Assembly: GCA_030737835.1 (NCBI GenBank) | Contig: JAUJYN010000077.1 | Coordinates: 37,243-101,242, forward strand | DNA from: Acorus gramineus | Taxonomy: Eukaryota > Streptophyta > Magnoliopsida > Acorales > Acoraceae | Direction: 5' to 3' | Length of the DNA stretch: 64,000 nt | Shown: piece after piece, positions 1 to 64,000 of the stretch | Position numbering within the stretch: position 1 is the stretch's first letter | How the letters are laid out: each line of letters opens with the position of its first letter | Program-made: the position numbers and the translations under genes | The notes under the pieces: model-generated | The model's database searches: none | Told to the model about the DNA's origin: nothing | Seen by the model: only the letters and a program-made list of their open reading frames with translations

Positions 1-358
1 CCCCCCCCTTCCTAAAAAAAAAAAAAAAAAAAAAAAAAACTTGAAGTTGTTTCCAATTTTGTATATGAGAGCTTATACATTCAATTCATTTTGTAATCTT
101 ATTTATGGTATAAAAGTAATTCCTCAACCTCTTAACAATGATGCAATATACATTGTGTTATCGTAGTATATATGAGACTATGTACTATAAAATTAATTTT
201 TTTTAAATACACTGACATATATCAATATATACATCACTTTGTGTAACAGTATGTATTTTAATAGTAAATATATGTTTTTTCTCCCCCACTGCTGCCCCTT
301 AGAGATGCTCTAACCCAATGAGTGAAGAAGAAGAAGCAGCAGCAAATTAGAAATGCAG
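1..358. other. AT-rich left edge, no gene
   Basis: The window opens with a C run and a 29-base A run, then AT-rich sequence without a credible reading frame. At 302-310 GAGATGCTC followed by TAA matches the right terminus of the GAGCATCTCC-type MITEs seen at 13941-14556 and 45817-46413, so the edge may hold the right end of another such MITE whose left end lies outside the window. That reading is weak because only about 9 bases support it. Confidence 0.3.
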
Positions 359-582
359 TGAATTTAAAGTCTTTTGAAACAGTAGCACGATAGTTAGCTC
401 AATCCAAAGTAAAAGTCATTGTGGACTAATTAAAAAATTCTCAGAGTCTTTTGAAACAGTAGCACATACATCTCTTTCAATGGCCAAGCAAAAAGTTGGA
501 GTTGTCTGATGACTTTGATTCCGTCCAAAACCATTAGACGCGTTCAATGTGAATTGTGGAGTGCCTTACGGGACATTCCAAG
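359..582. repeat. Partial A-block repeat (A0)
   Basis: This stretch matches the right-hand ~220 bp of the two complete A-blocks that follow (583-3384 and 4207-5699), including the AGTCTTTTGAAACAGTAGCA segment and the closing CATTCCAAG. It is the truncated first member of a local head-to-tail array. No coding potential seen. Confidence 0.7.
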
Positions 583-1046
583 GATGTGAATTTGATCCCC
601 TGTTATATATAACTATGCTCATGTTTTGGATTTAAAATTTATTGGAAAAGATAACTGAGACTTCAAAAAAACATTTTGAGTCGCGTTACGACGTTGTTTT
701 CCTTAAGATAATATTTTCCCCCAATATAATGTGAATAGGATTTTACAAATTTGCCTGCGGGATAACTCGAAGTTATTTCCACCAACGTTTGCACTGACGA
801 TGGTGAACAAAAATATTGAGGAGACCCAAAGGAATCAAGACCCCAGTATTAGATTCTGCAAAAACCCAATCCTGAAACAAAGTTTAGAGAAAAAGAGAAG
901 GCCTTGTATTATTTTCATCACATTAATAAAACCTCTCCCATCAAACTGCTTGGACCAGCGGATCAGTATTAGAATTCACAACAAAATCCTCGATCCGACT
1001 TTCTTCTGAAGCATGATTGATTTAGGTCCTCGCATAAATAAAAAAA

Positions 1047-2861
1047 AGGTTAAAGACATTTATGTCCCTCCAAGCATGGATAATCCTGTATAAGTATCTA
1101 TTAAAGTTGTGGCAGATGTACAAGTCCATGTAAACTCACAAAAACAAAAACCCCATTATCATCTCTAGGTTTAATTTTTTCATCCAAAATTGATGGAATA
1201 TTCCGAGAATACTTCATCACCATGTAATTGTGTAATTGTATAAACATTACAGTCCTTATAAACAATCATAAAAATAAATTAGTCTATGCAAAAGATCAAA
1301 TTGCCCATGTAAAACTTTTATATATTTCTACATTATATTCTCAAAGATACATGATTTGGAGAGGTAAAAAAATTGAGAACGATTTAGTTATTTCCATGGG
1401 CGGAGCTATATAGAGGCGAGTGGGGGCAGCTGCCCCCACTCACTTTAAATTTATGTATAGTTTAATTCATGTTAGGTGGTGGTTATTGGTTGGGACAGTG
1501 ACTTTCTTTAATTCAATTGATTGCCCCACTGACTTTTGATTAATGTATAATTTAATTAATGATGAGTGGTTAGTTGGTTGAGATAATGACTTTCTTTAAT
1601 TCAATTTACACACCTACAACATACATGCATGTATATGTGAAACAATTTTCAACACATACTGTTTTCTATTTGACATGGTAAATAATTGTTCACACATTGT
1701 CATATAGGTATCCGTTAAACTTCAATGAGATAGTGATTTGGAAAAGCAAAATAAAATGATAATTAATGTGTATTTTATTTTAACTTTTTCATAATCTAGA
1801 AAGGTGCCCAATCATTTGTTTAATTTGATAATTACTATTTTAATAAAAAAAATTTTTTTTTTATTATTTATTTAATTTATACATATAATGGTAGTTTGGT
1901 AAGGGGATAAAATTTTGATAACAAATTATCCTTATTTAGGGGATAAAAAGTCTATCAATTATGTCATTTTTCACAATCTTAAAATTAGGATTAAAAAGAT
2001 TTATTAAAAAGACATTAATTTTCACATCTATAACGTTTAGATGGAACAAATATCTTTATTTTTATTTTAAAATTGGACAATTATGATCACTTTATCCTGA
2101 TTTTTTTTAATAACAAGCATGATAAAATTGTCTAACCATTTATTCCCTCATTTAGCCCCTTATCTCACAAGTTATTCTTTTACCAAACACAAACCAACCT
2201 ATAGAATTTCATGAATTTCTCATTTAAATTAGTTTTCATCCTAATTGATTTAAATGTTAATTATATTGACTTCAAATTTATCCCATGTAATAACAATATT
2301 TGATTTTAGATTATGTTTCTCCCTGATCCGCCCCCCCTCCCCTCTCTCTCTTTCTCTCTCTAGCTCCCTCTTTCTGTACATAGTAAACAAGAAAAAAAAT
2401 TCACTCTCTTTCTCATCTATTATGTAGAATACAAAATTAATATTATCATGCTTATAGATTATTATTTTAATACTTGTGAAAGGTGTAATTAACTATTTAT
2501 ATTGTTTACTTATTTGTATGCCCATTATAATATTAGGTTTTGATCATCTTTTGTGTTTAATTATAATTACAGAAATTAATCTTAATTATGAAAAAGTGGA
2601 AACTGATTGTCAATTAAGAAAAAATAAAAATTTGTAGTCAAATATCGCCCCCACTTATGTAAATTTCTGGCTCCGCCACTGGTTATTTCATAGTATAGGA
2701 TTAGGGTTAACTAGGATGGTTGGGTTAGAATTAATGTCTGCTTACAACATGAATGTATATAGATTTTTGTGAGTTTTCAAATACTTGTACATTTGCTCAA
2801 ACTTTGACAAAGACTTATATAGGATTATCCATGTTTGCAAGGATATAAATGTCTTTAACCC
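1047..2861. mobile_element. MULE-type MITE, split by a hAT element
   Basis: The ends are inverted: GGTTAAAGACATTTATGTCC at the left and its near-complement ending TCTTTAACCC at the right, with similarity extending over about 150 bp. It is flanked by a perfect 9-bp direct repeat ATAAAAAAA (1038-1046 and 2862-2870), the target-duplication length of Mutator-like elements. Without the hAT insertion it is ~520 bp and codes for nothing. The same insertion sits at 4671, 15570, 16468, 30997 and 63069, so it was copied with the host block. It is related to the longer palindromic elements at 27910 and 59387. Confidence 0.75.
1395..2681. mobile_element. Non-autonomous hAT element (1.29 kb)
   Basis: It is flanked by a perfect 8-bp duplication GTTATTTC (1387-1394, 2682-2689). 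The termini are CATGGGCGGAGC at the left and GGCTCCGCCACTG at the right (complement CAGTGGCGGAGCC). The empty site is visible in the sister block near 5005-5020, which reads straight through the target. Both 8-bp duplication and CAGTGGCGGAGC ends fit hAT elements. The inside is AT-rich with a CT-rich patch near 2330-2370 and no transposase. Confidence 0.85.
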
Positions 2862-3384
2862 ATAAAAAAACCACACATATATCTTCTGCAATAATGTGCT
2901 TAATTAAAAAAAAATTTAACTTTTTTTAAAAAAAATATGTTTTATACAAAATTATATTTTTCAAAGGAGTTTACAACTATAGCAAAAAAAAAAAAAAGTA
3001 GGATGGAGTCCGTTACCTGGAGGATTGACATTGACCCTGACAGGCTAGATCAAGTGGCTTTAGTGACAACAAACAGTCCCCCATTGAGACATATGGATCG
3101 GAATCAAAGGAAATTACATCGAACCATCAAAAGGAATGTTAGCTAAATCCAAAAGTCACGGTGGACTAAGAATTTAAAGTCTTTAGGAAACATTAGCTCA
3201 ATCCAAATTAAAAGTCATTGTAGTGGACTAATTAAAAAATTCTCTGAGTCTTTTGAAACAGTAGCACATGCATCTCTTTCAATGGCCAAGCAAAAAGTTG
3301 GAGTTGTCTGATGACTTTGATTCCGTCCAAAACCATTAGACGCGTTCAATGTGAATTGTGGAGTGCCTTACGGGGCATTCCAAG

Positions 3385-4198
3385 TAGGTCTGTCAACGGG
3401 TCGGGTCCAGACCCGGACCCGACCCGATCCGGACCCGATTACACGTGTAATATACCCGACCCGATTTGGACCCGGCCCGAGTTGGACCCGACCCGGCGGA
3501 CCCGAACAAACAAACGGGTCGGGTCCGGGTCCACCCCGCCCCGACCCGTTGGACCCGAGACCCGATTGTTTTATTAAAATATGTTCATATATTACAAGAC
3601 CATTAGTATTAGTTGATACATAATTTTATTTTTTACTTAACTTATTTTTGTATCTACAAGTTCATAAATCATAATCATAACAAGCTTATAAATCGGTTTG
3701 TTTTGGACAATTAACTTATTAGCTTTTGAATTTATATGATTAATTAGTTTGTTGCATGATTTATGTTTATTATTTAGGTTAATATGTTAGTGTTTATTGT
3801 TTTGAATGTTGTTTAGGTTAATATTGTTTTGAATGTTATTTAGGTTAGTTATATTTATTATTTAGATTAATATGTTTTTTATGTTAGTGATTATTGTTTT
3901 GGATGTTGTTTAATAATTCATTTACTTCTTTTGAATTGTATAAAATTATATTCAAACATAGTCTCATTAACAATAATGTTTTATTACAAAAAATTTCAAA
4001 TCGAATGATAAGGCAAACAAATACATGAGCTCTTCTCTTTTTTTCTTTTTTTTTTTACCCAACCATCCGGGTCGGGTCGGACCTGGACCCGACCCGGGTC
4101 CGACGGGTCCGGGTCCACATTTCCCCGGACCCGCCAGGTCCTGTCACGGGTCGGGTCCGGGTCCACCCCGACCCGGACCCGACCCGTTGACAGGCCTA
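3385..4198. mobile_element. Non-autonomous hAT element with GGGTC subterminal arrays
   Basis: It is inserted between A-blocks 1 and 2 with a perfect 8-bp duplication ATTCCAAG (3377-3384, 4199-4206). The termini are TAGGTCTGTCAACGGG and, complemented, TAGGCCTGTCAACGGG. About 170 bp next to each end are dense in GGGTC/GACCC words, arranged as mirror images on the two sides, while the centre (3570-4040) is AT-rich. Clustered short subterminal words are the usual transposase-binding arrays of hAT elements. The short proline-rich reading frames here are products of the repeated words, not genes. Confidence 0.85.
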
Positions 4199-4206
4199 AT
4201 TCCAAG

Positions 4207-5699
4207 GATGTGAATTTGATCCCCTGTTATATATAACTATGCTCATGTTTTGGATTTAAAATTTGTTGGAAAAGATGACTGAGACTTCAAAAAAACATTT
4301 TGAGTCGTGTTACGACGTTGCTTTCCTTAAGACAATATTTTCCCCCAATATAATGTGAATAGGGTTTTACAAATCTGTCTGCAGGATAACTCGAAGCTAT
4401 TTCCACTAGCGTTTGCACTGACGATGGTGAACAAAAATATTGAGGAGACCCAAAGGAATCAAGACCCCAGTATTAGATTATGCAAAAACCCAATCCTGAA
4501 ACAAAGTTTAGAGAAAAAGAGAAGGCCTTGTATTATTTTCATCACATTAATAAAACCTCTCCCATCAAACTGCTTGGACCAGCGGATCACTATTAGAATT
4601 CACAACAAAATCCTCGATCCGACTTTCTTCTGAAGCATGATTGATTTAGGTCCTCGCATAAATAAAAAAAAGGTTAAAGACATTTATGTCCCTCCAAGCA
4701 TGGATAATCCTGTATAAGTATCTATTAAAGTTGTGGCAGATGTACAAGTCCATGTAAACTCACAAAAATAAAAACCCCATTATCATCTCTAGGTTTAATT
4801 TTTTCATCCAAAATTGATGGAATATTCCGAGAATACTTCATCACCATGTAATCGTGTAATTGTATAAACATTACAGTCCTTATAAACAATCATAAAAATA
4901 AATTAGTCTATGCAAAAGATCAAATTGCCCATGTAAAACTTTTATATATTTCTACATTATATTCTCAAAGATACATGATTTGGAGAGGTAAAAAAATTGA
5001 GAACGATTTAGTTATTTCATAGTATAGGATTAGGGTTAACTAGGATGGTTGGGTTAGAATTAATGTCTGCTGACAACATGAATGTATATAGATTTTTGTG
5101 AGTTTTCAAATACTTGTACATTTGCTCAAACTTTGACAAAGACTTATATAGGATTATCAAGGATATAAATGTTTTTAACCCATAAAAAAACCAAACATAT
5201 ATCTTCTGCAATAATGTGCTTAATTAAAAAAAAAATAACTTTTTTTTAAAAAAATATGTTTTATACAAAATTATATTTTTCAAAGGAGTTTACAACTATA
5301 GCAAAAAAAAAAAAAAAGTAGGATGGAGTCCGTTACCTGGAGGATTGACATTGACCCTGACAGGCTAGATCAAGTGGCTTTAGTGACAACAAACAGTCCC
5401 CGTGAGACATATGGATCGGAATCAAAGGAAATTACATCGAACCATCAAAAGGAATGTTAGCTGAATCCAAAAGTCACGGTGGACTTAAGAATTTAAAGTC
5501 TTCAGGAAACATTAGCTCAATCCAAATTAAAAGTCATTGTGGAATAATTAAAAAATTCTCTGAGTCTTTTGAAACAGTAGCACATACATCTCTTTCAATG
5601 GCCAAGCAAAAAGTTGGAGTTGTCTGATGACTTTGATCCGTCCAAAACCATTAGACGCGTTCAATGTGAATTGTGGAGTACCTTACGGGGCATTCCAAG
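4207..5699. repeat. A-block tandem repeat copy 2
   Basis: Complete ~1.5-kb block matching 583-3384 without the hAT insertion. It ends at the CATTCCAAG word that also closes copy 1. The right end runs into the single-copy-per-unit upstream region, whose counterparts follow the A-blocks at about 17506 and 31965. Confidence 0.75.
4671..5181. mobile_element. MULE-type MITE, uninterrupted copy
   Basis: Same element and same target site as 1047-2861 but without the internal hAT insertion, so it serves as the reference for the empty site. About 511 bp with inverted ends and A-rich 9-bp flanks. Non-coding. Confidence 0.75.
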
Positions 5700-7184
5700 G
5701 ATGTGAATTTGATCCCCTGTTATAACCATGCTCATGTTTTGGATTTGAAATTTGGAATAATGCCTCTTAAATTCTAAAATTTTGAATAAGGTCATTCAAA
5801 ATAGAATTTCAAAATGATTTGGAAGATTTGTTCAGGTAAAGTGTTACTTAAAAACATAAAAAAAAAAAAAAAAGGTTATTAGAGTTGTTGGCCAGTGTGT
5901 TTAGATCATATCACCGTCTAAAATGATTGACTGACCGGTCTTTTGGAGAAAAACGTGTCAGAGAAATCAAATTCCTTGACGTGTTATCACTTGCAATTTA
6001 TTATTTATAAGATAATGTTATGTACAATCATTTTCCAACTCTGGTTTCAGATTATAAGTGTATTGAAATTTTTAAAAATAATATACATCATCTAATAAAA
6101 AACGTGTTTTTATAAATAAAAAAATGAAACATATATTCTAATAAATTGCATGGATACATTTATAAAAATTATAAAAAAATTTCATAAAAACATATATCTC
6201 ATTAATGTAAACATATACTTCGAAAACTTTTTATCGATGCATATAGGACTGAAAAATAAATTGGGTGTAACAGCACCCTTATTTGTGTCACCCAATCACA
6301 ATACCAACGTATTTAGTACGTTGCAGTGAGGAAAACGATTCAGCCTCCAAATATGGAAAAAAAAAATTAAAAAAAAAGGGATAACTTCTTCTATGTAATT
6401 TTAATTTTAAAAAAAATTGTACCATTGGATAGATACAATCAATACAATTCAATTGGTCTAATATTGAATATGTTTAACCTATGTTTAAAAAAATATTTAA
6501 TAATATTTTTTATTTTTTAACATTAATATTGAATTTTATTCTATTAATTATCATTTTCACTTATGTACTAAAATATCATTTATTTTAATCAAAACTGATA
6601 ACAGAACAAAAAAAAATACATGAAAAATTAAATAAAACACAACACAAAATAAATAGCATCTAAATTCATCTGAAATAGATGAACCGCCGCATTAGTAATC
6701 TTGTAATCCTTCTTCGTATGGATCGAAGTTTGGATACAGATTATTTAACAGGGTACAAGTATAGGGTTTTTGGATACAAATATAATTAATTTTAGAATAA
6801 CTAATAAGTTTCTTGATATTTCTCAATTTTGTGTACTACATCTAAAAATAAGAGGGATATTATAAATTGAAGTTTTATAAAAAAAATAATATATAAAAAT
6901 AGAATAGAGATGAAAATAGAAATTATGGTTGAAGTTGATAAATGAATAGTGAGACTCTAAAAGCACTCTATGATTTTTTTTTATTGTTTTTTGGCCCTTC
7001 ATTTCAGAGATCTCCATTTTACAACTTATTCACAATTTATCACTAGTCAACAAAACAACAAAAATTTACTTATTACTTTTCTCAACTAGAATAACTAAAA
7101 ATCAACCAAATACAAAGTTATTTATTCTTTATCCATATTGAAATAATTATATATTCCATAATATCTTAAGATGCTATCCAAAAA
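5700..7184. other. Distal upstream region of the RLP1 unit, no gene
   Basis: AT-rich sequence repeated with few changes at about 17507-18980 and 31966-33450, therefore part of the large tandem unit. No credible reading frame, RNA gene or transposon end was found. It holds scattered TTGAC words (for example near 5926 and 5976), too common to call as sites. Confidence 0.5.
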
Positions 7185-7345
7185 ACATTGGTCCATTAGA
7201 ATTTCACGTTGATTAACTTGTGGGAATTCCAATTAATTTCAATCTTCCATAAGAAAACACAAGCACGTCTCTCTTTCATAACACTGTGATTTGGACTTAA
7301 ATCAACCACTTGCCTGCCTCATTTAATGACTTTTTTATTTAAAAA
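7185..7345 (+). promoter_or_regulatory. Relic RLP promoter without its gene
   Basis: This segment is a diverged copy of the proximal promoter directly upstream of RLP1 (about 7910-8060). Shared landmarks in the same order are a TTGATTAACTTG/TTGACTTGTT match, CAATCTTCCA, AAAACACAA, a stretch ending GATTTGGACTTAAATCAACC, and a TTTAATGACTTTT/TTTGATGACTTTT match. No receptor sequence follows. It reads as the leftover upstream region of a lost RLP gene. The same relic lies at 18981-19138 and 33451-33602. Confidence 0.6.
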
Positions 7346-7937
7346 TTGTAGAAAATGTGCTTTATTTAAACTACCTTATTCAAAATCTTATTTTTTAAAC
7401 GTGTTTTTAAATTCTATTTAAGAATTCACATCAGAATTGTTGCTCGGAGCAGTGATTGTATGAAAAGCAGGTTGCCTCTCTTGCTCTCATGGGACTCTAT
7501 TCTGTAGCATGACTGATCCAATTCCTAACCTGCTACAAGAGCAGGATGCATGTGGGTGAGGGTGCCATGCACATGAAAGGTGGAGGGTTGCCAACCCTAA
7601 TGCCCCATTTGGATATCAACATAAGTTATTCTAATATATTCTGATATGATAAAGAATAAGACATTTTTAATTTAATGGTATTTTGTTGTTTGATTAATCA
7701 TAGATAAATTATGGATAAAAATGTGAATAAAATGCAAAAAAAAAAAAAATTCCATGATCAACTAACCAATAAAAATTTCACTATTACTTTTTCAACAAAA
7801 ATAGCTAAAGATGTAACCAAATAAAAATTACTTATTCTTTTATCTATACTCAAATAGTTATCTACCCTAAAATAATACATATTTCTACACCAACATGGCT
7901 ATGTGTTCATATCAGGTCCATCAAAATCTCATGTTGG
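7346..7937. other. Upstream spacer of RLP1, no gene
   Basis: AT-rich spacer. Compared with units 2 and 3 there is a deletion near 7736-7752: the sequence jumps from the AAAATGTGAATAAAATGC word to the CATTCCATGATCAAC word. In the other units these words are separated by 3-6 kb that include the CACTA-like element. RLP1 therefore has a much shorter upstream region than its paralogues. Confidence 0.55.
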
Positions 7938-7962
7938 TTGACTTGTTAAATTCCGATTGACT
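7938..7962 (+). promoter_or_regulatory. Paired W-box cores upstream of RLP1
   Basis: TTGACT at 7938-7943 and again at 7957-7962, 13 nt apart, about 190 bp before the chosen start codon. The pair keeps the same spacing upstream of all four RLP copies. TTGAC[CT] is the core bound by WRKY factors, which fits a defence gene. Because the copies are recent duplicates, conservation alone does not prove function. Confidence 0.5.
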
Positions 7963-8154
7963 CGGGTCTTCCAAAACAAAACACAACCCCGTGTCTTTTT
8001 TCGAAACATAATGGTTTGGACTTAAATCAACCACTTGTATGCCACATTTGATGACTTTTATGCACTACCAACTTTCATACTTCTACACAATATGATGGTG
8101 ACAAACCATTATATATACTCGCAGTATATGGGGTTGTGGATTGACATGGTTATC

Positions 8155-11100
8155 ATGACTGAGTATACTAAAACTTGTGTAGTTTGGCTCCTTTGGTTTC
8201 TACTTTGTGTGGCAACAATCAATCTATGTCTGTGCAATTCACTCTCCTCCGCAACCTGCTGGGAGATTGAGAGGCAAGCCCTCCTCAAACTCAAAGCGGG
8301 CCTGGTAGACCCTGCAAATCAACTCTCTACATGGACCGATGAGGATTGCTGCCGCTGGAGAGGTGTATCTTGTGATAACCAGACGGGCCATGTTGTCAAG
8401 ATTGACCTTCAAAGAGATTTTGGTAGTTTCTTTAGAGGTAAGATTGGTCCTTCTTTGCTTGATTTGAAACATCTTACTTATTTGGATCTGAGTTGGAACC
8501 ACTTTGAAGGCTCCATTCCTCCTTTCATTGGTTCCTTGTCAAAACTGACATATCTAAATCTCTCAATGGGTTATTTCAATGGTACAATCCCTCCCCAGCT
8601 TGGAAATCTGTCCATCCTCGAGATTCTAGATGTAGGAAATAATTTGCATCTCCGCGCGGACGACCTACAATGGTTGTCGGGCCTTTTATCTTTGCAGCAT
8701 CTTGATTTGACTTATGTTAACCTCACTAAGTCATCTGACTGGTCCCATATGATCTTCAGGCTCCCTTCTTTATCAGTTCTAAAATTGGGCAATTGTGGAC
8801 TTCATAGTTTGCCGAGTTCCATTAAGAATCTGTATGCTAATTCAACACGTCTTTCAGTCCTTGATCTTTCTCGTAATGACTTTGATTCTGAAATTCCAGG
8901 TTGTTTGTTCAATATAAGCAGCCTTACATATCTGGATCTTACTTACAGCAATTTCAATGGTCAAATTCCTAGTGCTTTTGAAAACTTGATCTTTCTTGAG
9001 GTTCTCCTGCTCATGGGAAATAGATTTGATGGTTTGATCTTTCCAAGAGGCATAAAAAATCTCTGCAGATTGCACACATTGGATCTGTCAGACAATCGTT
9101 TTGGGGGAGAGTTTATGGCAATGTTAGGAGGTTCTTCAAGCTGCATTAAAGATAGTCTCCAAATATTATCATTGCAATCCAATAATCTGAAAGGGAACCT
9201 GCCTGACATACTAGAGCAGGCAGGTTCTTTCAGATACCTAAGAACTCTTGATTTGAGATATAACATGATTTCCGGTTCCATCCCAGCATCCATTGGAAGG
9301 TTGTCGTTCTTGTCAAAATTATATTTAAGCGGCAATCAATTGAATGGTACAGTTCCTAATATCATTGGACAACTATCCGATCTAAAAGTTCTAGATCTTG
9401 CTGACAACTCATTGCAAGGGATCATCTCTGAACATCACTTCACCAATCTGATGAAACTACAAGAATTGGATATGTCTTCAAATTCATTGGTTTTGAATGT
9501 TACTCCTGGCTGGGTTCCTCCATTTCATCTTAAAGTAATTGGGTTGGGATCTTGCCATTTGGGTGGTTATTTCCCGAAATGGCTACATACACAGAGCAAA
9601 TTTATTGCACTAAACTTATCCAATACAAGAATTTCAGATACCATACCTGATTGGTTATGGAACTTGTCTTCCCAAGTTGTTCTACTAGATCTCTCACAAA
9701 ATGAGATCAGAGGAATGCTACCCATGTCCTTTTCATCCACTGACATTGACGATATCAACCTGAGTTACAACAAGTTTGAAGGTTCATTACCTCGACTCCC
9801 TTCTCGTCCTTTTTCTCTTGATTTGGCGAGTAATTCATTTACAGGTCCCATTGCTTTTGGCAATAATGAAGTATTTTTAAGCCATCTGATTTTATCAAAC
9901 AATAAAATAAATGGAAGCATCCCCTCATCTATATGCAAACTTGAGGAATTGGCGGTTCTCGATATCTCTAACAATCAGCTATCAGGAGAGCTCCCCACTT
10001 GTCGGAAAAATTTTACTAACTTGATGGTTGTTAATTTAGCAAACAATAACCTCTCTGGAGAGATCCCGACCATGATGTGTCAACATCCTTATCCTTATCT
10101 TGAAGCATTGCGCTTAAGCAATAATAGTTTTTCTGGAGAAATACCTTCTTCTATGAAGGATTGCACGGATTTGGTTATGGTTGATCTCGGGCAAAATAAG
10201 TTACATGGAAATATTCCAACTTGGATGGGAGAGAGCCTATCAAGTTTGGTATTTCTTCGGCTTCGATCAAATTTCTTTGGCGGGACGATTCCTCCTCAAA
10301 TCTGTGAGCTTTCTTCACTTCAGGTCTTGGACCTTGCAGACAATAATCTTACAGGAAATCTACCAGTGTGTATTGGCAATTTTAGCAAAATGATCGTCAA
10401 TCCAAATGCAAGCCAACCGACACTAAATATCCCGGAATTTGGGGCAAGTGCGGGAGACTTTGGTAATTATATATTTCCAAACTACAAATATAGCTTGCCA
10501 TTGGTCAGGGATGGGGAGGAACGCGAATACACCAACAACCTCCCACTGGTGACGAACATCGACTTATCCGACAACTCCCTTGTTGGGGAGATCCCAGAGG
10601 GTCTACTCAATCTTCTCGGATTGCAATGCCTAAACTTGTCTGGAAATTATTTGACGGGGAATATCCCGTTGAAGATTGGTGTTATGCAATCAATGATGAC
10701 ACTTGATCTATCAAGAAACGAGCTCTCTGGGCAGATTCCGCCAAGCCTCTCCAATCTCAGCTTTTTGAATCACTTGAATTTATCATTCAACAATCTATCA
10801 GGGAGAATTCCAACGGGCAGCCAACTCCAGACTCTCAATGATACATCTGTTTATATGGGCAACTCCTATCTATGTGGACCTCCACTCCCCCAAGAATGCC
10901 CGGGCGATGGGCCGTCACAGAACCCATCATTTACTAGTAAAGAAAATGAAGATGAAGGTGGAGACATCCAAGAAATGTTATGGTTTTACCTCGGCATTGT
11001 TTCAGGCTTCGTCTTGGGATGCTGGATGGTCTGGGGAGTTCTGTTTTTCAAAAGAAGCTGGAGGATCGCTTATTTTCTTGTTGTGGACGACCTGTATGAT

Positions 11101-11166
11101 AAAGTTTATGTAACTTCTGTACTCGGCATCCGAAGATTGAAGGAAATGAAAGGAAGGAGAACTTGA
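8155..11166 (+). CDS. LRR receptor-like protein (EIX2/Cf-type), RLP1
   Basis: Single-exon gene for a 1003-residue membrane receptor without kinase. Residues 1-27 form a signal peptide. The LRR N-cap has Cys35, Cys65-Cys66 and Cys73 (DEDCCRW...GVSC). An array of plant-type LRRs (LxxLxLxxNxLxGxIP) fills most of the protein, broken by a loop-out island around 753-795 (variable part, then LVRDGEEREY). After the last LRR come a C-cap (LCGPP..QEC), an acidic stretch (KENEDEGGD), a membrane helix at about 941-965 with GIVSGFVLG (GxxxGxxxG, which in this family supports pairing with SOBIR1) and a 38-residue basic tail. It should sit in the plasma membrane and sense an apoplastic ligand. The start is the ATG directly before the signal peptide; in-frame ATGs at 8092, 8128 and 8146 would add residues, but RLP4 does not preserve the more upstream part. 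A private 3-residue insertion (AGS) lies in one mid-array LRR. Ligand unknown. Confidence 0.93.
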   Translation: MTEYTKTCVVWLLWFLLCVATINLCLCNSLSSATCWEIERQALLKLKAGLVDPANQLSTWTDEDCCRWRGVSCDNQTGHVVKIDLQRDFGSFFRGKIGPSLLDLKHLTYLDLSWNHFEGSIPPFIGSLSKLTYLNLSMGYFNGTIPPQLGNLSILEILDVGNNLHLRADDLQWLSGLLSLQHLDLTYVNLTKSSDWSHMIFRLPSLSVLKLGNCGLHSLPSSIKNLYANSTRLSVLDLSRNDFDSEIPGCLFNISSLTYLDLTYSNFNGQIPSAFENLIFLEVLLLMGNRFDGLIFPRGIKNLCRLHTLDLSDNRFGGEFMAMLGGSSSCIKDSLQILSLQSNNLKGNLPDILEQAGSFRYLRTLDLRYNMISGSIPASIGRLSFLSKLYLSGNQLNGTVPNIIGQLSDLKVLDLADNSLQGIISEHHFTNLMKLQELDMSSNSLVLNVTPGWVPPFHLKVIGLGSCHLGGYFPKWLHTQSKFIALNLSNTRISDTIPDWLWNLSSQVVLLDLSQNEIRGMLPMSFSSTDIDDINLSYNKFEGSLPRLPSRPFSLDLASNSFTGPIAFGNNEVFLSHLILSNNKINGSIPSSICKLEELAVLDISNNQLSGELPTCRKNFTNLMVVNLANNNLSGEIPTMMCQHPYPYLEALRLSNNSFSGEIPSSMKDCTDLVMVDLGQNKLHGNIPTWMGESLSSLVFLRLRSNFFGGTIPPQICELSSLQVLDLADNNLTGNLPVCIGNFSKMIVNPNASQPTLNIPEFGASAGDFGNYIFPNYKYSLPLVRDGEEREYTNNLPLVTNIDLSDNSLVGEIPEGLLNLLGLQCLNLSGNYLTGNIPLKIGVMQSMMTLDLSRNELSGQIPPSLSNLSFLNHLNLSFNNLSGRIPTGSQLQTLNDTSVYMGNSYLCGPPLPQECPGDGPSQNPSFTSKENEDEGGDIQEMLWFYLGIVSGFVLGCWMVWGVLFFKRSWRIAYFLVVDDLYDKVYVTSVLGIRRLKEMKGRRT

Positions 11167-11238
11167 ATAAGAGCTGATGGGTTATTGTAATAATAAATAT
11201 TATATGTGACTGAGTAGCTATTGTGTGCAATGCTGAAA

Positions 11239-11244
11239 AATAAA
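11239..11244 (+). terminator. Poly(A) signal of RLP1
   Basis: AATAAA 73 bp after the RLP1 stop, in a U-rich 3' region conserved downstream of RLP2 and RLP4. Probable near-upstream polyadenylation element. Confidence 0.45.
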
Positions 11245-11554
11245 ATGTTTTTTATGGTTAATTTACAGTTTGGTATGTAAACTGGAGAGTCCTCTAGTTT
11301 GATATGTAAGAGTGATGTATAACTTGTTCATCCCTCTGGACATGGAAATAAAAAGTGGTGATTTTTAACTATGAAAGAGGTAGCGATCGGCCCCTCACAC
11401 TGAGTCATTGATGTACAACTAACAACTGAACCATTTATGAGTGAGAGAGGAAGAGTGAGAGTGTATGAGAGATGGAGGAAGAGTGAGAGTGGGCTCTGAG
11501 ATGAAGAAACAGCAAATAAAAGAGGAAAAAAGAGAAACAGAGAGTAGAGAAAAA

Positions 11555-11556
<2 letters not shown>

Positions 11557-11598
<42 letters not shown>
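11557..11598. repeat. (GA)21 microsatellite
   Basis: Uninterrupted GA dinucleotide tract in the RLP1 3' flank. The homologous tract has 8 units after RLP2 (27334-27349) and 11 after RLP4 (59189-59210), so its length varies among paralogues. The long Ser-Leu and Arg-Glu reading frames across it are artefacts. Confidence 0.9.
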
Positions 11599-11601
<3 letters not shown>

Positions 11602-11671
11602 CCCAACGAACACCACCTTGGAAAAGGAGGTCTCACGTTCCATTATTTATGGTCACGCCAAATTTTAAGCT

Positions 11672-12903
11672 CTTCTATCCCTGCTTGTCAACCTGGAGCT
11701 GATGCTACATGGATTTGGGAGGGATCGGTCTCTGTGACACCACGAGCAGTCGATGTATATAATCTTATCCAACCTATGGAGCTGACAAGTTCTCAAGATC
11801 AATGGAAAAGGCTATGGAGGATCCATGTGACCCCTCGCATCAAATTTTTTCTTTGGAAACTATGTTGGGATCGTCTACCTACACGGGCTTATTTGGACTC
11901 TCTGTGAAGCTTCTTCTGAAACTTCGGTTCATTTATTTCTTCTATACCCGTTCTCTATGGATTGTTTGTCTCTTATTTCTCCTGAGGCTCGTCCATTACA
12001 ATTACTATGGGGGGAGTCGAGTTGGTTACGTGCTCTCACTGTAGATGAATGGTACTCTGACTATTGTAAAAAATTCAAGCAAATCTTATGCTGCACCTTG
12101 TTGTGAAGTATATGGAAAACTAGAAATGCCTTCATATTTCATGGTATTAAACCTTGTGCACACTATACTGTGATGCGTGTGGTTTCCCTTGCCGAAGAGT
12201 GTGCGTCAGTGCTTTCTAACAACCCTCTTACTCCACTTTTCGGCGGCACGGCGAAGCGTAAATGTTCTCCTTGGGGTATGTAGGCGCAATATCCTCAGTT
12301 TCAAAATCCAGGCCATCAGATTATTATATTGACGGATGGGAGTGTACATTCCAGAAACTTATCAGCAGGTCCTGCGTTTGTTGTTATACAGCAATCCCCA
12401 CCGGCCATTCTAGGGGTTGGTTTTTCTAGTTGGCCTTGGGCCACTCCGATTCGGGCAGAGGCTGAGGCTATACGTCTGGGCCTGAAATTTGCATGTAGTC
12501 GGGGAATGCAGTACATCAAGGTCTGTTCAGATTCAGCTCAAGTAATACAACTTCTTATTAGTGTTGGGGACGGTCCACCTCAATTAAAGGAGTTAGTATC
12601 TAAAATTCGACAAAACAATCAAAATTTAGCCCCTGTTGAATATATTCAGGTCCCTCGGGAGTGGGTGGCAGGCCCAGACTTATTGGCTCGGTACGCTCGT
12701 CATACGCAAAGTGAAGTGTTAACGGACAGTCTCAGACATGATCTTATCCGGTGTTTACTTCATCCTGTAAAGCATACTTTATATTTTTGTATAAATCACA
12801 GGTCTGATCATGTGTCTCTTATGTAAATATATTCTTGGAGGTTCTGCCCTTTTGTTAGTTAGTTAATATAAGCCCACTCTATGGGCCTTTCTCCTGTCAA
12901 AAA
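11672..12903 (+). mobile_element. 5'-truncated LINE with zf-RVT and RNase H remnants
   Basis: Only the 3' part of a plant L1-type non-LTR element remains. Around 11794-11905 one frame reads as a zf-RVT-like segment (WRIHVTPRIKFFLWKL, then WDRLPTRAYL) and then meets a stop. A second frame, 12329-12826, holds a type I RNase H domain with TDGS, an EAEA helix (RAEAEAIRLGL) and SDSAQ. The 3' end (GTTAGTTAGTTAATATAAGC) is also found at 27385-27500 and 59255-59358, where the 5' part is gone. The related site at 45531-45560 lacks any LINE sequence and shows the empty state. Dead element. Confidence 0.75.
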
Positions 12904-13940
12904 GAATAAAGAAATGTTATTTCTATGTTAGATGCAGCATTTATTTGCAGCCTCCTTAGTCACATGTCTTATTTATATATTTGGAGAGAGAAATGTCACT
13001 ACAATTCATTTTTCATGTCTCATTTTTAATATATATGATGTTTTGAGTTTTAAAAAATAGTAGTATTTTTTTTATAATAAAATAAAATATATATTTTAAA
13101 AAATTGCATAATTTTCTTCATAAGGAAATGGAAAAAAAATTATAGTAGATTTATACTTTCATTAATGTGAGAGTATGATGTTAACAAACTGTGTGTACCA
13201 ATGCTTATTTGCTCATTCGGAAAGCATGTAATATTTATAGTAAATGTTAAAACTTTGTTTACAATCTAGCATGTAATCCACGCACATTTTTAATTTTTTA
13301 AAAATATCATACATCATCTAATAAGGTTTATAATTTTATAAATAATGAAGTGTATACTCTGATGAATTGTGTAAATTCATTGATAGAAATGCTAAAAAGA
13401 GCCTAATGAGAGGTATGTGGGGACTGCTGGTCGGGTACGACGCTCAATTTTTTTTCTATGAGTGGCCTAAATAATTCAAGTATGTATTACATTTTAATAA
13501 ATATACATGACTGATTACATGAAATGTATTTATTTAAAAAATAAAAAAATGAGGGGGTTGCATGTGAGGTTACACGTTGGACTGTCCCTAACATCATGTT
13601 AAATTTAACTTTGGTAAACACACAGTACTGTATAAAGATCAAGTTAATGGGCTACCACCACAACATTGGTAAACACAGGCTGTATAAAGATTAAGTTAAT
13701 TTAACTTTTAATTAAATTGAAGCCCAGAACAATGATAAATACAATAAAAACAAACTTGAAATCGATACAACTAAATTAAGTATTTGCATAAAATCATGTT
13801 ACCATTGAAATGTAATATTTTCAATGCGATGACACACCTAACAACACGACCATTGTAGGTGGAAGCCGGGTCTCAGTGGTCTGTCAATGGTCACCTTTTT
13901 GTTGCCAAAATTGCAAGAGGCCTAACAAGTTATGGACCAA
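12904..13940. other. 3' intergenic spacer, no gene
   Basis: AT-rich spacer repeated at about 27510-29362 (with a 1-kb MITE inside) and 60419-61432. No credible gene or RNA seen. Confidence 0.5.
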
Positions 13941-14556
13941 GAGCATCTCCAGAGGCCTCCTTACATCATTTTTTTCATCATACAGTGAGTCAAATCTCTT
14001 AAAACTCAATTCCAATGGTTTCCTTACACCCCTCCTTCACTACATTTTTCCTTAACACACTTCTCATGGATGGGGAGCCACATTCATTCCCTACATCAAA
14101 AAAAGAATATATTGCATCATTTCCCTTCTTTCATTTCTTTTTTTTTTATATGGGCATAATGAGTATTTCTTTACATAATTTTTTTGTTCATTATTAATAA
14201 TTAATTTTTATTCATTATAAATAATTTTTATTTATTTTTCTTGTTTTTTGAAATTTTTATTTTACTTTTAATTAATTTTTACTCATTATTAATAATTTTT
14301 ATTTAAATAATCTATATTCCAAGTCAATATTTGATGAATTTTAGAATATGTTTTTATTCATTTGATATTTGGGCATCTTGTAATTTATAGATATGATTTG
14401 AGATATTTGATTATTTTGAATGAGGATAAGATAAAAAATAAAGAGGTTTTTAGAATAACAAAAAAAAAAATTAACAATGACTTCCTACGTGTCTTAGTGA
14501 GACAATCTCTCCCCCACAATATATGGAAAAGAGAAGACAGGTTTTTGAAAATGCTC
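13941..14556. mobile_element. MITE with GAGCATCTCC ends
   Basis: Left end GAGCATCTCCAG, right end GAAAATGCTC followed by TAA, with an AT-rich non-coding interior. The ends resemble the element at 45817-46413, which has a TTA duplication, and suggest a PIF/Harbinger-type MITE. Here the left flank is CAA and not TAA. Present at the same place in units 2 (29363-29974) and 4 (61433-62045), so it predates those duplications. Confidence 0.5.
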
Positions 14557-14599
14557 TAAGAAACTCCACGAATCACTGACAAAAAGAATTTATGATGGG

Positions 14600-15086
14600 A
14601 ATAAATACCGGATCCTTAGAGGCTGTAACTTGAATTACCAAACTGGATGTACAAAATGCCTATGATGGACACCAGCAAATATTTCTGATTTATAAACTAA
14701 TAACCCCAAGTATCCATTATCAGTTCAAGCAAAACAAAGCCACAAATCCCCTTCTCTTACATTATCAAGCAACAAGACACAGTTTATCAAGTGTCACCAC
14801 TACATATAATTGAGAAACAAAAGACCATCAACCAAAAAAAAGAAAAAAGAAGCACCATCATGGCATCATCTCTGGTGCTTCATCCTACAAAATGGTGTAA
14901 TACAACAATTCCCAATGTTTTTAGTCATATATGAAATCTGAATACATGCAGCATCACACAAGAAGGGGACGTTGGCATACGTTCCTGTGAGGGAACATCG
15001 GATGCATTGAAGCACTGTGAAGAGGAATGTCTTTGGAAGCTTTGGGAACCATGACAGATCCAGGTCCTGGCCTACGGGCATTGTTC
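14600..15086 (-). pseudogene. Antisense terminal-exon and 3'UTR fragment of an unidentified gene
   Basis: On the minus strand a good plant splice acceptor precedes 15086: a CTAAC branch-like word, a T-rich run and TTTGCCTAG. The frame opened there runs to a TGA at 14954-14956 and encodes 44 residues containing RRPGPGSVMVPKASKDIP and HPMFPHRN, a family I do not recognise. Beyond the stop comes U-rich sequence typical of a plant 3'UTR. No other exon or start lies nearby, so this looks like the last exon of another host gene trapped in the duplicated unit. Near-identical copies lie at 30000-30515 and 62060-62586, and a partly deleted one at 44340-44700. A short non-coding transcript is an alternative. 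Confidence 0.4.
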
Positions 15087-15423
15087 CTAGGCAAAACAGG
15101 AATCATGTGGGTTAGGCTGCCATGGAGTCGATGCAAACAAGGGTTAACACACAAAATATATCACCGTCTCCAAGCTCTTAATTAAATTAAATGCTACCAT
15201 AAGTACAAAATATACACCAATCACGCGCAAATTACTTCCAATATCCCATGTGAGTTGTAAAAAAAAAATTGAACAAGGCATAATGATGCTGCAGATTCTA
15301 ATTTGTATATAACTTCATCATGAATAGTCTTGTACATCATTTTTAATCCAAAGGTTCATTTATATATGTTTGATTCCCTCTTTTGAGTTACAACTCAACC
15401 AAATTTATACTTTCCCTGACCCT
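15087..15423. other. Intron-like spacer upstream of the antisense fragment
   Basis: AT-rich sequence that, on the minus strand, would be the end of an intron leading to the acceptor at 15087. No second exon or donor is convincing. Repeated in units 2 and 4. Confidence 0.35.
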
Positions 15424-16190
15424 ACTACGAAGAGCTTGAGTCCAGGTCCCTCCTTTTCATCACATTAATAAAACATCTCCCATCAAACTGATTGGATCAG
15501 CGGATCTAGGTCCTCTTCATACTCTCTTATGAAGCATGACTGATCTAGGTCCTCGCATAAATCAAAAAAGGGTTAAAAGAGATTTACGTCCCTACAAATA
15601 TGAATAATCTCGTATAAGTCTCTGTTAAAGTTGGGGCAAGTCCTTGTAAACTCAAAAAACCCCATTATCATTTCTGAGTTAAATTTTCATCCAAAATTGA
15701 TGGAATATTCTCATAATATTTCATCATCATGTAATTGTGTAGACATTACAATCCCTATAAACAATAATAAAAATAAATTAATCCCTACAAAAGATCAATT
15801 TGTCCATATAGAACTTTTATATTTCTTCATTCTCAGAAAGGTATTGTTTGGAGAAGTAAAAAAATTGGGAACAATTTAATCATTTCATGGTATAGGGTTA
15901 GGGTTAATTAGAATTAAACTCCGCTAACAACGTGAATGTATATGGATTTTTGTGAGTTTTCAAATATGGGATTACCCATATGTTTACAAGGATATAAATG
16001 TTTTTAATTAACCCATCAAAAAAACCAAACATATATCTTCTGAAATAATATGCTTAATTAAAAATTTTGTTTTAACTTTTTTATATGCTTTATACATAAT
16101 TATATATTTCAAAGGAGTTCACATCTATATAAAAAAAAAATAGGATGGAGTCCGTTTACCTGGAGGATTGACATTGACCGTGACAGACAT
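15424..16190. repeat. Partial, diverged A-block in unit 2
   Basis: Begins with the GAGCTTGAGTCCAGGTCC segment and contains a diverged copy of the MULE-type MITE. It ends abruptly near 16190 in GTGACAGAC, where it joins the middle of another A-block. The junction marks an unequal recombination or deletion breakpoint. Confidence 0.6.
15570..16014. mobile_element. MULE-type MITE, diverged copy
   Basis: About 445 bp, starting GGGTTAAAAGAGATTTACG and ending in AACCC, flanked by a perfect 9-bp ATCAAAAAA repeat. The flanks correspond to those at 1047 and 16468, so it is the same ancient insertion. The more diverged sequence marks an older split of the A-blocks. Confidence 0.65.
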
Positions 16191-16195
16191 AATAT

Positions 16196-17506
16196 TTCAT
16201 CGTCAGCGTTTACACTGACGATGGTGAACAGAAATATTAAGGAGACCCAAAGGAATCAAGACCCTAATATTAGATTATGCAAAAACCCAATACTGAAACA
16301 AAGTTTAGAGAAAAAGAGAAGGCCTTGTATTATTTTCATCACATTAATAAAACCTCTCCCATCAAACTGCTTGGACCAGCGGATCAGTATTAGAATTCAC
16401 AACAAAATCCTCGATCCGACTTTCTTCTGAAGCATGATTGATTTAGGTCCTCGCATAAATAAAAAAAAGGTTAAAGACATTTATGTCCCTCCAAGCATGG
16501 ATAATTCTGTATAAGTATCTATTAAAGTTGTGGCAGATGTACAAGTCCATGTAAACTCACAAAAACAAAAACCCCATTATCATCTCTAGGTTTAATTTTT
16601 TCATCCAAAATTGATGGAATATTCCGAGAATACTTCATCACCATGTAATTGTGTAATTGTATAAACATTACAGTCCTTATAAACAATCATAAAAATAAAT
16701 TAGTCCATGCAAAATATCAAATTGCCCATGTAAAACTTTTATATATTTCTACATTCTCAAAGATACATGATTTGGAGAGGTAAAAAAATTGAGAACGATT
16801 TAGTTATTTCATAGTATAGGATTAGGGTTAACTAGGATGGTTGGGTTAGAATTAATGTCTGCTGACAACATGAATGTATATAGATTTTTGTGAGTTTTCA
16901 AATACTTGTACATTTGCTCAAACTTTGACAAAGACTTATATAGGATTACCCATGTTTGCAAGGATATAAATGTTTTTAACCCATAAAAAAAACCAAACAT
17001 ATATCTTCTGCAATAATGTGCTTAATTAAAAAAAAATTAACTTTTTTTAAAAAAAATATGTTTTATACAAAATTATATTTTTCAAAGGAGTTTACAACTA
17101 TAGCAAAAAAAAAAAGTAGGATGGAGTCCGTTACCTGGAGGATTGACATTGACCCTGACAGGCTAGATCAAGTGGCTTTAGTGACAACAAACAGTCCCCC
17201 AGTGAGACATATGGATCGGAATCAAAGGAAATTACATCGAACCATCAAAAGGAATGTTAGCTAAATCCAAAAGTCACGGTGGACTAAGAATTTAAAGTCT
17301 TTAGGAAACATTAGCTCAATCCAAATTAAAAGTCATTGTGGAATAATTAAAAAATTCTCTGAGTCTTTTGAAACAGTAGCACATACATCTCTTTCAATGG
17401 CCAAGCAAAAAGTTGGAGTCGTCTGATGACTTTGATCCGTCCAAAACCATTAGACGCGTTCAATGTGAATTGTGGAGTGCCTTACGGGGCATTCCAAGGA
17501 TGTGAA
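16196..17506. repeat. A-block in unit 2, left-truncated
   Basis: Matches 4207-5699 from about its first quarter onward and closes with the same CATTCCAAG word. Contains the MULE-type MITE at 16468-16982. No gene. Confidence 0.7.
16468..16982. mobile_element. MULE-type MITE
   Basis: About 515 bp, collinear with 4671-5181 and in the same A-rich target. Inverted ends, non-coding. Confidence 0.7.
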
Positions 17507-20500
17507 TTTGATCCCCTGTTATATATAACTGTGCTCATGTTTTGGATTTGAAATTTGGAACAATGCCTCTTAAATTCTAAAATTTTGAATAAGGTCATTC
17601 AAAATAGAATTTCAAAATGATTTGGAAGAGTTATTCAGGTAAAGTGTTACTTAAAAATATATATAAAAAAAAAAAAAAAGGTTATTAGAGTTGTTGGCCA
17701 GTGTGTTTAGGTCATATCACCGTCTAAAATGATTGACTGACAGGTCTTTTGAAAAAAAACGTGTCTGAGAAATCAAATTCCTTGACGTGTTATCACGTGC
17801 AATTTATTATTTATAAGATAATGTTATGTACAATCATTTTCCAACTCTGGTTTCAGATTATAAGTGTATTGAAATTTTTAAAAATAATATACATCATCTA
17901 ATAAAAAACATGTTTTTATAAATAAAAAAATGAAACATATATTCTAATAAATTGCATGGCTACATTTATAAAAATTATAAAAAAATTTCATAAAAACATA
18001 TATCTCATTAATGTAAACATATATTTCGAAAACTTTTTATCGATGCATACAGGACTGAAAAATGAATTGGGTGTAATAGCACCCTTATTTGTGTCACCCA
18101 ATCACAATACCAACGTATTTGGTACGTTGCAGTGAGGAAAACGATTCAGCCTCCAAATATGGAAAAAAAACATTAAAAAAAAGGGATAACTTCTTCTACG
18201 TAATTTTAATTTTTTTAAAAATTGTACCATTGGATAGATACGATCGATACAATTCAAATGGGTCTGATATTGAATATGTTTAACCTATGTTTAAAAAAAT
18301 ATTTAATAATATTTTTTATTTTTTAACGTTAATATTAAATTTTATTCTATTAATTATTATTTTCACTTATGTACTAAAATATCATTTATTTTAATCAAAA
18401 CTGATAACAGAACAAAAAAAAGTACATGAAAAATTAAATAAAACACAACACAAAATAAATAGCATCTAAATTCATCTCGAAATAGATGAACCGCCGCATT
18501 AGTAATCTTGTAATCCTTCTTCGTATGGATCGGAGTTTGGATACAGATTATTTAACCGGGTACAAGTATAGGGTTTTTGGATACAAATATAATTAATTTT
18601 AGAATAACTAATAAGTTTCTTGATATTTTTCAATTTTGTGCACTACATCTAAAAATAAGAGGGATATTATAAATTGAAGTTTTATAAAAAAAAATAATAT
18701 ATAAAAATAAAATAGAGATGAAAATAGAAATTATGGTTGGAGTTGATAAATGAATAGCGAGACTCTAAAGTTTTTTTTATTGTTTTTTGACCCTTCATTT
18801 CAGAGATCTCCATTTTACAACTTATTCACAATTTATCGCTAGTCAACAAAACAACAAAATTTAATTATTACTTTTCTCAACCAGAATAACTAAAAATCAA
18901 CCAAATACAAAGTTGTTTATTCTTTATCCATATTGAAATAATTATATATTCCATAATATCTTAAGATGATATCCAAAAAAACATTGGTCCATTAGAATTT
19001 CACGTTGATTAACTTGTGGGAATTCCAATTAATTTCAATCTTCCATAAGAAAACACAAGCACGTCTCTCTTTCATAACATGGTGATTTGGACTTAAATCA
19101 ACCACTTGCCTGCCTCATTTAATGACTTTTTTATTTAAAAAGCGTAGAAAATGTGTTTTATTTAAGCTACTTATTCAAAATCTTATTTTTTAAACGTGTT
19201 TTCAAATTCTATTTAAGAATTCACATCAGAATTGTTGCTCGAAGCAGTGATTGTATGAAAAGCAGGTTGCCTCTCTTACTCTCATGGGACTCTATTATGT
19301 AACATGACGGATCCAGTTCCTAACCTGCTACAAGAGCAGGATGCATGTGGGTGAGGGTGCCATGCACATGAAAGGTGGAGGATTGTCAACCCTAATGCCC
19401 CATTTGGATATCAACATAAGTTATTCTAATTAATATGCATAAAGAATAAGACATTTTTAATTTAATCGTATTTTGTTGTTTGATTAATCATAGATAAATT
19501 ATGGATAAAAATGTGAAAAAATAATTATAAAAGATTAAAAAATGATTTAGCTCTTGATTAAAAAACTAATTACTTAGATTAAAAAACAATTATGATATGT
19601 TTATACTACATCATCTTTGCAAACAAACATGATTTTGTGCTTATTCATCCCTAAAGTACTATATTTTCCACATGTTTCACTAATCAAACAGGAGCTAAAG
19701 AGTTTGCTAACAGGAAGGAGTCTATTAACTGGAGGTCTAACACTGACAATGAAAGATCACATCAAGTCGTTGGCTTTCAGTGAGAAATATCAGCGGAATC
19801 AAAGAATATCGCATCAAAGAAAAGTTGGCTCTGTCCAAATTCATGGTGGAAGTCTTTTGAGACAATATCACTTCTCTTTCAATGACCAAGCAAAAAAGTT
19901 GAATTGTCTTATGACATTGATCTTTCCAAAGTGCATTTGTCACTTCTAAAGGCCTCCCCATCTCTTACAAGGATGTTACCAGGCTTGCTATGCATGGGCA
20001 TTCCCAGGATGTGAATTTGGATCCCCAATAACAAAGCTCAATGTTCTGAATTTGAATTTGGAACAATGCCTCTGGAAAGCCAAAATTTATAATAAAGTCA
20101 AATCAGATTAGAATTTCAGGCAGTTGTTAAAAAAAAGGTTGTTATTAGAGTTGTTAAAAGTGTGTTTTTGTTAAATCACAGTAAGATTGACTGACACTGA
20201 CAAGTCTTTTGGAAAAAGCGTGACAGAGTTACATCGAATGCTTTTACGTATTATTGGGTGCCAACGGAGTTGATACGTTGCTGTGAAAACGAATGTCCGT
20301 TCTTTTTGAAGCATTGAAGATTCTGCGTTCTTGGCCAATATGTGATGCATTGTTTCCTCGCTATAACTTAACCCTGTAGGGGAACAGGTGGGGTAAAAAA
20401 GTAAAATAGCGTTGAATAAACCCAAAGTTTGTTTGTTTAAAATGTATAAATGAGTATAGTTATGTTAGAATATATGAGAATAAATTGATATTCCAGATCT

Positions 20501-20510
20501 TTCAAAATTG
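17507..20510. other. Upstream region of the RLP2 unit, with relic promoter
   Basis: Collinear with 5700-7740. A relic RLP promoter lies at 18981-19138 (see 7185-7345). Around 19650-20110 lies a block that is a diverged relative of the A-block segment near 17120-17500: GGAAGGAGTCTATTAACTGG corresponds to GGATGGAGTCCGTTACCTGG, and both end in a CATTCC.AGGATGTGAATTTG word. This suggests two successive RLP upstream regions per unit. No gene called. Confidence 0.55.
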
Positions 20511-20774
20511 AGTAATTTTTTTAGTAAAGATAATTCATATTTACTAAGGAATATATTTCCTTAGTAAAAAAAAATAGCTTTAGACTTTTTTTAAGGAAAA
20601 CTTTCTTTAAAAAAAGTTATTTTCATAATAAAAAACTACAAAATAGAAAATTTGCTTTTTCAATGAAATACATTCACTGGAAAAAAAATACAAACATTAA
20701 AAAAATTTATTTTTTTTCCAAATCAACCCTCATTTATCAAGGAAATTATTCATTGGTAAAGATAATTCTTGGCA

Positions 20775-22971
20775 GGGAGATCCCTTATCTCCCTCCTCTT
20801 TGTACTAGCCCTCGAAGGTTTCACACAAAGAATGAATGCAGCATCCCAATCAAAGGCTATTGGCTCCTATCTTAAAGGGGGAACTCAAGTCAACCATCTT
20901 GCATTTGCAGATGATCTCCTAATATTCAGTGACTCCTCCCCTTCAACAGCAAGGAATCTAGTCACATTGCTTGATGAATTTGCCAAGGACTCTGGGCTAC
21001 AGATAAATCTGTCCAAAAGTCAAGTGTTCATTAATCCATCAGACCTTAACAGAAGTTGTTTTCTAAATACTCTTCGTATTCCAGAAGGCTCTATTCCGGT
21101 TAGATCCCTTAAGCATTTGCACTGCCAACCTCTCATTGAAAAAATGAGGAAGAAACTTCTTTCTTGGCAAGCTTTACTACTCTCCTCAGCTGGCAGATTG
21201 GAGTTAACCCGTACAGTGCTCAATGGACTCCATTTGTATTGGACAAGTGCCTATTCTCTTCCCAAACGTACTATTAAAGAAGTTGAAAAAATGATTAGAG
21301 ATTTCCTTTGGAGGGACTCTCCACAAAAAACGTGCTTCCCACCATGTCAACTGGATAACCATCTGCCAGCCTTTGAATGAAGGGGGGCTTGGGATAAAAA
21401 GAATTGCAGATTGGAACAAAGCTGCTACTGGAGTTCATCTCTGGGATGTGGCTACTGGTATGGAAAGCTTGTGGGTTAAGTGGATTCATAGTAGATACTT
21501 AAAATCTCATTCTTTGTGGGAGGTGAAAGTGAGATCCACGAGTACGACTATCTGGCGGAAAATTCTGGCAGCTCGAGAATGGATCAAACCAAAGGTCAAG
21601 TACAACATCTATTCTGGCTCTAATATAAACATATGCGGGGATCCCTGGATTGATGGGGATGGACTAGCTGGGCATTTTGGGGAAAGGCTAGCCTTGCTCT
21701 TTGGGCTGAATAAAGACTCCAAGGTTAGTTGGTTGATTGTCAATGGAAAGTGGCATAAACCAAGGTGATGGCCACTTGAACTCTCTAATCTCTGGGATGC
21801 CATCTCTGAAATTGAAATTGGTGGTCGAGGCAATGATGAAATTATTTGGAGTCCAAGCAAGTTTGGCAACCTTTCTTTAGCTGAAGCTTGGAAGGAAGTG
21901 CGCTCCAAAGCAGGGCACCCTTGTTGGAAGGACTGGGTATGGCAAAGATCACATGTGCCCAAACAATCTTTTACTCTCTGGCTAGCATGCCACAACAAAT
22001 TGCCATCCCTTGCCAGGCTATTCCAAAAGAACTTGGTGGAGAGTCCCATTTGTGTTCTCTGCAACTCTGGCACAGAAACATGCAACCACCTTTTTTTCCA
22101 GTGTTCCTTTTCTGGTGTTGTATGGCAATCAGTTCTCTCAAAAGCAGGAATTACAAGGGGCACAATCTCTACAATCCTCACTGAAATTAGGTGGTTGGAC
22201 TCTTCCTTCAAGACCAAGGTCCCACAACTCATCCTTCAAGTACTATTATGCTCTACCACATGGCATGTTTGGCTTGAAAGAAATAGAAGAATTTTCAAAG
22301 GGAAACAGAGGTCACAAGATTCTATTGTCACTCTTGCCTTACGTGATTCCAGACTGAAATTGAGTCAATTCACACTCAAAGCAGAGATGTCTCCTGATCT
22401 GGACAGGATGAAAACGGGGCTGGGCATCTCAATAACTGAATTCTCATTGCATTCCATTGAGGTGAAGTGGGAAGTTCCTCAGTGGGGCTGGATCAAAGCA
22501 AACACGGATGGTTCCCTTTCGGAGGACAGAGCAGGATATGGGTTCCTCCTTCGGGATCACTTGGGTCTTCTGATCATAGCAGAGGCAGCAAAGACGTCTG
22601 GGCAGACCATCAACCATTTAGAACTAATGGCAATCGGGCAATGCATGAAATTGGCATTGGAGCTTGGCATTCAAAGTCTTTGGGTGGAAAGTGATTCAAA
22701 AGTTGCACTTTTGTGGGTCACTACATGCTGCAAGGTTCCATGGTCAGTGCGAAGGCTGGTAAATTCAATTCAAAATGACTGCACATCTTTCTCCAACATT
22801 AAGTTCTCACACATCCATAGGGAGGGCAACTGCCCGGCAGATTTGCTAGCCAGCACGCAAGGTCATCTGGGGGTAACTCGGTTCAACCCATCTCATGTTT
22901 GGCCAGAACTGAAAGCTCTCATTGACAGAGATAGAAGTGGAATTCCATACCTCAGGGAAAAGCTTATGTAG
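20775..22971 (+). pseudogene. LINE ORF2 remnant: RT, zf-RVT, RNase H
   Basis: Frame 1 (to 21380) has the RT active site HLAFADDLLIF and the RT thumb region. The frame changes near 21320-21370, then continues from 21373 with NEGGLGIKRIADWNKA and CGDPWIDG. An in-frame TGA at 21766-21768 interrupts it, after which the same frame resumes. From 21898 it encodes zf-RVT (WKDWVWQRSHVPKQSFTLWL, CVLCNSGTETCNHLFFQC) and a type I RNase H (ANTDGS, HLELMAIGQ, VESDSK, HREGNCPADLLA), stopping at 22971. With one small frameshift near the 5' edge there are about three disablements in ~2.2 kb. Confidence 0.85.
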
Positions 22972-23212
22972 CCTACTTTATATTAATGTTGTTACATTGT
23001 AATTGATCTCCCTTTCTTTTTGTATAATCAGGTGGTTTGAAAAAGGGTGGGGTGGATGCACATATTCAGGTTACTGAGTTTGTTCCCTCGCCACACCTTT
23101 CTTTCCCTCCAACCTGGTTAAAATGGCATCTCATTGTAACTACATGCACTTTTTGTACATTTGCCATATAGTTTTGAGGAATACACTTTTGGACTTACCA
23201 ACCAAAAAAAAA
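20775..23212 (+). mobile_element. 5'-truncated LINE (plant L1, RNase H type)
   Basis: A 2.44-kb non-LTR element flanked by a 17-bp target duplication with one mismatch (AAAGATAATTCYTGGCA, 20758-20774 and 23213-23229), with a poly(A) tail just before the right copy. It begins at the reverse-transcriptase CAGGGAGATCCC (QGDP) motif, so the endonuclease and most of the RT are missing, as expected for incomplete target-primed reverse transcription. It sits inside the CACTA-like element and is absent from the unit 3 copy, so it inserted after that duplication. Confidence 0.88.
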
Positions 23213-23702
23213 AAAGATAATTCCTGGCAAAGGAGCCAATTTTTTTTTTTCCACGGCTTTCATTTCCTTAGTAAAAAAATAACTTTAGACTTTTTCCAAT
23301 GAAAACTTTCCTTAGAAAAAGTTATTTTCATAATAAAAAAATAAAAAAATTACTTTTTTCAATGAAATTATTTTCCTTGATAAAAATTTCGTAGCTAAAA
23401 AACCTTTTTTTGTAGTGTATGTCAAATTATCTCCATTATCTCTTATAAATTAAGGGCATCACATGTCAAATTGTTTTACATTTTATATTTATTCATTCAT
23501 TTTAATCCACAACATTCCATGATCAACCAACCAATTAAAACTTCACTATTACTTTTTCAACAAAAATAGCTAAAGATGTAACCAAATAAAAATTGCTTAT
23601 TCTTTTATCTATACTCAAATAGTTATCTACCTCAAAATAATGTATATTTCTACACCAACATGGCTACGTGTTCATATCAGGTCCATCAAAATCTCATGTT
23701 GG

Positions 23703-23727
23703 TTGACTTGTTAAATTCCGATTGACT
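23703..23727 (+). promoter_or_regulatory. Paired W-box cores upstream of RLP2
   Basis: TTGACT at 23703-23708 and 23722-23727, 13 nt apart, about 190 bp before the start codon. Same arrangement as upstream of RLP1. Confidence 0.5.
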
Positions 23728-23918
23728 CGGTCTTCCAAAACAAAACACAACCCCGTGTCTTTTTTCGAAACATAATGGTTTGGACTTAAATCAACCACTT
23801 GTATGCCACATTTGATGACTTTTATGCACCACCAACTTTCATGCTTCTACACAATATGGTGGTGACAAACCATTATATATACTCACGGTATATGGGGTTG
23901 TGGATTGACATGGTGATC

Positions 23919-26900
23919 ATGAGTGAGTATACTAAAACTTGTGTAGTTTGGCTCCTTTGGTTTCTACTTTGTGTGGCAACAATCAATCTATGTCTGTGCA
24001 ATTCACTTTCCTCCGCAACCTGCTGGGAGATTGAGAGGCAAGTCCTCCTCAAACTCAAAGCGGGCCTGGTAGACCCTGCAAATCGACTCTCTACATGGAC
24101 CGATGAGGATTGCTGCCGCTGGAGCGGTGTATCCTGTGATAACCAGACGGGCCATGTTGTCAAGATTGACCTTCAAAACCCTTATTATGATGGCTCACTA
24201 TATAATGATTGGCCAAATGGGTCCTTGAGAGGTAAGATTGGTCCTTCTTTGCTTGATTTGAAACATCTTACTTATTTGGATCTGAGTTCGACGGATTTTG
24301 AAGGCTCCATTCCTCCTTTCATTGGTTCCTTGTCAAAACTGACATATCTAAATCTCTCAATGAGTTCTTTCAATGGTACAATCCCTCCCCAACTTGGAAA
24401 TCTGTCCATCCTCGAGATTCTAGATGTAGGAAAGAATTGGTATCTCCGCGCGGACGACCTACAATGGTTGTCGGGCCTTTTATCTTTGCAGCATCTTGAT
24501 TTGAACCATGTTAACCTCACTAAGTCATCTGACTGGTTCCATATGATCTTCAGGCTCCCTTCTTTATCAGTTCTAAAATTGGGCAATTGTGGACTTCATA
24601 GTTTGCCGAGTTCCATTAAGAATCTGTATGCTAATTCAACACGTCTTTCAGTCCTTGATCTTTCTTATAATTACTTTGATTCTGAAATTCCAGGTTGGTT
24701 GTTCAATATTAGCAGCCTTACACATCTCCATCTTAGTGGCAACCATTTCTATGGTCCAATTCCCAATGTTTTCGGAAATTTTATCAACCTCGAGGTCCTT
24801 GATCTTTCTTCAAATACAATTAATTCCACAATACCCCATTGGATCTTCAATATAAGCAGCCTTACGTATCTGGATCTGAGTTTCAACAATTTCAATGGTC
24901 AAATTCCTAGTGCTTTTGAAAAAAGCTACATTAAAGTTAGTCTCCAGATATTATCGTTAAGATCCAATAATCTGAAAGGGAACCTGCCTGACATACTAGA
25001 GCAGTTCAGATACCTAAGAACTCTTGATTTGAGTAATAACATGATTTCCGGTTCCATCCCAGCATCCATTGGAAGGTTCTCGTTCTTGTCAAAATTATAT
25101 TTAAGCGGCAATCAATTGAATGGTACAGTTCCTAATATCATTGGACAACTCTCCGATCTAAAAGTTCTAGATCTTGCTCACAACTCATTGCAAGGGATCA
25201 TCTCTGAACATCACTTCACCAATCTGATGAAACTAGAAGAACTGGATATGTCTTCAAATTCATTGGTTTTGAATGTTACTCCTGGCTGGGTTCCTCCATT
25301 TCATCTTAAAGTAATTGGGTTGGGATCTTGCCATTTGGGTGGTTATTTCCCGAAATGGCTACATACACAGAGCAAATTTATTGCACTAAACTTATCCAAT
25401 ACAAGAATTTCAGATACCATACCTGATTGGTTATGGAACTTGTCTTCCCAAGTTGTTCTACTAGATCTCTCACAAAATGAGATCAGAGGAATGCTACCCA
25501 TGTCCTTTTCATCCACTAACATTGAAGTTATCAACCTGAGTTACAACAAGTTTGAAGGTTCATTACCTCGACTCCCTTCTCGTCCTTTTTCTCTTGATTT
25601 GACGAGTAATTCATTTACAGGTCCCATTGCTTTTGGCAATAATAAAGTATCATTAGGCCTTCTGTTTTTATCAAACAATAAAATAAACGGAAGCATCCCC
25701 TCATCTATATGCAAACTTGAGGAATTGGCGGTTCTCGATATCTCTAACAATCAGCTATCAGGAGAGCTCCCCACTTGTTGGAAAAATTTAACTAGCTTGA
25801 TGGCTGTTAATTTGGCAAACAATAACCTCTCTGGAGAGATCCCGACCATGATGTGTCATAATCATCTTCTTGGTCTTCATGCATTACGCTTAAGCAATAA
25901 CAGTTTTTCTGGAGAAATACCATGTTCTATGAAGAATTGCACCAGTTTGGCTATGGTTGATCTCGGGCAAAATAAGTTACATGGAAATATTCCAACTTGG
26001 ATGGGAGAGAGCCTATCAAGTTTGGTATTTCTTCGGCTTCGATCAAATTTCTTTGGCGGGACGATTCCTCCTCAAATCTGTGAGCTTTCTTCACTTCAGG
26101 TCTTGGACCTTGCAGACAATAATCTTATAGGACATCTACCAGAGTGTATTGGCAATTTCAGCAAAATGATCGTCAATCCAAATGCAAGCCAACAGGCACT
26201 ATATATGCCGGTACATATTGAAGATTGGGGAGACTTTGGTATTCATATATTTCCAAACTACAAATATAGCTTGCCATTGGTCAGGGATGGGGAGGAACGT
26301 GAATACACCAACATCCTCCCACTGGTGACGAACATCGACTTATCCAACAACTCTCTTGTTGGAGAGATCCCAGTGGGTGTACTCAGTCTTCTTGGATTGC
26401 AATGCCTAAACTTGTCTAGAAATCATTTGACGGGGAATATCCCGTTGAAGATTGGTGTTATGCAATCAATGATGACACTTGATCTATCAAGAAACGAGCT
26501 CTCTGGGCAGATTCCGCCAAGCCTCTCCAATCTCAGCTTTTTGAATCACTTGAATTTATCATTCAACAACTTGTCAGGGAGAATTCCAACGGGCAGCCAA
26601 CTCCAGACTCTCAATGATACATCTGTTTATATGGGCAACTCCTATCTATGTGGACCTCCACTGCCCCAAGAATGCCCGGGCGATGGGCCGTCACAGAGCC
26701 CATCATTTACTAGTAAAGAAAATGAAGATGAAGGTGGAGACATCCAAGAAATGTTATGGTTTTACCTCGGCATTATTTCAGGCTTCGTCTTGGGATGCTG
26801 GATGGTCTGGGGAGTTCTGTTTTTCAAAAGAAGCTGGAGGATCGCTTATTTTCTTGTTGTGGACGACCTGTATGATAAAGTTTATGTAACTTCTGTACTC

Positions 26901-26942
26901 GGCATCCGAAGATGGAAGGAAATGAAAGGAAGGAGAACTTGA
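23919..26942 (+). CDS. LRR receptor-like protein (EIX2/Cf-type), RLP2
   Basis: Single exon, 1007 residues from the ATG before the signal peptide; other in-frame ATGs lie upstream. Same domain order as RLP1: signal peptide, LRR N-cap (DEDCCRWSGVSC), LRR array, island ending LVRDGEEREY, C-cap (GPPLPQEC), acidic stretch, membrane helix with GIISGFVLG, and basic tail ending RRWKEMKGRRT. It differs from RLP1 by whole-repeat changes. It has gained about 48 residues (two LRRs, the part containing NVFGNFINLEVLDLSSN and STIPHWIFNISS) and lost about 51 (the GNRFDGLIFPRG and LHTLDLSDNRFGGEF repeats). The LRR1 patch reads NPYYDGSLYNDWPN and the island patch MPVHIEDWGDFGIHI, both unlike RLP1. Its upstream region carries the LINE-in-CACTA insertion, ending ~500 bp before the start. 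Ligand unknown. Confidence 0.93.
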   Translation: MSEYTKTCVVWLLWFLLCVATINLCLCNSLSSATCWEIERQVLLKLKAGLVDPANRLSTWTDEDCCRWSGVSCDNQTGHVVKIDLQNPYYDGSLYNDWPNGSLRGKIGPSLLDLKHLTYLDLSSTDFEGSIPPFIGSLSKLTYLNLSMSSFNGTIPPQLGNLSILEILDVGKNWYLRADDLQWLSGLLSLQHLDLNHVNLTKSSDWFHMIFRLPSLSVLKLGNCGLHSLPSSIKNLYANSTRLSVLDLSYNYFDSEIPGWLFNISSLTHLHLSGNHFYGPIPNVFGNFINLEVLDLSSNTINSTIPHWIFNISSLTYLDLSFNNFNGQIPSAFEKSYIKVSLQILSLRSNNLKGNLPDILEQFRYLRTLDLSNNMISGSIPASIGRFSFLSKLYLSGNQLNGTVPNIIGQLSDLKVLDLAHNSLQGIISEHHFTNLMKLEELDMSSNSLVLNVTPGWVPPFHLKVIGLGSCHLGGYFPKWLHTQSKFIALNLSNTRISDTIPDWLWNLSSQVVLLDLSQNEIRGMLPMSFSSTNIEVINLSYNKFEGSLPRLPSRPFSLDLTSNSFTGPIAFGNNKVSLGLLFLSNNKINGSIPSSICKLEELAVLDISNNQLSGELPTCWKNLTSLMAVNLANNNLSGEIPTMMCHNHLLGLHALRLSNNSFSGEIPCSMKNCTSLAMVDLGQNKLHGNIPTWMGESLSSLVFLRLRSNFFGGTIPPQICELSSLQVLDLADNNLIGHLPECIGNFSKMIVNPNASQQALYMPVHIEDWGDFGIHIFPNYKYSLPLVRDGEEREYTNILPLVTNIDLSNNSLVGEIPVGVLSLLGLQCLNLSRNHLTGNIPLKIGVMQSMMTLDLSRNELSGQIPPSLSNLSFLNHLNLSFNNLSGRIPTGSQLQTLNDTSVYMGNSYLCGPPLPQECPGDGPSQSPSFTSKENEDEGGDIQEMLWFYLGIISGFVLGCWMVWGVLFFKRSWRIAYFLVVDDLYDKVYVTSVLGIRRWKEMKGRRT

Positions 26943-27014
26943 ATAAGAGCTGATGGGTTATTGTAATAATAAATATTATATGTGACTGAGTACCTATTGT
27001 GTGCAATGCTGAAA

Positions 27015-27020
27015 AATAAA
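27015..27020 (+). terminator. Poly(A) signal of RLP2
   Basis: AATAAA about 73 bp after the stop, at the position equivalent to 11239-11244. Confidence 0.45.
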
Positions 27021-27333
27021 ATGTATTTTATGGTTAATTTACAGTTTGGTATGTAAACTGGAGAGTCCTCTGGTTTGATATGTAAGAGTGATGTATAACT
27101 TGTTCATCTCTCTGGACATGGAAATAAAAAGTGGTGATTTTTAACTATGAAAGAGGTAGCGATCGGCCCCTCACACTGAGTCATTGATGTACAACTAACA
27201 ACTGAACCATTTATGAGTGAGAGAGTAAGAGTGAGAGTGTATGAGAGATGGAGGAAGAGGGAGAGTGGGCTCTGAGATGAAGAAACAGCAAATAAAAGAG
27301 GAAAAAAGAGAAACAGAGAGTAGAGAAAAAAAG

Positions 27334-27349
27334 GAGAGAGAGAGAGAGA
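27334..27349. repeat. (GA)8 microsatellite
   Basis: Short version of the GA tract that has 21 units after RLP1. Confidence 0.85.
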
Positions 27350-27384
27350 ATACACTTGTAAAACCATAACATTTCTTGGATGTC

Positions 27385-27500
27385 TGATCCTGTGTCTCTT
27401 ATGTAAATATATACTTGGAGGTTCTGCCCTTTTGTTAGTTAGTTAATATAAGCCCACTCTATGGGCCTTTCTCTATGGGCCTTTCTCCTGTCTAAAAGAA
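27385..27500 (+). mobile_element. 3' tail remnant of the RLP1-flank LINE
   Basis: Matches the last ~110 bp of the LINE at 11672-12903 (TGTGTCTCTTATGTAAATAT through GGGCCTTTCTCCTGT). The upstream 1.1 kb has been deleted, and a short stretch around CTATGGGCCTTTCT is duplicated in tandem. Confidence 0.7.
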
Positions 27501-27617
27501 AAAAGAAAATGTTATTTCTATGTTACATGCAGCATTTATTTGCAGTCTCCCGTGTCACACGTCTCATTTATACGTTTGGAGAGAGAAATCTCAGTGCAAT
27601 CCATTTTTCATGTCTCA

Positions 27618-27649
<32 letters not shown>

Positions 27650-27909
27650 GATGTTTTGAGTTTTAAAAAATAGTAGTATTTTTTTATAATAAAATAAAAT
27701 ATATACTTCAAAAAATTGCGTAATTTTATTCATAAGGAAATGGAAAAAAAATTATAGTAGATTTATAACTTCATTAATGTGAGAGTATGATGCTAACAAA
27801 CTATGTGTAACAATGCTTATTTTGCTCATTTGGACAGCATGTAATATTTATAGTAAATGTTAAAACTTGGTTTACAACCTAGCATGTAGTCCACGCACAT
27901 TTTAAATTT
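27501..27909. other. Spacer with short (TA)n tract, no gene
   Basis: Collinear with 12910-13300. Holds a (TA)n run near 27622-27648. Ends in TTTAAATTT, the target copy of the next element. Confidence 0.5.
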
Positions 27910-28940
27910 GGGTTAAAGACATCTAAGTCCCTACAAACATGGGAAAACCCATATAAGTGCCTACTAAAATTGGGACAGACGTACGAGTTCCTGAAAACTC
28001 AGAAAAATCCAATTATCATCTCTGAATTAAATTTCCATCCAAACTTAACGGAATATTCTCAGAATATTCCATCACATATAATTGTATAGACATTGAAGTC
28101 CTTATAAACAGTCATAAAGACAAATTAGTCCTTGCAAAAGATAAAATTGTCCCTGAAAGACTTTTACATTAAATTGTGTACACATTGCAGTCCCTATAAA
28201 CAATCATAAAGACAAATTAATCCTTGCAAAAAACAAAATTACCCCTGAAAGATTTTTACATTTAATTGGATAAACATTACAGTCCTTATAAATAATCGTA
28301 AAGACAAAATGGTCTCTGTAAAAGATAAAAATGCCCCTGAAGAATGCATTCTACCGGTTAAAATATTGGTTTTACATCCAAATTGTGATCTTCAGGTGGA
28401 GTGTGATTGATAGGATAGAAGATGAAAAAATAAATAAATAAATTATATTATTTGTCTTTATGATTGTTTATAAGGACTGCAATGTCTACACAATTAAATG
28501 TAAAAATCCTTCAGGGGTATTTTTATCTTTTATAGGGACCAATTTGTCTTTACGATTGTTTATAAATACTGTAATGTCTATTCAATTAAATGTAAAAGTC
28601 TTTCAAGGACAATTTTATCTTTTGCGGGGATTAATTTTCTTTATGATTATTTATAGGGACAGCAATGTGTACACAATTTAATGTAAAAGTCTTTTAGGGA
28701 CAATTTTATCTTTTGCAGGGATTAATTTGTCTTTATAACTGTTTATAAGGACTTCAATGTCAACACAATTATATGTGATGGAATATTCTGGGAATATTCC
28801 GTTAAGTTTGGATGGAAATTTAACTCAGAGATGATAATTAGATTTTTCTGAGTTTTCAGGAACTTGTACGTCTGTCCCAATTTTAATAGGGACTTATATG
28901 GGTTTTCTCATGCTTGTAGGGACTTAAATGTCTTTAACCC
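27910..28940. mobile_element. Long palindromic MULE-type MITE (unit 2)
   Basis: A 1031-bp element flanked by a perfect 9-bp duplication TTTAAATTT (27901-27909, 28941-28949). It begins GGGTTAAAGACATCTAAGTC and ends in its complement. The two arms of ~480 bp are inverted copies of each other with few mismatches and meet near 28340-28440. Inside each arm a ~90-bp unit (CATT-CAGTCC-TTATAAA..., AAAGACAAAT-AGTCC, GATAAAATTG-CCC) is repeated about three times. The empty site is visible in units 1 (~13292) and 4 (~60780). No coding capacity; transcription would give a long hairpin. Confidence 0.85.
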
Positions 28941-28949
28941 TTTAAATTT

Positions 28950-29362
28950 TTTAAAATAATGAAGTGTATACTCTAATGAATTGAGTAAATTCATTGGTAG
29001 AAATGTTAAAAAGAGCCTAATAAGAGGTATGTGGGGACTACTGGTACGACGCTCAATTTTTTTTCTCTGAGTGGCCTAAATAATTCAAGTATGTATTACA
29101 TTTTAATAAATATACATGACTGATTACATGAAATGTATTTATTTAAAAAATAAAAAAAATGAGGGGGTTGCATGTGAGGTTACACGTTGGACTGTCCCTA
29201 ACATCATGTTAAATTTAACTTTGGTAAACACACACTGTATAAAGATCAAGTTAATGGGCTACCACCACAACATTGGTAAACACAGGCTGTATTTAACTTT
29301 TAATTAAATTGAAGCTCAGAACAATGCCAAAATTGCAAGAGGCCAAACAAGTTATAAACCAA
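28950..29362. other. Spacer, no gene
   Basis: Collinear with 13310-13940 but shortened by a deletion relative to unit 1. Nothing recognisable. Confidence 0.45.
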
Positions 29363-29974
29363 GAGCATCTCCAAAACCATCCCTACATCATTTTTTTCAT
29401 CATACAATGAATCAAATCTCTTAAAACTCAACTCTAATGGTTTCCATACACCCCTCTCTCACTACATTTTTCCTTAACACACTTCTCATGGATAAGGAGC
29501 CACATTCATTTCCTACATCAAAAAAATATATATTGCATCATTTCCGTTCTTTCATTTCTTTTTTTTTATATGGGCATAATGAGTATTTCTCTACATAATT
29601 TTTTTGTTCATTATTAATAATTAATTTTTATTCATTATGAATAATTTTTATTTATTTTTCATGTTTTTTGAAAATTTTAATTTACTTTTAATTAATTTTT
29701 ACTCATTATTAATAATTTTTATTTAAATAATCTATATTCCAAGTCAATATTTGATGAATTTTAGAATATGTTTTTATTCATTTCATATTTGAACATCTTG
29801 TAATTTATAGATATGACTTGAAATATTTGATCATTTTGAATGAGAATAGGATAAAAAATAAAGAGGTTTTTTGAATAACAAAAAAAAAAATGACAATGAC
29901 TCCCAACATGTCTTAAAAGGCGATCTCTCCCCCACAGTACATGGAAAAGAAAAAAGAGGTTTTTGAAAATGCTC
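29363..29974. mobile_element. MITE with GAGCATCTCC ends (unit 2 copy)
   Basis: Same insertion as 13941-14556: GAGCATCTCCAAAACC at the left and GAAAATGCTC then TAA at the right. Confidence 0.5.
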
Positions 29975-29999
29975 TAAGAAACTCCACTGTAGAGGAATC

Positions 30000-30515
30000 A
30001 CTGACCAAAACAATTTATGATGGGAATAAATACCGGATCCTTGGAGGCTGTAACTTGAATTGCCAAACTGGATGTACAAAATGCCTATGATGAACACCAG
30101 CAAATATTTCTGATTTATAAACTAATAACCCACCCCAAGTATCCATTATCAGTTCAAGCAAAACAAAGCCACAAATCCCCTTCTCTTACATTATCAAGCA
30201 ACAAGACACAGTTTATCAAGTGTCACCACTACATATAATGGAGAAACAAAAGACCATCAACCAAAAAAAAGAAAAAAGAAGCACCATCATGGCATCATCT
30301 CTGGTGCTTCATCCTACAAAATGGTGTAATACAACAATTGCCAATGTTTTTAGTCATATATGAAATCTGAATACATGCAGCATCACACAAGAAGGGGACG
30401 TTGGCATACGTTCCTGTGAGGGAACATCGGATGCATTGAAGCACTGTGAAGAGGAATGTCTTTGGAAGCTTTGGGAACCATGACAGATCCAGGTCCTGGC
30501 CTACGGGCATTGTTC
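30000..30515 (-). pseudogene. Antisense terminal-exon/3'UTR fragment (unit 2 copy)
   Basis: Counterpart of 14600-15086. The acceptor-like TTTGCCTAG ends at 30516, the frame runs from 30515 to a stop at 30383, then 3'UTR-like sequence follows. Identical in the encoded residues to the unit 1 copy. Confidence 0.4.
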
Positions 30516-31965
30516 CTAGGCAAAGCAGGAATCATGTGGGTTAGGCCGCCATGGAGTCGATGCAAACAAGGGTTAACACACAAAATATATCACCGTCTCC
30601 AAGCTCTTAATTAAATTAAATGCTACCATAAGTACAAAATATACACCAATCACGCGCAAATTACTTCGAATATCCCATGTGAGTTGTAAAAAAAAAAATT
30701 GAACGAGGCATGATGCTGCAGATTCTAATTTGTATATAACTTCATCATGAATAGTCTTGTACATCATTTTTAATCCAAAGGTTCATTTATATATGTTTGA
30801 TTCCCTCTTTTGAGTTACAACTCAACCAAATTTATACTTTCCCTGACCCTACTACGAAGAGCTTGAGTCCACGTCCCTCCTTTTCATCACATTAATAAAA
30901 CATCTCCCATCAAACTGCTTGGATCAGCGGATCTAGGTCCTCTTCATACTCTCTTATGAAGCATGACTGATCTAGGTCCTCGCATAAATCAAAAAAGGGT
31001 TAAAAGAGATTTACGTCTTTACAAATATGAATAATCTCGTATAAGTCCCTGTTAAAGTTGGGGCAAGTCCTTGTAAACTCACAAAAACCCCATTATCATT
31101 TCTGAGTTAAACTTTCATCCAAAATTGATAGAATATTCTTATAATATTTCATCATCATGTAATTGTGTAGACATTACAATCCTTATAAACAATAATAAAA
31201 ATAAATTAATCCCTACAAAAGATCAATTTGTCCATATAGAACTTTTATATTTCTTCATTCTCAGAAAGGCATTGTTTGGAGAAGTAAAAAAATTGGAAAC
31301 AATTTAATCATTTCATGGTATAGGGTTAGGGTTAATTAGAATTAAACTTCGCTGACAACATGAATGTATATGGATTTTTATGAGTTTTCAAAAATGGATT
31401 ACCCATATGTTTGCAGGGATATAAATGTTTTTAATTAACCCATCAAAAAAACCAAGCATATATCTTCTAAAATAATATGCTTAATTAAAAATTTTGTTTT
31501 AACTTTTTTACAAAAAAAAATATGCTTTATACATAATTATATTTTTCAAAGGAGTTTACATCTATATAAAAAAAAAATAGGATGGAGTCCGTTACCTAGA
31601 GGATTGACATTGACCCTGACAGTCTAGATCAAGTGGCTTTAGTGACAACAAAGAGTCCCCCAGTGAGACATATGGATCGGAATCAAAGGAAATTACATCG
31701 AACCATCAGAAGGAATGTTAGCTAAATCCAAAAGTCACGGTGGACTAAGAATTTAAAGTCTTTAGGAAACATTAGCTCAATCCAAATTAAAAGTCATTGT
31801 GGAATAATTAAAAAATTCTCTGAGTCTTTTGAAACAGTAGCACATACATCTCTTTCAATGGCCAAGCAAAAAGTTGGAGTTGTCTGATGACTTTGATCCG
31901 TCCAAAACCATTAGACGCGTTCAATGTGAATTGTGGAGTACCTTACGGGGCATTCAAGGATGTGA
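30516..31965. repeat. A-block region of unit 3 (single copy)
   Basis: Contains the intron-like spacer, one diverged MULE-type MITE (30997-31441) and a single A-block tail closing near 31961. Units 1 and 2 have two or more blocks here, so block number differs among units. No gene. Confidence 0.6.
30997..31441. mobile_element. MULE-type MITE, diverged copy (unit 3)
   Basis: About 445 bp flanked by 9-bp ATCAAAAAA repeats, collinear with 15570-16014. Confidence 0.65.
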
Positions 31966-34626
31966 ATTTGATCCCCTGTTATAACCATGCTCATGTTTTG
32001 GATTTGAAATTTGGAATAATGCCTCTTAAATTCTAAAATTTTGAATAAGGTCATTCAAAATAGAATTTCAAAATGATTTGGAAGATTTGTTCAGGTAAAG
32101 TGTTACTTCAAAACATAAAAAAAAAAAAAAAGAAGGTTATTAGAGTTGTTGGCGAGTGTGTTTAGATCATATCACCGTCTAAAATGATTGACTGACCGGT
32201 CTTTTGGAGAAAAACGTGTCAGAGAAATCAAATTCCTTGACGTGTTATCACTTGCAATTTATTATTTATATGATAATGTTATGTACAATCATTTTCCAAC
32301 TCGGTTTCAGATTACAAGTGTATTGAAATTTTTAAAAATAATATACATCATCTAATAAAAAACGTGTTTTTATAAATAAAAAAATGAAACATATATTCTA
32401 GTAAATTGCATGGATACATTTATAAAAATTATAAAAAAATTTCATAAAAACATATATCTCATTAATGTAAACATATACTTCGAAAACTTTTTATCGATGC
32501 ATATAGGACTGAAAAATGAATTGGGTGTAACAGCACCCTTATTTGTGTCACCCAATCACAATACCAACGTATTTGGTACATTGCAGTGAGGAAAACGATT
32601 CAGCCTCCAAATATGGAAAAAAAAATTTAAAAAAAAAGGGATAACTTCTTCCATGTAATTTTAATTTTAAAAAAAAATTGTATCATTGGATAGATACGAT
32701 CGATACAATTCAAATGGGTCGATATTGAATATGTTTAACCTATGTTTAAAAAAATATTTAATAATATTTTTTATTTTTTAACATTAATATTGAATTTTGT
32801 TATATTAATTATTATTTTCACTTATGTACTAAAATATCATTTACTTTAATCAAAACTAATATCAGAACAAAAAAAAGTACATGAAAAATTAAATAAAACA
32901 CAACACAAAATAAATAGCATCTAAATTCATCTTGAAATAGATGAACCGCCGCATTAGTAATCTTGTAATCCTTCTTCGTATGGATCGAAGTTTGGATACA
33001 GATTATTTAACCGGGTACAAGTATAGGGTTTTTGGATACAAATATAATTAATTTTAGAATAACTAATAAGTTTCTTGATATTTCTCAATTTTGTGTACTA
33101 CATCTAAAAATAAGAGGGATATTATAAATTGAAGTTTTATAAATAAAAAATATATATAAAAATAGAATAGAGATGAAAATAAAAATTATGGTTGGAGTTG
33201 ATAAATGAATAGTGAGACTCTAAAAACGCTTTATGATTTTTTTTTATTGTTTTTTGGCCCTTCATTTCAGAGATCTCCATTTTACATCTTATTCACAATT
33301 TATCACTGGTCAACAAAATAACAAAAATTTACTTATTACTTTTCTCAACCAGAATAACTAAAAATCAACCAAATACAAAGTTATTTATTCTTTATCCATA
33401 TTGAAATAATTATATATTCCATAATATCTTAAGATGCTATCCAAAAAAAACAGTGGTCCATCAGAATTTCACGTTGATTAACTAATTCCAATTAATTTCA
33501 ATCTTCCATAAGAAAACACAAGCACGTCTCTCTTTCATAACATGGTGATTTGGACTTAAATCAACCACTTGCCTGCCTCATTTAATGACTTTTTTATTTA
33601 AAAAGCATAAAAAATGTGCTTTATTTAAGCTACCTTATTCAAAATCTTATTTTTTAAACGTGTTTTCAAATCCTATTTAAGAATTCATATCAAAATTATT
33701 GCTCGGAGCAGTGATTGTATGAAAAGCAGGTTGCCTCTCTTGCTCTCATGGGACTCTATTATGTAGCATGACGGATCCAGTTCCTAACCTGCTACAAGAG
33801 CAGGATGCATGTGGGTGAGGGTGCCATGCACATGAAAGGTGGAGGATTGCCAACCCTAATGCTCCCATTTGGATATAAACATAAGTTATTCTAATATATT
33901 CTAATATAGATAAAGAATAAGACATTTTTAATTTAATCGTATTTTGTTGTTTGATTAATCATAGATAAATTATGAATAAAAATGTGAATAAAATGCGAAA
34001 AAATAATTATAAAAGATTAAAAAATAATTTAGCTCTTGATTAATTACTTAGATTAAAAAACAATTATGATATGTTTATACTGCATCATCTTTACAAACAA
34101 ACATAATTTTGTGCTTATTCATCCCTAAAGTACTATATTTTCCACATATTTCACTAATCAAACAGAATCTAAAGAGTTTGCTAGCAGGAAGGAGTCTATT
34201 AATTGGAGGTCTAACACTGACAATGAAAGATCACATCAAGTCGTGGCTTTCAGTGAGAAATATCAGCGGAATCAAGGAATTTCGCATCAAAGAAAAGTTG
34301 GCTCTGTACAAATTCATGGTGGAAGTCTTTTGAGACAGACAATATCTCTTTAAGATTGATTGACACTGACAAGTCTTTTGAAAAAAGCTTTACAGAGATA
34401 CATCGAATGCTTTTACGTATTATTGGGTGCCAACGGAGTTGATGCGTTGCTGTGAAAACGAATGCCCGTCCTTTTTGAAGCATTGAAGATTCTGCGTTCT
34501 TGGCCAATATGTGATGCATTGTTTCCTCGCTCTAACTTAACCCTGTAGGGGAATAGGTGGGGTAAAAAAGTAAAATAGCGTTGAATAAACCCAAAGTTTG
34601 TTTGTTTAAAATGTATAAATGAGTAT
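31966..34626. other. Upstream region of the RLP3 unit, with relic promoter
   Basis: Collinear with 17507-20450. A relic RLP promoter lies at 33451-33602. Near 34347 about 0.3 kb present in unit 2 (from roughly 19867 to 20180) is deleted. No gene. Confidence 0.5.
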
Positions 34627-34634
34627 AGTTACGT

Positions 34635-35110
34635 AAGCCTGTCAATCGGACTGATACGGATCGGATATTGCAATATCCATATCCTAACTTTCGGATTCGG
34701 ATACAGATATTAATTTTCGGATTCGGATCCCTTCGGATACGGATATTTTTCGGATAATTGACATGTTTGAATATTAACATTGATTTGGATAATCAAGTGA
34801 TATTTTAGAAAGATGTCAAAATTAAAATTAAGATTTTAAGGCTTATTATCTCTTTCAGACATCATACATTTAAAAATTAATAGTATTATAATATATTATC
34901 ATTGTGATTAATCATACAAGATAACAATATGGGCAATATATAATACAAATATATATATATTTGTAATATATGTCGGATACGGATATTTTTCGGATCGGAT
35001 AGACCGATATCCATATCCGCACTCCGGATCTTCGAATATCGGATATTTCTGATTTTTCGGATACGGATTCGGATCGGATTCGGATTTTTTTCGGATAATT
35101 GACAGGCTTA
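34635..35110. mobile_element. Non-autonomous hAT MITE with CGGATA arrays
   Basis: 476 bp flanked by a perfect 8-bp duplication AGTTACGT (34627-34634, 35111-35118). The empty site is in unit 2 near 20457. Ends are AAGCCTGTCAATCGG and ATTGACAGGCTTA. Each side carries clustered TCGGAT/ATCCGA words, in inverted orientation, around an AT-rich centre. The design matches 3385-4198 but with a different word. Confidence 0.85.
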
Positions 35111-35249
35111 AGTTACGTTAGAATATATGAGAATAAATTAATATTATAGATCTTCTAAAATTGAGTAATTTCTTTAGTAAAGATAATTCATATTTACTAA
35201 GGAATATATTCCTTAGTGAAGTAGTCAATTTTTTTCAAAGACCAAATCT

Positions 35250-38200
35250 TAGTGTTCGGATATGCGCCCCGTGCGGCCGCATATGCGGCCGCACGTGCGG
35301 TTCGGTCGCTCAACCGAACCGCCTGGAGCATTAGGCGGGGTTATGCGGGTCGGGCCCGCATATGCGGCCCGATCCCGCTTATTAAGCGGACGCACAATAA
35401 TCGGAGTGCTAAACGGGTCAACCCGTTTAGCACTAAAAAAAAAACAAAAAAAAAAAAACAACATAATCCCTCGACGGCTCGACCTGCCCTAGTTTTCTTC
35501 TTCTTCAATACTTCTTCTTCCTCGGGACTTCTTCAACGCCGAATCGCCGAATCCACGCAGGCGAGACTTCTTCAAGATTTCTTCTTCTTCGACTCCGGCC
35601 GGCGACTCCTCTGGCGGTCCGGCGACTCCGGCCTCCTTCACGCAGCGAGCCAGCGACTCCTCTGGCGGTCCGGCGCGAGCCAGCGACTCCTCTGGCGGTC
35701 CGGCCTCCTTCACGGGGTGAATCGGTGATCTAACTCCCTCTTTTACATATTAAGATGTACTGATTTTACTTTCTTTGCTTGATGGTGTATAATATTGGTG
35801 TTTGCATTGTTAAATAATTTGATTCATCAAACTAAGATTTGGATTGGTCACTCCTCTATCACATTCCACTGAAGTAGTGACAAGCAAGAATTTGATAATG
35901 TTGATTCACGTTTTTGGGACCCAAAAAGAATGGGGTAAAAGCATCCTTTTAATTTTAAACATTGGACTTCTCCAGAGAAGAGTGGATATTCCTAATTCTT
36001 ATTTGTTGTTGGGGTGGGGGTTTTGAGGTAAATAGGTAGTTTGCTGAATTTGGGTTAATCCTAAGTTTGTATAAATTTCTTGGACATATCACATATCTCA
36101 CCTATCTGCTTGGTTTTCTAACTTGTTTTGTTGGAGCTAAGGCCTATGTTCCTGAGTTTTCCATTGCTATTTATTTTAAATACAGGCAGTGAGCTCTCAC
36201 CTTTTTTTCAAAAATAAGTACTGCTTTAGGAAGAAATGTAACAAAGGAGTCACACTCATAAACATGCAAATACTATTCTAAAGGAGCTCCAACATTGTTC
36301 ACAAACTAAAGCAATTAAATTAAGCTCCATAATTATCAATTTTAATGCCTTGAGATTTGAAACCTCCATGCTGAATGATGGTCACCAATCTGTTGGTTTC
36401 TCTTGTCGCTTTGTCGCCTTATCCCTCTTCTAAATATTTCAAACATACAAAGATCTCATGAAAACAAAGGAAAAAAAAAATATTACAAGCAAAGTTTATG
36501 GAGGAATTATGTTTCATAGTTTTAACTTTTATGTATGAAATAAATTGCATGATTGGTTGATTGTATCATTGATTTATTGTATATTTGTATTGTATGAAAT
36601 AATTGTATGTTTATATTTGTTTGATTGTCTTTCATTGTATCATTGTTTGAAAAAATGAATTATGAAAATTTGATGTATATCATGTATGTTGAACTCTTGA
36701 ACAGTAATGGATAAAACAACGTCTATTCCAACTTCTGAAAGTGGATCGTCGCCACCGGCGTATACACCACCTGGTTCAACTGATCCAGGATGGAAGTATG
36801 GGTATTTGATGAGCAAGAGCGATACCAATTCGGTCACTTGTAGGCTATGTTCCAAAATCATCAAAGGAGGGATTAATAGGTTGAAGCAACACCTAGCACA
36901 CATTCGAGGAAATGTGGCTCCATGCAAGCAAGTTGATGAGGAGACAAAAAAAGCCATCAAAGATTATATGGAAGGATTGTCTAAGAAGAAGGAAGTCAAA
37001 GCAAAAGATTTGAGGGAGGTTCGGGAGGAAGTAGACATTGGTGGTGGAGAGACAAATACTGGAGTTGGAGGGACGAGTACTGAGGTAGAATCTGACAGTG
37101 TGGCTAAAAGACCTCGTGTTGAGGTGTCAGATGCGAGACAAAAAGGGAAGATGCGACAAACATGCATAAAAGAAACATTTGCCAAAGACCAAAGAGATAG
37201 AGTACTGGGTTACTTGGCTAAATGGGTATACAAAGCTGGCCTTTCATTTAATTCCCTAATGATGAATGACTTTGTGGCTTTTTGTGAGGCAGTTGGACAA
37301 TATGGCCCTGGATTCGTACCTCCATCATATCATGAGCTCAGCCAGACTCTCCTAAAGAAGGAAGTTCAGAACACAAAAGAGAGGTTGCAGAGTCATGTAG
37401 AAGAGTGGAAGAGAAGTGGTTGTTCTATTATGACAGATGCATGGACTGACAGGAAAGGTAGAAGTATCATGAACTTGTGTGTCAATTGCATATTAGGCAC
37501 AAGTTTTTTGAGATCTATTGATGCTTCTAAAGAGTCACACACTGCTGATTACATTTTTGGCTTGGTAGACTCATGTATTATGGAAGTTGGAGTTGATAAT
37601 GTTGTTCAGGTTGTCACAGATAATGCATCAGCCAATTTGGCAGCAGAAGAATAATGAAAGCAAAATATCCTCATATCTTTTGGACATCATGTGCTGCCCA
37701 TACCATAGATTTGATTCTTGAGGAAATTGGCAAAGAACCAAAGGTAAATAGTGCTGTGGAGAAGGCTAGAACTGTTGCTACTTTCATTTATAGCCACACG
37801 AAGATCTTGAGTATGATGCGCCGCTTTACCGAAAAAGGAGAAATTGTGAGACCTGGAGCCACAAGATTTGCCACTATGTTTCTTTCCTTAGAGAGTATAT
37901 ATTCAAAGAAGGATAAACTTAGATTGATGTTTACTTCTGAAGAATGGAGGGATTGCAAGTGGTATCACACAAGGAAAGGGCAAAAGGCATCAGATATTGT
38001 GATAAGTCCAAGTTTTTGGAATCAAGTTGCATTGGCCATTAAAATCTTTGCACCTTTGTGTCATCTCCTTCGCATTGTAGATGGTGAACAGAGACCTTCA
38101 ATGGGTTTTGTATATGGTGGTCTTGAGGAAGCTAAAAAGGAGATAATGGAATTGTTTAAGGATGTTGAATCATCTTACATGCCTTTTATTGCTCCTATTA

Positions 38201-39635
38201 TCTCGAAGTCAAAAGGAAGATTAGATGGTCCTCTTCATTGTGCAGCATATTATCTGAACCCCTACTACTTTTTTAGAGACCGTACTTTCATTGAAAGCAA
38301 CAGGGAATTGAAGAGTCATTGTGGGAATGCATTGAGATTTTCTACCCTGCCTTGGAAATTCAAGATGTAATTACAAGGAAAGAATTGATTGCATATAAGA
38401 ATGCCGATGGACTCTTTGGAAAGCCATTAGCTGTGTTGCAACGATCCATTAACAATGATGACTACAATCCTGGTAATAAATATTTAATTGTGAATAATAT
38501 ATTATTTGCTTTCTACATTTATTTAAATGCTCATGTATTTTGTTAACACTTAAAATCTTATTGTGTAGCTAACTGGTGGGACGTGCATGGATTGGATACA
38601 CCGCATTTGCAATTAATGGCTTGCAAAATATTGAATCTCACTGCATCTTCTTCTGGGTGTGAGAGAAACTGGAGTTCTTTTGAGGGGGTAATTTATTTTT
38701 ATTTTGCTATTCACTTTTTTACAAATTTACAACTTTTTATTGATTATGAATTTACTATATTTTATTTACAGATTCATTCAAAGAAAAGAAATAGACTTGA
38801 AGTCCAAAAGTTAAATGACTTGGTATATGTTCAATTCAATGCCAAGCTCATGGATCGAAAGAAAGAAAGGGCCCAAAGTGGTAAAGATCCTCTTTCTTCG
38901 AAAGATCGTGCTCATGCTTACAAGTGGATTGCTGAAAAGGATGCAGAGGAGGAGGTCTTCCCTGAATCTGGACTGACAAGAAGAGGAGAGCCTTCCACGT
39001 CTACTTCATCACGATTGCTTGATATTGATGAGGACATGCATGAGTTAGATGAGATTGATGACGTCCCTGATGATGAGACTGATGATGATGTCTCTAATGC
39101 TAGTATTGAATGGGAATCGGACTAATTTATATTGTTTTATTTGTAGAGTGATTGTGTATTTGTGTGAACTTTTGTTTTATTATGTTATGTGAACTATATT
39201 CTATTTTGTTTTATGTTTAAATGTTTCATCACTTTCATGTCTCATGTGATCATGTCTCATTACTAAATTGTGTTTGTGCATGTCATTTGAATTGAATACT
39301 TATGGTTAAATAGACTTATATATCTAATTTATGCATTTTTATTGTATTATAGGTGCCAGTGCCACCGTGTTTCTACTGAATTATTGAATGGATTGTTCAT
39401 TGTTGCAGGATATTATTTTACAACTCCTTTGGATTATTGACATAAAAGGTTAGATTTATTTAAATTTATGATATTAGCTTGTTAACTCTTGTTTATAAAT
39501 AATCACCATAGAATAATTCATTTTTTAATTTTTATTAATAAAAAATTATAGAACCGCATATACTCCCGCATACTGCATATACTCTGTGCGGTACCCTAGC
39601 CGCACGGAAACCGCATCCCGCATATCAGAACACTG
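35250..39635 (+). mobile_element. hAT DNA transposon, 4.4 kb, with decayed transposase
   Basis: Terminal inverted repeats are AGTGTTCGGATATGCG at the left and, complemented, AGTGTTCTGATATGCG at the right. The flanks CCAAATCT and CCAATCAC are only a rough 8-bp match, so the duplication is degraded or the boundaries are off by a base. The first ~170 bp and the last ~80 bp are rich in GCGG/CCGC and CCGCATAT words. A GC-rich tract at 35470-35720 contains three copies of a GCGACTCCTCTGGCGGTCCG unit. The element is private to unit 3. Confidence 0.82.
36707..39125 (+). pseudogene. hAT transposase gene, three coding exons, two frameshifts
   Basis: The first exon starts at ATG 36707 just after an acceptor-like TTGAACAG. 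It encodes a BED zinc finger (CRLCSKIIKGGINRLKQHLAHIRG region) and a DUF659-type core with TDAWTDRKGR and VTDNASAN. One frameshift near 37645-37655 separates this from KYPHIFWTSCAAHTIDLILE, and another near 38310-38340 from the WECIEIFYP frame. An intron at 38473-38578 (GTAATA...TGTGTAG) joins NPG to ANWWDVHG, and a second at 38688-38771 (GTAATT...TTTACAG) splits the hAT dimerisation domain between ERNWSSFEG and IHSKKRNRLE. The C-terminus is acidic. The family's protein is ~650-750 aa, matching the span. With two frameshifts it is probably inactive, unless these are assembly errors. Confidence 0.85.
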
Positions 39636-40629
39636 CCAATCACCAAGGAAATATTTCCTTAGTAAAAAAAAAATAGCTTTAAACTTCTTTCAAGGAAAAC
39701 TTTCTTTAAAAAAAGTTATTTTCATAATAAAAAACTACAAAATAGAAAATTTACTTTTTCAATGAAATACATTCACCGGAAAAAAATACAAACATTAAAA
39801 AAAATTATTTTTTTTCCAAATCAACCCTCATTTATTAAGGAAATTATTCATTGGTAAAGATAATTCACGTTTACTAAGGAAAATATTTCTTGGCAAAGGA
39901 GCCAATTTTTTTTCCACGGCTTTCATTTTCTTAGTAAAAAAATAGCTTTAGACTTTTTCCAATGAAACTTTCCTTGGAAAAAGTTATTTTCATAATAAAA
40001 AACTAAAAAACTAAAAAAAAATTACTTTTTTCAATGAAATACATTCATTGGAAAAAGGAAATACAAACACTAGAAAAAATACAATTTTTTTTTCTAAATC
40101 AACCAACTTTTACCAAGGAAATTATTCATTAATAAAGATAATTCACATTAACTAAGGAAAATATTCCTGGGCGAATGAAAGGCTTTCACTAACGAAATAT
40201 TTCCTTGACAAAAATCAAAAGTGCACTATTTTGTTGGTAAAAAAATTCAGAGTTTTGTGTTCCCCTTTACCGATGAAATAGACATTTTCTTGGTAAATGT
40301 GTATAATTACCAACGAAATTATTTTCCTTGATAAGAAATTCGTAGCTAAAAAACCCTTTTTTTTGTAGTGTATGTCAAATCATCTCCATTATCTCTTATA
40401 AATTAAGGGCATCACATGTCAAATTGTTTTACATTTTATATTTATTCATTCATTTTGATCCACAACATTCCATGATCAACCAACCAATAAAAATTTCACT
40501 ATAACTTTTTCAACAAATATAGCTAAAGATGTAACCAAATAAAAATTACTTATCTACCCCAAAATAATGCATATTTCTACACCAACATGGCTATGTGTTC
40601 ATATCAGGTCCATCAAAATCTCATGTTGG
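39636..40629. other. CACTA-like remainder and RLP3 upstream spacer
   Basis: To 40370 this is the right part of the CACTA-like element with its inverted ACTAAGGAA/TTCCTTGG words. Beyond it the sequence is collinear with the RLP2 upstream spacer (23418-23700). No gene. Confidence 0.5.
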
Positions 40630-40654
40630 TTGACTTGTTAAATTCCGATTGACT
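40630..40654 (+). promoter_or_regulatory. Paired W-box cores upstream of RLP3
   Basis: TTGACT at 40630-40635 and 40649-40654, 13 nt apart, as in the other units. The promoter is intact although the gene behind it is disrupted. Confidence 0.45.
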
Positions 40655-40846
40655 CGGGTCTTCCAAAACAAAACACAACCCCGTGTCTTTTTTCGAAACA
40701 TAATGGTTTGGACTTAAATCAACCACTTGTATGCCACATTTGATGACTTTTATGCACTACCAACTTTCATACTTCTACACAATATGATGGTGACAAACCA
40801 TTATATATACTCGCAGTATATGGGGTTGTGGATTGACATGGTTATC

Positions 40847-43549
40847 ATGAGTGAGTATACTAAAACTTGTGTAGTTTGGCTCCTTTGGTTTCTACTTTGT
40901 GTGGCAACAATCAATCTGTGTCTGTGCAATTCACTCTCCTCCGCAACCTGCTGGGAGATTGAGAGGCAAGCCCTCCTCAAACTCAAAGCGGGCCTGGTAG
41001 ACCCTGCAAATCGACTCTCTACATGGACCGATGAGGATTGCTGCCGCTGGAGCGGTGTATCCTGTGATAACCAGACGGGCCATGTTGTCAAGATTGACCT
41101 TCGAAACCCTTATTCAAATGATCGTGATGGCTCACTATATAATGATTGGCTAAATGAGTCCTTGAGAGGTAAGATTGGTCCTTCTTTGCTTGATTTGAAA
41201 CATCTTACTCATTTGGATCTGAGTTCGAACTACTTTGAAGGCTCCATTCCTCCTTTCATTGGTTCCTTGTCAAAACTGACATATCTAAATCTCTCAATGA
41301 GTGGTTTCAATGGTAAAATCCCTCCCCAGCTTGGAAATCTGTCCATCCTCGAGATTCTAGATGTAGGATACAATAATTGGTTTCTCCGCGCGGACGACCT
41401 ACAATGGTTGTCGGGTCTTTTATCTTTGCAGCATCTTGATTTGACTTTTGTTAACCTCACTAAGTCATCTGACTGGTTCCATATGATCTTCAGGCTCCCT
41501 TCTTTATCAGTTTTAAAATTGAGGTATTGTGGACTTCAAAGTTTGCCGAGTTCTCTTAAGAATCAGCATGCTAATTTTACCAGTCTTTCAGTCCTTGATC
41601 TTTCTGGTAATGACTTTCATTCCACAATACCCCATTGGATGTTCAATATAAGCAGCCTTACATATCTGGATCTTAGTGTCAACAATTTCAATGGTCAAAT
41701 TCCTAGTGCTTTTGAAAACTTGATCTCTCTTGAGGTTCTCCTGCTCTTCGGAAATAGATTTGATGGTTTGATCTTTCCAAGAGGAATAAAAAATCTCTCT
41801 TGAGGTTCTCTTGCTCACAACTCATTGCAAGGGATCATCTCTGAACATCACTTCACCAATCTGATGAAACTAGAAGAACTGGATATGTCTTCAAATTCAT
41901 TGGTTTTGAATGTTACTCCTGGCTGGGTTCCTCCATTTCATCTTAAAGTAATTGGGTTGGGATCTTGCCATTTGGGTGGTTATTTCCCGAAATGGCTACA
42001 TACACAGAGCAAATTTATTGCACTAAACTTATCCAATACAAGAATTTCAGATACCATACCTGATTGGTTATGGAACTTGTCTTCCCAAGTTGTTCTACTA
42101 GATCTCTCACAAAATGAGATCAGAGGAATGCTACCCATGTCCTTTTCATCCACTGACATTGAAGATATCAACCTGAGTTACAACAAGTTTGAAGGTTCAT
42201 TACCTCGACTCCCTTCCCGTCCTTGGTCTCTTGATTTGGCGAGTAATTCATTTACAGGTCCCATTGCTTTTGGCAATGATAAAGCATCATTAGACCATCT
42301 GATTTTATCAAACAATAAAATAAACGGAAGCATCCCCTCATCTATATGCAAACTTGAGGAATTGGCGGTTCTCGATATCTCTAACACTCAGCTATCAGGA
42401 AAGCTCCCTACTTGTTGGAAAAATTTTACTAAATTGATGGTTGTTAATTTAGCAAACAATAACCTCTCTGGAGAGATCCCGACCATGATGTGTCGACATC
42501 CTTATCCTTATCCTGAAGCATTGCGCTTAAGCAATAATAGTTTTTCTGGAGAAATACCTTCTTCTATGAAGGATTGCACGGATTTGGTTATGGTTGATCT
42601 CGGGCAAAATAAGTTACATGGAAATATTCCAACTTGGATGGGAGAGAGCCTATCAAGTTTGGTATTTCTTCGGCTTCGATCAAATTTCTTTGGCGGGACG
42701 ATTCCTCCTCAAATCTGTGAGCTTTCTTCACTTCAGGTCTTGGACCTTGCAGACAATAATCTTATAGGACATCTACCAGAGTGTATTGGCAATTTCAGCA
42801 AAATGATCGTCAATCCAAATGCAAGCCAACCGGCACTATATATCCTGGAATATGTTGTAGATGGGGGAGACCTTGGTTATTATGGAGTTCCAAACTACAA
42901 ATATAGCCTGCCATTGGTTAGGGATGGGGAGGAACGCGAATACACCAACAACCTCCCACTGGTGACGAACATCGACTCATCCGACAACTCCCTTGTTGGG
43001 GAGATCCCAGAGGGTCTACTCAATCTTCTCGGATTGCAATGCCTAAACTTGTCTGGAAATTATTTGACGGGGAATATCCCGTTGAAGATTGGTGTTATGC
43101 AATCAATGTTGACACTTGATCTATCAAGAAACGAGCTCTCTGGGCAGATTCCGCCAAGCCTCTCCAATCTCAGCTTTTTGAATCACTTGAATTTATCATT
43201 CAACAACTTGTCAGGGAGAATTCCAACGGGCAGCCAACTCCAGACTCTCAATGATACATCCGTTTATATGGGCAACTCCTATGTGTGTGGACCTCCAATC
43301 TCTCAAGAATGCCCAGGTGACGGGACATCACAGAGCCCATCATTTACTAGTAAAGTAAATGAACATGAAGGTGGGGACATCCAAGAAATGTTATGGTTTT
43401 ACCTCGGCATTGTTTCGGGGTTCATCTTGGGATGCTGGATGGTCTGGGGAGTTCTGTTTTTCAAAAGAAGCTGGAGGATCACTTATTTTCTTCTTGTGGA
43501 CGACCTGTATGATAAAGTTTATGTAACGCGCTCAGCATCCGAAGATTGA
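40847..43549 (+). pseudogene. LRR receptor-like protein RLP3, internal deletion and stop
   Basis: The start, signal peptide, N-cap (DEDCCRWSGVSC) and first LRRs are as in RLP1 and RLP4. At 41800-41820 about 0.3 kb present in RLP1 (roughly 9065-9400, several LRRs) is missing. The joint carries a short copy of TCTCTTGAGGTTCTC, which also occurs ~75 bp upstream. The joint keeps the reading frame but creates TGA at 41804-41806. After it the frame continues unbroken through the island (ILEYVVDGGDLGYYG), C-cap (GPPISQEC) and membrane helix (GIVSGFILG) to 43549. The last residues (VYVTRSASED) differ because a small deletion shifts the tail. The N-terminal product would be a ~319-residue secreted LRR fragment. 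Recent loss is likely, since the rest is well preserved. Confidence 0.85.
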
Positions 43550-45152
43550 AAGCAATGAAAACAAGGAGAATTTGAATCAAAGCTGATGATATGACCTTTT
43601 ATTTTGGTGGGTTATTGTAGTAGTAAATATTTTGTGCCAGAGTACCTATTGTGTACAATTCTCAAAAATAATGTGTATTTTATAGTTTAATTTATAGTTT
43701 GGTATGTAAAATGGAGAGTCCTCTGGTTTGATATGTAAGAGTGATGCATAACTTGTTCATCTCATTGGACATGGAAATAACAAGAGTGGTGATATTTGAA
43801 ATTTTTTCACTATGAAAGAGGGAGAAATCAAACCCTCACTCTGAGTTATTGATGTACAACTAACAACTGAACCATTTATAGGTGAGAGAGTAAGAGAGAG
43901 AGTGTGTATGAGGGATGGAGGGAGAGGGAGAGGCAGAGGGAGAGTGGGCTCTGAGATGAAGAAACAACAAACAAAAGGGGAGAAAAAAGGTATATGTTTC
44001 AATAGAAATTTTTCATATCTTCTATAAATTCATCTATGCAATTTATTGGCGTATATGATTCATTTTTTATAAAATTATAATGAAGTATACTATTTTTAAA
44101 AAATACAAAACATATGTAGACTGGAAATAAAGCTGAAAAATGGATTGTATGTAACATTATCCATTTAATATCGTTGTGGTGATGGCAGCCTGTCTGCCAA
44201 TGTTCATTGTTGTCTAAGAATTATAATAGGCCAAACAAGTTGGAGATTATAGTTTGCCACCACAACATTGGTGGACAGAGGCTGTGTAAAGATCAAGTGA
44301 ATCTAGGTTTTAACTAAATTGAAGCTCAAAACAATGATAAACTGGATAAACAACTTATAATGGGGATAAATACAGGGGAATCCTTGAAGGGTTTAACTTG
44401 AATTGCCAAACCGGATGCACAAAATGCCTAAAATGAACGAACACCAGCAAATATTTCAGATTTACAAACTAGTAACCCCAAGTATCCATGATCGGTTCAA
44501 GAAAAACAAAGCCACCCCCTTCTCTTCTTACATTGTCAAGCAACAAACCATGACAGATCCAGGTCAGATCAGAACCTTTTATAAGGAAAAAAAAAACTTA
44601 TATATCACTGTCTCCAAGCTCTCAAAATGCTACAATGAGGACAAAATATATAGCAATCAAGTGCATATCACTTAGAAAATCCCATGGGACTCGTAAACAA
44701 TTTATGGATCATCAAAAGGATATGTGATCTTCTATCACTAACCATTTTCCTAATTCCCCAACAAGACATGATGCTGCAGATTCTAATTTGTATATTATTA
44801 TTTCATCATGAATAGTCCTGTACATCATTTTTTATCCAAAGGTTCATTTAAATTAGGATGGAATCACGTTAATTGCAGGACTGACGTTGACCCTGACAGA
44901 GCAGATCAAGTCAGTGGCGTTAGTTAAGTGGAATCAAAGAAAATTGCATCACACTATCATGGTGGAAGTTTTTTGAAACAGTAGCACGAAGATTAGCTCA
45001 ATCTAAAAGTCATGGTGGACTAATAAAAAAAATCCAAAGTCTTAAACAGTAGCATGTCTCTTTCAATGGCCAAGCAAAAAAGTTGATCTAGTTGTCTTAT
45101 GACACTGATCTTTCCAAACCACAAGACTTGGTGGAGTAAGAATTTAAAGTCT
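43550..45152. other. Degraded 3' flank of RLP3 with upstream-block remnant
   Basis: The 3' flank follows a lineage diverged from that of RLP1, 2 and 4. At 44340-44700 lies a shortened antisense-fragment region: about 0.3 kb between the CAAGCAACAA and CCATGACAGATCCAGGTC words is missing. At 44857-45150 lies an A-block-like upstream segment (GGATGGAATCACGTTAATTG), which runs directly into receptor sequence at 45153. No gene. Confidence 0.5.
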
Positions 45153-45331
45153 TCCTCGGCTTTGTTTCAGGGTTCGTCTTGGGATGTTTGATGGTCTGGG
45201 GAGTTCGATTTTTCAAAAGAAGCCAGAGGATCGTTTATTTTCTTCTTGTGGACGACCTGTATGATAAAGTTTATGTAACTTCCGCGCTCAGCATCCGAAG
45301 ATTGAAAGCAATGAAAGCAAGGAGAATTTGA
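45153..45331 (+). pseudogene. RLP C-terminal remnant (fifth receptor copy)
   Basis: This encodes only the membrane helix and tail of an RLP: GFVSGFVLGCLMVWGVRFFK, then the juxtamembrane R-rich part, LLVDDLYDKVYVTS and ALSIRRLKAMKARRI with TGA at 45329-45331. The ~2.9 kb before it is absent, and an upstream-type block is fused directly to it, so a deletion removed the rest. Its tail and 3' flank (AATCAAAGCTGATGATATG) match the RLP3 3' end rather than those of RLP1, 2 and 4. An AATAAA survives at 45423-45428. Confidence 0.85.
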
Positions 45332-45813
45332 ATCAAAGCTGATGATATGACCTTTTATTTTGTTGGGTTATTGTAATAGTAAATATTATGTACCAAAGTA
45401 CCTATTGTGTGCATTGCTCAAAAATAAAATGTATTTTATAGTAATATACAGTTTGGTATGTAAAATGGAGAGTCCTCTGGTTTGATATGTAAGACCTCGG
45501 GAAAGGAGGTCCCACGTTCCACTATTTATGGTCACGCAAAGTTTTTTATTTCTATGTTACCTGTAGCATTTATCTGTAGTCTCATTTTTAATACGTATGA
45601 TGTTTTGAGTTTTAAAAAATTGTAAGTATTTTTTTATAATAAAATAAAATACATATTTCATTGTATAATTTTATTCATGAAAAAATGGAAAAAAAAGTTA
45701 TAATGAGATGTATAACTTGTTAATGTGAATGTATGATACTAATAAAAATAGAATTAGGCCAAAAAAAAAAAAGAATTGTGTATAACAATACTCATTCGGA
45801 AAGCATGTAATGT
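45332..45813. other. RLP-type 3' flank, LINE-free
   Basis: Collinear with the 3' flanks of the other RLPs. At 45531-45560 the site that holds the LINE at 11672-12903 is empty (GGTCACGCAAAG runs straight into TTTTTTATTTCTATGTTAC). No gene. Confidence 0.55.
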
Positions 45814-45816
45814 TTA

Positions 45817-46413
45817 ATGATCTCCAACCACATTTCATATCTCCAATTTTAGATGGTGGTATGTTTCAATCACACTCCATATCCACCTCCAAATTTGGAG
45901 ATTTGGATTTGATCCTCAAAATGTGAAGGCCGAGACCACCTTCAAATCACATTTTTCACTTTTTACTTTGTGCATTAATTATTTCAACTTAATATATATT
46001 TAGATCAATTAATCAATTTTTAATAAAAGTACTATAGTTGAAAATATCTCATCGAGATATTCAAAATGAGACTAATATTAAATTATTTTATAATTGATTT
46101 TAAATAAATCCTCGTACGTTTAATTATTCAAGAATTATTTTATTTATTTAATTAAAAAATTATTAATTTAAAAATAACTCCAAAACCATTTAATATTAGA
46201 CTCATTTTAAATATCATAATGAGATTTTTATAATGGCATACTTTTTTATAAATGGATTAATAATAATATTTGTTAATGAGTTTTCATATAATATTATATA
46301 ATTTTAAAAATGACAAGAAAAAATGGAGGGTAATGGTTGGAGTGCAACACCCTCCAAAAATGAATTTCCCCGGGCCAACCTTCCATATTTGAAGGCTTGG
46401 ATTGGAGATGCTC
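45817..46413. mobile_element. MITE, TTA target, TGATCTCCAA/TTGGAGATGCTC ends
   Basis: 597 bp flanked by TTA (45814-45816, 46414-46416), with left end ATGATCTCCAACC and right end (complement) GAGCATCTCCAATCC. The 3-bp TTA target and end type suggest PIF/Harbinger (Tourist-like). The empty site is readable in units 1, 2 and 4 (GCATGTAATATTTATAGTAA). Non-coding. Confidence 0.6.
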
Positions 46414-46799
46414 TTACGGCATGTTTGATTGACAAGTGGGATTGAGATTCTATAAATCATGGGATTCTAGATCCAGATGGATTGGGATTGTTTGTGAATC
46501 ATGTCAACCTGTTTGATAAGAAACATGATTTAGAAAATAGGATTGTGATTCTCAATCTCAATCATGCGTTTGGTAATGCATGAATTACAATAAAAAATAT
46601 ATATATTTTAAAAAATACCATATATATATATATTAGATGTATTAAATATATAATATATATATGATAGCAAATTGGTTATGATAAATCACATGAACCTCAT
46701 ATCATCCAATCAATAAGTTATGAAAGTTTCTTTATTCATATATTATATAAATAAAATAAATAAAGAGGATTTATGAACATGTACATCACAATTAATGCT

Positions 46800-46801
<2 letters not shown>

Positions 46802-46884
<83 letters not shown>

Positions 46885-46885
46885 A
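46802..46885. repeat. (TA)n microsatellite, ~84 bp
   Basis: Near-perfect AT dinucleotide tract with one interruption near 46873, continued after the nested MITE at 47178-47203. The MITE evidently inserted into the tract. Confidence 0.9.
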
Positions 46886-47178
46886 GTGAAATGATAAGAT
46901 ACGGTCACTATACCCTCTTCCTTAGGTGTGGTCACCATGTCATTACCATCCGATTAAATGGATTTTAATCAGACGGTTAAAATAATTACCCCATAAAATC
47001 ACATATATCCCTATAAATTGTGATCCCTCTTTTTTCTCCACACAATCTCCCTATTTTTCTCTTGTGATTTTTTTATGGAATATCTTCTCACGATTCGATT
47101 AAATGCACCCCAATTGTACGGTGATTATAAGGTGACTGCACATTAAAATGAGGTATGATGTCCACATCATATCGCCTA
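46884..47178. mobile_element. Small MITE nested in the (TA)n tract
   Basis: About 295 bp with imperfect inverted ends: TAGTGAAATGATAAGAT... at the left and, complemented, TAGGCGATATGATGTGG... at the right. Both continue into similar CATACCTC/TATACCCTC and GTCACC words. Flanked by TA on both sides. Non-coding. Confidence 0.5.
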
Positions 47179-47435
47179 TATATATATATATATATATATA
47201 TATACTAAGGGAGATGAAGAGCGTGGGTAAAAATGCCATTTTTTCAATGCACCTGGATTGGGATTAAGAGAAGACCACCTCTTGAGGGGGATTTTCAATC
47301 CCTCTAATCAAGGATTCTCAATCCCACTCTTTCAATCTCAATTCTACTTTTAAAATTTATCCAAACAACTTATTGATCTCGATTGAGATTTTCAATCCCA
47401 ACCCAGACACCCAATACTCATGTCCAAACAGGCCC

Positions 47436-48441
47436 TATAGTAAATGTTAAAACTCAGTTTACAACCAAGCATATAGTCCACTTACATTTTGAAATTTTTT
47501 AAAATAGTATACATCATCTAATAATGTTTATAATTTTATAAATAATGTAGTGTATACTATGATGAATTGCATAAATTCATTGATAAAAATGCTAAAAAAT
47601 CCTAATGAGACATAGGTACCTCGTCCGAAGAGATATATGAGAGATCATAGATGGGGGTTGAGATATGTGGGAACTGTAAGTCGGGTACGATGCTCAATTT
47701 TTTTTCTGGCCTAAATAATTGAAGTATGTATTACATTTTAATAAATATATATGTCTGATTCCATGAAATATATTTATTTAAAAAAAGAAAAAAATGAGGG
47801 GTTTGCATGTGAGGTTGCACGTTGAACTGTCCCTAACATCATCAATCCAGTGTTTAGATTAGATGAAAATGGGCTACCACCACAACATTGGTAAACACAG
47901 GCTGTGTAAAGATCAAGTTAATCAAACTTTTAATTAAATGGATTTTTAGTTTTAAGTCTATGTAAACAAGATCGTGTCTAGCTAACAACGATCAATTTTT
48001 ATTTATTCTCTAAGCCCCCGTTTGGATAGACAATTAAGTTATTCTGAAGTTTATGACTATTTTAGTATAAATAAGGATAAAATGATTTTTTAAAAAAAAA
48101 AAAAATCTTACATAGCAAAAAATCATTAACTAATTTAAATTAAGTATCTAGATAAAAAAAATCAAACCCTAAATCCAATTTGCATCAAATTTATTCCATG
48201 ATACAGTCTAGTTACTCCAAAAAGCTAGGAACCAAATAATTAATTGTACAGGAATTCCGTTTACATTGCAAGAAAAAAATTTCTGTCTACATAAAAGAAT
48301 ATAATAGATGCTCAATATATACTCGTACACACACACACGCACACACCATGCCAACAAATATAAATTTATATATTGATCATCTATTAGCAAGCAAATCCGC
48401 AGGTATATTCTTTCTCTGACCCTGCTGCTAAAAAGAGGTTG
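47436..48441. other. RLP 3' spacer continuation, no gene
   Basis: Collinear with 13230-13700 of unit 1, then diverged AT-rich sequence with a short CA-rich run at 48328-48346. It ends in CTGACCCTGCTGCTAAAAAG, the counterpart of 15416-15435, where the Copia element was inserted. Confidence 0.45.
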
Positions 48442-48566
48442 TGTTAAATGTATATATATGCTAGGGTTAAGGGTAGATTAGTCTTTTCCTAGTTTCCCTT
48501 TTGTACTATAAGTATTGGCTACAAGCCCTAATAATACAACTGATTCATTCTTTTCATATTCTAACA
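48442..48566 (+). repeat. Copia left LTR
   Basis: 125 bp, TG...CA type, with TACTATAAGTATTGG as a possible TATA region. Confidence 0.88.
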
Positions 48567-48599
48567 TGGTATCAGAGCTTGAATCAAATTTTTTTCTTT

Positions 48600-48839
48600 G
48601 ATCGTCGACGGCCCGTCGCCCCGCGCCGCCGTTGCGCCACCGGGCCGCCGCTGCACCGCCTCGCGCCGCCGCTGCGCCGCCGTCGTGCCGCCGCTGCACC
48701 GCCCCGCGCCACCGCCGCGCCGCCGTCATGCCGCCGCTGCACCGCCCCGCTCCACCGCCGCGCCGCCGTCGTGCCGCCGCCGCGTCGCCCCGCGCCGCCA
48801 CCGTGTCGCCGCTGCACCGCCCAGCACCGCCACTGCGTT

Positions 48840-48875
<36 letters not shown>

Positions 48876-49400
48876 CGCCCCGAGCCGCCGCTGCGCCGCC
48901 CCCGTGCCGTCGCTGCGCTTCCTCGCGCCGCCGCTGCACCGCCCCTCCCAGCCGCTGCGCCGCCCTCTCGCGCCGCCTCGGGCAGCCCAGCCGCGGCTGT
49001 GCCACCCTGCCGCACTGCTGCACCACCCTGCCGCGCCGTCCAGCGCTGCCCGCGCCTCGTCCGCGCCCCGTCCGCGCCGTGCCCGCACACACGCGCCCCG
49101 TCCGCGTCTGCCTGCGCGTCATCTCGGAATCGCGTGATCCGCGCGGATCCGCATTGATCAGCCCGGATTTCCTGGGATTCTGTCCCGGATTCGGTCCCGG
49201 ACAACATCCCGGATCTCCCGGGAATCTGTCCCGAGGTCCCGTGCCTCGCGCCCGCGCGCGTCCAGCTCCAGCTCCAGCGCCCGCGCGCGTCCTGACCCGG
49301 CCCCAGCGCCCGACCCGACCCGGCTTCAGCGCCCGACCCGACCCGGTTCCAGCGCACCGACCCGACCCGGCACTAGCTGCCCGACCCGGATCCGCGACCC
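48600..49400. repeat. GC-rich low-complexity tract in the Copia leader
   Basis: Dominated by GCCGCC, GCGCCG and CTGCACCGCC triplet words up to about 49090, interrupted by a run of about 30 A (around 48843-48872), then GACCCG-type words to 49400. Strongly different in composition from the AT-rich surroundings. It creates long open frames on both strands that are not genes. Confidence 0.8.
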
Positions 49401-49557
49401 GTTTACCGCCTCGTCATCGCCTTTTTCGGTATTTTCTTTGTCCGGCCGCTACGGGCTCATTCGGACTCCAAATATAGCCATATTGGTACTCATTTTGATC
49501 AGTTTTTCGTGATCTACGCATCTGTGACTGTTTTGGATCTATCAGATACTGTTTATT

Positions 49558-52500
49558 TTGATCTATTGCTGTGCAAGTACTATGGATTGCAGATATTGTC
49601 ACTCCTTTGGTCATGTGACCCTCGATTGCCGCAAGTTGGCTAGAAAACGTGCTCGAGATGCCGCTTTCACTTTATCAATCCAGTCGTCTACTCAATCTTC
49701 TATTTGTCAGGATCAGATATGTACATCAATTGCACCTCGCGTTGCTTCTGCTCAGTCACAGTTTACCACAGCTCACCTTATTGCACATTTAAAGGGGCTA
49801 GAAGATCAATATCAACAACTTTATGTTATGTTACGATCATTGACTGGTATAGATCTTTCTGGTTCTGTTCAGTCTGCTTCTGCTCCCGTACCAGGTATAC
49901 CGATTACCTCATGGGTTCTTGATTCTGGGGCTTCCCATCACATGACATCGGATGCATCGATTCTTGCTAATTGTACACCACTTCGTTCTCCTTCACTTAT
50001 TCGCACTGCTGATGGTTCTCCTATGTCTGTCTCGAGCTCTGGCATTCTTTCTGATCATTCTCATCGATTTAATGTGCCAAATGTTTTGCATGTTCCTAAA
50101 CTTTCCATGAGTTTGTTTTCTGTCAGTCAACTTGCTGACCTTGGTTATACAATCACATTTGATTCATCATCTTGTTCTGTTCAGGATCGACTTACTGGGA
50201 GACGGATTGGGACTGGGCGACGACAAGGTGGACTCTATTACATGGATCAGCTTCATGTTCCTCTGCCTTCCGCTGCTTCTGTGCAGTTAGATACAAATTC
50301 TCATTCCCCTTTCGATCTTTGGCATCGTCGTCTTGGTCATTTGTCTCAGCCTAGACTCCGATATCTTGTTAGCACCGGTGCATTAGGATCATTTTCTCGC
50401 ACGGATCTTCAACCATGCGTGGGCTGTAAATTGGGTAAGACAGTGGCTCTTCCTTTTCCTTCCAGTTCGCATATTTCAGATTCTCCCTTTGATTTAGTTC
50501 ATTCTGATATTTGGGGTCCGTCTCCTATTTTTTCAAAAGGGGGGAATCGATATTATGTCATTTTTATCGACGACTATTCTCGTTTCACTTGGATTTACCT
50601 TCTCTCTAGTCGTTCAGATTTATTGCGTATTTATACTTCTTTTGCTACCATGGTTGAGACTCAATTTTCTCGTCGTATTAAGGTGTTACGCTCTGATTGT
50701 GGTGGTGAATATTGTTCTAAGGCTTTTAGTGAATATTTGACATCCCAAGGCACCCTTCCTCAGTTTTCCACTCCTTATGCTCATCAACAAAATGGCGTTG
50801 CTGAGCGTAAACACCGTCACATCCTTGAGATGACTCGATCTTTACTTCTTTCTGCATCCGTTCCTGTTGAGTTTTGGGGTGAGGCAGTTCTCACAAGTGT
50901 GTATCTCATCAATCGCACTCCGTCATCTATTACTGGTGGTATCTCACCATCTGAGCGGCTTCACAATCAGCCACCTGATTATTCTCGTCTTCGTGTTTTT
51001 GGTTGCACATGTTTTGTTCTTCTTCCTCCCACTGAACGTACCAAGCTTTCTCCTCGTTCTGCTATGTGTGTTTTTCTTGGATACAGTATTCAACATAAGG
51101 GTTACAAGTGTTATGATCCTATTGCACGACGTCTTCGCATTTCTTGTCATGTCACATTTTGGGAGCATCATCCTTATTATGCTCTTCGTTCACCTCCGGC
51201 TCCACTTCCTCCGTCTACTGTTGATGACCTTATTTTTCTGGATTTCTCCACTCCTGAGTCATCCCCATCGTCTATCCCACCGGCTTCTATTCCTTCATCT
51301 GTCCCATCTACGACCTTGCCATCCCCTATATCTCCTTCTTCGGATGATTCATGTGAGCCGAGTCCCCCTGTTGTTGCTCCTGCGCCTGATGTTGTTCAAC
51401 CAGTAGTCGACCATGCCCCGGCAGTCGACCCCGCATCCGCAGTCGACCATACACCAGCAGTCGACCCCACACCGGTAGTCGATCCCGCACCAGTTGCTCC
51501 TCGTCGCAATCCGCCTCGCGCTCGTCGACCTCCTCAACGACTTAGCTTGGTTGCCTCTGATTCTTTTTCTCCTAGTTTTCAGTGTTTTCTTTCAGCTGTT
51601 TCCACTCACTGGGAGCCCCAATCATATCGTGAGGCTGTCGGCATTCCAGAATGGGAAGGTGCTATGGCAGAGGAGCTTAGTGCATTACAACGCACTCATA
51701 CGTGGAAAATTGTACCACTTCCTCCAGGGAAGACTCCTATCAGCTGTAAGTGGGTTTATAAGATCAAGACCAACTCTGATGGTTCGATTGAGCGTCACAA
51801 GGCTCGTTTGGTTGCCCGTGGTTTCACTCAGCAGCATGGTATTGATTATGATGAGACATTTGCTCCTGTAGCAAAGATGACGACTGTTCGTACTTTGATT
51901 TCTGTTGCTTCTGTTCGTCAATGGCCCATTTATCAGCTTGATGTCAAGAACGCTTTTCTTCATGGTGATTTATCAGAGGAGGTTTACATGACTCCTCCTC
52001 CGGGTCTTCCTCATTCATCTGGTCATGTATGCCATCTTCACCGCGCTCTCTATGGTCTCAAGCAGGCTCCTCGTGCTTGGTTCGCTCGATTCACTGATGC
52101 TATCTGTGCTGCTGGGTTTGTTCTGAGTTCCTCTGATCCAGCTTTATTTGTTCACACCTCTGGTCCTCATCGTACTATCCTGCTGCTTTATGTTGATGAC
52201 ATGATCATCACCGGCGATGATTCGTCTCATATACAGTCGGTCAAGCAACATCTTCAGCGTCAATTTGAGATGAAAGATCTTGGCAAACTTCGCTATTTTC
52301 TAGGCTTGGAAGTTGCTTCTGCTCCGCGTGGTTATCTTCTCTCCCAACGCAAGTATACTGCTGACTTGATCGACCGTGCCTGTCTAACTGATGATCGCAT
52401 TTCTCCCACTCCTATTGAGCTTCATGCTAAGCTCCGGCCTGACGATGGAGAACCACTCTCTGATGTTACTCGTTATAGACAGCTTGTTGGAAGCCTCGTC

Positions 52501-53136
52501 TATCTCACTGTCACTCGTCCTGACATTGCCTATGCTGTGCATATTGTCAGTCAGTTTGTCGCTGCCCCTCGTACTGTTCATTATGCAGCAGTTCTTCGGA
52601 TTATACGCTATCTACGTGGCACTATATCTCGTGCTCTGCTGTTACCGTCTTCTTCTACTCTTGAACTTCGCGCTTATACTGATGCTGATTGGGCAGGAGA
52701 TGTCACAGATCGAAAATCCACAACTGGTATATGTGTCTTTCTTGGGGACTCTCTTATATCTTGGAAGGCCAAGAAACAAGACATTGTTTCTCGTTCGAGT
52801 GCTGAGGCCGAATATCGTGCTATGGCATCTGCTACTGCTGAGGTTGTTTGGCTTCGACGCCTCATTTCTGACATGGGCGTCATTCTATCTGCGTCTACTC
52901 CCCTATTTTGTGACAACAAGAGCGCCATTCAGATTGCTAGCAATCCAGTATTTCATGAACGTACGAAGCACATCGAGATCGATTGTCACTTCGTCCGTCA
53001 TCATTTTATTGCGGGCACTATATCACTCCCATATATTTCTTCTTCTCTTCAGTTATCAGACTTTTTCACAAAGTCTCATACACTTCAGCGGCATGATTTC
53101 TTGTTGAGCAAACTCTCGGTGTATGATCCACCATGA
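49558..53136 (+). CDS. Copia pol polyprotein region
   Basis: An open frame of 1192 codons with the Copia domain order. A CCHC zinc knuckle (CRYCHSFGHVTLDC) lies at about residues 11-24. The aspartic protease motif LDSGASHHMT is near 120-130. A GAG-pre-integrase segment (FDLWHRRLGHLS) comes next, then the integrase core from about 317 (HSDIWGP, FIDDYSRFTW). The reverse transcriptase follows (KARLVARGFTQ, then LLYVDDMIITGDD), and last a type I RNase H (YTDADWAGD, SRSSAEAEYRAMA, CDNKSAI). Integrase before RT identifies Ty1/Copia. This is an element protein, not a host gene, and an upstream gag domain is not evident. Confidence 0.88.
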   Translation: MIYCCASTMDCRYCHSFGHVTLDCRKLARKRARDAAFTLSIQSSTQSSICQDQICTSIAPRVASAQSQFTTAHLIAHLKGLEDQYQQLYVMLRSLTGIDLSGSVQSASAPVPGIPITSWVLDSGASHHMTSDASILANCTPLRSPSLIRTADGSPMSVSSSGILSDHSHRFNVPNVLHVPKLSMSLFSVSQLADLGYTITFDSSSCSVQDRLTGRRIGTGRRQGGLYYMDQLHVPLPSAASVQLDTNSHSPFDLWHRRLGHLSQPRLRYLVSTGALGSFSRTDLQPCVGCKLGKTVALPFPSSSHISDSPFDLVHSDIWGPSPIFSKGGNRYYVIFIDDYSRFTWIYLLSSRSDLLRIYTSFATMVETQFSRRIKVLRSDCGGEYCSKAFSEYLTSQGTLPQFSTPYAHQQNGVAERKHRHILEMTRSLLLSASVPVEFWGEAVLTSVYLINRTPSSITGGISPSERLHNQPPDYSRLRVFGCTCFVLLPPTERTKLSPRSAMCVFLGYSIQHKGYKCYDPIARRLRISCHVTFWEHHPYYALRSPPAPLPPSTVDDLIFLDFSTPESSPSSIPPASIPSSVPSTTLPSPISPSSDDSCEPSPPVVAPAPDVVQPVVDHAPAVDPASAVDHTPAVDPTPVVDPAPVAPRRNPPRARRPPQRLSLVASDSFSPSFQCFLSAVSTHWEPQSYREAVGIPEWEGAMAEELSALQRTHTWKIVPLPPGKTPISCKWVYKIKTNSDGSIERHKARLVARGFTQQHGIDYDETFAPVAKMTTVRTLISVASVRQWPIYQLDVKNAFLHGDLSEEVYMTPPPGLPHSSGHVCHLHRALYGLKQAPRAWFARFTDAICAAGFVLSSSDPALFVHTSGPHRTILLLYVDDMIITGDDSSHIQSVKQHLQRQFEMKDLGKLRYFLGLEVASAPRGYLLSQRKYTADLIDRACLTDDRISPTPIELHAKLRPDDGEPLSDVTRYRQLVGSLVYLTVTRPDIAYAVHIVSQFVAAPRTVHYAAVLRIIRYLRGTISRALLLPSSSTLELRAYTDADWAGDVTDRKSTTGICVFLGDSLISWKAKKQDIVSRSSAEAEYRAMASATAEVVWLRRLISDMGVILSASTPLFCDNKSAIQIASNPVFHERTKHIEIDCHFVRHHFIAGTISLPYISSSLQLSDFFTKSHTLQRHDFLLSKLSVYDPP

Positions 53137-53149
53137 GTTTGAGGGGGGG

Positions 53150-53274
53150 TGTTAAATGTATATATATGCTAGGGTTAAGGGTAGATTAGTCTTTTCCTTG
53201 TTTCCCTTTTGTACTATAAGTATTGGCTACAAACCCTAATAATAGAATTGATTCATTCTTTTCATATTCTAACA
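53150..53274 (+). repeat. Copia right LTR
   Basis: 125 bp, four differences from the left LTR. Confidence 0.88.
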
Positions 53275-53608
53275 GAGTCCAGGTACCTCCTTCTCACATT
53301 AAACCCTCTCCCATCAAACTGCTTAACTGGATCACTGGATCGATATCAGAATTCACATCTGAACTGCTGGCTCTGCCTCTCTTGCTCTTCCGGGATTTTA
53401 TTATGAAGCATGACTGATCCAGTTCCTGGCCTGTTACAAGAGCAGGATGCATGTTGGTGAGAGTGCCATGCACATGAAAGGTGGAGGGTTCCCAACCCTA
53501 TTGCCCGTTGGAATATCAACATAAGTTATTATGAGATAGAATCTATTCTAGTATGCATAAAGAATAAGACATTTTTAATTTAATCGTGCTTTGTTGTTTG
53601 GTTGATCA
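53275..53608. other. RLP upstream-type spacer, no gene
   Basis: Resumes the sequence broken by the Copia element (GAGTCCAGGTACCTCC, counterpart of 15439-15454). It then matches 7430-7700 of unit 1 without the intervening A-block MITE and relic promoter found in units 1-3. No gene. Confidence 0.5.
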
Positions 53609-54236
53609 TGTGAAATTTTAAAGTGAATTTTGTTATTTATCTATCTATATTAGCTTTTTATATTGAGAGATGTAGTGAGGTAATTTTATATTTTGTGTGG
53701 GACACCATTGACTTACTTACACAAGTATTCACCATCACTTATCTCTTACACTTTTCACTACCAACCACCCTATTAAATTCATCACTTCCCTTGTTTTTGA
53801 CTTGCCATATCACCCACCATTTTCCCATGTATTGAAAACCATAAGCTTCCTATTTCCTATACCTTGGTAAACCACCTTCACTACCCTTTTCCCATAAACC
53901 TCCATTTACCTATACTTTGGTACTCTACACTAACTGTTATGACTCTAACTACCCACAACTCATTTCCCATACAACTTTGCCTATAAATGGAGCCCCCTCT
54001 CCACCAACTCAATCTAACTCACTCTACAAAAATCCCAACACCACCTAAAACATATACTTGTGTAAGCTTGTTTCTAGTAGCCCAATTTTGAATTGTAAGT
54101 TTGTCTCTTGTAATGAATATTAAGTTGTCAATTTTTCCTCATCTTTGAATTGTTCATTTTTCTTCTACTTTCGGTTGTGAGTCTTATGCTAGTGTGCCTT
54201 TAGTTGTACTATGTGAGAGTCTCGTATCTCTCTACA
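53609..54236 (+). mobile_element. Solo LTR of an LTR retrotransposon
   Basis: A 628-bp insertion starting TGTGAAATTTTAAAG and ending CTCTCTACA, flanked by a perfect 5-bp duplication GATCA (53604-53608, 54237-54241). A CTATAAATGG TATA-box-like word at 53981-53990 and a following C-rich stretch suggest + orientation. No internal region remains, which is the product expected of LTR-LTR recombination. The uninterrupted site is seen in unit 1 near 7700. It is unrelated to the 125-bp Copia LTRs. Family not assigned. Confidence 0.85.
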
Positions 54237-54241
54237 GATCA

Positions 54242-55666
54242 TAGATAAGTTGATAATAAAATGTGAATAAAACACGGATAAATAAATATAAAAGATGAAA
54301 AAATGATTTAACTCTTGATCTATGACAGATGATTTGACATGTGAATCTTCTTATGCAAATGGAAAAGATTTGGTAGAATAACTCATTTGTAGGGAACTTG
54401 GAATATTAAGATCAGTTTATCCTCATCTATTCTAATACGTTTATACCACTTAATCTTTACAAACAAACATGATTAATTTTGTGCTTATTCATCCCTAATG
54501 TACTATATTTTTCACATATTTCACTGACCAAACAGGAGCTAAAGAGTTTGCTAATAGGAAGGAGTCTATTAATTGGAGGTTTAGCACTGACAATGAAAGA
54601 TCACATCAAATCGTTGGCTTTAATAACGTCAACAATCCCCCAGTGAGAAATATCAGCCGAATCAAAGAATATCGTATCAAAGAAAAGTTGGCACTGTCCA
54701 ATTCATGGTGGACTAAGAATCCAAAGTCTTTTGAGACAGTATACATCACTTCTCTTTCAACGACCAAGCAAAAAAAGTTGAATTGTCTTATGACATTGAT
54801 CTTTCCAAAGTGCATTTGTTACTTCTCAAGGCCTCCCCATCTCTTACAGGGATGTTACCAGGCTTGTTATACATATGCATTCCCAGGATGTGAATTTGAA
54901 TCCCCAGTAACAAAGCTCAACGTTTTGAATTTGAATTTGGAACAACGCCCCTGGAAATCCAAAATTTATAATAAAGCATATTAGATTAGAATTTCAGGTA
55001 GTTGTTAAGAAAAAGTTGTTGGAGTTGTTAAAAGTGTGTTTTTGTTAAATCACTGTAAGATGACTGACACTAACAGGTCTTTTGGAGAAAGCGTGGCAGG
55101 GATACATCGAATTCTTTTACGTATAAGTGGGTGCCAACGGAGTTGATACGTTGTCGTGAAAACAATTGTCCGTCCTTTTTGATGCATTGTTTCATCGCTG
55201 TAACCCTGTTTGTTTGGGTAGTGGAATAGGTAAGGGGTAAAAGTAAAATACTGGTGAATAAACCCAAAGTTTGTTTATTTAAAATGAATAAATGAGTATA
55301 GTAATATTAGAATATATGAAAATAAATTGATATTGCATGTCCTCTAAAATTGTGTTATTTCACTAGTTTACGTGGTGTAGGCTCATATGTCAAATCATCT
55401 CCATGATCTCTTATAAATTAGGGGTATTACATGTCAAATTGTTTTACACTTTATATTTATTTATTCATTTTGATCCACACATTCCATGATCAACCAAACA
55501 AAAAAAACTTCATTACTACGTTTTCAACAAAAATAACTAGAGACAACCAAATAAAAATTACTTGTTCTTTATCTAAATTCAAATAGTCATCTATCTTAAA
55601 ATAATTTATATCTTTACACCAACATGGCTACGTGTTCATATCAGGTCCATCAAAATTTCATGTTGG
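54242..55666. other. Upstream region of the RLP4 unit, no gene
   Basis: Collinear with unit 2 19500-20500 (GGAAGGAGTCTATTAATTGG at about 54561) and then with the proximal spacer. Near 55343-55395 the sequence passes from the AAAATTGTGTTATTTCACTAG word to GGTGTAGGCTCATATGTCAA, where units 2 and 3 carry the CACTA-like element. Unit 4 therefore has either the empty site or a deletion derivative. Confidence 0.5.
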
Positions 55667-55691
55667 TTGACTTGTTAAATTCCGATTGACT
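55667..55691 (+). promoter_or_regulatory. Paired W-box cores upstream of RLP4
   Basis: TTGACT at 55667-55672 and 55686-55691, 13 nt apart. They are closer to the start (about 110 bp) than in the other units because ~80 bp is deleted between them and the gene. Confidence 0.5.
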
Positions 55692-55799
55692 TGGGATCTT
55701 CCCAAAGAAAACACAACCCCGTGCCACATTTGATTTTTATGCACCACCAACCATTATATATACTCACGGTATATGGGGTTGTGGATTGACATGGTGATC

Positions 55800-58700
55800 A
55801 TGAGTGAGTATACTAAAACTTGTGTAGTTTGGCTCCTTTGGTTTCTACTTTGTGTGGGAACAATCAATCTATGTCTGTGCAATTCACTCTCCTCCGCAAC
55901 CTGCTGGGAGATTGAGAGGCAAGCCCTCCTCAAACTCAAAGCGGGCCTGGTAGACCCTGCAAATCGACTCTCTACATGGACCGATGAGGATTGCTGCCGC
56001 TGGAGCGGTGTATCCTGTGATAACCAGACGGGCCATGTTGTCAAGATTGACCTTCGAAACCCTTATTCAAATGATTGGCTAAATGATTGGCTAAATGGGT
56101 CCTTGAGAGGTAAGATTGGTCCTTCTTTGCTTGATTTGAAACATCTTACTTATTTGGATCTGAGTTCGAACTACTTTGAAGGCTCCATTCCTCCTTTCAT
56201 TGGTTCCTTGTCAAAACTGACATATCTAAATCTCTCAATGAGTAATTTCAATGGTACAATCCCTCCCCAGCTTGGAAATCTGTCTATCCTCGAGATTCTA
56301 GATGTAGGAAATAATTGGGATCTCCGCGCGGACGACCTACAATGGTTGTCAGGCCTTTTATCTTTGCAGCATCTTGATTTGACCCGTGTTAACCTCACTA
56401 AATCATCTGACTGGTTCCATATGATCTTCAGGCTCCCTTCTTTATCAGTTTTAACATTGAGCGATTGTGGACTTCAAAGTTTGCCGAGTTCTCTTAAGAA
56501 TCAGCATGCTAATTTTACCAGTCTTTCAGTCCTTGATCTTTCTGCTAATGACTTTCATTCTGCAATTCCTGGTTGTTTGTTCAATATAAGCAGCCTTACA
56601 TATCTGGATCTTAGTTACAACAATTTCAATGGTCAAATTCCTAGTGCTTTTGAAAACTTGATCTCTCTTGAGGTCCTCCTGCTCATCGGAAATAGATTTG
56701 ATGGTTTGATCTTTCCAAGAGGCATAAAAAATCTCTGCAGATTGCACACATTGGATCTGTCAGACAATCGTTTTGGGGGAGAGTTTATGGCAATGTTAGG
56801 AGGTTCCTCAAGCTACATTAAAGATAGTCTCCAGATATTATCGTTAAGATCCAATAATCTGAAAGGGAACCTGCCTGACATACTAGAGCAGTTCAGATAC
56901 CTAAGAACTCTTGATTTGAGTAATAACATGATTTCCGGTTCCATCCCAGCATCCATTGGAAGGTTGTCATTCTTGTCAAAATTATATTTAAGCGGCAATC
57001 AATTGAATGGTACAGTTCCTAATATCACTGGACAACTCTCCGATCTAAAAGTTCTAGATCTTGCTGACAACTCATTGCAAGGGATCATCTCTGAACATCA
57101 CTTCACCAATCTGATGAAACTAGAAGAACTGGATATGTCTTCAAATTCATTGGTTTTGAATGTTACTCCTGGCTGGGTTCCTCCATTTCATCTTAAAGTA
57201 ATTGGGTTGGGATCTTGCCATTTGGGTGGTTATTTCCCGAAATGGCTACATACACAGAGCAATTTTATTGCACTAAACTTATCCAATACAAGAATTTCAG
57301 ATACCATACCTGATTGGTTATGGAACTTGTCTTCCCAAGTTGTTCTACTAGATCTCTCACAAAATGAGATCAGAGGAATGCTACCCATGTCCTTTTCATC
57401 CACTAACATTGAAGATATCAACCTGAGTTACAACAAGTTTGAAGGTTCATTACCTCGACTCCCTTCTCGTCCTTTTTCTCTTGATTTGGCGAGTAATTCA
57501 TTTACAGGTCCCATTGCTTTTGGCAATGATAATGTATCATTAGAGCATCTGATTTTATCAAACAATAAAATAAACGGAAGCATCCCCTCATCTATATGCA
57601 AACTTGAGGAATTGGCGGTTCTCGATATCTCTAACAATCAGCTATCAGGAGAGCTCCCCACTTGTTGGGAAAATTTAACGAGCTTTATGGTTGTTAATTT
57701 AGCAAACAATAACCTCTCTGGAGAGATCCCGACCATGTGTGATTATTCTTATCCTTATCTTAAAGCATTATGCTTAAGCAATAATAGTTTTTCTGGAGAA
57801 ATACCTTCTTCTATGAAGGATTGCACGAATTTGGTTATGGTTGATCTCGGGCAAAATAAGTTACATGGAAATATTCCAACTTGGATGGGAGAGAGCCTAT
57901 CAAGTTTGGTATTTCTTCGGCTTCGATCAAATTTCTTTGGCGGGACGATTCCTCGTCAAATCTGTGAGCTTTCTTCACTTCAGGTCTTGGACCTTGCAGA
58001 CAATAATCTTACAGGACATCTACCAGAGTGTATTGGCAATTTCAGCAAAATGGTCGTCAATCCAAATGCAAGCCAACAGGCACTATATTTCATTGAAATT
58101 GGGGTACTTGCAGGAGACGTTGGTCCTTATATGTTTCCAAACTACAAATATAGCTTGCCATTGGTCAGGGATGGGGAGGAACGTGAATACACCAACAACC
58201 TCCCACTAGTAACTTACATGGACTTATCCGACAACTCTCTTGTTGGAGAGATCCCAGTGGGTGTACTCAGTCTTCTTGGATTGCAAGGCCTGAACTTGTC
58301 TAGAAATCATTTGACGGGGAATATCCCATCGAAGATTGGTGTTTTGCAATCAATGATGACACTTGATCTATCAAGAAACGAGCTCTCTGGGCAGATTCCG
58401 CCAAGCCTCTCCAATCTCAGCTTTTTGAATCACTTGAATTTATCATTCAACAACTTGTCAGGGAGAATTCCAACGGGCAGCCAACTCCAGACTCTCAATG
58501 ATACATCTGTTTATATGGGCAACTCCTATCTGTGTGGACCTCCAATCTCTCAAGAATGCCCAGGTGACGGGACATCACAGAGCCCATCATTTACTAGTAA
58601 AGAAAATGAAGATGAAGGTGGGGACATCCAAGAAATGTTATGGCTTTACCTCTGCATTGTTTCGGGGTTCATCTTGGGATGTTGGATGGTCTGGGGAGTT

Positions 58701-58826
58701 CTGTTTTTCAAAAGAAGCTGGAGGATCGCTTATTTTCTTGTTGTGGACGACCTGTATGATAAAGTTTATGTAACTTCTGTACTCGGCATCCGAAGATGGA
58801 AGGAAATGAAAGGAAGGAGAACTTGA
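55800..58826 (+). CDS. LRR receptor-like protein (EIX2/Cf-type), RLP4
   Basis: Single exon, 1008 residues from the ATG before the signal peptide (in-frame ATGs at 55773 and 55791 would add up to 9 residues). Domain order as in RLP1, with the GNRFDGLIFPRG and DLSDNRFGGEF repeats kept. The LRR1 patch contains an internal duplication (NDWLNDWLN). The island patch FIEIGVLAGDVGPYM is unique. The membrane helix is CIVSGFILG: the first Gly of the GxxxGxxxG motif seen in RLP1 and RLP2 is Cys here, leaving one GxxxG, which could weaken helix pairing. The protein is a mosaic: its late LRRs (VGVLSLLGLQ, LNLSRNHLTG) match RLP2, its C-cap (GPPISQECPGDGTSQ) matches RLP3, and its tail (RRWKEMKGRRT) matches RLP2. 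Ligand unknown. Confidence 0.93.
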   Translation: MSEYTKTCVVWLLWFLLCVGTINLCLCNSLSSATCWEIERQALLKLKAGLVDPANRLSTWTDEDCCRWSGVSCDNQTGHVVKIDLRNPYSNDWLNDWLNGSLRGKIGPSLLDLKHLTYLDLSSNYFEGSIPPFIGSLSKLTYLNLSMSNFNGTIPPQLGNLSILEILDVGNNWDLRADDLQWLSGLLSLQHLDLTRVNLTKSSDWFHMIFRLPSLSVLTLSDCGLQSLPSSLKNQHANFTSLSVLDLSANDFHSAIPGCLFNISSLTYLDLSYNNFNGQIPSAFENLISLEVLLLIGNRFDGLIFPRGIKNLCRLHTLDLSDNRFGGEFMAMLGGSSSYIKDSLQILSLRSNNLKGNLPDILEQFRYLRTLDLSNNMISGSIPASIGRLSFLSKLYLSGNQLNGTVPNITGQLSDLKVLDLADNSLQGIISEHHFTNLMKLEELDMSSNSLVLNVTPGWVPPFHLKVIGLGSCHLGGYFPKWLHTQSNFIALNLSNTRISDTIPDWLWNLSSQVVLLDLSQNEIRGMLPMSFSSTNIEDINLSYNKFEGSLPRLPSRPFSLDLASNSFTGPIAFGNDNVSLEHLILSNNKINGSIPSSICKLEELAVLDISNNQLSGELPTCWENLTSFMVVNLANNNLSGEIPTMCDYSYPYLKALCLSNNSFSGEIPSSMKDCTNLVMVDLGQNKLHGNIPTWMGESLSSLVFLRLRSNFFGGTIPRQICELSSLQVLDLADNNLTGHLPECIGNFSKMVVNPNASQQALYFIEIGVLAGDVGPYMFPNYKYSLPLVRDGEEREYTNNLPLVTYMDLSDNSLVGEIPVGVLSLLGLQGLNLSRNHLTGNIPSKIGVLQSMMTLDLSRNELSGQIPPSLSNLSFLNHLNLSFNNLSGRIPTGSQLQTLNDTSVYMGNSYLCGPPISQECPGDGTSQSPSFTSKENEDEGGDIQEMLWLYLCIVSGFILGCWMVWGVLFFKRSWRIAYFLVVDDLYDKVYVTSVLGIRRWKEMKGRRT

Positions 58827-58898
58827 ATAAGAGCTGATGGGTTATTGTAATAATAAATATTATATGTGATTGAGTACCTATTGTGTGCAATGCTGAAA

Positions 58899-58904
58899 AA
58901 TAAA
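58899..58904 (+). terminator. Poly(A) signal of RLP4
   Basis: AATAAA at the position equivalent to those of RLP1 and RLP2, 73 bp after the stop. Confidence 0.45.
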
Positions 58905-59188
58905 ATGTATTTTATGGTTAATTTACAGTTTGGTATGTAAACTGGAGAGTCCTCTGGTTTGATATGTAAGAGTGATGTGTAACTTGTTCATCTCTCTGGA
59001 CATGGAAATAAAAAGTGGTGATTTTTAACTATGAAAGAGGTAGCGATCGGCCCCACACTGAGTCATTGATGTACAACTAACAACTGAACCATTTATGAGT
59101 GAGAGAGGAAGAGGGAGAGTGGGCTCTGAGATGAAGAAACAGCAAATAAAAGAGGAAAAAAGAGAAACAGAGAGTAGAGAAAAAAGGG

Positions 59189-59210
59189 GAGAGAGAGAGA
59201 GAGAGAGAGA
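59189..59210. repeat. (GA)11 microsatellite
   Basis: Homologue of the GA tracts at 11557 (21 units) and 27334 (8 units). Confidence 0.85.
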
Positions 59211-59254
59211 ATACCCAACGAACATACACTTGTAAAACCATAACATTTCTTGGA

Positions 59255-59358
59255 TGTCTGATCCTGTGTCTCTTATGTAAATATATACTCGGAGGTTCTG
59301 CCCTTTTGTTAGTTAGTTAATATAAGCCCATTCTGTGGCCTTTCTCCTGGAAAAAAAG
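59255..59358 (+). mobile_element. 3' tail remnant of the RLP1-flank LINE (unit 4)
   Basis: Same remnant and same left joint (TTTCTTGGATGTCTGATCC) as 27385-27500, so units 2 and 4 share the deletion while unit 1 keeps the longer LINE. Confidence 0.7.
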
Positions 59359-59386
59359 AAAAAAGAAAATGTCTTATTTATTTCTA

Positions 59387-60409
59387 GGGTTAAAGACATC
59401 TAAGTCCCTACAAACATGGAAAAATCCATATAAGTCTACTAAAATTGGGACAGACGTACGAGTCCCTGAAAATTCAAAAAAACCCAATTATCATCCCCGA
59501 GTTAAATTTTTATCTAAACATAACGGAATATTCTCATAATATTCCATCACATATAATTGCGTAGACATTAAAGTCCTTATAAACACTCATAAAGACAAAT
59601 TAGTCCCTGCAAAAGATAAAATTGCCCTTCAAAGACTTTTACATTAAATTGTGTACACATTGTAGTCCCTATAAATAATCATAAAGACAAATTAATCCTT
59701 GCAAAAGATAAAATTGCCCCTGAAAAGATTTTTACATTTAATTAGATAGACATTACAATCCTTATAAATAATCGTAAAGACAAAATGGTCCCTGTAAAAG
59801 ACAAAAATGCCAGTGAAGAATGCATTCTACCGGTTAAATTATTGTTTTTACATTCAAATTGTGATATTCAAGTGGAGTGTGATTGATAGGATAGAAGATG
59901 AAAAAAAAAATTATATTATTTGTCTATATTATTATTTATAAGAACTGCAATATCTACACAATTAAATGTAAAAATCCTTCAATGGTATTTTTATCTTTTA
60001 CAGAGACTAATTTGTCTTTACGATTGTTTATAAATACTGTAATGTCTATTCAATTAAATGTAAAAATCTTTCAGGGACAATTTTATCATTTGCGATGACT
60101 AATTTGTTTTTATGATTATTTATGGGGACTACAAAGTGTACATAATTTAATGTAAAAGTCTTTTAGAGACAATTTTATCTTTTACGGGGACGAATTTGTC
60201 TTTATGATTGTTTATAAGGACTTCAATGTATACATAATTATATGTGATGGAATATTCTGATAATATTCCATTAAGTTTGGATGAAAATTTAACTCAGGGA
60301 TGATAATTGGGTTTTTCTGAGTTTTCAGAGACTCATACGTCTCTCCCAATTTTAATAGGGACTTATATGGATTTTCTCATGTTTGTAAGGATTTAGATGT
60401 CTTGAACCC
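59387..60409. mobile_element. Long palindromic MULE-type MITE (unit 4)
   Basis: A 1023-bp relative of 27910-28940 with a perfect 9-bp duplication TTATTTCTA (59378-59386, 60410-60418). It lies at a different place in the 3' flank, hence an independent insertion. Two inverted arms meet near 59820-59900. It has accumulated more differences between arms than the unit 2 copy. Non-coding. Confidence 0.85.
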
Positions 60410-60418
60410 TTATTTCTA

Positions 60419-61432
60419 TGTTACATGCAGCATTTATTTGCAGTCTCCCGTGTCACATGTCTCATTTATATATTTGGAGAGAGAAATGTCACTATAATCC
60501 ATTTTTCATGTATCATTTTTAATATATATGATGTTTTGAGTTTTAAAAAATAGTAGTATTTTTTTTTATAATAAAATAAAATATATACTTAAAAAATTGC
60601 ATAATTTTATTCATAAGGAAATGGGAAAAAAATCATAGTAGATTTATAATTTCATTAATGTGAAAGTATTATGTTAACAAACTGTGTGTAACAATGCTTA
60701 TTTGCTCATTTGGAAAGCATGTAATATTTATAGTAAATGTTAAAACTTGGTTTACAACCTAGCATGTAATCCACGCACATTTTCAATTTTTTAAAAATAT
60801 CATACATCATCTAATGAGGTTTATAATTTTATAAATAATGAAATGTATACTCTGATAAATTGTGTAAATTCATTGATAGAAATGCTAAAAAGAGCCTAAT
60901 GAGAGGTATGTGGGGACTGCTGGTCGGGTACGACGCTCAATTTTTTTTTCTATGAGTGGCCTAAATAATTCAAGTATGTATTACATTTTAATAAATATAC
61001 ATGACTGATTACATGAAATGTATTTATTTAAAAAATAAAAAAAATGAGGGGGTTGCATGTGAGGTTACACGTTGGACTGTCCCTAACATCATGTTAAATT
61101 TAACTTTGGTAAACACACACTGTATAAAGATCAAGTTAATGGGCTACCACCACAACATTGGTAAACACAGGCTGTATAAAGATTAAGTTAATTTAACTTT
61201 TAATTAAATTGAAGCTCAGAACAATGATAAATACAATAAAAACAAACTTGAAATCGATACAACTAAATTAAGTATTTGCATAAAATCATGTTACCATTGA
61301 AATGTAATATTTTCAATGCGATGACACACCTAACAACATGACCATTGTAGGTGGAAGCCGGGTCTCAGTGGTCTGTCAATGGTCACCTTTTTGTTGCCAA
61401 AATTGCAAGAGGCCTAACAAGTTATAGACCAA
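60419..61432. other. 3' intergenic spacer of unit 4, no gene
   Basis: Collinear with 12920-13940 of unit 1, with which it shares segments deleted from unit 2. Nothing recognisable. Confidence 0.5.
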
Positions 61433-62045
61433 GAGCATCTCCAAAGGCCTCCTTACATCATTTTTTTCATCATACAGTGAGTCAAATTTCTTAAAACTCA
61501 ATTCCAATTGTTTTCTTACACCCCTCCCTCACTACATTTTTCCTTAACACACTTCTCATGGATGGGGAGCCACATTCATTCTCTTACATCAAAAAAGGAA
61601 TATATTGCCTCATTTCCCTTCTTTCATTTTTTTTTTTTTATATGGACATAATGAGTATTTCTCTACATAATTTTTTTGTTCATTATTAATAATTATTTTT
61701 TATTCATTATAAATAATTTTTATTTATTTTTCATGTTTTTTAAAAATTTTAATTTACTTTTAATTAATGTTTACTCATTATTAATAATTTTTAGTTAAAT
61801 AATCTATATTCCAAGTCAATATTTGATGAATTTTAAAATATATTTTTATTCATTTGATATTTGGACATTTTGTAATTTATAGATATGACTTGAAATATTT
61901 GATCATTTTGAATGAAAATAGGGTAAAAAATAAAGAGGTTTTTGGAATAACAAAAAAAAATGACAATGACTCCCTACATGTCTTGGAGAGGTAATCTCTC
62001 CCCCACAATATATGGAAAAGAAAAGAGAGATTTTTGAAAATGCTC
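61433..62045. mobile_element. MITE with GAGCATCTCC ends (unit 4 copy)
   Basis: Same insertion as 13941-14556 and 29363-29974. Confidence 0.5.
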
Positions 62046-62059
62046 TAAGAAACTCCACT

Positions 62060-62586
62060 GTAGAGGAATCACTGACCAAAACAATTTATGATGGGAATAA
62101 ATACCGGATCCTTGGAGGCTGTAACTTGAATTGCCAAACTGGATGTACAAAATGCCTATGATGAACACCAGCAAATATTTCTGATTTATAAACTAATAAC
62201 CCACCCCAAGTATCCATTATCAGTTCAAGCAAAACAAAGCCACAAATCCCCTTCTCTTACATTATCAAGCAACAAGACACAGTTTGTCAAGTGTCACCAC
62301 TACATATAATGGAGAAACAAAAGACCATCAACCAAAAAAAAGAAAAAAGAAGCACCATCATGGCATCATCTCTGGTGCTTCATCCTACAAAATGGTGTAA
62401 TACAACAATTGCCAATGTTTTTAGTCATATATGAAATCTGAATACATGCAGCATCACACAAGAAGGGGACGTTGGCATACGTTCCTGTGAGGGAACATCG
62501 GATGCATTGAAGCACTGTGAACAGGAATGTCTTTGGAAGCTTTGGGAACCATGACAGATCCAGGTCCTGGCCTACGGGCATTGTTC
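62060..62586 (-). pseudogene. Antisense terminal-exon/3'UTR fragment (unit 4 copy)
   Basis: Third near-identical copy. Acceptor-like TTTGCCTAG precedes 62586 on the minus strand, the frame ends at 62454, and UTR-like sequence follows. One residue differs from the others (DIPVHSA for DIPLHSA). Confidence 0.4.
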
Positions 62587-64000
62587 CTAGGCAAAGCAGG
62601 AATCATGTGGGTTAGGCCGCCATGGAGTCGATGCAAACAAGGGTTAACACACAAAATATATCACCGTCTCCAAGCTCTTAATTAAATTAAATGCTACCAT
62701 AAGTACAAAATATACACCAATCACGCGCAAATTACTTCGAATATCCCATGTGAGTTGTAAAAAAAAAAATTGAACGAGGCATGATGCTGCAGATTCTAAT
62801 TTGTATATAACTTCATCATGAATAGTCTTGTACATCATTTTTAATCCAAAGGTTCATTTATATATGTTTGATTCCCTCTTTTGAGTTACAACTCAACCAA
62901 ATTTATACTTTCCCTGACCCTACTACGAAGAGCTTGAGTCCAGGTCCCTCCTTTTCATCACATTAATAAAAACATCTCCCATCAAACCGCTTGGATCAGC
63001 GGATCTAGGTCCTCTTCATACTCTCTTATGAAGCATGACTGATCTAGGTCCTCGCATAAATAAAAAAAGGGTTAAAGGGATTTACGTCCCTACACAAATA
63101 TGGATAATCTCGTATAAGTCTTTGTTAAAGTTGGGACAAGTCCTTATAAACTCACAAAAACCCCATTATCATTTCTGAGTTAAATTTTCATTCAAAATTG
63201 ATGGAATATTCTCATAATATTTCATCATCATGTAATTGTGTAGACATTACAATCCCTATAAACAATAATAAAAATAAATTAATTCCTACAAAAGATCAAT
63301 TTGTCCATGTAGAACTTTTATATTTCTTCATTCTCAGAAAGGCATTGTCTGGAGAAGTAAAAAAATTGGGAACAATTTAATCATTTCATGGTATAGGGTT
63401 AGGGTTAATTAGAATTAAACTCCGCTAACAATATGAATGTATATCGATTTTTGTGAGTTTTCAAATATGGGATTACCCATATGTTTACAAGGATATAAAT
63501 GTTTTTAATTAACCCATCAAAAAAACCAAACATATATCTTCTGAAATAATATGTTTAATTAAAAATTTTGTTTTAACTTTTTTACAAAAAAAATATGCTT
63601 TATACATAATTATATATTTCAAAGGAGTTCACATCTATATCAAAAAAAAAATAGGATGGAGTCCGTTTACCTGGAGGATTGACATTGACCCTGACAGACT
63701 AGATCAAGTGGCTTTAGTGACAACAAACAGTCCCCCAGTGAGACATATCGATCGGAATCAAAGGAAATTACATCAAACCATCAAAAGTAATGTTAGCTGA
63801 ATCTAAAAGTCATGGTGGACTAATAATTTAAAGTCTTTTGAAATATAGCTCAATCCAAATTAAAAGTCATTGTGGAATAATTAAAAAATTCTCTGAGTCT
63901 TTTGAAACAGTAGCACATACATCTCTTTCAATGGCCAAATAAAAAGTTGGAGTTGTCTGATGACTTTGATCCGTCCAAAACCATTAGACGCGTTCAATGT
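62587..64000. repeat. A-block region of the next unit, cut by the window end
   Basis: Intron-like spacer, then an A-block with a MULE-type MITE and the start of the block tail (GATGGAGTCCGTTTACCTGG). The window ends within the CGTTCAATGT word that precedes each block end, so the tandem structure, and perhaps another RLP, probably continues to the right. Confidence 0.65.
63069..63515. mobile_element. MULE-type MITE, diverged copy (window end)
   Basis: About 447 bp, starting GGGTTAAAGGGATTTACG and ending in AACCC. The flanks ATAAAAAAA and ATCAAAAAA differ at one position. Collinear with 15570-16014 and 30997-31441. Confidence 0.65.

What the first reader, a model, noticed from the sequence alone, without database searches (positions are those of the whole stretch)
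8155..58826. RLP paralogues are mosaics: shared blocks switch partners along the gene
Informative patches group the copies differently. Late LRRs: RLP1 and RLP3 share EGLLNLLGLQ/LSGNYL, while RLP2 and RLP4 share VGVLSLLGLQ/LSRNHL. In the C-cap ~100 residues later: RLP1 and RLP2 share GPPLPQECPGDGPS, while RLP3 and RLP4 share GPPISQECPGDGTS. In the tail: RLP1, 2 and 4 share KEMKGRRT, while RLP3 and the remnant at 45153 have the other type. No single tree fits, which points to gene conversion or unequal crossing-over within the array.
Basis: partly seen in the sequence, partly recalled or inferred. Interest (0 to 1): 0.7.

Follow-up and report, generated by a model that had tools for sequence, protein, structure and literature searches.

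The report
Patchwork plant immune-receptor gene array
Four neighbouring copies of a plant surface immune-receptor gene carry short shared patches that pair the copies up differently along the gene, the mark of sequence exchange between duplicated resistance-type genes; it is real, but a textbook kind of event.

Summary
Four tandem LRR receptor-like protein (RLP) copies, nearest solved relative RXEG1, give 69 two-against-two sites: 31 group 12|34, 28 group 13|24, 10 group 14|23. They lie in blocks: 19 partition switches against a shuffle mean of 42, 0 of 100,000 shuffles as low. Silent sites alone show it (3 of 20,000). AU tests support conflicting trees in the 5' flank, an LRR tract, the late LRRs and the C-cap (borders chosen after looking). 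No single tree fits.

Amendments. (1) The patches are short (about 110-140 bp), and their two types usually differ more at silent sites (dS 0.10-0.36) than other segments (0-0.11), so old lineages or alleles probably supplied them. (2) The tail is no conflict by itself; it marks RLP3's sharp switch to the type of the decayed remnant at 45154. (3) RLP2 carries LRRs out of register, 92.5% identical to RLP3; RLP3 is a pseudogene.

Best explanation: ectopic gene conversion plus unequal crossing-over in a resistance-type array, as reported for tomato Cf-4/9 (title seen, content recalled). New member of a known kind.

The parts
8155..11166 (+). RLP1, open LRR-RLP gene
   Evidence: ORF; 89.6% identical protein to RLP4 by tblastn
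23919..26942 (+). RLP2, open LRR-RLP gene with displaced LRRs
   Evidence: ORF
40847..43549 (+). RLP3, pseudogene: 317 alignment columns missing at about 41797 and 4-nt deletion in the tail
55773..58826 (+). RLP4, open LRR-RLP gene
   Evidence: ORF; Pfam LRRNT_2 and LRR; RXEG1 match
45154..45494 (+). Decayed RLP remnant (transmembrane/tail and 3' flank), older lineage
   Evidence: 91.3% to RLP3 tail, 84% to RLP1, 2 and 4
8779..8891 (+). Tract A1 in RLP1 (12|34); counterparts RLP2 24573-24685, RLP3 41513-41625, RLP4 56451-56563
   Evidence: 13 consecutive 12|34 sites; AU p 0.0008 for both other trees; coordinates
10419..10523 (+). Island-domain region in RLP1, variable in all copies; counterparts RLP2 26195-26299, RLP3 42832-42936, RLP4 58079-58183
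   Evidence: 14.3-21.0% pairwise difference
10524..10648 (+). Tract B in RLP1, late LRRs (13|24); counterparts RLP2 26300-26424, RLP3 42937-43061, RLP4 58184-58308
   Evidence: 9 consecutive 13|24 sites; AU p 0.0017 for both other trees
10872..11011 (+). Tract A2 in RLP1, C-cap (12|34); counterparts RLP2 26648-26787, RLP3 43285-43424, RLP4 58532-58671
   Evidence: 13 consecutive 12|34 sites; AU p 0.0005 for both other trees
24817..24922 (+). Out-of-register LRR block in RLP2
   Evidence: 92.5% to RLP3 41613 onward; 72.6% to RLP2's own 24673 onward, a 144-bp (two-LRR) shift
43482..43493 (+). Switch point in RLP3 to the remnant's sequence type
   Evidence: 16 sites 3+remnant|124 from 43493 on, none in the aligned stretch before it; shared 21-column insert
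12917..16188 (.). Duplicated downstream block of the RLP1 unit, repeated at 27382-31622 (in pieces) and 60410-63699
   Evidence: self-BLAST, about 95-96% for the long pieces
4408..7742 (.). Duplicated upstream block of the RLP1 unit, repeated at 16205-19522 and 30881-34003
   Evidence: self-BLAST, 91-96%

Best explanation
A tandem array of cell-surface LRR-RLP genes (RXEG1-like) grew by unequal crossing-over in units whose genes start about 15-17 kb apart. The copies then received short tracts, about 100-150 bp, by ectopic gene conversion from each other and from older sister lineages, one of which survives as the remnant at 45154 and as the 3' end of RLP3. Out-of-register pairing of LRRs gave RLP2 its displaced repeats; RLP3 lost about 0.3 kb and became a pseudogene. 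Shown: the array, the block-wise tree conflict, the RLP3 switch, the out-of-register block. Inferred: conversion as the molecular event, donors, direction, order, and any effect on recognition.
For: Sites in blocks, 0 of 100,000 shuffles; conflicting AU tests; breakpoint search, 53 of 69 sites concordant with three breaks against a maximum of 47 in 300 shuffles; GENECONV-like fragments; silent sites alone 3 of 20,000; RLP3-remnant junction; RLP2-RLP3 out-of-register block; more silent divergence between types in tracts A1 and A2 than in other segments.
Against: Donors carrying both tract and matching surroundings are not in the window. Merging same-type sites within 30 bp leaves 31 events in random order (p 0.48), so nothing beyond the tracts is shown. 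In the stricter CDS run test the C-cap tract does not reach significance. dS counts are small and tract B's lowest value (0.10) equals that of columns 3111-3332 (up to 0.11). Some non-coding downstream windows also differ by 8-12%. No reads were available.
Confidence: 0.8

Rival explanations
1. Old alleles: the patch types were allelic haplotypes already recombined at one ancestral position, and unequal crossing-over between different haplotypes spread ready-made mosaics into the array.
For: Types are old, and copies sharing a tract still differ by 0.8-7.2% inside it, so the sharing is not recent.
Against: RLP3's junction with the neighbouring remnant and the out-of-register LRRs need exchange between non-allelic places.
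Confidence: 0.15
2. Assembly chimera between near-identical repeats.
For: Copies are 91-94% alike over the aligned region; no reads could be checked.
Against: Shared tracts are not identical (1-9 differences in 113-140 bp), several breaks fall inside each gene, and the copies have distinct flanks and insertions.
Confidence: 0.03
3. Convergent or parallel substitution under diversifying selection on a single tree.
For: Exposed LRR positions vary more than other LRR positions (30/146 against 65/531, p 0.015), and the island region more still (17/44). In tract A1, 9 of 13 sites are non-synonymous.
Against: Silent and non-coding sites show the same blocks (29 sites, 6 switches, 3 of 20,000 shuffles); 9 of 13 C-cap sites are synonymous.
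Confidence: 0.02

Closest known systems
Tomato Cf-4/Cf-9 (Hcr9) cluster, Parniske et al. 1997
   Same: Tandem LRR-RLP genes with patchwork sequence exchange between copies (title seen in reference lists; content recalled).
   Different: No ligand, phenotype or haplotype comparison here; the plant is not named.
Tomato Cf-2/Cf-5 homologues (two-LRR super-motif duplications)
   Same: LRRs move in steps of two repeats (passage in PMC4030839; here a 144-bp shift).
   Different: In RLP2 a displaced pair comes with loss of other LRR sequence, so the aligned length is almost unchanged (1003, 1007 and 1017 aa in RLP1, 2, 4).
Nicotiana benthamiana RXEG1 (PDB 7drb)
   Same: LRR ectodomain with an island region near the C-terminal LRRs; phmmer E 2.4e-181.
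   Different: The island-motif lysine (K807 in RXEG1, passage) aligns with aspartate; all four copies have it.

Membership tests
LRR receptor-like proteins (RXEG1-like) | LRR N-terminal cap and many extracellular-type LRRs | tested here: met
   LRRNT_2 and LRR families above cut-off in RLP4 and in RLP3's first piece; 27 LRR motifs found by a simple pattern in RLP4
LRR receptor-like proteins (RXEG1-like) | No kinase domain; short tail after the membrane segment | tested here: met
   No kinase family among Pfam hits of RLP4; hydrophobic stretch and short tail seen in the translations; no membrane predictor was run
LRR receptor-like proteins (RXEG1-like) | Island region before the last LRRs | tested here: met
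   Non-LRR stretch at RLP4 residues about 760-803, aligned to RXEG1
LRR receptor-like proteins (RXEG1-like) | Kx5Y or Yx8KG island motif (frequent, not universal: over 75% of LRR-RLP island domains, PMC10834447) | tested here: not met
   The four copies read Yx8DG and Dx5Y at that place; passages. Not a strictly defining feature
Mosaic resistance-gene cluster (Cf-4/9 kind) | Tandem paralogues in duplicated units | tested here: met
   Self-BLAST
Mosaic resistance-gene cluster (Cf-4/9 kind) | Informative sites that change partners in blocks | tested here: met
Mosaic resistance-gene cluster (Cf-4/9 kind) | Donor sequences identified | tested here: inconclusive
   Only RLP3's tail (remnant) and RLP2's block (RLP3) have candidate partners in the window
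Mosaic resistance-gene cluster (Cf-4/9 kind) | Exchange changes pathogen recognition | not testable with these tools
   No ligand or phenotype known

The most novel reading that the evidence does not exclude
The array works as a small archive: decayed copies (RLP3, the remnant and its older-lineage flanks) preserve old sequence types that are repeatedly copied as cassettes of about 100 bp into the intact receptors, in the LRRs, next to the island domain and in the C-cap.
Probability: 0.1. Interest if true: 0.55.

Novelty: new member of a known kind. Interest (0 to 1): 0.27.

Why it matters
It adds a clear, quantified case of patchwork evolution in a cell-surface receptor array, with patch types that look older than the duplicated units and LRRs displaced by two repeats. 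Copies in such arrays should not be placed on one gene tree, nor orthology called from one segment.

Tried and rejected
Chance clustering: rejected. Convergent selection as the main cause: rejected by silent sites. Assembly chimera: unlikely, not excluded. The tail pattern as independent proof of conflict: rejected by logic, since {1,2,4}|{3,remnant} and {1,3,remnant}|{2,4} fit one tree; kept as a breakpoint. The 15% divergence in the first 750 columns of the U3 block is not counted as mosaic, since another repeat type appears to be aligned there. The test on merged events gave no clustering (p 0.48). GARD, RDP and the original GENECONV were not run; my scripts imitate GENECONV and a breakpoint search. 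The species was not identified, and no other plant genome was searched.

Full report
What is there. The window holds four same-strand copies of one LRR receptor-like protein gene: RLP1 8155-11166, RLP2 23919-26942, RLP3 40847-43549 and RLP4 55773-58826. A fifth survives only as a transmembrane/tail remnant at 45154-45494. The best solved relative of RLP4 is RXEG1 (7drb, E 2.4e-181); Pfam gives LRRNT_2 and LRR families and no kinase. The genes sit in duplicated units whose long flanking blocks are 91-96% alike in self-BLAST. RLP1, 2 and 4 are open. RLP3 is broken by 317 missing alignment columns at about 41797 and by a 4-nt deletion in its tail.

In a four-copy DNA alignment (4254 columns; columns with a gap in any copy dropped) 69 sites split the copies two against two: 31 for 12|34, 28 for 13|24, 10 for 14|23. 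They come in runs: 8 of 10 are 13|24 in the 5' flank; thirteen in a row are 12|34 at columns 1240-1352; nine in a row are 13|24 in the late LRRs (2985-3109); thirteen in a row are 12|34 in the C-cap (3333-3472). There are 19 switches against a shuffle mean of 42.2, 0 of 100,000 shuffles as low. Three other alignment settings give 0 of 20,000 each; the 29 silent or non-coding sites alone give 6 switches against 15.4 (3 of 20,000), the other 40 sites 13 against 25.6 (1 of 20,000).

Trees. AU tests were run on 16 segments, 12 separate and 4 composite, whose borders I chose. Of the 12, four reject both other trees clearly: the 5' flank (13|24), tract A1 (12|34), tract B (13|24) and tract A2 (12|34). 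The tail does so only marginally (13|24, p 0.048), columns 2475-2879 reject 12|34 only, and six decide nothing. Of the composites, the whole CDS and the whole alignment reject 14|23 only, with 12|34 best. A breakpoint search without preset borders puts the best three breaks between columns 1174 and 1240, 1352 and 1365, and 3109 and 3333, with 53 of 69 sites concordant against a maximum of 47 in 300 shuffles; a single break is not convincing (16 of 300 reach it). Hold-out accuracy on every second site is 0.706 against a null mean of 0.40; with three breaks the best of 500 null runs also reached 0.706, with five breaks 0.647. A GENECONV-like run test of the CDS, without RLP2's displaced region, finds four fragments with global P below 0.05: R1-R3 at 3031-3145 and 2563-2756, R3-R4 at 663-883, and R1-R2 at 1240-1309; the C-cap tract is not among them. 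In 4000 clonal simulations (8 settings of 500) one reached the observed 38 minority sites and none the minority run of 9; these simulations had about half the informative sites observed, so they are a rough control.

What kind of exchange. The tracts are short. Some stretches between them are nearly uniform (columns 3110-3332: 1.4-2.7% different; 1842-2325: 0.8-2.1%), others less so (600-1170: 2.5-5.3%; 2475-2880: 1.7-6.9%), while the two types inside the tracts differ by 8.8-17.7%. At silent sites the types differ by dS 0.15-0.23 (A1), 0.10-0.27 (B) and 0.33-0.36 (A2). Comparison segments give 0.003-0.05 (1842-2470), 0-0.08 (2475-2820), 0.03-0.07 (574-1170) and 0.04-0.11 (3111-3332); non-coding unit flanks differ by 2.7-5.8% on average, though single downstream windows range from 0 to 12.4%. 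The excess is clear for A2, fair for A1 and weaker for B; the counts are small (for A2, 8 silent differences per pair). The simplest reading is that the tract types are older than the duplicated units and came from older lineages or alleles. When same-type neighbours within 30 bp are merged, 31 events remain in random order (p 0.48): this fits many short conversions, and shows no longer-range structure.

RLP3 and the remnant. From window 43493 on, RLP3 shares 16 sites and a 21-column insert with the remnant against RLP1, 2 and 4. In the aligned stretch before it there is no such site, and three sites at 43417-43424 group RLP3 with RLP4. This is a sharp junction between two lineages. The tail pattern alone is not a conflict between trees.

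Out-of-register LRRs. RLP2 24817-24922 fits RLP3 41613 onward at 92.5%, RLP4 at 84.9%, RLP1 at 82.1%, and RLP2's own 24673 onward at 72.6%, a shift of 144 bp or two LRRs. Two-LRR super-motif duplications are described for Cf-2/Cf-5 homologues (PMC4030839, passages seen).

Where variation falls. The island region is variable in 17 of 44 residues against 95 of 677 in the rest of the LRR part; exposed strand positions in 30 of 146 against 65 of 531 (RLP2's displaced region left out of the LRR counts, LRR positions set by a simple pattern). In RXEG1 the two loopouts carry most of the ligand contact (PMC12686451, passages). That the variation here serves recognition is inference.

Known or new. Sequence exchange between tandem RLPs is the subject of Parniske et al. 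1997 on Cf-4/9; I saw its title in reference lists and recall the content. Paper searches were made; of the papers listed I read passages of four. This is a new member of a known kind.

Limits. No reads, no species name, no other plant genome; the own-genome search did not complete. Donors, direction and dates remain open.

Noticed in passing
window 10524-10580 (RLP1) and counterparts in RLP2, RLP3, RLP4: The lysine shared by the island motifs Yx8KG and Kx5Y, needed for BAK1 binding in RXEG1 (PMC12686451, PMC10834447, passages), is aspartate in all four copies (NYKYSLPLVRDGEEREY). Coordinates approximate.
   Followed up: partly
window 41780-41850: RLP3's deletion junction carries TCTCTTGAGGTTCTC, also present about 70 bp upstream (close to one LRR length): looks like slippage or templated filler between LRRs.
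   Followed up: no
window 48434-53274: Copia-type element with a 1192-aa open frame (RVT_2, rve) and a 133-nt direct repeat at its ends, 95% alike, beside a GC-rich repeat tract at 48613-48981.
   Followed up: partly
window 20769-22971 and 36707-38370: Reverse-transcriptase/RNase H-like fragments (RVT_1, zf-RVT, RVT_3) upstream of RLP2, and a BED/DUF659 transposase-like frame in two pieces upstream of RLP3.
   Followed up: no
window 27910-28940 and 59387-60410: A roughly 1-kb element with long inverted repeats (about 436 bp arms, 87-92%) downstream of RLP2 and of RLP4, absent at that place from RLP1's unit in the self-BLAST.
   Followed up: no
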